Source: Tupaia tana (lineage: Eukaryota; Chordata; Mammalia; Scandentia; Tupaiidae). Taken from it: a DNA stretch of 64,000 bases. The first letter of the stretch is position 1. Every line of letters starts with the position of its first letter. Below are positions 1 through 64,000 of this stretch, in pieces. Made by a program: the position numbers and the translations under genes. The notes beneath the pieces are model-generated. The model worked only from the letters and a program-made list of their open reading frames with translations. It did not search any database and was not told where the DNA came from. The stretch covers positions 186,001 to 250,000 of the forward strand of contig JAKSZU010000189.1 in the NCBI GenBank assembly GCA_026018925.1, written 5' to 3'.

Positions 1-126
1 ACGCTAACTCCAACCATAACAGTTACCAGAAAACTAAAAGTCACCCTAAACTTACTCCCTCAAACTAAGCTCAAACCTAACCTAACCTGAAGCCTAAATC
101 AAACCATACACCTAACCCTAACCCTA
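1..126. repeat. Partial unit at the left edge (type 1)
   Basis: The window opens inside a type 1 unit, at ACGCTAACTCC. It carries the type 1 marks: CATAACAGTTACCAGAAAAC, then TAAAAGTCACC, AAGCTC, and CTAAATCAAACCATACACC before the core. Only the first 42 bases or so of the unit lie outside the window. It is followed by types 2 to 7 in order. Confidence 0.9.
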
Positions 127-294
127 GGCGGACACCTTAACCTCAACCCCAACCCTAACCTGACCCTCACGCGAACTCCAACCGTAACACTGAACCGAAA
201 ACTAACATTAGCCCTAAACTTACTCCCTCAAACTAATTTCAAACCTAACCTAACCTGAAGCCTAACTCAAACCATAGACCTAACCCTAACCCTA
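127..294. repeat. Type 2 unit (CTTAACC start, AATTTC)
   Basis: This unit starts CACCTTAACCTCAACCCC, where other units have TTAAGCTC or TGAAGCTC. It then has TGACCCTCACGCGAACTCC, ACATTAGCCC in place of ACAGTAGCCC, and AATTTC. It ends with the ACTC/ATAGACC form. It nearly always follows type 1, and the pair recurs at about 2,145, 3,830, 5,850, 6,690, 8,530, 14,420, 29,065, 35,290 and 40,670. It was not seen between about 18.6 and 28.9 kb. Many later copies have CACGCTAACTCC in place of CACGCGAACTCC. Confidence 0.88.
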
Positions 295-462
295 GGCGGA
301 CACCTGAAGCTCAACCCCAACCCTAACCTGACCCTCACGCTATCTCCAACCGTAACACTGAACCGAAAACTAACAGTAGCCCTAAACTTACTCCCTCAAA
401 CTAAGTTCAAACCTAACCTAACCTAAAGCCTAAATCAAACCATACACCTAACCCTAACCCTA
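295..462. repeat. Type 3 unit (TGAAG start, CACGCTATCTCC, ATACACC end)
   Basis: This unit starts CACCTGAAGCTCAACCCC, continues TGACCCTCACGCTATCTCC, has AAGTTC, and ends AAATCAAACCATACACC before the core. The AAATC/ATACACC end is shared with type 1 and separates both from the ACTC/ATAGACC types. This copy has CCTAAAGCC where most units have CCTGAAGCC. Copies with the same change lie near 4,131, 36,427, 41,804 and 43,983, a useful mark for tracing block copies. Confidence 0.88.
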
Positions 463-630
463 GGCGGACACCTTAAGCTCAAGCCCAACCCTAACCTGAC
501 CCTCACGCTAACTCCAACCGTAACACTGAACCGAAAACTAACAGTAGCCCTAAACTTACTCCCTCAAACTAAGTTCAAACCTAACCTAACCTGAAGCCTA
601 ACTCAAACCATAGACCTAACCCTAACCCTA
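463..630. repeat. Type 4 unit (TTAAGCTCAAGCCC, CACGCTAACTCC)
   Basis: This unit starts CACCTTAAGCTCAAGCCC. The G in AAGCCC is its main mark, since other units have AACCCC. It continues TGACCCTCACGCTAACTCC with CGTAACACTGAACCG, then AAGTTC and the ACTC/ATAGACC end. It sits between types 3 and 5 in the basic order. CTTAAG at its start is an AflII recognition sequence, absent from TGAAG-start units. Confidence 0.88.
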
Positions 631-632
631 GG
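615..632 (-). repeat. Telomere-like core present in nearly every unit
   Basis: CCTAACCCTAACCCTAGG is two telomere-like hexamers and a third changed at its end. On the - strand it reads CCTAGGGTTAGGGTTAGG, close to the TTAGGG repeat of vertebrates, many other animals, many fungi and some protists. It recurs with few changes in almost every 168-bp unit. It ends in CCTAGG, the AvrII recognition sequence, so the boundary is also a restriction site. Exceptions include CCCCAGGAGG at about 21,325, 23,171, 26,531 and 27,371; GGGGG at about 1,808, 3,492 and 14,091; and CCCAGGC at about 10,207, 30,069, 37,468 and 42,845. Confidence 0.93.
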
Positions 633-798
633 CGGACACCTGAAGCTCAACCCCAACCCTAACCTAACCCTGACGCTATCTCCAACCGTAACACTGAACC
701 GAAAACTAACAGTAGCCCTAAACTTACTCCCTCAAACTAACTTCAATCCTAACCTAACCTGAAGCCTAACTCAAACCATAGACCTAACCCTAACCCTA
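631..798. repeat. Reference unit of the satellite (type 5)
   Basis: I use this unit as the reference, starting after the CCTA of the boundary. Its blocks in order are: GGCGGACACC at 1-10; TGAAGCTCAACCCC at 11-24; a telomere-like run AACCCTAACCTAACCC near 25-40; TGACGCTATCTCC at 41-53; AACCGTAACACTGAACCG at 54-71; AAAACTAACAGTAGCCC at 72-88; TAAACTTACTCCCTC at 89-103; AAACTAACTTC at 104-114; AACCTAACCTGAAGCC at 121-136; and the core at 153-168. Composition of the idealised unit is A60 C62 T29 G17 (47% GC). There are four CpG sites, in GGCGGA, GACGCT, ACCGTA and ACCGAA. This type carries AACTTC at 109-114, where other types have AAGTTC, AATTTC or AAGCTC. Confidence 0.95.
638..670 (-). other. 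G-rich run with quadruplex potential (one per unit)
   Basis: On the - strand this interval reads as G runs of 3, 2, 3 and 4 separated by TTA, TTA and TT (from + CCCCAACCCTAACCTAACCC, about 651-670), with GAGCTTCAGG beyond. Four closely spaced G runs could fold into a two-layer quadruplex. The adjacent core adds two GGG runs per unit. Types 3 and 4 keep the arrangement with one TTA changed to TCA. Type 6 loses it through AGTCCTAAAATGG. Folding is inferred from the pattern only. Confidence 0.55.
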
Positions 799-967
799 GG
801 CGGGACACCTTAAGCTCAACACCAGTCCTAAAATGGCCCTGACGCTAACTCCAACCATAACAGTTACCCGAAAACTAACAGTAGCCCTAAACTTACTCCT
901 TCAAACTAAGTTCAAACCTAACCTAACCTGAAGCCTAACACAAACCATAGACCCAACCCTAACCCTA
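799..967. repeat. Type 6 unit (AGTCCTAAAATGG)
   Basis: This unit starts TTAAGCTCAA and then has CCAGTCCTAAAATGGCCC in place of the telomere-like run, followed by CATAACAGTTACCCGAAAAC and ACAGTAGCCC. It is one of the few types with an ATG (in AAAATGG). Read in the frame of that ATG it is open for 32 codons to the TGA of CCTGAAGCC, with nothing to suggest translation. This copy is 169 bp because of an extra G (GGCGGGACACC). The type is frequent throughout, including the B domain. Confidence 0.88.
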
Positions 968-1135
968 GGCGGAAACCTGAAGCTCAACCCCAACGCTAAC
1001 CTCACCCTGACGCTATATCCAACCGTAACACTGAACCGAAAACTAACAGTAGCCCTAAACTTACTCCCTCAAACTAAGTTCAAACGTAACCTAACCTGAA
1101 GACTAACTCAAACCATAGACCTAACCCTAACCCTA
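968..1135. repeat. Type 7 unit (AACGCTAACCTCACCC, AAACGTAACC)
   Basis: This unit has GGAAACCTGAAGCTC at its start (other copies have GGACACC), then AACGCTAACCTCACCCTGACGC, and AAACGTAACC where others have AAACCTAACC. It follows type 6 and comes before type 1 or 1'. Copies at about 11,730, 16,120, 32,600, 37,980, 49,910, 52,100, 56,635 and 58,820 also share GAAGTTCAACCCC in place of GAAGCTCAACCCC, a marker that travels with larger blocks. Confidence 0.87.
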
Positions 1136-1303
1136 GGCGGACACCTTAAGCTCAACCCCAACCCTAAAATGGCCCTGACGCTAACTCCAACCATAACAGT
1201 TACCAGAAAACTAAAAGTCACCCTAAACTTACTCCCTCAAACTAAGCTCAAACCTAACCTAACCTGAAGCCTAACTCAAACCATAGACCTAACCCTAACC
1301 CTA
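1136..1303. repeat. Type 1' unit (type 1 body with AAAATGG)
   Basis: This unit reads TTAAGCTCAACCCCAACCC, then TAAAATGGCCCTGACGC, then the type 1 body (TTACCAGAAAAC, TAAAAGTCACC, AAGCTC). It combines the AAAATGG of type 6 with the rest of type 1 and may be a recombinant of the two. Here it ends ACTC/ATAGACC and is followed directly by type 3, skipping type 2. This gives a 5-unit cycle (1'-3-4-5-6) from 1,136 to 1,975. Elsewhere type 1' ends AAATC/ATACACC and keeps the type 2 follower. Confidence 0.83.
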
Positions 1304-1975
1304 GGCGGACACCTGAAGCTCAACCCCAACCCTAACCTGACCCTCACGCTATCTCCAACCGTAACACTGAACCGAAAACTAACAGTAGCCCTAAACTTAC
1401 TCCCTCAAACTAAATTCAAACCTAACCTAACCTGAAGCCTAAATCAAACCATACACCTAACCCTAACCCTAGGCGGACACCTTAAGCTCAAGCCCAACCC
1501 TAACCTGACCCTCACGCTAACTCCAACCGTAACACTGAACCGAAAACTAACAGTAGCCCTAAACTTACTCCCTCAAACTAAGTTCAAACCTAACCTAACC
1601 TGAAGCCTAACTCAAACCATAGACCTAACCCTAACCCTAGGCGGACACCTGAAGCTCAACCCCAACCCTAACCTAACCCTGACGCTATCTCCAACCGTAA
1701 CACTGAACCACAAACTAACATTAGCCCTAAACTTACTCCCTCAAACTAACTTCAAACCTAACCTAACCTGAAGCCTAACTCAAACCATAGACCTAACCCT
1801 AACCCTAGGGGGACACCTTAAGCTCAACCCCAGTCCTAAAATGGCCCTGACGCTAACTCCAACCATAACAGTTACCCGAAAACTAACAGTAGCCCTAAAC
1901 TTACTCCCTCAAACTAAGTTCAAACCTAACCTAACCTGAAGCCTAACTCAAACCATAGACCTAACCCTAACCCTA

Positions 1976-2144
1976 GGCGGACACCTGAAGCTCAACCCCA
2001 ACCCTAACCTGGCCCTGATGCCTAACTCCAACCATAACAGTTACCAGAAAACTAAAAGTCACCCTAAACTTACTCCCTCAAACTAAGCTCAAACCTAACC
2101 TAACCTGAAGCCTAAATCAAACCATACACCTAACCCTAACCCTA
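1976..2144. repeat. Type 1 unit (CTGGCCCTGA, ACCAGAAAACTAAAAGTC)
   Basis: This is a complete type 1 unit: CACCTGAAGCTCAACCCC, then AACCTGGCCCTGATG, CATAACAGTTACCAG, AAAACTAAAAGTCACCC, AAGCTC, and AAATC/ATACACC. It is 169 bp because of GATGCCTAAC. The GATG form returns, without the extra C, at about 14,299, 28,934, 35,158 and 40,536. Its ACCAGAAAACTAAAAGTC block is the best phase marker for the window. It is seen near 21, 1,201, 2,041, 3,721, 4,901, 5,741, 6,581, 8,429, 9,941, 11,971, 12,980, 14,325, 15,168, 16,344 and 17,353. It then disappears until about 28,968. Confidence 0.9.
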
Positions 2145-5100
2145 GGCGGACACCTTAACCTCAACCCCAACCCTAACCTGACCCTCACGCGAACTCCAAC
2201 CGTAACACTGAACCGAAAACTAACATTAGCCCTAAACTTACTCCCTCAAACTAATTTCAAACCTAACCTAACCTGAAGCCTAACTCAAACCATAGACCTA
2301 ACCCTAAACCCTAGGCGGACACCTGAAGCTCAACCCCAACCCTAACCTGACCCTCACGCTATCTCCAACCGTATCACTGAACCGAAAACTAACAGTAGCC
2401 CTAAACTTACTCCCTCAAACTAAGTTCAAACCTAACCTAACCTGAAGCCTAAATCAAACCATACACCTAACCCTAACCCCTAGGCGGACACCTTAAGCTG
2501 AAGCCCAACCCTAACCTGACCCTCACGCTAACTCCAACCGTAACACTGAACCGAAAACTAACAGTAGCCCTAAACTTACTCCCTCAAACTAAGTTCAAAC
2601 CTAACCTAACCTGAAGCCTAACTCAAACCATAGACCTAACTCTAACCCTAGGCGGACACCTGAAGCTCAACCCCAACCCTAACCTAACCCTGACGCTATC
2701 TCCAACCGTAACACTGAACCGAAAACTAACAGTAGCCCTAAACTTACTCCCTCAAACTAACTTCAAACCTAACCTAACCTGAAGCCTAACTCAAACAATA
2801 GACCTAACCCTAACCCTAGGCGGACACCTTAAGCTCAACCCCAGTCCTAAAATGGCCCTGAGGCTAACTCCAACCATAACAGTTACCCGAAAACTAACAG
2901 TAGCCCTAAACTTACTCCCTCAAACTAAGTTCAAACCTAACCTAACCTGAAGCCTAACTCAAACCATAGACCTAACCCTAACCCTAGGCGGACACCTGAA
3001 GCTCAACCCCAACCCTAACCTAACCCTGACGATATCTCCAACCGTAACACTGAACCGAAAACTAGCAGTAGCCCTAAACTTACTCCCACAAACTAACTTC
3101 AAACCTAACCTAACCTGAAGCCTAACTCAAAACCATAGACCTAACCCTAATCCTAGGTGGACACCTTAAGCTCAACCCCAGTCCTAAAATGGCCCTGACG
3201 CTAACTCCAACCATAACAGTTACCCGAAAACTAACAGTAGCCCTAAACTTACTCCCTCAAACTAAGTTCAAACCTAACCTAACCTGAAGCCTAACTCAAA
3301 CCATAGACCTAACCCTAAACCTAGGCGGACACCTGAAGCTCAACCCCAACCCTAACCTAACCCTGACGCTATCTCCAACCGTAACACTGAACCACAAACT
3401 AACAGTAGCCCTAAACTTACTCCCTCAACCTAACTTCAAACCTAACCTAACCTGAAGCCTAACTCAAACCATAGACCTAACCCTAACCCTAGGGGGACAC
3501 CTTAAGCTCAACCCCAGTCCTAAAATGGCCCTGACGCTAACTCCAACCATAACAGTTACCCGAAAACTAACAGTAGCCCTAAACTTACTCCCTCAAACTA
3601 AGTTCAAACCTAACCTAACCTGAAGCCTAACTCAAACCATAGACCTAACCCTAACCCTAGGCGGACACCTGAAGCTCAACCCCAACCCTAACCTGGCCCT
3701 GACGCTAACTCCAACCATAACAGTTACCAGAAAACTAAAAGTCACCCTAAACTTACTCCCTCAAACTAAGCTCAAACCTAACCTAACCTGAAGCCTAAAT
3801 CAAACCATACACCTAACCCTAACCCTAGGCGGACACCTTAACCTCAACCCCAACCCCTAACCTGACCCTCACGCGAACTCCAACCGTAACACTGAACCGA
3901 AAACTAACATTAGCCCTAAACTTACTCCCTCAAACTAATTTCAAACCTAACCTAACCTGAAGCCTAACTCAAACCATAGACCTAACCCTAACCCTAGGCG
4001 GACACCTGAAGCTCAACCCCAACCCTAACCTGACCCTCACGCTATCTCCAACCGTAACACTGAACCGAAAACTAACAGTAGCCCTAAACTTACTCCCTCA
4101 AACTAAGTTCAAACCTAACCTAACCTAAAGCCTAAATCAAACCATACACCTAACCCTAACCCTAGGCGGACACCTTAAGCTCAAGCCCAACCCTAACCTG
4201 ACCCTCACGCTAACTCCAACCGTAACACTGAACCGAAAACTAACAGTAGCCCTAAACTTACTCCCTCAAACTAAGTTCAAACCTAACCTAACCTGAAGCC
4301 TAACTCAAACCATAGACCTAACCCTAACCCTAGGCGGACACCTGAAGCTCAACCCCAACCCTAACCTAACCCTGACGCTATCTCCAACCGTAACACTGAA
4401 CCGAAAACTAACAGTAGCCCTAAACTTACTCCCTCAAACTAACTTCAATCCTAACCTAACCTGAAGCCTAACTCAAACCATAGACCTAACCCTAACCCTA
4501 GGCGGACACCTTAAGCTCAACCCAGTCCTAAAATGGCCCTGACGCTAACTCCAACCATAACAGTTACCCGAAAACTAACAGTAGCCCTAAACTTACTCCT
4601 TCAAACTAAGTTCAAACCTAACCTAACCTGAAGCCTAACACAAACCATAGACCCAACCCTAACCCTAGGCGGAAACCTGAAGCTCAACCCCAACGCTAAC
4701 CTCACCCTGACGCTATATCCAACCGTAACACTTAACCGAAAACTAACAGTAGCCCTAAACTTACTCCCTCAAACTAAGTTCAAACGTAACCTAACCTGAA
4801 GACTAACTCAAACCATAGACCTAACCCTAACCCTAGGCGGACACCTTAAGCTCAACCCCAACCCTAAAATGGCCCTGACGCTAACTCCAACCATAACAGT
4901 TACCAGAAAACTAAAAGTCACCCTAAACTTACTCCCTCAAACTAAGCTCAAACCTAACCTAACCTGAAGCCTAACTCAAACCATAGACCTAACCCTAACC
5001 CTAGGCGGACACCTGAAGCTCAACCCCAACCCTAACCTGACCCTCACGCTATCTCCAACCGTAACACTGAACCGAAAACTAACAGTAGCCCTAAACTTAC

Positions 5101-5299
5101 TCCCTCAAACTAAATTCAAACCTAACCTAACCTGAAGCCTAAATCAAACCATACACCTAACCCTAACCTAGGCGGACACCTTAAGCTCAAGCCCAACCCT
5201 AACCTGACCCTCACGCTAACTCCAACCGTAACACTGAACCGAAAACTAACAGTAGCCCTAAACTTACTCCCTCAAACTAAGTTCAAACCTAACCTAACC

Positions 5300-8200
5300 T
5301 GAAGCCTAAATCAAACCATACACCTAACCCTAACCCTAGGCGGACACCTTAAGCTCAAGCCCAACCCTAACCTGACCCTCACGCTAACTCCAAACGTAAC
5401 ACTGAACCGAAAACTAACAGTAGCCCTAAACTTACTCCCTCAAACTAAGTTCAAACCTAACCTAACCTGAAGCCTAACTCAAACCATAGACCTAACCCTA
5501 ACCCTAGGCGGACACCTGAAGCTCAACCCCAACCCTAACCTAACCCTGACGCTATCTCCAACCGTAACACTGAACCGAAAACTAACAGTAGCCCTAAACT
5601 TACTCCCTCAAACTAAGTTCAAACGTAACCTAACCTGAAGCCTAACTCAAACCATAGACCTAACCCTAACCCTAGGCGGACACCTTAAGCTCAACCCCAA
5701 CCCTAACCTGGCCCTGACGCTAACTCCAACCATAACAGTTACCAGAAAACTAAAAGTCACCCTAAACTTACTCCCTCAAACTAAGCTCAAACCTAACCTA
5801 ACCTGAAGCCTAAATCAAACCATACACCTAACCCTAACCCTAGGCGGACACCTTAACCTCAACCCCAACCCTAACCTGACCCTCACGCGAACTCCAACCG
5901 TAACACTGAACCGAAAACTAACATTAGCCCTAAACTTACTCCCTCAAACTAATTTCAAACCTAACCTAACCTGAAGCCTAAATCAAACCATAGACCTAAC
6001 CCTAACCCTAGGCGGACACCTGAAGCTCAACCCCAACCCTAACCTGACCCTCACGCTATCTCCAACCGTAACACTGAACCGAAAACTAACAGTAGCCCTA
6101 AACTTACTCCCTCAAAATAAGTTCAAACCTAACCTAACCTGAAGCCTAAATCAAACCATACACCTAACCCTAACCCTAGGCGGACTCCTTAAGCTCAAGC
6201 CCAACCCTAACCTGACCCTCACGCTAACTCCAACCGTAACACTGAACCGAAAACTAACAGTAGCCCTAAACTTACTCCCTCAAACTAAGTTCAAACCTAA
6301 CCTAACCTGAAGCCTAACTCAAACCATAGACCTAACCCTAACCCTAGGCGGACACCTGAAGCTCAACCCCAACCCTAACATAACCCTGACGCTATCTCCA
6401 ACCGTAACACTGAACCGAAAACTAACAGTAGCCCTAAACTTACTCCCTCAAACTAAGTTCAAACGTAACCTAACCTGAAGCCTAACTCAAACCATAGACC
6501 TAACCCTAACCCTAGGCGGACACCTTAAGCTCAACCCCAACCCTAACCTGGCCCTGACGCTAACTCCAACCATAACAGTTACCAGAAAACTAAAAGTCAC
6601 CCTAAACTTACTCCCTCAAACTAAGCTCGAACCTAACCTAACCTGAAGCCTAAATCAAACCATACACCTAACCCTAACCCTAGGCGGACACCTTAACCTC
6701 AACCCCAACCCTAACCTGACCCTCACGCGAACTCCAACCGTAACACTGAACCGAAAACTAACATTAGCCCTAAACTTACTCCCTCAAACTAATTTCAAAC
6801 CTAACCTGACCTGAAGCCTAAATCAAACCATAGACCTAACCCTAACCCTAGGCGGACACCTGAAGCTCAACCCCAACCCTAACCTGACCCTCACGCTATC
6901 TCCAACCGTAACACTGAACCGAAAGCTAACAGTAGCCCTAAACTTACTCCCTCAAAATAAGTTCAAACCTAACCTAACCTGAAGCCTAAATCAAACCATA
7001 CACCTAACCCTAACCCTAGGCGGACACCTTAAGCTCAAGCCCAACCCTAACCTGACCCTCACGCTAACTCCAACCGTAACACTGAACCGAAAACTAACAG
7101 TAGCCCTAAACTTACTCCCTCAAACTAAGTTCAAACCTAACCTAACCTGAAGCCTAACTCAAACCATAGACCTAACCCTAACCCTAGGCGGACACCTGAA
7201 GCTCAACCCCAACCCTAACCTAACCCTGACGCTATCTCCAACCGTAACACTGAACCGAAAACTAACAGTAGCCCTAAACTTACTCCCTCAAACTAACTTC
7301 AAACCTAACCTAACCTGACGCCTAACTCAAACCATAGACATAACCCTAACCCTAGGCGGACACCTTAAGCTCAACCCCAGTCCTAAAATGGCCCTGACGC
7401 TAACTACAACCATAACAGTTACCCGAAAACTAACAGTAGCCCTAAACTTACTCCCTCAAACTAAGTTCAAACCTAACCTAACCTGAAGCCTAACTCAAAC
7501 CATAGACCTAACCCTAACCCTAGGCGGACACCTGAAGCTCAACCCCAACCCTAACCTAACCCTGACGATATCTCCAACCGTAACACTGAACCGAAAACTA
7601 GCAGTAGCCCTAAACTTACTCCCACAAACTAACTTCAAACCTAACCTAACCTGAAGCCTAACTCAAACCATAGACCTAACCCTAATCCTAGGCGGACACC
7701 TTAAGCTCAACCCCAGTCCTAAAATGGCCCTGACGCTAACTCCAACCATAACAGTTACCCGAAAACTAACAGTAGCCCTAAACTTACTCCCTCAAACTAA
7801 GTTCAAACCTAACCTAACCTGAACCCTAACTCAAACCATAGACCTAACCCTAACCCTAGGCGGACACCTGAAGCTCAACCCCAACCCTAACCTGACCCTC
7901 ACGCTATCTCCCACCGTAACACTGAACCGAAAACTAACAGTAGCCCTAAACTTACTCCCTCAAACTAAGTTCAAACCTAACCTAACCTGAAGCCTAAATC
8001 AAACCATACACCTAACCCTAACCCTAGGCGGACACCTTAAGCTCAAGCCCAACCCTAACCTGACCCTCACGCTAACTCCAAACGTAACACTGAACCGAAA
8101 ACTAACAGTAGCCCTAAACTTACTCCCTCAAACTAAGTTCAAACCTAACCTAACCTGAAGCCTAACTCAAACCATAGACCTAACCCTAACCCTAGGCGGA

Positions 8201-10716
8201 CACCTGAAGCTCAACCCCAACCCTAACCTAACCCTGACGCTATCTCCAACCGTAACACTGAACCGAAAACTAACAGTAGCCCTAAACTTACTCCCTCAAA
8301 CTAAGTTCAAACGTAACCTAACCTGAAGCCTAACTCAAACCATAGACCTAACCCTAACCCTAGGCGGAAACCTTAAGCTCAACCCCAACCCTAACCTGGC
8401 CCTGACGCTAACTCCAACCATAACAGTTACCAGAAAACTAAAAGTCACCCTAAACTTACTCCCTCAAACTAAGCTCAAACCTAACCTAACCTGAAGCCTA
8501 AATCAAACCATACACCTAACCCTAACCCTAGGCGGACACCTTAACCTCAACCCCAACCCTAACCTGACCCTCACGCGAACTCCAACCGTAACACTGAACC
8601 GAAAACTAACATTAGCCCTAAACTTACTCCCTCAAACTAATTTCAAACCTAACCTAACCTGAAGCCTAAATCAAACCATAGACCTAACCCTAACCCTAGG
8701 CGGACACCTGAAGCTCAACCCCAACCCTAACCTGACCCTCACGCTATCTCCAACCGTAACACTGAACCGAAAACTAACAGTAGCCCTAAACTTACTCCCT
8801 CAAAATAAGTTCAAACCTAACCTAACCTGAAGCCTAAATCAAACCATACACCTAACCCTAACCCTAGGCGGACACCTTAAGCTCAAGCCCAACCCTAACC
8901 TGACCTTCACGCTAACTCCAACCGTAACACTGAACCGAAAACTAACAGTAGCCATAAACTTACTCCCTCAAACTAAGTTCAAACCTAACCTAACCTGAAG
9001 CCTAACTCAAACCATAGACCTAACCCTAACCCTAGGCGGACACCTGAAGCTCAACCCCAACCCTAACCTAACCCTGACGCTATCTCCAACCGTAACACTG
9101 AACCGAAAACTAACAGTAGCCCTAAACTTACTCCCTCAAACTAACTTCAAACCTAACCTAACCTGAAGCCTAACTCAAACCATAGACATAACCCTAACCC
9201 TAGGCGGACACCTTAAGCTCAACCCCAGTCCTAAAATGGCCCTGACGCTAACTACAACCATAACAGTTACCCGAAAACTAACAGTAGCCCTAAACTTACT
9301 CCCTCAAACTAAGTTCAAACCTAACCTAACCTGAAGCCTAACTCAAACCATAGACCTAACCCTAACCCTAGGCGGACACCTGAAGCTCAACCCCAACCCT
9401 AACCTGACCCTCACGCTATCTCCAACCGTAACACTGAACCGAAAACTAACAGTAGCCCTAAACTTACTCCCTCAAACTAAGTTCAAACCTAACCTAACCT
9501 GAAGCCTAAATCAAACCATACACCTAACCCTAACCCTAGGCGGACACCTTAAGCTCAAGCCCAACCCTAACCTGACCCTCACGCTAACTCCAAACGTAAC
9601 ACTGAACCGAAAACTAACAGTAGCCCTAAACTTACTCCCTCAAACTAAGTTCAAACCTAACCTAACCTGAAGCCTAACTCAAACCATAGACCTAACCCTA
9701 ACCCTAGGCGGACACCTGAAGCTCAACCCCAACCCTAACCTAACCCTGACGCTATCTCCAACCGTAACACTGAACCGAAAACTAACAGTAGCCCTAAACT
9801 TACTCCCTCAAACTAAGTTCAAACGTAACCTAACCTCAAGCCTAACTCAAACCATAGACCTAACCCTAACCCTAGGCGGAAACCTTAAGCTCAACCCCAA
9901 CCCTAACCTGGCCCTGACGCTAACTCCAACCATAACAGTTACCAGAAAACTAAAAGTCACCCTAAACTTACTCCCTCAAACTAAGCTCAAACCTAACCTA
10001 ACCTGAAGCCTAAATCAAACCATACACCTAACCCTAACCCTAGGCGGACACCTTAACCTCAACCCCAACCCTAACCTGACCCTCACGCTAACTCCAACCG
10101 TAACACTGAACCGAAAACTAACAGTAGCCCTAAACTTACTCCCTCAAACTAATTTCAAACCTAACCTAACCTGAAGCCTAAATCAAACCATACACCTAAC
10201 CCTAACCCAGGCGGACACCTTAAGCTCAAGCCCAACCCTAACCTGACCCTCACGCTAACTCCAACCGTAACACTGAACCGAAAACTAACAGTAGCCCTAA
10301 ACTTACTCCCTCAAAACTAACTTCAAACCTAACCTAACCTGAAGCCTAAATCAAACCATACACCTAACCCTAACCCTAGGCGGACACCTTAAGCTCAAGC
10401 CCAACACTAACCTGACCCTCATGCTAACTCCAATCGTAACACTGAACCGAAAAAATAACAGTAGCCCTAAACTTACTCCCTCAAACTAAGTTCAAACCTA
10501 ACCTAACCTGAAGCCTAACTCAAACCATAGACCTAACCCTAACCCAAGGCGGACACCTGAAGCTCAACCCCAACCCTAACCTAACCCTGACGCTATCTCC
10601 AACCGTAACACTGAACCGAAAAACTAACAGTAGCCCTAAACTTACTCCCTCAAACTAACTTCAAACCTAACCTAACCTGAAGCCTAACTCAAACCATAGA
10701 CCTAACCCTAACCCTA
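5300..10716. repeat. Five-unit cycles nested in an 11-unit (1.85-kb) repeat
   Basis: Type 1 blocks near 5,741 and 6,581 are 840 bp apart (5 units). About 5,600-6,400 matches 6,440-7,240, with the shared oddity CTCAAAATAAG at about 6,112 and 6,952. The same oddity returns at about 8,801, and GCTAACTACAACC at 7,398 returns near 9,247, so an 11-unit (about 1,850 bp) repeat is laid over the 5-unit cycle. CCAAACGTAAC near 5,392, 8,078 and 9,591 marks copies of one type 4 variant. The stretch about 7,560-7,640 (GACGATATCTCC, CTAGCAGTAGCC, CCCACAAAC) matches about 3,028-3,095. Confidence 0.75.
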
Positions 10717-10884
10717 GGCGGACACCTTAAGCTCAACCCCAGTCCTAAAATGGCCCTGACGCTAACTCCAACCATAACAGTTACCCGAAAACTAAAAGTC
10801 ACCCTAAACTTACTCCCTCAAACTAAGCTCAAACCTAACCTAACCTGAAGCCTAAATCAAACCATACACCAAACCCTAACCCTA
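10717..10884. repeat. Recombinant unit: type 6 front joined to type 1 back
   Basis: The first half is type 6 (AGTCCTAAAATGGCCC, GTTACCCGAAAAC). The second half is type 1 (TAAAAGTCACCC, AAGCTC, AAATC/ATACACC). The switch lies within the shared AAAACTAA. The same hybrid recurs near 31,590, 43,525, 46,550, 48,890 and 55,610. It is generally followed by ATACACCAAACCC (ATACACCGAACCC near 43,672), and most copies have CCCTAAAACTAGG one unit later (about 11,043, 31,913, 46,869, 49,223 and 55,942). A single exchange followed by copying of the linked block is the simplest explanation. Confidence 0.85.
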
Positions 10885-11821
10885 GGCGGACACCTTAACC
10901 TCAAACCCCAACCCTAACCTGACCCTCACGCTAACTCCAACCGTAACACTGAACCGAAAACTAACATTAGCCCTAAACTTACTCCCTCAAACTAATTTCA
11001 AACCTAACCTAACCTGAAGCCTAACTGAAACCATAGACCTAACCCTAAAACTAGGCGGACACCTGAAGCTCAACCCCAACCCTAACCTGACCCTCACGCT
11101 ATCTCCAACCGTAACACTGAACCGAAAACTAACAGTAGCCCTAAACTTACTCCCTCAAACTAAGTTCAAACCTAACCTAACCTGAAGCCTAAATCAAACC
11201 ATACACCTAACCCTAACCCTAGGCGGACACCTTAAGCTCAAGCCCAACCCTAACCTGACCCTCACGCTAACTCCAACCGTAACACTGAACCGAAAACTAA
11301 CAGTAGCCCTAAACTTACTCCCTCAAACTAAGTTCAAACCTAACCTAACCTGAAGCCTAACTCAAACCATAGACCTAACCCTAACCCTAGGCGGACACCT
11401 GAAGCTCAACCCCAACCCTAACCTAACCCTGACGCTATCTCTAACCGTAACACTGAACCGAAAACTAACAGTAGCCCTAAACTTACTCCCTCAAACTAAC
11501 TTCAAACCTAACCTAACCTGAAGCCTAACTCAAACCATAGACCTAACCCTAACCCTAGGCGGACACCTTAAGCTCAACCCCAGTCCTAAAATGGCCCTGA
11601 CGCTAACTCCAACCATAACAGTTACCCGAAAACTAACGGTAGCCCTAAACTTACTCCCTCAAACTAAGTTCAAACCTAACCTAACCTGAAGCCTAACTCA
11701 AACCATAGACCTAACCCTAACCCTAGGCGGAAACCTGAAGTTCAACCCCAACGCTAACCTCACCCTGACGCTATCTCCAACCGTAACACTGAACCGAAAA
11801 CTAACAGTAGCCCTAAACTTA

Positions 11822-11833
11822 CCTCCACCCCCC
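11822..11833. repeat. 12-base C-rich insertion within a unit
   Basis: Where other units read CTTACTCCCTCAAAC, this one reads CTTA, then CCTCCACCCCCC, then CTCCCTCAAAC. This is 12 extra bases, the largest interruption of the unit that I found in the window. The matching unit at about 32,686 lacks it, so it arose in this copy only. It could be a replication-slippage product in the pyrimidine run or an assembly artefact. Confidence 0.85.
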
Positions 11834-14800
11834 CTCCCTCAAACTAAGTTCAAACGTAACCTAACCTGAAGCCTAACTCAAACCATAGACCTAACCCTAA
11901 CCCTAGGCGGACACCTTAAGCTCAACCCCAACCCTAAAATGGCCCTGACGCTAACTCCAACCATAACAGTTACCAGAAAACTAAAAGTCACCCTAAACTT
12001 ACTCCCTCAAACTAAGCTCAAACCTAACCTAACCTGAAGCCTAACTCAAACCATAGACCTAACCCTAACCCTAGGCGGACACCTTAACCTCAACCCCAAC
12101 CCTAACCTGACCCTCACGCTAACTCCAACCGTAACACTGAACCGAAAACTAACAGTAGCCCTAAACTTACTCCCTCAAACAAATTTCAAACCTAACCTAA
12201 CCTGAAGCCTAAATCAAACCATACACCTAACCCTAACCCTAGGCGGACACCTTAAGCTCAAGCCCAACCCTAATCTGACCCTCACGCTAATTCCAACCGT
12301 AACACTGAACCGAAAACTAACAGTAGCCCTAAACTTACTCCCTCAAATTAAGTTCAAACCTAACATAACCTGAAGCCTAACTCAAACCATAGACCTAACC
12401 CTAACCCTAGGCCGACACCTGAAGCTCAACCCCAACCCTAACCTAACCCTGACGCTATCTCCAACCGTAACACTGAACCGAAAACTAACAGTAGCCCTAA
12501 ACTTACTCCCTCAAACTAACTTCAAACCTAACCTAACCTGAAGCCTAACTCAAACCATAGACCTAACCCTAACCCTAGGCGGACACCTTAAGCTCAACCC
12601 CAGTCCTAAAATGGCCCTGACGCTAACTCCAACCATAACAGTTACCCGAAAACTAACAGTAGCCCTAAACTTACTCCCTCAAACTAAGTTCAAACCTAAC
12701 CTAACCTGAAGCCTAACTCAAACCATAGACCTAACCCTAACCCTAGGCGGACACCTGAAGCTCAACCCCAACGCTAACCTCACCCTGACGCTATCTCCAA
12801 CCGTAACACTGAACCGAAAACTAACAGTAGCCCTAAACTTACTCCCTCAAACTAAGTTCAAACGTAACCTAACCTGAAGCCTAACTCAAACCATAGACCT
12901 AACCCTAACCCTAGGCGGACACCTTAAGCTCAACCCCAACCCTAACCTGGCCCTGACGCTAACTCCAACCATAACAGTTACCAGAAAACTAAAAGTCACC
13001 CTAAACTTACTCCCTCAAACTAAGCTCAAACCTAACCTAACCTGAAGCCTAAATCAAACCATACACCTAACCCTAACCCTAGGCGGACACCTTAACCTCA
13101 ACCCCAACCCTAACCTGACCCTCACGCTAACTCCAACGGTAACACTGAACCGAAAACTAACATTAGCCCTAAACTTACTCCCTCAAACTAATTTCAAACC
13201 TAACCTAACCTGAAGCCTAACTCAAACCATAGACCTAACCCTAACCCTAGGCGGACACCTGAAGCTCAACCCCAACCCTAACCTGACCCTCACGCTATCT
13301 CCAACCGTAACACTGAACCGAAAACTAACAGTAGCCCTAAACTTACTCCCTCAAACTAAGTTCAAACCTAACCTAACCTGAAGCCTAAATCAAACCATAC
13401 ACCTAACCCTAACCCTAGGCAGACACCTTAACCTCGACCCCAACCCTAACCTGACCCTCACGCTAACTCCAACCGTAACACTGAACCGAAAACTAACAGT
13501 AGCCCTAAACTTACTCCCTCAAACTAAGTTCAAACCTAACCTAACCTGAAGCCTAACTCAAACCATAGACCTAACCCTAACCCTAGGCGGACACCTGAAG
13601 CTCAACCCCAACCCTAACCTAACCCTGACGCTATCTCCAACCGTAACACTGAACCGAAAAACTAACAGTAGCCCTAAACTTACTCCCTCAAACTAACTTC
13701 AAACCTAACCTAACCTGAAGCCTAACTCAAACCATAGACCTAACCCTAACCCTAGGCGGACACCTTAAGCTCAAGCCCAACCCTAACCTGACCCTCACGC
13801 TAACTCCAACCGTAACACTGAACCGAAAACTAACAGTAGCCCTAAACTTACTCCCTCAAACTAAGTTCACACCTAACCTAACCTGAAGCCTAACTCAAAC
13901 CATAGACCTAACCCTAACCCTAAGCGGACACCTGAAGCTCAACCCCAACCCTAACCTAACCCTGACGCTATCTCCAACCGTAACACTGAACCACAAACTA
14001 ACAGTAGCCCTAAACTTACTCCCTCAAACTAACTTCAAACCTAACCTAACCTGAAGCCTAACTCAAACCATAGACCTAACCCTAACCCTAGGGGGACACC
14101 TTAAGCTCAACCCCAGTCCTAAAATGGCCCTGACGCTAACTCCAACCATAACAGTTACCCGAAAACTAACAGTAGCTCTAAACTTACTCCCTCAAACTAA
14201 GTTCAAACCTAACCTAACCTGAAGCCTAACTCAAACCATAGACCTAACCCTAACCCTAGGCGGACACCTGAAGCTCAACCCCAACCCTAACCTGGCCCTG
14301 ATGCTAACTCCAACCATAACAGTTACCAGAAAACTAAAAGTCACCCTAAACTTACTCCCTCAAACTAAGCTCAAACCTAACCTAACCTGAAGCCTAAATC
14401 AAACCATACACCTAACCCTAACCCTAGGCGGACACCTTAACCTCAACCCCAACCCTAACCTGACCCTCACGCGAACTCCAACCGTAACACTGAACCGAAA
14501 ACTAACATTAGCCCTAAACTTACTCCCTCAAACTAATTTCAAACCTAACCTAACCTGAAGCCTAACTCAAACCATAGACCTAACCCCTAACCCTAGGCGG
14601 ACACCTGAAGCTCAACCCCAACCCTAACCTGACCCTCACGCTATCTCCAACCGTAACACTGAACCGAAAACTAACAGTAGCCCTAAACTTACTCCCTCAA
14701 ACTAAGTTCAAACCTAACCTAACCTGAATCCTAAATCAAACCATACACCTAACCCTAACCCTAGGCGGACACCTTAAGCTCAAGCCCAACCCTAACCTGA

Positions 14801-17800
14801 CCCCTCACGCTAACTCCAACCGTAACACTGAACCGAAAACTAACAGTAGCCCTAAACTTACTCCCTCAAACTAAGTTCAAACCTAACCTAACCTGAAGCC
14901 TAACTCAAACCATAGACCTAACACTAACCCTAGGCGGACACCTGAAGCTCAACCCCAACCCTAACCTAACCCTGACGCTATCTCCAACCGTAACACTGAA
15001 CCGAAAACTAACAGTAGCCCTAAACTTACTCCCTCAAACTAAGTTCAAACGTAACCTAACCTGAAGCCTAACTCAAACCATAGACCTAACCCTAACCCTA
15101 GGCGGACACCTTAAGCTCAACCCCAACCCTAACCTGGCCCTGACGCTAACTCCAACCATAACAGTTACCAGAAAACTAAAAGTCACCCTAAACTTACTCC
15201 CTCAAACTAAGCTCAAACCTAACCTAACCTGAAGCCTAAATCAAACCATACACCTAACCCTAACCCTAGGCGGACACCTTAACCTCAACCCCAACCCTAA
15301 CCTGACCCTCACTCTAACTCCAACCGTAACACTGAACCGAAAACTAACATTAGCCCTAAACTTACTCCCTCAAACTAATTTCAAACCTAACCTAACCTGA
15401 AGCCTAACTCAAACCATAGACCTAACCCTAACCCTAGGCGGACACCTGAAGCTCAACCCCAACCCTAACCTGACCCTCACGCTATCTCCAACCGTAACAC
15501 TGAACCGAAAACTAACAGTAGCCCTAAACTTACTCCCTCAAACTAAGTTCAAACCTAACCTAACCTGAAGCCTAACTCAAACCATAGACCTAACCCTAAC
15601 CCCTAGGCGGACACCTGAAGCTCAACCCCCAACCCTAACCTGACCCTCACGCTAACTCCAACCGTAACACTGAACCGAAAACTAACAGTAGCCCTAAACT
15701 TACTCCCTCAAACTAAGTTCAAACCTAACCTAACCTGAAGCCTAACTCAAACCATAGACCTAACCCTAACCCTAGGCGGACACCTGAAGCTCAACCCCAA
15801 CCCTAACCTAACCCTGACGCTATCTCCAACCGTAACACTGAACCGAAAACTAACAGTAGCCCTAAACTTACTCCCTCAAACTAACTTCAAACCTAACCTA
15901 ACCTGAAGCGTAACTCAAACCATAGACCTAACCCTAACCCTAGGCGGACACCTTAAGCTCAACCCCAGTCCTAAAATGGCCCTGACGCTAACTCCAACCA
16001 TAACAGTTACCCGAAAACTAACAGTAGCCCTAAACTTACTCCCTCAAACTAAGTTCAAACCTAACCTAACCTGAAGCCTAACTCAAACCATAGACCTAAC
16101 CCTAACCCTAGGCGGAAACCTGAAGTTCAACCCCAACGCTAACATCACCCTGACGCTATCTCCAACCGTAACACTGAACCGAAAACTAACAGTAGCCCTA
16201 AACTTACTCCCTCCAACTAAGTTCAAACGTAACCTAACCTGAAGCCTAACTCAAACCATAGACCTAACCCTAACCCTAGGCGGACACCTTAAGCTCAACC
16301 CCAACCCTAAAATGGCCCTGACGCTAACTCCAACCATAACAGTTACCAGAAAACTAAAAGTCACCCTAAACTTACTCCCTCAAACTAAGCTCAAACCTAA
16401 CCTAACCTGAAGCCTAAATCAAACCATACACCTAACCCTAACCCTAGGCGGACACCTTAACCTCAACCCCAACCCTAACCTGACCCTCACGCTATCTCCA
16501 ACCGTAACACTGAACCGAAAACTAACAGTAGCCCTAAACTTACTCCCTCAAACTAATTTCAACCCTAACCTAACCTGAAGCCTAAATCAAACCATACACC
16601 TAACCCTAACCCTAGGCGGACACCTTAAGCTCAAGCCCAACCCTAATCTGACCCTCACGCTAACTCCAACCGTAACACTGAACCGAAAACTAACAGTAGC
16701 CCTAAACTTACTCCCTCAAACTAAGTTCAAACCTAACCTAACCTGAAGCCTAACTCAAACCATAGACCTAATCCTAATCCTAGGCGGACACCTGAAGCTC
16801 AACCCCAACCCTAACCTAACCCTGACGCTATCTCCAACCGTAACACTGAACCGAAAACTAACAGTAGCCCTAAACTTACTCCCTCAAACTAACTTCAAAC
16901 CTAACCTAACCTGAAGCCTAACTCAAACCATAGACCTAACCCTAACCCTAGGCGGACACCTTAAGCTCAACCCCAGTCCTAAAATGGCCCTGACGCTAAC
17001 TCCAACCATAACAGTTACCCGAAAACTAACAGTAGCCCTAAACTTACTCCCTCAAACTAAGTTCAAACCTAACCTAACCTGAAGCCTAACTCAAACCATA
17101 GACCTAACCCTAACCCTAGGCGGGACACCTGAAGCTCAACCCCAACGCTAACCTCACCCTGACGCTATCTCCAACCGTAACACTGAACCGAAAACTAACA
17201 GTAGCCCTAAACTTACTCCCTCAAACTAAGTTCAAACGTAACCTAACCTGAAGCCTAACTCAAACCATAGACCTAACCCTAACCCTAGGCGGACACCTTA
17301 AGCTCAACCCCATCCCTAACCTGGCCCTGACGCTAACTCCAACCATAACAGTTACCAGAAAACTAAAAGTCACCCTAAACTTACTCCCTCAAACTAAGCT
17401 CAAACCTAACCTAACCTGAAGCCTAAATCAAACCATACACCTAACCCTAACCCTAGGCGGACACCTTAACCTCAACCCCAACCCTAACCTGACCCTCACG
17501 CTAACTCCAACCGTAACACTGAACCGAAAACTAACAGTAGCCCTAAACTTACTCCCTCAAACTAATTTCAACCTAACCTAACCTGAAGCCTAACTCAAAC
17601 CATAGACCTAACCCTAACCCTAGGCGGACACCTGAAGCTCAACCCCAACCCTAACCTGACCCTCACGCTATCTCCAACCGTAACACTGAACCGAAAACTA
17701 ACAGTAGCCCTAAACTTACTCCCTCAAACTAAGTTCAAACCTAACCTAACCTGAAGCCTAACTCAAACCATAGACCTAACCCTAACCCTAGGCGGACACC

Positions 17801-20800
17801 TGAAGCTCAACCCCAACCCTAACCTAACCCTGACGCTATCTCCAACCGTAACACTGAACCGAAAACTAACAGTAGCCCTAAACTTACTCCCTCAAACTAA
17901 CTTCAAACCTAACCTAACCTGAAGCCTAACTCAAACCATAGACCTAACCCTAACCCTAGGCGGACACCTTAAGCTCAACCCCAGTCCTAAAATGGCCCTG
18001 ACGCTAACTCCAACCATAACAGTTACCCGAAAACTAACAGTAGCCCTAAATTTACTCCCACAAACTAAGTTCAAACCTAACCTAACCTAAAGCCTAACTC
18101 AAACCATAGACCTAACCCTAACCCTAGGCGGACACCTGAAGCTCAACCCCAACGCTAACCTCACCCTGACGCTATCTCCAAACGTAACACTGAACCGAAA
18201 ACTAACAGTAGCCCTAAACTTACTCCCTCAAACTAAGTTCAAACGTAACCTAACCTGAAGCCTAACTCAAACCATAGACCTAACCCTAACCCTAGGCGGA
18301 CACCTTAAGCTCAACCCCAACCCTACTCTGGCCCTGACGCTAACTCCAACCATAACAGTTACCAGAAAAACTAACAGTCACCCTAAACTTACTCCCTTAA
18401 ACTAAGCTCAAACATAACCTAACCTGAAGCCTAAATCAAACCATACACCTAACCCTAACCCTAGGCGGACACCTTAACCTCAACAACAACCCTAACCTGA
18501 CCCTCACGCTAACTCCAACCGTAACACTGAACCGAAAACTAACATTAGCCCTAAACTTATTCCCTCAAACTAATTTCAAACCTAACCTAACCTGAATCCT
18601 AACTCAAAACCATAGACCTAACCCTAACCCTAGGCGGACACCTGAAGCTCAACCCCAACCCTAACCTGACCCTCACGCTATCTCCAACCGTACCACTGAA
18701 CCGAAAACTAACAGTAGCCCTAAAATTACTCCCTCAAACTAAGTTCAAACCTAACCTAACCTGAAGCCTAAATCAAACCATACACCTAACCCTAACCCTA
18801 GGTGGACACCTTAAGCTCAAGCCCAACCCTAACCTGACCCTCACGCTAACTCCAACCGTAACACTGAACCGAAAACTAACAGTAGCCCTAAACTTACTCC
18901 CTCAAACTAAGTTCAAACCTAACCTAACCTGAAGCCTAACTCAAACCATAGACCTAACCCTAACCCTAGGCGGACACCTGAAGCTCAACCCCAACCCTAA
19001 ACTAACCCTGACGCTATCTCCAACCGTAACACTGAACCGAAAAACTAACAGTAGCCCTAAACTTACTCCCTCAAACTAACTTCAAACCTAACCTAACCTG
19101 AAGCCTAACTCAAACCATAGACCTAACCCTAACCCTAGGCGGGACACCTTAAGCTCAACCCCAGTCCTAAAATGGCCCTGACGCTAACTCCAACCATAAC
19201 AGTTACCCGAAAACTAACAGTAGCCCTAAACTTACTCCCTCAAACTAAGTTCAAACATAACCTAAACCTGAAGCCTAACTCAAACCATAGACCTAACCCT
19301 AACCCTAGGCGGACACCTTAAGCTCAACCCCAGTCCTAAAATGGCCCTGACGCTAACTCCAACCATAACAGTTACCCGAAAACTAACAGTAGCCCTAAAC
19401 TTACTCCCTCAAACTAAGTTCAAACCTAACCTAACCTGAAGCCAAACTCAAACCATAGACCTAACCCTAAGCCTAGGCGGACACCTGAAGCTCAACCCCA
19501 ACCCTAACCTGACCCTCACGCTATCTCCAACCGTAACACTGAACCGAAAACTAACAGTAGCCTAAACTTACTCCCTCAAACTAACTTCAAACCTAACCTA
19601 ACCTGAAGCCTAACTCAAACCATAGACCTAACCCTAACCTAGGCGGACACCTTAAGCTCAACCGCAGTCCTAAAATGGCCCTGACGCTAACTCCAACCAT
19701 AACAGTTACCCGAAAAACTAACAGTAGCCCTAAACTTACTCCCTCAAACTAACTTCAAAGCTAACCTAAACCTGAAGCCTAACTCAAACCATAGACCTAA
19801 CCCTAAACCCTAGGCGGACACCTTAAGCTCAACCCCAACCCTAACCTGACCCTCACGCTATCTCCAACCGTAACACTGAACCGAAAACTAACAGTAGCCC
19901 TAAACTTACTCCCTCAAACTAAGTTCAAACCTAACCTAACCTGAAGCCTAACTCAAACCATAGACCTAACCCTAACCCTAGGCGGACACCTGAAGCTCAA
20001 CCCCAACCCTAACCAAACCCTGACGCTATCTCCAACCGTAACACTGAACAGAAAACTAACAGTAGCCCTAAACTTACTCCCTCAAACTAACTTCAAACCT
20101 AACCTAACCTGAAGCCTAACTCAAACCATAGACCTAACCCTAACCCTAGGCGGACACCTTAAGCTCAACCCCATTCCTAAAATGGCCCTGACGCTAACTC
20201 CAACCATAACAGTTACCCGAAAACTAACAGTAGCCCTAAACTTACTCCCTCAAACTAAGTTCAAACCTAACCTAACCTGAAGCCTAACTCAAACCATAGA
20301 CCTCACCCTAACCCTAGGCGGACACCTGAAGCTCAACCCCAACCCTAACCTGACCCTGACGCTATCTCCAACCGTAACACTGAACCGAAAACTAACAGTA
20401 GCCCTAAACATACTCCCTCAAACTAAGTTCAAACCTAACCTACACCTGAAGCCTAACTCAAACCATAGACCTAACCCTAACCCTAGGCGGACACCTGAAG
20501 CTTAACCCCAACCCTAACCTGACCCTCACGCTCTCTCCAACCGTAACACTGAACCGAAAACTAACAGTAGCCCTAAAATTACTCCCTCAAACTAAGTTCA
20601 AACCTAACCTAACCTGAAGCCTAAATCAAACCATACACCTAACTCTAACCCTAGGCGGACACCTTAAGCTCAAGCCCAAACCTAACCTGACCCTCACGCT
20701 AACTCCAACCTTAACACTGAACCGAAAACTAACAGTAGCCCTAAACTTACTCCCTCAAACTAACTTCAAACCTAACCTAACCTGAAGCCTAACTCAACCA

Positions 20801-22167
20801 TAGACCTAACCCTAACCCTAGGCGGACACCTGAAGCTCAACCCCAACCCTAACCTAACCCTGACGCTATCTCCAACCGTAACACTGAACCGAAAACTAAC
20901 AGTAGCCCTAAACTTACTCCCTCAAACTAACTTCAAACCTAACCTAACCGGAAGCCTAACTCAAACCATAGACCTAACCCTAACCCTTGGCGGACACCTT
21001 AAGCTCAACCACAATCCTAAAATGGCCCTGACGCTAACTCCAACAATAACAGTTACCCGAAAACTAACAGTAGCCCTAAACTTACTCCCTCAAACTAAGT
21101 TCAAACCTAACCTAACCTGAAGCCTAAATCAAACCATACACCTAACCCCAACCCTAGGCGGACACCTTAAGCTCAACCCCAACCCTAACCTGACCCTCAC
21201 GCTAAATCCAACCGTAACACTGAACTGAAAACTAACAGTAGCCCTAAACTTACTCTCCCCTCAAACTAAGTTCAAACCTAACATAACCTGAAGCCTAACT
21301 CAAACCATAGACCTAAACCTAACCCCAGGAGGACACCTGAAGCTCAACCCCAACGCTAACCTGACCCTGACTCTATCTCCAACAGTAACACTGAAACGAA
21401 AACTAACAGTAGCACTAAACTTACTCCCTCAAACTAAGTTCAAACCTAACCTAACCTGAAGCCTAACTCAAACCATAGACCTAACCCTAACCCTAGGCGG
21501 ACACCTTAAGCTCAACCCCAAACCTAACCTGGCCCTGACGCTAACTCCAACCATAACAGTTACCCGAAAACTAACAGTAGCCCTAAACTTACTCCCTCAA
21601 ACTAAGTTCAAACCTAACCTAACCTGAAGCCTAACTCAAACCATAGACCTAACCCTAACCCTAGGCGGACACCTGAAGCTCAACCCCAACCCTAACCTAA
21701 CCCTGACGCTATCTCCAACCGTAACACTGAACCGAAAACTAACAGTAGCCCTAAACTTACTCCCTCAAACTAACTTCAAACCTAACCTAACCTGAAGCCT
21801 AACTCAAACCATAGACCTAACCCTAACCCTAGGCGGACACCTTAAGCTCAACCCCAGTCCTAAAATGGCCCTGACGCTAACTCCAACCATAACAGTTACC
21901 CGAAAACTAACAGTAGCCCTAAACTTACTCCCTCAAACTAACTTCAAACCTAACCTAACCTGAAGCCTAACTCAAACCATAGACCTAACCCTAACGCTAG
22001 GCGGACACCTTAAGCTCAACACCAACCCTAACCTGACCCTCACGCTATCTCCAACCGTAACACTGAACCGAAAACTAACAGTAGCCCTAAACTTACTCCC
22101 TCAAACTAAGTTCAAACCTAACCTAAACTGAAGCCTAACTCAAACCATAGACCTAACCCTAACCCTA

Positions 22168-22335
22168 GGCGGACACCTGAAGCTCAACCCCAACCCTAAC
22201 CTAACCCTGACGCTATCTCCAACCGTAACACTGAACCGAAAACTAACAGTAGCCCTAAACTTACTCCCTCAAACTAAGTTTAAACCTAACCTACCCAGAA
22301 GCCTAAATCAAACCATACACATAACCCTAACCCTA
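22168..22335. repeat. Unit with CCTACCCAGAAGCC in place of CCTAACCTGAAGCC
   Basis: Near 22,279 this unit reads TTTAAACCTAACCTACCCAG, where the usual form is TTCAAACCTAACCTAACCTG. The change recurs at about 24,127, 61,439 and 63,457. It removes the one TGA that otherwise closes the most open + frame in each unit. The frame is therefore open from 22,132 to the TGA at 22,465-22,467, about 111 codons. I saw no ATG in it and do not call a gene. The mark is useful mainly for aligning the B blocks. Confidence 0.85.
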
Positions 22336-23175
22336 GGCGGACACCTTAAGCTCAAGCCCAACCCTAACCTGACCCTCACGCTAACTCCAACCGTAACACT
22401 GAACCGAAAACTAACAGTAGCCCTAAACTTACTCCCTCAAACTAAGTTCAAACCTAACCTAACCTGAAGCCTAAATCAAACCATACACCTAACCCTAACC
22501 CTAGGCGGACACCTGAAGCTCAACCCCAACCCTAACCTGACCCTGACGCTATCTCCAACCGTAACACTGAACTGAAAACTAACAGTAGCCCTAAACTTAC
22601 TCCCTCAAACTAAGTTCAAACCTAACCTAACCTGAAGCCTAACTCAAACCATAGACCTAACCCTAACCCTAGGCGGACACCTGAAGCTCAACCCCAACCC
22701 TAACCTGACCCTCACGCTCTCTCCAACCGTAACACTGAACCGAAAACTAACAGTAGCCCTAAACTGACACCCTCAAGCTAAGTTCAAACCTAACCTAACC
22801 TGAAGCCTAACTCAAACCATAGACCTAACCCTAACCCTAGGCGGACACCTTAAGCTCAACCACAATCCTAAAATGGCCCTGACGCTAACTCCAACAATAA
22901 CAGTTACCCGAAAACTAACAGTAGCCCTAAACTTACTCCCTCAAACTAAGTTCAAACCTAACCTAACCTGAAGCCTAAATCAAACCATACACCTAACCCC
23001 AACCCTAGGCGGACACCTTAAGCTCAACCCCAACCCTAACCTGACCCTCACGCTAAATCCAACCGTAACACTGAACTGAAAACTAACAGTAGCCCTAAAC
23101 TTACTCCCTCAAACTAAGTTCAAACCTAACCTAACCTGAAGCCTAACTCAAACCATAGACCTAAACCTAACCCCA

Positions 23176-23343
23176 GGAGGACACCTGAAGCTCAACCCCA
23201 ACGCTAACCTGACCCTGACTCTATCTCCAACAGTAACACTGAAACGAAAACTAACAGTAGCCCTACACTAACTCCCTCAAACTAAGTTCAAACCTAACCT
23301 AACCTGAAGCCTAACTCAAACCATAGACCTAACCCTAACCCTA
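23176..23343. repeat. B-type unit with changed boundary (CCCCAGGAGG)
   Basis: This unit begins GGAGGACACCTGAAG after CCCCAGG, so the CCTAGG boundary site is lost on its left. It continues AACGCTAACCTGACCCTGACTC, CAACAGTAACACTGAAACG. The same group of changes occurs at about 21,329, 27,376 and 62,337, and in part at 26,536. It marks copies of one B-domain repeat. The front resembles type 7 (AACGCTAACC). Confidence 0.85.
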
Positions 23344-26300
23344 GGCGGACACCTTAAGCTCAACCCCAAACCTAACCTGGCCCTGACGCTAACTCCAACC
23401 ATAACAGTTACCCGAAAACTAACAGTCGCCCTAAACTTACTCCCTCAAACTAAGTTCAAACCTAACCTAACCTGAAGCCTAACTCATACCATAGACCTAA
23501 CCCTAACCCTAGGCGGACACCTTAAGCTCATCCCCAGTCCTGAAATGGCCCTGACGCTAACTCCAACCATAACAGTTACCCGAAAACTAACAGTAGCCCT
23601 AAACTTACTCCCTCAAACTAAGTTCAAACCTAACCTAACCTGAAGCCTAACTCAAACCATAGACCGAACCCTAACCCTAGGCGGACACCTGAAGCTCAAC
23701 CCCAACCCTAACCTAACCCTGACGCTATCTCCAACCGTAACACTGAACCGAAAACTAACAGTAGCCCTAAACTTACTCCCTCAAACTAACTTCAAACCTA
23801 ACCTAACCTGAAGCCTAACTCAAACCATAGACCTAACCCTAACCCTAGGCGGACACCTTAAGCTCAACACCAACCCTAACCTGACCCTCACGCGAACTCC
23901 AACCGTAACACTGAACCGAAAACTAACAGTAGCCCTAAACTTACTCCCTCAAACTAACTTCAAACCTAACCTAACCTGAAGCCTAACTCAAACCATAGAC
24001 CTAACCCTAACCCTACGCGGACACCTGAAGCTCAACCCCAACCCTAACCTAACCCTGACGCTATCTCCAACCGTAACACTGAACCGAAAACTAACAGTAG
24101 CCCTAAACTTACTCCCTCAAACTAAGTTTAAACCTAACCTACCCAGAAACCTAAATCAAACCATACACCTAACCCTAACCCTAGGCGGACACCTTAAGCT
24201 CAAGCCCAACCCTAACCTGACCCTCACGCTAACTCCAACCGTAACACTGAACCGAAAACTAACAGTAGCCCTAAACTTACTCCCTCAAACTAAGTTCAAA
24301 CCTAACCTAACCTGAAGCCTAAATCAAACCATACACCTAACCCTAACCCTAGGCGGACACCTGAAGCTCAACCCCAACCCTAACCGGACCCTGACGCTAT
24401 CTCCAACCGTAACACTGAACCGAAAACTAACAGTAGCCCTAAACTTACTCCCTCAAGCTAAGTTCAAACCTAACCTAACCTGAAGCCTAACTCAAACCAT
24501 AGACCTAACCCTAACCCTAGGCGGACACCTTAAGCTCAACCCCAGTCCTAAAATGGCCCTGACGCTAACTCCAACCATAACAGTTACCCGAAAACTAACT
24601 GTAGCCCTAAACTAACTCCCTCAAACTAAGTTCAAACCTAACCTAACCTGAAGCCTAAATCAAACCATACACCTAACCCCAACCCTAGGCGGACACCTTA
24701 AGCTCAACCCCAACCCTAACCTGACCCTCACGCTAAATCCAACCGTAACACTGAACTGAAAACTAACAGTATCCCTAAACTTACTCCCTCAAACTAAGTT
24801 CAAACCTAACCTAACCTTAAGCCTAAATCAAACCATAGACCTAACCCTAACCCTAGGCGGACACCTGAAGCTCAACCCCAACGCTAACCTGACCCTGACG
24901 CTATCTCCAACCGTAACACTGAACCGAAAACTAACAGTAGCCCTAAACTTACTCCCTCAAACTAAGTTCAAACCTAACCTAACCTGAAGCCTAACTCAAA
25001 CCATAGACCTAACCCTAACCCTAGGCGGACACCTTAAGCTCAACCCCAACCCTAAACTGACCCTGACGCTAACTCCAACCATAACAGTTACCCGAAAACT
25101 AACAGTCGCCCTAAACTTACTCCCTCAAACTAAGTTCAAACCTAACCTAACCTGAAGCCTAAATCAAACCATACACCTAACCCTAACCCTAGGCGGACAC
25201 CTTAAGCTCAACCCCAAGCCTAACCTGACCCTCACGCTAAATCCAACCGTAACACTGAACCGAAAACTAACAGTAGAATTAAACTTACTCCCTCAAACTA
25301 AGTTCAAACCTACCGTATCCAGAAGCCTAACTCAAACCATAGACCTAACCCTAACCCTAGGCGGACACCTTAAGCTCAACCCCAACCCTAACCTGGCCCT
25401 GACGCTAACTCCAACCATAACAGTTACCCGAAAACTAACAGTCGCCCTAAACTTACTCCCTCAAACTAAATTCAAACCTAACCTAACCTGAAGCCTAAAT
25501 CAAACCATACACCTAACCCTAACCCTAGGCGGACACCTGAAGTTCAACCCAAACCCTAACCTGACCCTGACGCTATCTCCAACCGTAACACTGAACCGAA
25601 AACTAACAGTAGCCCTAAACTTACTCCCTCAAACTAAGTTCAAACCTAACCTAACCTGAAGCCTAACTCAAACCATAGACCTAACCCTAACCCTAGGCGG
25701 ACACCTGAAGCTCAACCCCAACCCTAACCTGACCCTCACGCTCTCTCCAACCATAACACTGAACCGAAAACTAACAGTAGCCCTAAACTTACTCCCTCAA
25801 ACTAATTTCAAACCTAACCTACCCTGAAGCCTAAATCAAACCATACACCTAACCCTAACCCTAGGCGGACACCTTAAGCTCAAGCCCAACCCTAACCGAC
25901 CCTCACGCTAACTCCAACCGTAACACTGAACCGAAAACTAACATTAGCCCTAAACTTACTCCCTCAAACTAAGTTCAAACCTAACCTAACCTGAAGCCTA
26001 ACTCAAACCATAGACCTAACCCTAACCCTAGGCGGACACCTGAAGCTCAACCCCAACCCTAACCTGACCGTGACGCTATCTCCAACCGTAACACTGAACC
26101 GAAAACTAACAGTAGCCCTAAACTTACTCCCTCAAACTAACTTCAAACCTAACCTAACCTGAAGCCTAACTCAAACCATAGACCTAACCCTAACCCTAGG
26201 CGGACACCTTAAGCTCAACCCCAGTCCTAAAATGGCCCAGACGCTAACTCCAACCATAACAGTTACCCGAAAACTAACAGTAGCCCTAAACTTACTCCCT

Positions 26301-28919
26301 CAAACTAAGTTCAAACCTAACCTAACCTGAAGCCTAAATCAAACCATACACCTAACCCCAACCCTAGGCGGACACCTTAAGCTCAACCCCAACCCTAACC
26401 TGACCCTCACGCTAAATCCAACCGTAACACTGAACTGAAAACTAACAGTAGCCCTAAACTTACTCCCTCAAACTAAGTTCAAACCTAACCTAACCTGAAG
26501 CCTAACTCAAACCATAGACCTAAACCTAACCCCAGGAGGACACCTGAAGCTCAACCCCAACGCTAACCTGACCCTGACGCTATCTCCAACCGTAACACTG
26601 AACCGAAAACTAACAGTAGCCCTAAAATTACTCCCTCAAACTAAGTTCAAACCTAACCTAACCTTAAGCCTAACTCAAACCATAGACCTAACCCTAACCC
26701 TAGGCGGACACCTGAAGCTCAACCCCAACGCTAACCTGACCCTGACGCTATTTCCAACCGTAACACTGAACCGAAAACTAACAGTAGAACTAAACTTACT
26801 CCCTCAAACTAAGTTCAAACCTACCGTATCCTGAAGCCTAACTCAAACCATAGACCTAACCATAACCCTAGGCGGACACCTTAAGCTAAACCCCAACCCT
26901 AACCTGGCCCTGACGCTAACTCCAACCATAACAGTTACCCGAAAACTAACAGTCGCCCTAAACTTACTCCCTCAAACTAAGTTCAAACCTAACATAACCT
27001 GAAGCCTAAATCAAACCATACACCTAACCCTAACCCTAGGCGGACACCTGAAGCTCAACCCCAACCCTAACCTGACCCTCACGCTCTCTCCAACGTAACA
27101 CTGAACCGAAAACTAACAGTAGCCCTAAACTTACTCCCTCAAACTAAGTTCCAAACCTAACCTAACCTGAAGCCTAAATCAAACCATAGACCTAACCCTA
27201 ACCCTAGGCGGACACCTTAAGCTCAAGCCCAACCCTAACCTGACCCTCACGCTAAATCCAACCGTAACACTGAACTGAAAACTAACAGTAGCCCTAAACT
27301 TACTCCCTCAAACTAAGTTCAAACCTAACCTAACCTGAAGCCTAACTCAAACCGTAGACCTAAACCTAACCCCAGGAGGGACACCTGAAGCTCAACCCCA
27401 ACGCTAACCTGACCCTGACTCTATCTCCAACCGTAACACTGAAACGAAAACTAACAGTAGCGCTAAACTTACTCCCTCAAACTAAGTTCAAACCTAACCT
27501 AACCTGAAGCCTAACTCAAACCATAGACCTAACCCTAACCCTAGGCGGACACCTTAATCTCAACCCCAAGCCTAACCTGGCCCTGACGCTAACTCCAACC
27601 ATAACAGTTACCCGAAAACTAACAGTCGCCCTAAACTTACTCCCTCAAACTAAGTTCAAACCTAACCTAACCTGAAGCCTAAATCAAACCATACACCTAA
27701 CCCTAACCCTAGGCGGACACCTTAAGCTCAAGGCCAACCCCTAACCTGACCCTCACGCAAACTCCAACCGTAACACTTAACCGAAAACTAACAGTAGCCC
27801 TGAACTTACTCCCTCAAATTAAGTTCAAACCTAACCTAACTTGAAGCCTAACTCAAACCATAGACCTAACCCTAACCCTAGGCGGACACCTGAAGCTCAA
27901 CCCCAACCCTAACCTAACCCTGACGCTAGCTCCAACCGTAACACTGAACCGAAAACTAACAGTAGCCCTAAACTTACTCCCTCAAACTAAGTTCAAACCT
28001 AACCTAACCTGAAGCCTAACTCAAACCATAGACCTAACCATAACCCTAGGCGGACACCTTAAGCTCAACCCCACTCCTAAAATGGCCCTGACGCTAACTC
28101 CAACCATAACAGTTACCCGAAAACTAACAGTAGCCCTAAACTTACTCCCTCAAACTAAGTTCAAACCTAACCTAACCTGAAGCCTAACTCAAATCATAGA
28201 CCTAACCCTAACCCTAGGCGGACACCTGAAGCTCAACCCCCAACGCTAACCTCACCCTGACGCTATCTCCAACCGTAACACTGAACCGAAAACTAACAGT
28301 AGCCCCTAAACTTACTCCCCTCAAACTAAGTTCAAACGTAACCTAACCTGAAGCCTAACTCAAACCATAGACCTAACCCTAACCCTAGGCGGACACCTGA
28401 AGCTCAACCCCAACCCTAACCTGACCCTCACGCTATCTCCAACCGTAACACTGAACCGAAAACTAACAGTAGCCCTAAACTTACTCCCTCAAACTAAGTT
28501 CAAACCTAACCTAACCTGAAGCCTAAATCAAACCATACACCTAACCCTAACCCTAGGCGGACACCTTAAGCTCAAGCCCAACCCTAACCTGACCCTCACG
28601 CGAACTCCAACCGTAACACTGAACCGAAAACTAACAGTAGCCCTAAACTTACTCCCTCAAACTAACTTCAAACCCAACCTAACCTGAAGCCTAACTCAAA
28701 CCATAGACCTAACCCTAACCCTAGGCGGACACCTTAAGCTCAACCCCAGTCCTAAAATGGCCCTGACGCTAACTCCAACCATAACAGTTACCCGAAAACT
28801 AACAGTAGCCCCTAAACTTACTCCCTCAAACTAAGTTCAAACCTAACCTAACCTGAAGCCTAACTCAAACCATCGACCTAACCCTAACCCTAGGCGGACA
28901 CCTGAAGCTCAACCCCAAC

Positions 28920-31900
28920 CCTAACCTGGCCCTGATGCTAACTCCAACCATAACAGTTACCAGAAAACTAAAAGTCACCCTAAACTTACTCCCTCAAACT
29001 AAGCTCAAACCTAACCTAACCTGAAGCCTAAATCAAACCATACACCTAACCCTAACCCTAGGCGGACACCTTAACCTCAACCCCAACCCTAACCTGACCC
29101 TCACGCGAACTCCAACCGTAACACTGAACCGAAAACTAACATTAGCCCTAAACTTACTCCCTCAAAACTAATTTCAAACCTAACCTAACCTGAAGCCTAA
29201 CTCAAACCATAGACCTAACCCTAACCCTAGGCGGACACCTGAAGCTCAACCCCAACCCTAACCTGACCCTCACGCTATCTCCAACCGTAACACTGAACCG
29301 AAAAACTAACAGTAGCCCTAAACTTACTCCCTCAAACTAAGTTTCAAACCTAACCTAACCTGAAGCCTAAATCAAACCATACACCTAACCCTAACCCTAG
29401 GCGGACACCTTAAGCTCAAGCCCAACCCTAACCTGACCCTCACGCTAACTCCAAACGTAACACTGAACCGAAAACTAACAGTAGCCCTAAACTTACTCCC
29501 TCAAACTAAGTTCAAACCTAACCTAACCTGAAGCCTAACTCAAACCATAGACCTAACCCTAACCCTAGGCGGAAACCTGAAGCTCAACCCCAACGCTAAC
29601 CTCACCCTGACGCTATCTCCAACCTTAACACTGAACCGAAAACTAAGAGTAGCCCTAAACTTACTCCCTCAAACTAAGTTCAAACGTAACCTAACCTGAA
29701 GCCTAACTCAAACCATAGACCTAACCCTAACCCTAGGCGGACACCTTAAGCTCAACCCCAACCCTAAAATGGCCCTGACGCTAACTCCAACCATAACAGT
29801 TACCAGAAAACTAAAAGTCACCCTAAACTTACTCCCTCAAACTAAGCTCAAACCTAACCTAACCTGAAGCCTAAATCAAACCATACACCTAACCCTAACC
29901 CTAGGCGGACACCTTAACCTCAACCCCAACCCTAACCTGACCCTCACGCTAACTCCAACCGTAACACTGAACCGAAAACTAACAGTAGCCCTAAACTTAC
30001 TCCCGTCAAACTAATTTCAAACCTAACCTAACCTGAAGCCTAAATCAAACCATACACCTAACCCTAACCCAGGCGGACACCTTAAGCTCAAGCCCAACCC
30101 TAACCTGACCCTCACGCTAACTCCAACCGTAACACTGAACCGAAAACTAACAGTAGCCCTAAACTTACTCCCTCAAACTAAGTTCAAACCTAACCTAACC
30201 TGAAGCCTAACTCAAACCATAGACCTAACCCTAACCCTAGGCGGACACCTGAAGCTCAACCCCAACCCTAACCTAACCCTGACGCTATCTCCAACCGTAA
30301 CACTGAACCGAAAACTAACAGTAGCCCTAAACTTACTCCCTCAAACTAACTTCAAACCTAACCTAACCTGAAGCCTAACTCAAACCATAGACCTAACCCT
30401 AACCCTAGGCGGACACCTTAAGCTCAACCCCAGTCCTAAAATGGCCCTGACGCTAACTCCAACCATAACAGTTACCCGAAAACTAACAGTAGCCCTAAAC
30501 TTACTCCCTCAAACTAAGTTCAAACCTAACCTAACCTGAAGCCTAACTCAAACCATAGACCTAACCCTAACCCTAGGCGGACACCTGAAGCTCAACCCCA
30601 ACACTAACCTCACCCTGACGCTATCTCCAACCGTAACACTGAACCGAAAACTAACAGTAGCCCTAAACTTACTCCCTCAAACTAAGTTCAAACGTAACCT
30701 AACCTGAAGCCTAACTCAAACCATAGACCTAACCCTAACCCTAGGCGGACACCTTAAGCTCAACCCCAACCCTAACCTGGCCCTGACGCTAACTCCAACC
30801 ATAACAGTTACCAGAAAACTAAAAGTCACCCTAAACTTACTCCCTCAAACTAAGCTCAAACCTAACCTAACCTGAAGCCTAAATCAAACCATACACCTAA
30901 CCCTAACCCTAGGCGGACACCTTAAGCTCAAGCCCAACCCTAACCTGACCCTCACGCTAACTCCAACCGTAACACTGAACCGAAAACTAACATTAGCCCT
31001 AAACTTACTCCCTCAAACTAATTTCAAACCTAACCTAACCTGAAGCCTAACTCAAACCATAGACCTAACCCTAACCCTAGGCGGACACCTGAAGCTCAAC
31101 CCCAACCCTAACCTGACCCTCACGCTATCTCCAACCGTAACACTGAACCGAAAACTAACAGTAGCCCTAAACTTACTCCCTCAAACTAAGTTCAAACCTA
31201 ACCTAACCTGAAGCCTAACTCAAAACCATAGACCTAACCCTAACCCCTAGGCGGACACCTGAAGCTCAACCCCAACCCTAACCTAACCCTGACGCTATCT
31301 CCAACCGTAACACTGAACCGAAAAACTAACAGTAGCCCTAAACTTACTCCCTCAAACTAACTTCAAACCTAACCTAACCTGAAGCCTAACTCAAACCATA
31401 GACCTAACCCTAACCCTAGGCGGACACCTGAAGCTCAACCCCAACCCTAACCTAACCCTGACGCTATCTCCAACCGTAACACTGAACCGAAAACTAACAG
31501 TAGCCCTAAACTTACTCCCTCAAACTAACTTCAAACCTAACCTAACCTGAAGCCTAACTCAAACCATAGACCTAACCCTAACCCTAGGCGGACACCTTAA
31601 GCTCAACCCCAGTCATAAAATGGCCCTGACGCTAACTCCAACCATAACAGTTACCCGAAAACTAAAAGTCACCCTAAACTTACTCCCTCAAACTAAGCTC
31701 AAACCTAACCTAACCTGAAGCCTAAATCAAACCATACACCAAACCCTAACCCTAGGCGGACACCTTAACCTCAACCCCAACCCTAACCTGACCCTCACGC
31801 TAACTCCAACCGTAACACTGAACCGAAAACTAACATTAGCCCTAAACTTACTCCCTCAAACTAATTTCAAAGCTAACCTAACCTGAAGCCTAACTCAAAC

Positions 31901-32427
31901 CATAGACCTAACCCTAAAACTAGGCGGACACCTGAAGCTCAACCCCAACCCTAACCTGACCCTCACGCTATCTCCAACCGTAACACTGAACCGAAAACTA
32001 ACAGTAGCCCTAAACTTACTCCCTCAAACTAAGTTCAAACCTAACCTAACCTGAAGCCTAAATCAAACCATACACCTAACCCTAACCCTAGGCGGACACC
32101 TTAAGCTCAAGCCCAACCCTAACCTGACCCTCACGCTAACTCCAACCGTAACACTGAATCGAAAACTAACAGTAGCCCTAAACTTACTCCCTCAAACTAA
32201 GTTCAAACCTAACCTAACCTGAAGCCTAACTCAAACCATAGACCTAACCCTAACCCTAGGCGGACACCTGAAGCTCAACCCCAACCCTAACCTAACCCTG
32301 ACGCTATCTCTAACCGTAACACTGAACCGAAAACTAACAGTAGCCCTAAACTTACTCCCTCAAACTAACTTCAAACCTAACCTAACCTGAAGCCTAACTC
32401 AAACCATAGACCTAACCCTAACCCTAG
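28920..32427. repeat. Mixed type 1-7 block between B domain and 32-unit repeat
   Basis: Type 1 order resumes abruptly at about 28,920 with the CTGATGC form of type 1, then types 2, 3 and 4. Near 29,577 there is a jump to a type 7 unit with AACCTTAACAC, also seen near 37,021, 42,400 and 44,582. A type 1' unit follows at about 29,760, then a normal 3-4-5-6-7-1 order. Units near 31,200-31,560 contain two type 5 units in a row. The hybrid unit at about 31,590 starts the copy of the 10.7-18.4 kb block. One-base insertions are frequent at about 28,238-29,345. Confidence 0.72.
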
Positions 32428-35400
32428 GCGGACACCTTAAGCTCAACCCCAGTCCTAAAATGGCCCTGACGCTAACTCCAACCATAACAGTTACCCGAAA
32501 ACTAACGGTAGCCCTAAACTTACTCCCTCAAACTAAGTTCAAACCTAACCTAACCTGAAGCCTAACTCAAACCATAGACCTAACCCTAACCCGAGGCGGA
32601 AACCTGAAGTTCAACCCCAACGCTAACCTCACCCTGACGCTATCTCCAACCGTAACACTGAACCGAAAACTAACAGTAGCCCTAAACTTACTCCCTCAAA
32701 CTAAGTTCAAACGTAACCTAACCTGAAGCCTAACTCAAACCATAGACCTAACCCTAACCCTAGGCGGACACCTTAAGCTCAACCCCAACCCTAAAATGGC
32801 CCTGACGCTAACTCCAACCATAACAGTTACCAGAAAACTAAAAGTCACCCTAAACTTACTCCCTCAAACTAAGCTCAAACCTAACCTAACCTGAAGCCTA
32901 ACTCAAACCATAGACCTAACCCTAACCCTAGGCGGACACCTTAACCTCAACCCCAACCCTAACCTGACCCTCACGCTAACTCCAACCGTAACACTGAACC
33001 GAAAACTAACAGTAGCCCTAAACTTACTCCCTCAAACAAATTTCAAACCTAACCTAACCTGAAGCCTAAATCAAACCATACACCTAACCCTAACCCTAGG
33101 CGGACACCTTAAGCTCAAGCCCAACCCTAATCTGACCCTCACGCTAACTCCAACCGTAACACTGAACCGAAAACTAACAGTAGCCCTAAACTTACTCCCT
33201 CAAATTAAGTTCAAACCTAACATAACCTGAAGCCTAACTCAAACCATAGACCTAACCCTAACCCTAGGCGGACACCTGAAGCTCAACCCCAACCCTAACC
33301 TAACCCTGACGCTATCTCCAACCGTAACACTGAACCGAAAACTAACAGTAGCCCTAAACTTACTCCCTCAAACTAACTTCAAACCTAACCTAACCTGAAG
33401 CCTAACTCAAACCATAGACCTAACCCTAACCCTAGGCGGACACCTTAAGCTCAACCCCAGTCCTAAAATGGCCCTGACGCTAACTCCAACCATAACAGTT
33501 ACCCGAAAACTAACAGTAGCCCTAAACTTACTCCCTCAAACTAAGTTCAAACCTAACCTAACCTGAAGCCTAACTCAAACCATAGACCTAACCCTAACCC
33601 TAGGCGGACACCTGAAGCTCAACCCCAACGCTAACCTCACCCTGACGCTATCTCCAACCGTAACACTGAACCGAAAACTAACAGTAGCCCTAAACTAACT
33701 CCCTCAAACTAAGTTCAAACGTAACCTAACCTGAAGCCTAACTCAAACCATAGACCTAACCCTAACCCTAGGCGGACACCTTAAGCTCAACCCCAATCCT
33801 AACCTGGCCCTGACGCTAACTCCAACCATAACAGTTACCAGAAAACTAAAAGTCACCCTAAACTTACTCCCTCAAACTAAGCTCAAACCTAACCTAACCT
33901 GAAGCCTAAATCAAACCATACACCTAACCCTAACCCTAGGCGGACACCTTAACCCTCAACCCCAACCCTAACCTGACCCTCACGCTAACTCCAACGGTAA
34001 CACTGAACCGAAAACTAACATTAGCCCTAAACGTACTCCCTCAAACTAATTTCAAACCTAACCTAACCTGAAGCCTAACTCAAACCATAGACCTAACCCT
34101 AACCCTAGGCGGACACCCTGAAGCTCAACCCCAACCCTAACCTGACCCTCACGCTATCTCCAACCGTAACACTGAACCGAAAACTAACAGTAGCCCTAAA
34201 CTTACTCCCTCAAACTAAGTTCAAACCTAACCTAACCTGAAGCCTAAATCAAACCATACACCTAACCCTAACCCTAGGCAGACACCTTAACCTCAACCCC
34301 AACCCTAACCTGACCCTCACGCTAACTCCAACCGTAACACTGAACCGAAAACTAACAGTAGCCCTAAACTTACTCCCTCAAACTAAGTTCAAACCTAACC
34401 TAACCTGAAGCCTAACTCAAACCATAGACCTAACCCTAACCCTAGGCGGACACCTGAAGCTCAACCCCAACCCTAACCTAACCCTGACGCTATCTCCAAC
34501 CGTAACACTGAACCGAAAACTAACAGTAGCCCTAAACTTACTCCCTCAAACTAACTTCAAACCTAACCTAACCTGAAGCCTAACTCAAACCATAGACCTA
34601 ACCCTAACCCTAGGCGGACACCTTAAGCTCAAGCCCAACCCTAACCTGACCCTCACGCTAACTCCAACCGTAACACTGAACCGAAAACTAACAGTAGCCC
34701 TAAACTTACTCCCTCAAACTAAGTTCAAACCTAACCTAACCTGAAGCCTAACTCAAACCATAGACCTAACCCTAACCCTAGGCGGACACCTGAAGCTCAA
34801 CCCCAACCCTAACCTAACCCTGACGCTATCTCCAACCGTAACACTGAACCACAAACTAACAGTAGCCCTAAACTTACTCCCTCAAACTAACTTCAAACCT
34901 AACCTAACCTGAAGCCTAACTCAAACCATAGACCTAACCCTAACCCTAGGCGGACACCTTAAGCTCAACCCCAGTCCTAAAATGGCCCTGACGCTAACTC
35001 CAACCATAACAGTTACCCGAAAACTAACAGTAGCTCTAAACTTACTCCCTCAAACTAAGTTCAAACCTAACCTAACCTGAAGCCTAACTCAAACCATAGA
35101 CCTAACCCTAACCCTAGGCGGACACCTGAAGCTCAACCCCAACCCTAACCTGGCCCTGATGCTAACTCCAACCATAACAGTTACCAGAAAACTAAAAGTC
35201 ACCCTAAACTTACTCCCTCAAACTAAGCTCAAACCTAACCTAACCTGAAGCCTAAATCAAACCATACACCTAACCCTAACCCTAGGCGGACACCTTAACC
35301 TCAACCCCAACCCTAACCTGACCCTCACGCGAACTCCAACCGTAACACTGAACCGAAAACTAACATTAGCCCTAAACTTACTCCCTCAAACTAATTTCAA

Positions 35401-37807
35401 ACCTAACCTAACCTGAAGCCTAACTCAAACCATAGACCTAACCCTAACCCTAGGCGGACACCTGAAGCTCAACCCCAACCCTAACCTGACCCTCACGCTA
35501 TCTCCAACCGTAACACTGAACCGAAAACTAACAGTAGCCCTAAACTTACTCCCTCAAACTAAGTTCAAACCTAACCTAACCTGAAGCCTAAATCAAACCA
35601 TACACCTAACCCTAACCCCTAGGCGGACACCTTAAGCTCAAGCCCAACCCTAACCTGACCCTCACGCTAACTCCAACCGTAACACTGAACCGAAAACTAA
35701 CAGTAGCCCTAAACTTACTCCCTCAAACTAAGTTCAAACCTAACCTAACCTGAAGCCTAACTCAAACCATTAGACCTAACACTAACCCTAGGCGGACACC
35801 TGAAGCTCAACCCCAACCCTAACCTAACCCTGAAACTATCTCCAACCGTAACACTGAACCGAAAACTAACAGTAGCCCTAAACTTACTCCCTCAAACTAA
35901 GTTCAAACGTAACCTAACCTGAAGCCTAACTCAAACCATAGACCTAACCCTAACCCTAGGCGGAAACCTTAAGCTCAACCCCAACCCTAACCTGGCCCTG
36001 ACGCTAACTCCAACCATAACAGTTACCAGAAAACTAAAAGTCACCCTAAACTTACTCCCTCAAACTAAGCTCAAACCTAACCTAACCTGAAGCCTAAATC
36101 AAACCATACACCCTAACCCTAACCCTAGGCGGACACCTTAACCTCAACCCCAACCCTAACCTGACCCTCACGCTAAATCCAACCGTAACACTGAACCGAA
36201 AACTAACATTAGCCTTAAACTTACTCCCTCAAACTAATTTCAAACCTAACCTAACCTGAAGCCTAACTCAAACCATAGACCTAACCCTAACCCTAGGCGG
36301 ACACCTGAAGCTCAACCCCAACCCTAACCTGACCCTCACGCTATCTCCAACCGTAACACTGAACCGAAAACTAACAGTAGCCCTAAACTTACTCCCTCAA
36401 ACTAAGTTCAAACCTAACCTAACCTAAAGCCTAAATCAAACCATGCACCTAACCCTAACCCTAGGCGGACACCTTAAGCTCAAGCCCAACCCTAACCTGA
36501 CCCTCACGCTAACTCCAACCGTAACACTGAACCGAAAACTAACAGTAGCCCTAAACTTACTCCCTCAAACTAAGTTCAAACCTAACCTAACCTGAAGCCT
36601 AACTCAAACCATAGGCCTAACCCTAACCCTAGGCGGACACCTGAAGCTCAACCCCAACCCTAACCTAACCCTGACGCTATCTCCAACCGTAACACTGAAC
36701 CGAAAACTAACAGTAGCCCTAAACTTACTCCCTCAAACTAACTTCAATCCTAACCTAACCTGAAGCCTAACTCAAACTATAGACCTAACCCTAACCCTAG
36801 GCGGACACCTTAAGCTCAACCCCAGTCCTAAAATGGCCTGACGCTAACTCCAACCATAACAGTTACCCGAAAACTAACAGTAGCCCTAAACTTACTCCCT
36901 CAAACTAAGTTCAAACCTAACCTAACCTGAAGCCTAACTCAAACCATAGACCTAACCGTAACCCTAGGCGGACACCTGAAGCTCAACCCCAACGCTAACC
37001 TCACCCTGACGCTATCTCCAACCTTAACACTGAACCGAAAACTAACAGTAGCCCTAAACTTACTCCCTCAAACTAAGTTCAAACGTAACCTAACCTGAAG
37101 CCTAACTCAAACCATAGACCTAACCCTAACCCTAGGCGGACACCTTAAGCTCAACCCCAACCCTAAAATGGCCCTGACGCTAACTCCAACCATAACAGTT
37201 ACCAGAAAACTAAAAGTCACCCTAAACTTACTCCCTCAAACTAAGCTCAAACCTAACCTAACCTGAAGCCTAAATCAAACCATACACCTAACCCTAACCC
37301 TAGGCGGGACACCTTAACCTCAACCCCAACCCTAACCTGACCCTCACGCTAACTCCAACCGTAACACTGAACCGAAAACTAACAGTAGCCCTAAACTTAC
37401 TCCCTCAAACTAATTTCAAACCTAACCTAACCTGAAGCCTAAATCAAACCATACACCTAACCCTAACCCAGGCGGACACCTTAAGCTCAAGCCCAACCCT
37501 AACTTGACCCTCACGCTAACTCCAACCGTAACACTGAACCGAAAAACTAACAGTAGCCCTAAACTTACTCCCTCAAACTAAGTTCAAACCTAACCTAACC
37601 TGAAGCCTAACTCAAACCATAGACCTAACCCTAACCCTAGGCGGACACCTGAAGCTCAACCCCAACCCTAACCTAACCCTGACGCTATCTCCAACCGTAA
37701 CACTGAACCGAAAACTAACAGTAGCCCTAAACTTACTCCCTCAAACTAACTTCAAACCTAACCTAACCTGAAGCCTAACTCAAACCATAGACCTAACCCT
37801 AACCCTA
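32428..37807. repeat. 32-unit higher-order repeat, copy 1 (5.38 kb)
   Basis: This segment is followed directly by a second near-identical copy at an offset of 5,376-5,380 bp (32 units). Shared private variants include ACGGTAGCCC (32,505 and 37,885), GAAGTTCAACCCC (32,606 and 37,986), CAAATTAAGTTC (33,201 and 38,581), CTGATGCTAAC (35,158 and 40,536), ACACTAACCC with CTGAAACTATC (about 35,832 and 41,208), CCATGCACC (36,441 and 41,817) and CATAGGCC (36,610 and 41,987). Upstream of about 32,428 the match at this offset fails, because 31,651 holds a hybrid unit and 37,031 a type 7 unit. Confidence 0.88.
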
Positions 37808-40800
37808 GGCGGACACCTTAAGCTCAACCCAGTCCTAAAATGGCCCTGACGCTAACTCCAACCATAACAGTTACCCGAAAACTAACGGTAGCCCTAAACT
37901 TACTCCCTCAAACTAAGTTCAAACCTAACCTAACCTGAAGCCTAACTCAAACCATAGACCTAACCCTAACCCTAGACGGAAACCTGAAGTTCAACCCCAA
38001 CGCTAACCTCACCCTGACGCTATCTCCAACCGTAACACTGAACCGAAAACTAACAGTAGCCCTAAACTTACTCCCTCAAACTAAGTTCAAACGTAACCTA
38101 ACCTGAAGCCTAACTCAAACCATAGACCTAACCCTAACCCTAGGCGGACACCTTAAGCTCAACCCCAACCCTAAAATGGCCCTGACGCTAACTCCAACCA
38201 TAACAGTTACCAGAAAACTAAAAGTCACCCTAAACTTACTCCCTCAAACTAAGCTCAAACCTAACCTAACCTGAAGCCTAACTCAAACCATAGACCTAAC
38301 CCTAACCCTAGGCGGACACCTTAACCTCAACCCCAACCCTAACCTGACCCTCACGCTAACTCCAACCGTAACACTGAACCGAAAACTAACAGTAGCCCTA
38401 AACTTACTCCCTCAAACAAATTTCAAACCTAACCTAACCTGAAGCCTAAATCAAACCATACACCTAACCCTAACCCTAGGCGGACACCTTAAGCTCAAGC
38501 CCAACCCTAATCTGACCCTCACGCTAACTCCAACCGTAACACTGAACCGAAAACTAACAGTAGCCCTAAACTTACTCCCTCAAATTAAGTTCAAACCTAA
38601 CATAACCTGAAGCCTAACTCAAACCATAGACCTAACCCTAACCCTAGGCGGACACCTGAAGCTCAACCCCAACCCTAACCTAACCCTGACGCTATCTCCA
38701 ACCGTAACACTGAACCGAAATCTAACAGTAGCCCTAAACTTACTCCCTCAAACTAACTTCAAACCTAACCTAACCTGAAGCCTAACTCAAACCATAGACC
38801 TAACCCTAACCCTAGGCGGACACCTTAAGCTCAACCCCAGTCCTAAAATGGCCCTGACGCTAACTCCAACCATAACAGTTACCCGAAAACTAACAGTAGC
38901 CTAAACTTACTCCCTCAAACTAAGTTCAAACCTAACCTAACCTGAAGCCTAACTCAAACCATAGACCTAACCCTAACCCTAGGCGGACACCTGAAGCTCA
39001 ACCCCAACGCTAACCTCACCCTGACGCTATCTCCAACCGTAACACTGAACCGAAAACTAACAGTAGCCCTAAGCTAACTCCCTCAAACTAAGTTCAAACG
39101 TAACCTAACCTGAAGCCTAACTCAAACCATAGACCTAACCCTAACCCTAGGCGGACACCTTAAGCTCAACCCCAATCCTAACCTGGCCCTGACGCTAACT
39201 CCAACCATAACAGTTACCAGAAAACTAAAAGTCACCCTAAACTTACTCCCTCAAACTAAGCTCAAACCTAACCTAACCTGAAGCCTAAATCAAACCATAC
39301 ACCTAACCCTAACCCTAGGCGGACACCTTAACCTCAACCCCAACCCTAACCTGACCCTCACGCTAACTCCAACGGTAACACTGAACCGAAAACTAACATT
39401 AGCCCTAAACGTACTCCCTCAAACTAATTTCAAACCTAACCTAACCTGAAGCCTAACTCAAACCATAGACCTAACCCTAACCCTAGGCGGACACCTGAAG
39501 CTCAACCCCAACCCTAACCTGACCCCTCACGCTATCTCCAACCGTAACACTGAACCGAAAACTAACAGTAGCCCTAAACTTACTCCCTCAAACTAAGTTC
39601 AAACCTAAACCTAACCTGAAGCCTAAATCAAACCATACACCTAACCCTAACCCTAGGCAGACACCTTAACCTCAACCCCAACCCTAACCTGACCCTCACG
39701 CTAACTCCAACCGTAACACTGAACCGAAAACTAACAGTAGCCCTAAACTTACTCCCTCAAACTAAGTTCAAACCTAACCTAACCTGAAGCCTAACTCAAA
39801 CCATAGACCTAACCCTAACCCTAGGCGGACACCTGAAGCTCAACCCCAACCCTAACCTAACCCTGACGCTATCTCCAACCGTAACACTGAACCAACACTA
39901 ACAGTAGCCCTAAACTTACTCCCTCAAACTAACTTCAAACCTAACCTAACCTGAAGCCTAACTCAAACCATAGACCTAACCCTAACCCTAGGCGGACACC
40001 TTAAGCTCAAGCCCAACCCTAACCTGACCCTCACGCTAACTCCAACCGTAACACTGAACCGAAAACTAACAGTAGCCCTAAACTTACTCCCTCAAACTAA
40101 GTTCAAACCTAACCTAACCTGAAGCCTAACTCAAACCATAGACCTAACCCTAACCCTAGGCGGACACCTGAAGCTCAACCCCAACCCTAACCTAACCCTG
40201 ACGCTATCTCCAACCGTAACACTGAACCACAAACTAACAGTAGCCCTAAACTTACTCCCTCAAACTAACTTCAAACCTAACCTAACCTGAAGCCTAACTC
40301 AAACCATAGACCTAACCCTAACCCTAGGCGGACACCTTAAGCTCAACCCCAGTCCTAAAATGGCCCTGACGCTAACTCCAACCATAACAGTTACCCGAAA
40401 ACTAACAGTAGCTCTAAACTTACTCCCTCAAACTAAGTTCAAACCTAACCTAACCTGAAGCCTAACTCAAACCATAGACCTAACCCTAACCCTAGGCGGA
40501 CACCTGAAGCTCAACCCCAACCCTAACCTGGCCCTGATGCTAACTCCAACCATAACAGTTACCAGAAAACTAAAAGTCACCCTAAACTTACTCCCTCAAA
40601 CTAAGCTCAAACCTAACCTAACCTGAAGCCTAAATCAAACCATACACCTAACCCTAACCCTAGGCGGACACCTTAACCTCAACCCCAACCCTAACCTGAC
40701 CCTCACGCGAACTCCAACCGTAACACTGAACCGAAAACTAACATTAGCCCTAAACTTACTCCCTCAAACTAATTTCAAACCTAACCTAACCTGAAGCCTA

Positions 40801-43187
40801 ACTCAAACCATAGACCTAACCCTAACCCTAGGCGGACACCTGAAGCTCAACCCCAACCCTAACCTGACCCTCACGCTATCTCCAACCGTAACACTGAACC
40901 GAAAACTAACAGTAGCCCTAAACTTACTCCCTCAAACTAAGTTCAAACCTAACCTAACCTGAAGCCTAAATCAAACCATACACCTAACCCTAACCCTAGG
41001 CGGACACCTTAAGCTCAAGCCCAACCCTAACCTGACCCTCACGCTAACTCCAACCGTAACACTGAACCGAAAACTAACAGTAGCCCTAAACTTACTCCCT
41101 CAAACTAAGTTCAAACCTAACCTAACCTGAAGCCTAACTCAAACCATAGACCTAACACTAACCCTAGGCGGACACCTGAAGCTCAACCCCAACCCTAACC
41201 TAACCCTGAAACTATCTCCAACCGTAACACTGAACCGAAAACTAACAGTAGCCCTAAACTTACTCCCTCAAACTAAGTTCAAACGTAACCTAACCTGAAG
41301 CCTAACTCAAACCATAGACCTAACCCTAACCCTAGGCGGAAACCTTAAGCTCAACCCCAACCCTAACCTGGCCCTGACGCTAACTCCAACCATAACAGTT
41401 ACCAGAAAACTAAAAGTCACCCTAAACTTACTCCCTCAAACTAAGCTCAAACCTAACCTAACCTGAAGCCCTAAATCAAACCATACACCTAACCCTAACC
41501 CTAGGCGGACACCTTAACCTCAACCCCAACCCTAACCTGACCCTCACGCTAAATCCAACCGTAACACTGAACCGAAAACTAACATTAGCCCTAAACTTAC
41601 TCCCTCAAACTAATTTCAAACCTAACCTAACCTGAAGCCTAACTCAAACCATAGACCTAACCCTAACCCTAGGCGGACACCTGAAGCTCAACCCCAACCC
41701 TAACCTGACCCTCACGCTATCTCCAACCGTAACACTGAACCGAAAACTAACAGTAGCCCTAAACTTACTCCCTCAAACTAAGTTCAAACCTAACCTAACC
41801 TAAAGCCTAAATCAAACCATGCACCTAACCCTAACCCTAGGCGGACACCTTAAGCTCAAGCCCAACCCTAACCTGACCCTCACGCTAACTCCAACCGTAA
41901 CACTGAACCGAAAACTAACAGTAGCCCTAAACTTACTCCCTCAAACTAAGTTCAAACCTAACCTAACCTGAAGCCTAACTCAAACCATAGGCCTAACCCT
42001 AACCCTAGGCGGACACCTGAAGCTCAACCCCAACCCTAACCTAACCCTGACGCTATCTCCAACCGTAACACTGAACCGAAAACTAACAGTAGCCCTAAAC
42101 TTACTCCCCTCAAACTAACTTCAATCCTAACCTAACCTGAAGCCTAACTCAAACTATAGACCTAACCCTAACCCTAGGCGGACACCTTAAGCTCAACCCC
42201 AGTCCTAAAATGGCCCTGACGCTATCTCCAACCATAACAGTTACCCGAAAACTAACAGTAGCCCTAAACTTACTCCCTCAAACTAAGTTCAAACCTAACC
42301 TAACCTGAAGCCTAACTCAAACCATAGACCTAACCGTAACCCTAGGCGGACACCTGAAGCTCAACCCCAACGCTAACCTCACCCTGACGCTATCTCCAAC
42401 CTTAACACTGAACCGAAAACTAACAGTAGCCCTAAACTTACTCCCTCAAACTAAGTTCAAACGTAACCTAACCTGAAGCCTAACTCAAACCATAGACCTA
42501 ACCCTAACCCTAGGCGGACACCTTAAGCTCAACCCCAACCCTAAAATGGCCCTGACGCTAACTCCAACCATAACAGTTACCAGAAAACTAAAAGTCACCC
42601 TAAACTTACTCCCTCAAACTAAGCTCAAACCTAACCTAACCTGAAGCCTAAATCAAACCATACACCTAACCCTAACCCTAGGCGGACACCTTAACCTCAA
42701 CCCCCAACCCTAACCTGACCCTCACGCTAACTCCAACCGTAACACTGAACCGAAAACTAACAGTAGCCCTAAACTTACTCCCTCAAACTAATTTCAAACC
42801 TAACCTAACCTGAAGCCTAAATCAAACCATACACCTAACCCTAACCCAGGCGGGACACCTTAAGCTCAAGCCCAACCCTAACTTGACCCTCACGCTAACT
42901 CCAACCGTAACACTGAACCGAAAACTAACAGTAGCCCTAAACTTACTCCCTCAAACTAAGTTCAAACCTAACCTAACCTGAAGCCTAACTCAAACCATAG
43001 ACCTAACCCTAACCCTAGGCGGACACCTGAAGCTCAACCCCAACCCTAACCTAACCCTGACGCTATCTCCAACCGTAACACTGAACCGAAAACTAACAGT
43101 AGCCCTAAACTTACTCCCTCAAACTAACTTCAAACCTAACCTAACCTGAAGCCTAACTCAAACCATAGACCTAACCCTAACCGTAGG
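37808..43187. repeat. 32-unit higher-order repeat, copy 2 (5.38 kb)
   Basis: This is the second tandem copy of the 32-unit repeat. Type 1 marks in both copies follow the spacing 6, 8, 5 and 7 units. Differences between copies are few and mostly single bases: CTAGACGG near 37,973 against CGAGGCGG near 32,592, ACCAACACTAAC near 39,891 against CCGAAAACTAAC near 34,511, and GAAATCTAAC near 38,717. The match ends near 43,188. There the unit begins TTAAGCTCAAGCCC with CTCATGCTAAC, while the first copy at the same offset has AGTCCTAAAATGG. Confidence 0.88.
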
Positions 43188-46100
43188 CGGACACCTTAAG
43201 CTCAAGCCCAACCCTAACCTGACCCTCATGCTAACTCCAACCGTAACACTGAACCGAAAACTAACAGTAGCCCTAAACTTACTCCCTCAAACTAAGTTCA
43301 AACCTAACCTAACCTGAAGCCTAACTCAAACCATAGACCTAACCCTAACCCTAGGCGGACACCTGAAGCTCAACCCCAACCCTAACCTAACCCTGACGCT
43401 ATCTCCAACCGTAACACTGAACCGAAAACTAACAGTAGCCCTAAACTTACTCCCTCAAACTAACTTCAAACCTAACCTAACCTGAAGCCTAACTCAAACC
43501 ATAGACCTAACCCTAACCCTAGGCGGACACCTTAAGCTCAACCCCAGTCCTAAAATGGCACTGACGCTAACTCCAACCATAACAGTTACCCGAAAACTAA
43601 AAGTCACCCTAAACTTACTCCCTCAAACTAAGCTCAAACCTACCCTAACCTGAAGCCTAAATCAAACCATACACCGAACCCTAACCCTAGGCGGACACCT
43701 TAACCTCAACCCCAACCCTAACCTGACCCTCACGCTAACTCCAACCGTAACACTGAACCGAAAACTAACATTAGCCCTAAACTTACTCCCTCAAACTAAT
43801 TTCAAACCTAACCTAACCTGAAGCCTAACTCAAACCATAGACCTAACCCTAACCTAGGCGGACACCTGAAGCTCAACCCCAACCCTAACCTGACCCTCAC
43901 GCTATCTCCAACCGTAACACTGAACCGAAAACTAACAGTAGCCCTAAACTTACTCCCTCAAACTAAGTTCAAACCTAACCTAACCTAAAGCCTAAATCAA
44001 ACCATACACCTAACCCTAACCCTAGGCGGACACCTTAAGCTCAAGCCCAACCCTAACCTGACCCTCACGCTAACTCCAACCGTAACACTGAACCGAAAAC
44101 TAACAGTAGCCCTAAACTTACTCCCTCAAACTAAGTTCAAACCTAACCTAACCTGAAGCCTAACTCAAACCATAGACCTAACCCTAACCCTAGGCGGACA
44201 CCTGAAGCTCAACCCCAACCCTAACCTAACCCTGACGCTATCTCCAACCGTAACACTGAACCGAAAACTAACAGTAGCCTAAACTTACTCCCTCAAACTA
44301 ACTTCAATCCTAACCTAACCTGAAGCCTAACTCAAACCATAGACCTAACCCTAACCCTAGGCGGACACCTTAAGCTCAACCCCAGTCCTAAAATGGCCCT
44401 GACGCTAACTCCAACCATAACAGTTACCCGAAAAACTAACAGTAGCCCTAAACTTACTCCCTCAAACTAAGTTCAAACCTAACCTAACCTGAAGCCTAAC
44501 TCAAACCATAGACCTAACCCTAACCCTAGGCGGAAACCTGAAGCTCAACCCCAACGCTAACCTCACCCTGACGCTATCTCCAACCTTAACACTGAACCGA
44601 AAACTAACAGTAGCCCTAAACTTACTCCCTCAAACTAAGTTCAAACGTAACCTAACCTGAAGCCTAACTCAAACCATAGACCTAACCCTAACCCTAGGCG
44701 GGACACCTTAAGCTCAACCCCAACCCTAAAATGGCCCTGACGCTAACTCCAACCATAACAGTTACCAGAAAACTAAAAGTCACCCTAAACTTACTCCCTC
44801 AAACTAAGCTCAAACCTAACCTAACCTGAAGCCTAAATCAAACCATACACCTAACCCTAACCCTAGGCGGACACCTTAACCTCAACCCAACCCTAACCTG
44901 ACCCTCACGCTAACTCCAACCGTAACACTGAACCGAAAACTAACAGTAGCCCTAAACTTACTCCCTCAAACTAATTTCAAACCTAACCTAACCTGAAGCC
45001 TAAATCAAACCATACACCTAACCCTAACCCAGTCGGACACCTTAAGCTCAAGCCCAACCCTAACCTGACCCTCACGCTAACTCCAACCGTAACACTGAAC
45101 CTAAAACTAACAGTAGCCCTAAACTTACTCCCTCAAACTAAGTTCAAACCTAACCTAACCTGAAGCCTAACTCAAACCATAGACCTAACCCTAACCCTAG
45201 GCGGACACCTGAAGCTCAACCCCAACCCTAACCTAACCCTGACGCTATCTCCAACCGTAACACTGAACCGAAAACTAACAGTAGCCCTAAACTTACTCCC
45301 TCAAACTAACTTCAAACCTAACCTAACCTGAAGCCTAACTCAAACCATAGACCTAACCCTAACCCTAGGCGGACACCTTAAGCTCAACCCCAGTCCTAAA
45401 ATGGCCCTGACGCTAACTCCAACCATAACAGTTACCCGAAAACTAACAGTAGCCCTAAACTTACTCCCTCAAACTAAGTTCAAACCTAACCTAACCTGAA
45501 GCCTAACTCAAACCATAGACCTAACCCTAACCCTAGGCGGACACCTGAAGCTCAACCCCAACGCTAACCTCACCCTGACGCTATCTCCAACCGTAACACT
45601 GAACCGAAAACTAACAGTAGCCCTAAACTTACTCCCACAAACTAAGTTCAAACGTAACCTAACCTGAAGCCTAACTCAAACCATAGACCTAACCCTAACC
45701 CTAGGCGGACACCTTAAGCTCAACCCCAACCCTAACCTGGCCCTGACGCTAACTCCAACCATAACAGTTACCAGAAAACTAAAAGTCACCCTAAACTTAC
45801 TCCCTCAAACTAAGCTCAAACCTAACCTAACCTGAAGCCTAAATCAAACCATACACCTAACCCTAACCCTAGGCAGACACCTTAACCTCAACCCCAACCC
45901 TAACCTGACCCTCACGCTAACTCCAACCGTAACACTGAACCGAAAACTAACATTAGCCCTAAACTTACTCCCTCAAACTAATTTCAAACCTAACCTAACC
46001 TGAAGCCTAACTCAAACCATAGACCTAACCCTAACCCTAGGCGGACACCTGAAGCTCAACCCCAACCTTAACCTGACCCTCACGCTATCTCCAACCGTAA

Positions 46101-47774
46101 CACTGAACCGAAAACTAACAGTAGCCCTAAACTTACTCCCTCAAACTAAGTTCAAACCTAACCTAACCTGAAGCCTAAATCAAACCATACACCTAACCCT
46201 AACCCTAGGCGGACACCTTAAGCTCAAGCCCAACCCTAACCTGACCCTCATGCTAACTCCAACCGTAACACTGAACCGAAAACTAACAGTAGCCCTAAAC
46301 TTACTCCCTCAAACTAAGTTCAAACCTAACCTAACCTGAAGCCTAACTCAAACCATAGACCTAACCCTAACCCTAGGCGGACACCTGAAGCTCAACCCCA
46401 ACCCTAACCTAACGCTGACGCTATCTCCAACCGTAACACTGAACCGAAAACTAACAGTAGCCCTAAACTTACTCCCTCAAACTAACTTCAAACCTAACCT
46501 AACCTGAAGCCTAACTCAAACCATAGACCTAACCCTAACCCTAGGCGGACACCTAAGCTCAACCCCAGTCCTAAATGGCTCTGACGCTAACTCCAACCAT
46601 AACAGTTACCCGAAAACTAAAAGTCACCCTAAACTTACTCCCTCAAACTAAGCTCAAACCTACCCTAACCTGAAGCCTAAATCAAACCATACACCAAACC
46701 CTAACCCTAGGCGGACACCTTAACCTCAACCCCAACCCTAACCTGACCCTCACGCTAACTCCAACCGTAACACTGAACCGAAAACTAACATTAGCCCTAA
46801 ACTTACTCCCTCAAACTAATTTCAAACCTAACCTAACCTGAAGCCTAACTCAAACCATAGACCTAACCCTAAAACTAGGCGGACACCTGAAGCTCAACCC
46901 CAACCCTAACCTGACCCTCACGCTATCTCCAACCGTAACACTGAACCGAAAACTAACAGTAGCCCTAAACTTACTCCCTCAAACTAAGTTCAAACCTAAC
47001 CTAACCTGAAGCCTAAATCAAACCATACACCTAACCCTAACCCTAGGCGGACACCTTAAGCTCAAGCCCAACCCTAACCTGACCCTCACTCTAACTGCAA
47101 CCGTAACACTGAACCGAAAACTAACAGTAGCCCTAAACTTACTCCCTCAAACTAATTTCAAACCTAACCTAACCTGAAGCCTAACTCAAACCATAGACCT
47201 AACCCTAACCCTAGGCGGACACCTGAAGCTCAACCCCGAACCCTAACCTGACCCTCACGCTATCTCCAACCGTAACACTGAACCGAAAACTAACAGTAGC
47301 ACTAAACTTACTCCTCAAACTAAGTTCAAACCTAACCTAACCTGAATCCTAAATCAAACCATACACCTAACCCTAACCCTAGGCAGACACCTTAACCTCA
47401 ACCCCAACCCTAACCTGACCCTCACGCTAACTCCAACCGTAACACTGAACCGAAAACTAACAGTAGCCCTAAACTTACTCCCTCAAACTAAGTTCAAACC
47501 TAACCTAACCTGAAGCCTAACTCAAACCATAGACCTAACCCTAACCCTAGGCGGACACCTGAAGCTCAACCCCAACCCTAACCTAACCCTGACGCTATCT
47601 CCAACCGTAACACTGAACCGAAAACTAACAGTAGCCCTAAACTTACTCCCTCAAACTAACTTCAAACCTAACCTAACCTGAAGCCTAACTCAAACCATAG
47701 ACCTAACCCTAACCCTAGGCGGACACCTTAAGCTCAAGCCCAACCCTAACCTGACCCTCACGCTAACTCCAACC
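43188..47774. repeat. Rearranged type 1-7 block between the two large repeats
   Basis: This block contains two hybrid 6/1 units, near 43,525 and 46,550. Both are followed by AAGCTCAAACCTACCCTAACC (about 43,631 and 46,651) and preceded by a type 4 unit with CTCATGCTAAC (about 43,226 and 46,249), so about 3.0 kb (18 units) is itself repeated. The unit near 44,500 (GGAAACCTGAAG, AACCTTAACAC) matches the one near 29,577. CCCAGTCGG near 45,028 is a further mutated form of the CCCAGGCGG boundary. CAACCCCGAACCC near 47,235 is private to this block. Confidence 0.75.
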
Positions 47775-50700
47775 GTAACACTGAACCGAAAACTAACAGT
47801 AGCCCTAAACTTACTCCCTCAAACTAAGTTCAAACCTAACCTAACCTGAAGCCTAACTCAAACCATAGACCTAACCCTAACCCTAGGCGGACACCTGAAG
47901 CTCAACCCCAACCCTAACCTAACCCTGACGCTATCTCCAACCGTAACACTGAACCGAAAACTAACAGTAGCCCTAAACTTACTCCCTCAAACTACGTTCA
48001 AACGTAACCTAACCTGAAGCCTAACTCAAACCATAGACCTAACCCTAACCCTAGGCGGACACCTTAAGCTCAACCCCAACCCTAACCTGGCCCTGACGCT
48101 AACTCCAACCATAACAGTTACCAGAAAACTAAAAGTCACCCTAAACTTACTCCCTCAAACTAAGCTCAAACCTAACCTAACCTGAAGCCTAAATCAAACC
48201 ATACACCTAACCCTAACCCTAGGCGGACACCTTAACCTCAACCCCAACCCTAACCTGACCCTCACGCTAACTCCAACCGTAACACTGAACCGAAAACTAA
48301 CATTAGCCCTAAACTTACTCCCTCAAACTAATTTCAAACCTAACCTAACCTGAAGCCTAACTCAAACCATAGACCTAACCCTAACCCTAGGCGGACACCT
48401 GAAGCTCAACCCCAACCCTAACCTGACCCTCACGCTATCTCCAACCGTAACACTGAACCGAAAACTAACAGTAGCCCTAAACTTACTCCCTCAAACTAAG
48501 TTCAAACCTAACCTAACTTGAAGCCTAAATCAAACCATACACCTAACCCTAACCCTAGGCGGACACCTTAAGCTCAAGCCCAACCCTAACCTGACCCTCA
48601 TGCTAACTCCAACCGTAACACTGAACCGAAAACTAACAGTAGCCCTAAACTTACTCCCTCAAACTAAGTTCAAACCTAACCTAACCTGAAGCCTAACTCA
48701 AACCATAGACCTAACCCTAACCCTAGGCGGACACCTGAAGCTCAACCCCAACCCTAACCTAACCCTGACGCTATCTCCAACCGTAACACTGAACCGAAAA
48801 CTAACAGTAGCCCTAAACTTACTCCCTCAAACTAACTTCAAACCTAACCTAACCTGAAGCCTAACTCAAACCATAGACCTAACCCTAACCCTAGGCGGAC
48901 ACCTTAAGCTCAACCCCAGTCCTAAAATGGCCCTGACGCTAACTCCAACCATAACAGTTACCCGAAAACTAAAAGTCACCCTAAACTTACTCCCTCAAAC
49001 TAAGCTCAAACCTAACCTAACCTGAAGCCTAAATCAAACCATACACCAAACCCTAACCCTAGGCGGACACCTTAACCTCAACCCCAACCCTAACCTGACC
49101 CTCACGCTAACTCCATCCGTAACACTGAACCGAAAACTAACATTAGCCCTAAACTTACTCCCTCAAACTAATTTCAAACCTAACCTAACCTGAAGCCTAA
49201 CTCAAACCATAGACCTAACCCTAAAACTAGGCGGACACCTGAAGCTCAACGCCAACCCTAACCTGACCCTCACGCTATCTCCAACCGTAACACTGAACCG
49301 AAAACTAACAGTAGCCCTAAACTTACTCCCTCAAACTAAGTTCAAACCTAACCTAACCTGAAGCCTAAATCAAACCATACACCTAACCCTAACCCTAGGC
49401 GGACACCTTAAGCTCAAGCCCCAACCCTAACCTGACCCTCACGCTAACTCCAACCGTAACACTGAACCGAAAACTAACAGTAGCCCTAAACTTACTCCCT
49501 CAAACTAAGTTCAAACCTAACCTAACCTGAAGCCTAACTCAAACCATAGACCTAACCCTAACCCTAGGCGGACACCTGAAGCTCAACCCCAACCCTAACC
49601 TAACCCTGACGCTATCTCTAACCGTAACACTGAACCGAAAACTAACAGTAGCCCTAAACTTACTCCCTCAAACTAACTTCAAACCTAACCTAACCTGAAG
49701 CCTAACTCAAACCATAGACCTAACCCTAACCCTAGGCGGACACCTTAAGCTCAACCCCAGTCCTAAAATGGCCCTGACGCTAACTCCAACCATAACAGTT
49801 ACCCGAAAACTAACGGTAGCCCTAAACTTACTCCCTCAAACTAAGTTCAAACCTAACCTAACCTGAAGCCTAACTCAAACCATAGACCTAACCCTAACCC
49901 TAGGCGGAAACCTGAAGTTCAACCCCAACGCTAACCTCACCCTGACGCTATCTCCAACCGTAACACTGAACCGAAAACTAACAGTAGCACTAAACTTACT
50001 CCCTCAAACTACGTTCAAACGTAACCTAACCTGAAGCCTAACTCAAACCATAGACCTAACCCTAACCCTAGGCGGACACCTTAAGCTCAACCCCAACCCT
50101 AAAATGGCCCTGACGCTAACTCCAACCATAACAGTTACCAGAAAACTAAAAGTCACCCTAAACTTACTCCCTCAAACTGAGCTCAAACCTAACCTAACCT
50201 GAAGCTTAAATCAAACCATACACCTAACCCTAACCCTAGGCGGACACCTTAACCTCAACCCCAACCCTAACCTGACCCTCACGCTAACTCCAACCGTAAC
50301 ACTGAACCGAAAACTAACAGTAGCCCTAAACTTACTCCCTCAAACAAATTTCAAACCTAACCTAACCTGAAGCCTAAATCAAACCATACACCTAACCCTA
50401 TCCCTAGGCGGACACCTTAAGCTCAAGCCCAACCCTAATCTGACCCTCACGCTTAACTCCAACCGTAACACTGAACCGAAAACTAACAGTAGCCCTAAAC
50501 TTACTCCCTCAAACTAAGTTCAAACCTAACATAACCTGAAGCCTAACTCAAACCATAGACCTAACCCTAACCCTAGGCGGACACCTGAAGTTCAACCCCA
50601 ACCCTAACCTAACCCTGACGCTATCTCCAACCGTAACACTGAACCGAAAACTAACAGTAGCCCTAAACTTACTCCCTCAAACTAACTTCAAACCTAACCT

Positions 50701-53700
50701 AACCTGAAGCCTAACTCAAACCATAGACCTAACCCTAACCCTAGGCGGACACCTTAAGCTCAACCCCAGTCCTAAAATGGCCCTGACGCTAACTCCAACC
50801 ATAACAGTTACCCGAAAACTAACAGTAGCCCTAAACTTACTCCCTCAAACTAAGTTCAAACCTAACCTAACCTGAAGCCTAACTCAAACCATAGACCTAA
50901 CCCTAACCCTAGGCGGACACCTGAAGCTCAACCCCAACGCTAACCTCACCCTGACGCTATCTCCAACCGTAACACTGAACCGAAAACTAACAGTAGCCCT
51001 AAACTTACTCCCTCAAACTAAGTTCAAACGTAACCTAACCTGAAGCCTAACTCAAACCATAGACCTAACCCTAACCCTAGGCGGACACCTTAAGCTCAAC
51101 CCCAACCCTAACCTGGCCCTGACGCTAACTCCAACCATAACAGTTACCAGAAAACTAAAAGTCACCCTAAACTTACTCCCTCAAACTAAGCTCAAACCTA
51201 ACCTAACCTGAAGCCTAAATCAAACCATACACCTAACCCTAACCCTAGGCGGACACCTTAACCTCAACCCCAACCCTAACCTGACCCTCACGCTAACTCC
51301 AACCGTAACACTGAACCGAAAACTAACATTAGCCCTAAACTTACTCCCTCAAACTAATTTCAAACCTAACCTAACCTGAAGCCTAACTCAAACCATAGAC
51401 CTAACCCTAACCCTAGGCGGACACCTGAAGCTCAACCCCAACCCTAACCTGACCCTCACGCTATCTCCAACCGTAACACTGAACCGAAAACTAACAGTAG
51501 CCCTAAACTTACTCCCTCAAACTAAGTTCAAACCTAACCTAACCTGAAGCCTAAATCAAACCATACACCTAACCCTAACCCTAGGCAGACACCTTAACCT
51601 CAACCCCAACCCTAACCTGACCCTCACGCTAACTCCAACCGTAACACTGAACCGAAAACTAACAGTAGCCCTAAACTTACTCCCTCAAACTAAGTTCAAA
51701 CCTAACCTAACCTGAAGCCTAACTCAAACCATAGACCTAACCCTAACCCTAGGCGGACACCTGAAGCTCAACCCCAACCCTAACCTAACCCTGACGCTAT
51801 CTCCAACCGTAACACTGAACCGAAAACTAACAGTAGCCCTAAACTTACTCCCTCAAACTAACTTCAAACCTAACCTAACCTGAAGCCTAACTCAAACCAT
51901 AGACCTAACCCTAACCCTAGGCGGACACCTTAAGCTCAACCCCAGTCCTAAAATGGCCCTGACGCTAACTCCAACCATAACAGTTACCCGAAAACTAACA
52001 GTAGCCCTAAACTTACTCCCTCAAACTAAGTTCAAACCTAACCTAACCTGAAGCCTAACTCAAACCATAGACCTAACCCTAACCCTAGGCGGAAACCTGA
52101 AGTTCAACCCCAACGCTAACCTCACCCTGACGCTATCTCCAACCGTAACACTGAACCGAAAACTAACAGTAGCCCTAAACTTACTCCCTCCAACTAAGTT
52201 CAAACGTAACCTAACCTGAAGCCTAACTCAAACCACAGACCTAACCCTAACACTAGGCGGACACCTTAAGCTCAACCCCAACCCTAAAATGGCCCTGACG
52301 CTAACTCCAACCATAACAGTTACCAGAAAACTAAAAGTCACCCTAAACTTACTCCCTCAAACTAAGCTCAAACCTAACCTAACCTGAAGCCTAAATCAAA
52401 CCATACACCTAACCCTAACCCTAGGCGGACACCTTAACCTCAACCCCAACCCTAACCTGACCCTCACGCTATCTCCAACCGTAACACTGAACCGAAAACT
52501 AACAGTAGCCCTAAACTTACTCCCTCAAACTAATTTCAAACCTAACCTAACCTGAAGCCTAAATCAAACCATACACCTAACCCTAACCCTGGGCGGACAC
52601 CTTAAGCTCAAGCCCAACCCTAATCTGACCCTCACGCTAACTCCAACCGTAACACTGAACCGAAAACTAACAGTAGCCCTAAAGTTACTCCCTCAAACTA
52701 AGTTCAAACCTAACCTAACCTGAAGGCTAACTCAAACCATAGACCTAACCCTAACCCTAGGCGGACACCTGAAGCTCAACCCCAACCCTAACCTAACCCT
52801 GACGCTATCTCCAACCGTAACACTGAACCGAAAACTAACAGTAGCCCTAAACTTACTCCCTCAAACTAACTTCAAACCTAACCTAACCTGAAGCCTAACT
52901 CAAACCATAGACCTAACCCTAACCCTAGGCGGACACCTTAAGCTCAACCCCAGTCCTAAAATGGCCCTGACGCTAACTCCAACCATAACAGTTACCCGAA
53001 AAGTAACAGTAGCCCTAAACTTACTCCCTCAAACTAAGTTCAAACCTAACCTAACCTGAAGCCTAACTCAAACCATAGACCTAACACTAACCCTAGGCGG
53101 ACACCTGAAGCTCAACCCCAACGCTAACCTAACCCTGACGCTATCTCCAACCGTAACACTGAACCGAAAACTAACAGTAGCCCTAAACTTACTCCCTCAA
53201 ACTAAGTTCAAACGTAACCTAACCTGAAGCCTAACTCAAACCATAGACCTAACCCTAACCCTAGGCGGACACCTTAAGCTCAACCCCAACCCTAACCTGG
53301 CCCTGACGCTAACTCCAACCATAACAGTTACCAGAAAACTAAAAGTCACCCTAAACTTACTCCCTCAAACTAAGCTCAAACCTAACCTAACCTGAAGCCT
53401 AAATCAAACCATACACCTAACCCTAACCCTAGGCGGACACCTTAACCTCAACCCCAACCCTAACCTGACCCTCACGCTAACTCCAACCGTAACACTGAAC
53501 CGAAAACTAACATTAGCCCTAAATTTACTCCCTCAAACTAATTTCAAACTAACCTAACCTGAAGCCTAACTCAAACCATAGACCTAACCCTAACCCTAGG
53601 CGGACACCTGAAGCTCAACCCCAACCCAAACCTGACCCTCACGCTATCTCCAACCGTAACACTGAACCGAAAACTAACAGTAGCCCTAAACTTACTCCCT

Positions 53701-54495
53701 CAAACTAAGTTCAAACCTAACCTAACCTGAAGCCTAACTCAAACCATAGACCTAACCCTAACCCTAGGCGGACACCTTAAGCTCAACCCCAAACCTAACC
53801 TGGCCCTGACGCTAACTCCAACCATAACAGTTACCCGAAAACTAACAGTCGCCCTAAACTTACTCCCTCAAACTAAGCTCAAACCTAACCTAACCTGAAG
53901 CCTAACTCATACCATAGACCTAACCCTAACCCTAGGCGGACACCTTAAGCTCAACCCCAGTCCTGAAATGGCCCTGACGCTAACTCCAACCATAACAGTT
54001 ACCCGAAAACTAACAGTAGCCCTAAACTTACTCCCCAAACTAAGTTCAAACCTAACCTAACCTGAAGCCTAACTCAAACCATAGACCTAACCTAACCCTA
54101 GGCGGACACCTGAAGCTCAACCCCAACCCTAACCTAACCCTGACGCTATCTCCAACCGTAACACTGAACCGAAAACTAACAGTAGCCCTAAACTTACTCC
54201 CTCAAACTAACTTCAAACCTAACCTAACCTGAAGCCTAACTCAAACCATAGACCTAACCCTAACCCTAGGCGGACACCTTAAGCTCAACCCCAGTCCTAA
54301 AATGGCCCTGACGCTAACTCCAACCATAACAGTTACCCGAAAACTAACAGTACCCCTAAACTTACTCCCTCAAACTAACTTCAAACCTAACCTAACCTGA
54401 AGCCTAACTCAAACCATAGACCTAACCCTAACGCTAGGCGGACACCTTAAGCTCAACACCAACCCTAACCTGACCCTCACGCTATCTCCAACCGT
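47775..54495. repeat. 40-unit higher-order repeat, copy 1 (6.72 kb)
   Basis: Sequence from about 47,775 to 54,710 matches about 54,495-61,430 at an offset of 6,720-6,725 bp (40 units). Private variants shared by both copies include CTACGTTCAAACG (47,991 and 54,711), CTAACTTGAAGCC (48,514 and 55,234), CTCCATCCGTAAC (49,112 and 55,837), GAAGCTTAAATC (50,201 and 56,922), ACCACAGACC (52,232 and 58,952), TAAAGTTACTCC with TGAAGGCTAAC (about 52,681 and 59,401) and GAAAAGTAACAG (52,998 and 59,718). The last kilobase (about 53.75-54.7 kb) is B-type (ACAGTCGCC, CCTGAAATGG, CAACACCAACCC) and joins A-type sequence at 54,711. Confidence 0.88.
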
Positions 54496-57400
54496 AACAC
54501 TGAACCGAAAACTAACAGTAGCACTAAACTTACTCCCTCAAACTAAGTTCAAACCTAACCTAACCTGAAGCCTAACTCAAACCATAGACCTAACCCTAAC
54601 CCTAGGCGGACACCTGAAGCTCAACCCCAACCCTAACCTAACCCTGACGCTATCTCCAACCGTAACACTGAACCGAAAACTAACAGTAGCCCTAAACTTA
54701 CTCCCTCAAACTACGTTCAAACGTAACCTAACCTGAAGCCTAACTCAAACCATAGACCTAACCCTAACCCTAGGCGGACACCTTAAGCTCAACCCCAACC
54801 CTAACCTGGCCCTGACGCTAACTCCAACCATAACAGTTACCAGAAAACTAAAAGTCACCCTAAACTTACTCCCTCAAACTAAGCTCTAACCTAACCTAAC
54901 CTGAAGCCTAAATCAAACCATACACCTAACCCTAACCCTAGGCGGACACCTTAACCTCAACCCCAACCCTAACCTGACCCTCACGCTAACTCCAACCGTA
55001 ACACTGAACCGAAAACTAACATTAGCCCTAAACTTACTCCCTCAAACTAATTTCAAACCTAACCTAACCTGAAGCCTAACTCAAACCATAGACCTAACCC
55101 TAACCCTAGGCGGACACCTGAAGCTCAACCCCAACCCTAACCTGACCCTCACGCTATCTCCAACCGTAACACTGAACCGAAAACTAACAGTAGCCCTAAA
55201 CTTACTCCCTCAAACTAAGTTCAAACCTAACCTAACTTGAAGCCTAAATCAAACCATACACCTAACCCTAACCCTAGGCGGACACCTTAAGCTCAAGCCC
55301 AACCCTAACCTGACCCTCATGCTAACTCCAACCGTAACACTGAACCGAAAACTAACAGTAGCCCTAAACTTACTCCCTCAACTAAGTTCAAACCTAACCT
55401 AACCTGAAGCCTAACTCAAACCATAGACCTAACCCTAACCCTAGGGCGGACACCTGAAGCTCAACCCCAACCCTAACCTAACCTGACGCTATCTCCAACC
55501 GGTAACACTGAACGCGAAAACTAACAGTAGCCCTAAACTTACTCCCTCAAACTAACTTCAAACCTAACCTAACCTGAAGCCTAACTCAAACCATAGACCT
55601 AACCCTAACCCTAGGCGGACACCTTAAGCTCAACCCCAGTCGCTAAAATGGGCCCTGACGCTAACTCCAACCATAACAGTTACCCGAAAACTAAAAGTCA
55701 CCCTAAACTTACTCCCTCAAACTAAGCTCAAACCTAACCTAACCTGAAGCCTAAATCAAACCATACACCAAACCCTAACCTAGGCGGACACCCTTAACCT
55801 CAACCCCAACCCTAACCTGACCTCACACGCTAACTCCATCCGTAACACTGAACCGAAAACTAACATTAGCCTAAACTTACTCCCTCAAACTAATTTCAAA
55901 CCTAACCTAACCTGAAGCCTAACTCAAACCATAGACCTAACCCTAAAACTAGGCGGACACCTGAAGCTCAACGCCAACCCTAACCTGACCCTCACGCTAT
56001 CTCCAACCGTAACACTGAACCGAAAACTAACAGTAGCCCTAAACTTACTCCCTCAAACTAAGTTCAAACCTAACCTAACCTGAAGCCTAAATCAAACCAT
56101 ACACCTAACCCTAACCCTAGGCGGACACCTTAAGCTCAAGCCCAACCCTAACCTGACCCTCACGCTAACTCCAACCGTAACACTGAACCGAAAACTAACA
56201 GTAGCCCTAAACTTACTCCCTCAAACTAAGTTCAAACCTAACCTAACCTGAAGCCTAACTCAAACCATAGACCTAACCCTAACCCTAGGCGGACACCTGA
56301 AGCTCAACCCCAACCCTAACCTAACCCTGACGCTATCTCTAACCGTAACACTGAACCGAAAACTAACAGTAGCCCTAAACTTACTCCCTCAAACTAACTT
56401 CAAACCTAACCTAACCTGAAGCCTAACTCAAACCATAGACCTAACCCTAACCCTAGGCGGACACCTTAAGCTCAACCCCAGTCCTAAAATGGCCCTGACG
56501 CTAACTCCAACCATAACAGTTACCCGAAAACTAACGGTAGCCCTAAACTTACTCCCTCAAACTAAGTTCAAACCTAACCTAACCTGAAGCCTAACTCAAA
56601 CCATAGACCTAACCCTAACCCTAGGCGGAAACCTGAAGTTCAACCCCAACGCTAACCTCACCCTGACGCTATCTCCAACCGTAACACTGAACCGAAAACT
56701 AACAGTAGCACTAAACTTACTCCCTCAAACTACGTTCAAACGTAACCTAACCTGAAGCCTAACTCAAACCATAGACCTAACCCTAACCCTAGGCGGACAC
56801 CTTAAGCTCAACCCCAACCCTAAAATGGCCCTGACGCTAACTCCAACCATAACAGTTACCAGAAAACTAAAAGTCACCCTAAACTTACTCCCTCAAACTG
56901 AGCTCAAACCTAACCTAACCTGAAGCTTAAATCAAACCATACACCTAACCCTAACCCTAGGCGGACACCTTAACCTCAACCCCAACCCTAACCTGACCCT
57001 CACGCTAACTCCAACCGTAACACTGAACCGAAAACTAACAGTAGCCCTAAACTTACTCCCTCAAACAAATTTCAAACCTAACCTAACCTGAAGCCTAAAT
57101 CAAACCATACACCTAACCCTATCCCTAGGCGGACACCTTAAGCTCAAGCCCAACCCTAATCTGACCCTCACGCTAACTCCAACCGTAACACTGAACCGAA
57201 AACTAACAGTAGCCCTAAACTTACTCCCTCAAACTAAGTTCAAACCTAACATAACCTGAAGCCTAACTCAAACCATAGACCTAACCCTAACCCTAGGCGG
57301 ACACCTGAAGTTCAACCCCAACCCTAACCTAACCCTGACGCTATCTCCAACCGTAACACTGAACCGAAAACTAACAGTAGCCCTAAACTTACTCCCTCAA

Positions 57401-60400
57401 ACTAACTTCAAACCTAACCTAACCTGAAGCCTAACTCAAACCATAGACCTAACCCTAACCCTAGGCGGACACCTTAAGCTCAACCCCAGTCCTAAAATGG
57501 CCCTGACGCTAACTCCAACCATAACAGTTACCCGAAAACTAACAGTAGCCCTAAACTTACTCCCTCAAACTAAGTTCAAACCTAACCTAACCTGAAGCCT
57601 AACTCAAACCATAGACCTAACCCTAACCCTAGGCGGACACCTGAAGCTCAACCCCAACGCTAACCTCACCCTGACGCTATCTCCAACCGTAACACTGAAC
57701 CGAAAACTAACAGTAGCCCTAAACTTACTCCCTCAAACTAAGTTCAAACGTAACCTAACCTGAAGCCTAACTCAAACCATAGACCTAACCCTAACCCTAG
57801 GCGGACACCTTAAGCTCAACCCCAACCCTAACCTGGCCCTGACGCTAACTCCAACCATAACAGTTACCAGAAAACTAAAAGTCACCCTAAACTTACTCCC
57901 TCAAACTAAGCTCAAACCTAACCTAACCTGAAGCCTAAATCAAACCATACACCTAACCCTAACCCTAGGCGGACACCTTAACCTCAACCCCAACCCTAAC
58001 CTGACCCTCACGCTAACTCCAACCGTAACACTGAACCGAAAACTAACATTAGCCCTAAACTTACTCCCTCAAACTAATTTCAAACCTAACCTAACCTGAA
58101 GCCTAACTCAAACCATAGACCTAACCCTAACCCTAGGCGGACACCTGAAGCTCAACCCCAACCCTAACCTGACCCTCACGCTATCTCCAACCGTAACACT
58201 GAACCGAAAACTAACAGTAGCCCTAAACTTACTCCCTCAAACTAAGTTCAAACCTAACCTAACCTGAAGCCTAAATCAAACCATACACCTAACCCTAACC
58301 CTAGGCAGACACCTTAACCTCAACCCCAACCCTAACCTGACCCTCACGCTAACTCCAACCGTAACACTGAACCGAAAACTAACAGTAGCCCTAAACTTAC
58401 TCCCTCAAACTAAGTTCAAACCTAACCTAACCTGAAGCCTAACTCAAACCATAGACCTAACCCTAACCCTAGGCGGACACCTGAAGCTCAACCCCAACCC
58501 TAACCTAACCCTGACGCTATCTCCAACCGTAACACTGAACCGAAAACTAACAGTAGCCCTAAACTTACTCCCTCAAACTAACTTCAAACCTAACCTAACC
58601 TGAAGCCTAACTCAAACCATAGACCTAACCCTAACCCTAGGCGGACACCTTAAGCTCAACCCCAGTCCTAAAATGGCCCTGACGCTAACTCCAACCATAA
58701 CAGTTACCCGAAAACTAACAGTAGCCCTAAACTTACTCCCTCAAACTAAGTTCAAACCTAACCTAACCTGAAGCCTAACTCAAACCATAGACCTAACCCT
58801 AACCCTAGGCGGAAACCTGAAGTTCAACCCCAACGCTAACCTCACCCTGACGCTATCTCCAACCGTAACACTGAACCGAAAACTAACAGTAGCCCTAAAC
58901 TTACTCCCTCCAACTAAGTTCAAACGTAACCTAACCTGAAGCCTAACTCAAACCACAGACCTAACCCTAACACTAGGCGGACACCTTAAGCTCAACCCCA
59001 ACCCTAAAATGGCCCTGACGCTAACTCCAACCATAACAGTTACCAGAAAACTAAAAGTCACCCTAAACTTACTCCCTCAAACTAAGCTCAAACCTAACCT
59101 AACCTGAAGCCTAAATCAAACCATACACCTAACCCTAACCCTAGGCGGACACCTTAACCTCAACCCCAACCCTAACCTGACCCTCACGCTATCTCCAACC
59201 GTAACACTGAACCGAAAACTAACAGTAGCCCTAAACTTACTCCCTCAAACTAATTTCAAACCTAACCTAACCTGAAGCCTAAATCAAACCATACACCTAA
59301 CCCTAACCCTAGGCGGACACCTTAAGCTCAAGCCCAACCCTAATCTGACCCTCACGCTAACTCCAACCGTAACACTGAACCGAAAACTAACAGTAGCCCT
59401 AAAGTTACTCCCTCAAACTAAGTTCAAACCTAACCTAACCTGAAGGCTAACTCAAACCATAGACCTAACCCTAACCCTAGGCGGACACCTGAAGCTCAAC
59501 CCCAACCCTAACCTAACCCTGACGCTATCTCCAACCGTAACACTGAACCGAAAACTAACAGTAGCCCTAAACTTACTCCCTCAAACTAACTTCAAACCTA
59601 ACCTAACCTGAAGCCTAACTCAAACCATAGACCTAACCCTAACCCTAGGCGGACACCTTAAGCTCAACCCCAGTCCTAAAATGGCCCTGACGCTAACTCC
59701 AACCATAACAGTTACCCGAAAAGTAACAGTAGCCCTAAACTTACTCCCTCAAACTAAGTTCAAACCTAACCTAACCTGAAGCCTAACTCAAACCATAGAC
59801 CTAACACTAACCCTAGGCGGACACCTGAAGCTCAACCCCAACGCTAACCTAACCCTGACGCTATCTCCAACCGTAACACTGAACCGAAAACTAACAGTAG
59901 CCCTAAACTTACTCCCTCAAACTAAGTTCAAACGTAACCTAACCTGAAGCCTAACTCAAACCATAGACCTAACCCTAACCCTAGGCGGACACCTTAAGCT
60001 CAACCCCAACCCTAACCTGGCCCTGACGCTAACTCCAACCATAACAGTTACCAGAAAACTAAAAGTCACCCTAAACTTACTCCCTCAAACTAAGCTCAAA
60101 CCTAACCTAACCTGAAGCCTAAATCAAACCATACACCTAACCCTAACCCTAGGCGGACACCTTAACCTCAACCCCAACCCTAACCTGACCCTCACGCTAA
60201 CTCCAACCGTAACACTGAACCGAAAACTAACATTAGCCCTAAATTTACTCCCTCAAACTAATTTCAAAACTAACCTAACCTGAAGCCTAACTCAAACCAT
60301 AGACCTAACCCTAACCCTAGGCGGACACCTGAAGCTCAACCCCAACCCAAACCTGACCCTCACGCTATCTCCAACCGTAACACTGAACCGAAAACTAACA

Positions 60401-61430
60401 GTAGCCCTAAACTTACTCCCTCAAACTAAGTTCAAACCTAACCTAACCTGAAGCCTAACTCAAACCATAGACCTAACCCTAACCCTAGGCGGACACCTTA
60501 AGCTCAACCCCAAACCTAACCTGGCCCTGACGCTAACTCCAACCATAACAGTTACCCGAAAACTAACAGTCGCCCTAAACTTACTCCCTCAAACTAAGCT
60601 CAAACCTAACCTAACCTGAAGCCTAACTCATACCATAGACCTAACCCTAACCCTAGGCGGACACCTTAAGCTCAACCCCAGTCCTGAAATGGCCCTGACG
60701 CTAACTCCAACCATAACAGTTACCCGAAAACTAACAGTAGCCCTAAACTTACTCCCCCAAACTAAGTTCAAACCTAACCTAACCTGAAGCCTAACTCAAA
60801 CCATAGACCTAACCCTAACCCTAGGCGGACACCTGAAGCTCAACCCCAACCCTAACCTAACCCTGACGCTATCTCCAACCGTAACACTGAACCGAAAACT
60901 AACAGTAGCCCTAAACTTACTCCCTCAAACTAACTTCAAACCTAACCTAACCTGAAGCCTAACTCAAACCATAGACCTAACCCTAACCCTAGGCGGACAC
61001 CTTAAGCTCAACCCCAGTCCTAAAATGGCCCTGACGCTAACTCCAACCATAACAGTTACCCGAAAACTAACAGTACCCCTAAACTTACTCCCTCAAACTA
61101 ACTTCAAACCTAACCTAACCTGAAGCCTAACTCAAACCATAGACCTAACCCTAACGCTAGGCGGACACCTTAAGCTCAACACCAACCCTAACCTGACCCT
61201 CACGCTATCTCCAACCGTAACACTGAACCGAAAACTAACAGTAGCCCTAAACTTACTCCCTCAAACTAAGTTCAAACCTAACCTAACCTGAAGCCTAACT
61301 CAAACCATAGACCTAACCCTAACCCTAGGCGGACACCTGAAGCTCAACCCCAACCCTAACCTAACCCTGACGTTATCTCCAACCGTAACACTGAACCGAA
61401 AACTAACAGTAGCCCTAAACTTACTCCCTC
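54496..61430. repeat. 40-unit higher-order repeat, copy 2 (6.72 kb)
   Basis: This is the second tandem copy. Type 1 or hybrid marks follow the same spacing as copy 1: 5, 7, 6, 7 and 6 units from about 54,841. Its B-type tail (about 60.48-61.43 kb) shows AACGCTAGGCGG with CAACACCAACCC near 61,154-61,185, as in copy 1 near 54,432. Beyond about 61,430 the match fails: this copy continues into TTTAAACCTAACCTACCCAG, while copy 1 goes to CTACGTTCAAACG. The interval 55,380-55,870 has a dense cluster of one-base indels, treated as a separate observation. Confidence 0.87.
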
Positions 61431-64000
61431 AAACTAAGTTTAAACCTAACCTACCCAGAAGCCTAAATCAAACCATACACCTAACCCTAACCCTAGGCGG
61501 ACACCTTAAGCTCAAGCCCAACCCTAACCTGACCCTCACGCTAACTCCAACCGTAACACTGAACCGAAAACTAACAGTAGCCCTAAACTTACTCCCTCAA
61601 ACTAAGTTCAAACCTAACCTAACCTGAAGCCTAAATCAAACCATACACCTAACCCTAACCCTAGGCGGACACCTGAAGCTCAACCCCAACCCTAACCTGA
61701 CCCTGACGCTATCTCCAACCGTAACACTGAACTGAAAACTAACAGTAGCCCTAAACTTACTCCCTCAAACTAAGTTCAAACCTAACCTAACCTGAAGCCT
61801 AACTCAAACCATAGACCTAACCCTAACCCTAGGCGGACACCTGAAGCTCAACCCCAACCTTAACCTGACCCTCACGCTCTCTCCAACCGTAACACTGAAC
61901 CGAAAACTAACAGTAGCCCTAAACTTACACCCTCAAGCTAAGTTCAAACCTAACCTAACCTGAAGCCTAACTCAAACCATAGACCTAACCCTAACCCTAG
62001 GCGGACACCTTAAGCTCAACCACAATCCTAAAATGGCCCTGACGCTAACTCCAACAATAACAGTTACCCGAAAACTAACAGTAGCCCTAAACTTACTCCC
62101 TCAAACTAAGTTCAAACCTAACCTAACCTGAAGCCTAAATCAAACCATACACCTAACCCCAACCCTAGGCGGACACCTTAAGCTCAACCCCAACCCTAAC
62201 CTGACCCTCACGTTAAATCCAACCGTAACACTGAACTGAAAACTAACAGTAGCCCTAAACTTACTCCCTCAAACTAAGTTCAAACCTAACCTAACCTGAA
62301 GCCTAACTCAAACCATAGACCTAAACCTAACCCCCAGGAGGACACCTGAAGCTCAACCCCAACGCTAACCTGACCCTGACTCTATCTCCAACAGTAACAC
62401 TGAAACGAAAACTAACAGTAGCCCTAAACTTACTCCCTCAAACTAAGTTCAAACCTAACCTAACCTGAAGCCTAACTCAAACCATAGACCTAACCCTAAC
62501 CCTAGGCGGACACCTTAAGCTCAACCCCAAACCTAACCTGGCCCTGACGCTAACTCCAACCATAACAGTTACCCGAAAACTAACAGTCGCCCTAAACTTA
62601 CTCCCTCAAACTAAGTTCAAACCTAACCTAACCTGAAGCCTAACTCAAACCATAGACCTAACCCTAACCCTAGGCGGACACCTTAAGCTCAACCCCAGTC
62701 CTGAAATGGCCCTGACGCTAACTCCAACCATAACAGTTACCCGAAAACTAACAGTAGCCCTAAACTTACTCCCTCAAACTAAGTTCAAACCTAACCTAAC
62801 CTGAAGCCTAACTCAAACCATAGACCTAACCCTAACCCTAGGCGGACACCTGAAGCTCAACCCCAACCCTAACCTAACCCCGACGCTATCTCCAACCGTA
62901 ACACTGAACCGAAAACTAACAGTAGCCCTAAACTTACTCCCTCAAACTAACTTCAAACCTAACCTAACCTGAAGCCTAACTCAAACCATAGACCTAACCC
63001 TAACCCTAGGCGGACACCTTAAGCTCAACCCCAGTCCTAAAATGGCCCTGACGCTAACTCCAACCATAACAGTTACCCGAAAACTAACAGTAGCCCTAAA
63101 CTTACTCCCTCAAACTAACTTCAAACCTAACCTAACCTGAAGCCTAACTCAAACCATAGACCTAACCCTAACCCTAGGCGGACACCTTAAGCTCAACACC
63201 AACCCTAACCTGACCCTCACGCTATCTCCAACCGTAACACTGAACCGAAAACTAACAGTAGCCCTAAACTTACTCCCTCAAACTAAGTTCAAACCTAACC
63301 TAACCTGAAGCCTAACTCAAACCATAGACCTAACCCTAACCCTAGGCGGACACCTGAAGCTCAACCCCAACCCTAACCTAACCCTGACGCTATCTCCAAC
63401 CGTAACACTGAACCGAAAACTAACAGTAGCACTAAACTTACTCCCTCAAACTAAGTTTAAACCTAACCTACCCAGAAACCTAAATCAAACCATACACCTA
63501 ACCCTAACCCTAGGCGGACACCTTAAGCTCAAGCCCAACCCTAACCTGACCCTCACGCTAACTCCAACCGTAACACTGAACCGAAAACTAACAGTAGCCC
63601 TAAACTTACTCCCTCAAACTAAGTTCAAACCTAACCTAACCTGAAGCCTAAATCAAACCATACACCTAACCCTAACCCTAGGCGGACACCTGAAGCTCAA
63701 CCCCAACCCTAACCTGACCCTGACGCTATCTCCAACCGTAACACTGAACCGAAAACTAACAGTAGCCCTAAACTTACTCCCTCAAACTAAGTTCAAACCT
63801 AACCTAACCTGAAGCCTAACTCAAACCATAGACCTAACCCTAACCCTAGGCGGACACCTGAAGCTCAACCCCAACCCTAACTTGACCCTCACGCTCTCTC
63901 CAACCGTAACACTGAACCGAAAACTAACAGTAGCCCTAAACTTACACCCTCAAGCTAAGTTCAAACCTAACCTAATCTGAAGCCTAACTCAAACCATAGA
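61431..64000. repeat. B-type block at the right edge (12-unit repeat)
   Basis: Together with the end of the previous repeat, about 60,780-62,700 matches about 21,620-23,540 at an offset of 39,160 bp. Examples are TACACCCTCAAGCTAAG at 61,926 (TGACACCCTC at 22,765), CACAATCCTAAAATGG at 62,021 and 22,861, and CCCAGGAGG at 62,334 and 23,172. After about 62,700 the offset grows by one unit, because this copy has a type 6 unit (about 63,025) that the upstream copy lacks. The TTTAAACCTAACCTACCCAG mark repeats at 61,439 and 63,457, a 12-unit (about 2,018 bp) period. The window ends 152 bases into a unit that began at 63,849. Confidence 0.83.

What the first reader, a model, noticed from the sequence alone, without database searches (positions are those of the whole stretch)
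1..64000. A nucleosome-sized satellite that carries a telomere-like core in almost every unit
Seen: a 168-bp unit repeated about 380 times, each with CCTAACCCTAACCCTAGG plus degenerate CCTAA and CCCCAA runs. Known: many centromeric satellites have units near 150-180 bp, and telomere-like motifs occur in some subtelomeric and pericentromeric satellites. Inference: the unit may have grown from mutated telomeric repeats and then been amplified as a longer satellite. I do not recognise this family by name, so it may be undescribed.
Basis: partly seen in the sequence, partly recalled or inferred. Interest (0 to 1): 0.75.

Follow-up and report, generated by a model that had tools for sequence, protein, structure and literature searches.

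The report
Tree-shrew satellite made of decayed telomeres
Tens of millions of bases of this mammalian genome are copies of one 168-base repeat that is, from end to end, 28 mutated copies of the chromosome-tip sequence, and where its place could be seen it lies mostly near chromosome ends.

Summary
The window is one uninterrupted 168-bp tandem array, 380 units, 95.8% mean identity to consensus. The core occurs exactly 305 times.
All 168 bp align to (CCCTAA)28 at 72% identity with only two insertions and two deletions. Of 3,252 possible 5-, 6- and 7-mers, the vertebrate telomere hexamer fits best.
The satellite fills about 47-76 Mb (1.6-2.6%) of a 2.95-Gb mammalian assembly (estimated). It occurs, in telomere orientation, on the three scaffolds known to begin or end in telomere repeats. 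On chromosome-scale scaffolds 42 of 45 listed matches lie within 1.5 Mb of an end. At one end a degenerate TTAGGG tract precedes a satellite match.
Best reading: a subtelomeric satellite born from the decayed inner part of a telomere, amplified by segmental duplication and homogenised between chromosome ends. The core and its telomere-protein sites are not conserved more than the rest; no CENP-B box.
The host is probably a tree shrew (recalled globins, abundant tRNA-type SINE). No published description was found, but repeat libraries could not be searched.

The parts
1..64000 (+). 168-bp satellite array, C-rich (CCCTAA-like) strand, 380 complete units in head-to-tail order
1..168 (+). first complete unit in the consensus register used here
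111..128 (+). first copy of the 18-bp core CCTAACCCTAACCCTAGG; 305 exact copies in the window; holds two overlapping YAACCCTAR sites
48936..54646 (+). 34-unit segment, 99.8% identical to the segment 40 units downstream (55658-61369): segmental duplication
55658..61369 (+). copy of the 34-unit segment
32133..37681 (+). 33-unit segment duplicated at a distance of 32 units (copy 37513-43059)
10590..14974 (+). 26-unit segment duplicated at a distance of 124 units (copy 31461-35832)
11768..11947 (+). only 180-bp unit, with a 12-base insertion, mostly C, at unit position about 50-53

Best explanation
This is a subtelomeric satellite of a mammal, probably a tree shrew. SHOWN: the whole 168-bp unit fits 28 hexamers of decayed telomere repeat; it is present in roughly 276,000-450,000 units; it lies in telomere orientation on the three scaffolds known here to start or end in telomere repeats, and near ends of six chromosome-scale scaffolds; three contigs share one consensus (one site differs in one of them); inside the window, blocks of up to 34 units are duplicated almost without change. 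INFERRED: telomere repeats on the inner side of a chromosome end escaped telomerase renewal and decayed (the tract in L037 looks like that stage). A stretch of 28 hexamers was then caught in unequal exchange or another amplification and became the repeat unit. Segmental duplication lengthened the arrays, and exchange between clustered chromosome ends keeps them alike. The arrays most likely act as sequence-independent terminal heterochromatin, a buffer between genes and telomere. About 2.5 consensus TRF1/TRF2 half-sites per unit survive as a by-product; I see no extra conservation of them.
For: Whole-unit fit to the hexamer: ungapped 0.637 in one phase against 0.377 +/- 0.020 in 2,000 shuffles and 0.394 +/- 0.028, max 0.50, in 300 shuffles meant to keep dinucleotides; gapped 72.4% with 2 insertions and 2 deletions, score 72 against max -10 in 800 genomic 168-mers and max 20 in 400 shuffles; CCCTAA first of 3,252 words. 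Position: the three scaffolds known to have (CCCTAA)5 runs at a terminus (C641, C875, C1097) all carry the satellite in the same orientation. 42 of 45 listed matches on scaffolds over 40 Mb are within 1.5 Mb of an end: C297, C309, C420, C531, C753, C1086. Junction: near the end of C531 a degenerate TTAGGG tract of about 350 bp (90% gapped identity to the hexamer) lies about 0.3 kb before a satellite match. Homogenisation: C296 and C33 consensus identical, C297 one difference. Duplication: 272 of 380 units lie in runs of 5 or more units repeated at >=98.8%; 0 such runs in 20 order shuffles.
Against: Two terminal blocks (start of C297, 0.86-1.05 Mb of C309) point opposite to a telomere at that end, and C1086 changes orientation within its last 1.5 Mb; these may be real inversions or scaffolding errors. 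Three listed matches are interstitial: two at 92.67-92.68 Mb of the 199-Mb C420 and one at 187.23 Mb of the 228-Mb C864, so the family is not purely terminal. 237 of 282 listed matches lie on other scaffolds whose place is unknown. C420 (left end) and C531 rest on one match each. The positions come from rare-variant patterns, one list cut at 100 of 266. No chromatin, FISH or expression data.
Confidence: 0.8

Rival explanations
1. It is the centromeric or pericentromeric satellite of this species, and the terminal positions are short arms of acrocentric chromosomes.
For: Unit length in the usual centromeric range; local dimeric and multi-unit higher-order structure in C296; interstitial matches on C420 and C864. 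PMC2386441 (passages read) gives 2n = 62 for Tupaia belangeri; with many acrocentrics (recalled) a terminal scaffold position could be centromeric.
Against: The three scaffolds known to end in telomere repeats carry it in telomere orientation, on C1097 68 kb from the last base. No CENP-B box in the window. A match lies beside a subtelomere-type repeat and a decayed telomere tract at C531. On acrocentric short arms both readings can be true at once.
Confidence: 0.25
2. The unit is under selection as a telomere-protein platform: TRF1/TRF2 bind the retained core in each unit and extend a shelterin-like domain inwards.
For: Three YAACCCTAR matches per consensus unit, 951 in the window, all on one strand; the genome holds far more copies of the core (232,657) than of (CCCTAA)4 (1,815), though the assembly probably lacks most true telomeres.
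Against: Core divergence is not exceptional: 27 of 167 rotations of the mask are as low or lower, and 49 of 167 for all TRF-site columns; the median column divergence is even higher inside TRF sites (0.022) than outside (0.015), and other 18-bp stretches, around unit positions 46 and 79, are more conserved.
Confidence: 0.1
3. Chance: a C- and A-rich repeat with accidental telomere-like words and no descent from telomeres.
For: C + A make up 73% of the strand.
Against: Shuffles of the same composition reach at most a score of 20 against the observed 72, the fit spans the whole unit, and the exact vertebrate hexamer is first of 3,252 words.
Confidence: 0.02
4. Chromosome fusions left interstitial telomere blocks that were then amplified.
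For: Interstitial matches on C420 and C864; [quoted passage not shown]
Against: 42 of 45 placed matches are terminal, and the satellite lies on the scaffolds known to end in telomere repeats.
Confidence: 0.1

Closest known systems
Heterochromatic interstitial telomeric sequences (het-ITS, e.g. Chinese hamster)
   Same: Very large satellite amounts of telomere-derived sequence in a mammal (review PMC6410037, passages read)
   Different: het-ITS are blocks of telomeric repeats; here (CCCTAA)4 occurs only 1,815 times genome-wide and the repeating unit is 168 bp with internally fixed mutations
Guinea pig and kangaroo rat alpha satellites (TTAGGG)
   Same: Abundant mammalian satellite of telomeric sequence (PMC9498494, passages read)
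   Different: Those repeat the hexamer itself; here the hexamers are frozen into a complex nucleosome-length unit
Degenerate subtelomeric TTAGGG tracts (human subtelomeres)
   Same: Decayed telomere repeats on the inner side of chromosome ends (PMC8122249 and PMC6410037, passages read); L037 shows such a tract here
   Different: Those passages describe tracts, not a satellite with a longer unit
Telomeric repeats amplified in Solanum centromeres
   Same: Telomeric repeats amplified within chromosomes (PMC5615363, one sentence read)
   Different: Plant repeat, centromeric position; unit structure not seen by me
[quoted passage not shown] 2017)
   Same: Probably the same order of mammals; by my count the core matches 16 of 18 bases of a (CCCTAA)3 probe
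   Different: Cytogenetic signal only; paper not held, title seen in reference lists; no sequence link shown
Whalebone-whale 'heavy' satellite (recalled, no call)
   Same: Terminal chromosome location with telomere-like subrepeats, as I recall

Membership tests
Subtelomeric satellite | Tandem arrays next to telomeres on many chromosome ends | tested here: met
   The three scaffolds known to have terminal telomere repeats carry it, and matches lie near ends of C297, C309, C420, C531, C753, C1086; 7 of 22 scaffolds over 40 Mb that I looked up have a listed match; the sampling was sparse. C245 undecided
Subtelomeric satellite | Heterochromatin marks (H3K9me3, C-band) | not testable with these tools
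   No chromatin or cytogenetic data
Telomere-derived satellite | Unit descends from the telomere hexamer | tested here: met
het-ITS / TTAGGG alpha satellite | Arrays of near-perfect (TTAGGG)n | tested here: not met
   No (CCCTAA)3 in the window; 1,815 (CCCTAA)4 in 2.95 Gb
Alpha-type centromeric satellite | CENP-B box | tested here: not met
   0 matches on either strand of the window, best 5 of 9 fixed positions in the consensus (motif recalled); not all centromeric satellites have one
Alpha-type centromeric satellite | Centromere position, CENP-A | tested here: inconclusive
   Interstitial matches on C420 and C864 of unknown nature; CENP-A not testable
A named satellite in Dfam or Repbase | Close match to a library consensus | not testable with these tools
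   No eukaryotic repeat library on hand; ten paper searches listed none that I recognised as this repeat
Host: Scandentia | Globins, abundant tRNA SINE, no carnivore SINE | tested here: inconclusive
   Alpha and beta globin exons resemble tree-shrew chains as I recall them; a word of an abundant tRNA-type SINE occurs 228,417 times, in line with 21% Tu-SINEs in PMC4408798; a carnivore SINE 22-mer occurs 0 times. No named reference was compared

The most novel reading that the evidence does not exclude
The satellite is a second, telomerase-independent chromosome-end domain: its hundreds of thousands of retained TRF1/TRF2 half-sites, which may outnumber those of the telomeres, recruit or titrate shelterin, and let chromosome ends be maintained or repaired by recombination between satellite arrays.
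Probability: 0.08. Interest if true: 0.85.

Novelty: new variant of a known kind. Interest (0 to 1): 0.5.

Why it matters
Most satellites have no traceable origin. Here the likely source (the telomere hexamer), an intermediate-looking state (decayed tract at C531) and the product (a 168-bp unit with higher-order structure) can all be seen in one genome. It offers a testable case of how a nucleosome-length satellite is born. It could also explain interstitial telomere FISH signals in tree shrews, and would confound telomere-length assays that use telomere probes in such animals.

Tried and rejected
Pangolin as host was my first guess (mtDNA control-region repeats, carnivore-like alpha globin); dropped when the globin exons were read in full. 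Carnivora was rejected because a carnivore SINE 22-mer has 0 hits. Selection on the core was tested and not found. CENP-B box: none. G-quadruplex motif (four tracts of three or more) on the G strand of the window: 0. A genome-wide alternating dimer was considered: alternation at unit position 138 is strong in C296 (window: 295 switches of 379, 184.8 expected) but weak or absent in C33 and C297, so it is local. An Rfam search of two loci to name the SINE found nothing. A paper search for a 168-bp telomere-like satellite gave 0; one for tree shrew with satellite DNA gave 14 papers, of which I looked at passages of five (PMC9693754, PMC8470041, PMC5799724, PMC7227013, PMC6410037); none of the passages shown described this repeat. 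Naming the species through published microsatellite primers failed: the main text refers to a supplement for them.
Full report
Observation. The window is a single tandem array. TRF reports period 168 over 1-64000. My cyclic alignment gives 380 complete units, 306 of exactly 168 bp, with mean identity 0.958 to the consensus. The 18-bp core is exact 305 times. The five further pieces that I read of the 363,883-bp contig C296, including its first 9 kb and last 9.9 kb, are satellite too.

The unit is telomeric throughout. In one fixed phase the 168-bp consensus agrees with (CCCTAA)28 at 63.7% of positions, against 37.7 +/- 2.0% for the best phase of 2,000 shuffles. A second shuffle, meant to keep dinucleotides (segment swaps, not a formally exact method), gave 39.4 +/- 2.8%, maximum 50%, in 300 trials. 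With gaps allowed, the identity is 72.4% with two inserted and two missing bases, which cancel, so the length stays 28 x 6. The score is 72; 800 genomic 168-mers (400 places, both strands) reach at most -10, and 400 shuffles at most 20. I scored every distinct 5-, 6- and 7-mer, rotations merged: CCCTAA is first of 3,252; the next is CCTAAA at 60. Internal similarity at offsets 78 and 90 (both multiples of 6) is 57%, against 50% at 72, 84 and 96, so there may be an older internal duplication, but the excess is small.

Amount. The core 18-mer occurs 232,657 times in the 2.948-Gb assembly and a 20-mer from another part of the unit 234,302 times. With the exact-match rates of the window (305 and 322 in 380 units) this means about 276,000-290,000 units, 46-49 Mb. 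With the lower rate seen in C33 (61 cores, in 118 units) it would be about 450,000 units, 76 Mb. By contrast (CCCTAA)4 occurs 1,815 times. Perfect telomere repeat is therefore almost absent from the assembly, and the satellite cannot be plain telomere repeat.

Position. Full maps were not available, because lists stop at 100 places. I used four satellite patterns with two negated positions, which hit rare variants: 266 matches with 100 listed, 86, 2 and 94, in all 282 listed of 448. Of 22 scaffolds longer than 40 Mb whose lengths I looked up, seven have a listed match, 45 matches in all. Terminal, 42 matches: C297 (first 10 kb read as satellite; five matches up to 245 kb); C309 (seven, 0.86-1.05 Mb of 268 Mb); C420 (one, 0.27 Mb of 199 Mb); C531 (one, 28 kb from its end); C753 (five, within its last 0.8 Mb); C1086 (23, within its last 1.5 Mb). 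Interstitial, three matches: C420 at 92.67-92.68 Mb (two) and C864 at 187.23 Mb (one). No listed match elsewhere is not evidence of absence.

Link to telomeres. Runs of at least five perfect hexamers, followed by a base other than C, occur at 43 places in the whole assembly. Three scaffolds have such runs at a terminus: C641 (bases 146-515), C875 (121-207) and C1097 (its last 400 bases; lengths). All three carry the satellite in the same orientation as the telomere: first listed match at 98 kb on C641 and 252 kb on C875, and 68-73 kb from the end of C1097. On the chromosome-scale scaffolds C420 (left end), C531 and C753 agree in orientation with a telomere at that end; C297 and C309 are opposite; C1086 changes orientation.

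A possible intermediate. The 501 bases read near the end of C531 hold, in order, sequence resembling by eye the 215-bp repeat of C508 (L036), then about 350 bp of degenerate TTAGGG (28 perfect TTAGGG among variants such as TTTAGGG, TTAGGGG and TTATGG; 90% gapped identity to the hexamer). A single satellite match begins 281 bp further on. The bases in between could not be read. This is the arrangement expected if the satellite arose from a decayed telomere tract, but it is one locus with one match, and it does not show direction in time.

Turnover. The consensus of C296 (660 units) equals that of C33 (118 units) and differs from that of C297 (59 units) at one site; 529 of 837 aligned units are distinct. 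Inside the window 34 runs of five or more units recur at >=98.8% at distances up to 199 units, the longest being 34 units at a distance of 40 units (99.84%), 33 at 32, and 26 at 124. 272 of 380 units take part; shuffling the order of units gave no such run in 20 trials. Segmental duplication of multi-kilobase blocks is thus shown; exchange between chromosomes is inferred from the shared consensus.

Function. The consensus has three matches to the TRF half-site YAACCCTAR (motif recalled), 951 in the window, all on one strand. If TRF binding were selected, these columns should vary less. They do not stand out: 49 of 167 rotations are at least as conserved, and 27 of 167 for the 18-bp core; the median divergence is 0.022 inside and 0.015 outside the sites. 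There is no CENP-B box and no four-tract G-quadruplex motif in the window. I therefore favour a sequence-independent role as terminal heterochromatin; PMC5615363 (passages read) lists such buffering roles for subtelomeric repeats.

Host. It is a mammal, with alpha and beta globin genes and a 16.8-kb mtDNA. The alpha and beta globin exons resemble tree-shrew globins as I recall them. A word of an abundant tRNA-type SINE (my reading of copies) occurs 228,417 times, which fits the 21% Tu-SINE content given for Tupaia in PMC4408798 (passages read). The carnivore SINE word is absent. This is a probable, not a proven, assignment.

Novelty. Telomere-derived satellites are known (passages). A satellite whose whole nucleosome-length unit is decayed telomere repeat in register, at this scale and with higher-order structure, I did not find in ten searches of the open-access library, of which I read passages, not whole papers. 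Subscription papers and repeat libraries were not searchable.

Noticed in passing
L036 (C508:10050-10650): A second, different tandem repeat of about 215 bp, each unit with a perfect (CCCTAA)5-7 block beside TTTGACC runs; a related-looking piece lies near the end of C531 (L037). Looks like a separate subtelomeric repeat.
   Followed up: partly
G000 C221:427813-532644 (not fetched): (CCCTAA)5 runs, seen as overlapping (CCCTAA)4 hits, recur at ten places; 8 of the 9 spacings are within 6 bp of a multiple of 168 (my arithmetic), as if some satellite units there held a longer perfect telomere run without change of length.
   Followed up: no
G000 C464, C453, C1086: Satellite orientation flips inside scaffolds (e.g. 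C464 between 1.76 and 2.07 Mb; C1086 between 95.10 and 95.41 Mb): inverted arrays or scaffold joins.
   Followed up: no
L026, L031, L032: The first 60 bases of three unplaced contigs share sequence (TAAAGGTAGAATTTCTCTCTGGCT in L026 and L031; L032 shares a longer stretch with L026 in reverse): an unidentified repeat.
   Followed up: no
L035, mtDNA contig, control region: Long run of ACGTAC-type tandem repeats in the mitochondrial control region.
   Followed up: no
L025 (C1:1-10000): GC-rich contig start (57% GC) with long near-identical internal repeats (4.2 kb at 98.5%) and no copy of the satellite core.
   Followed up: no
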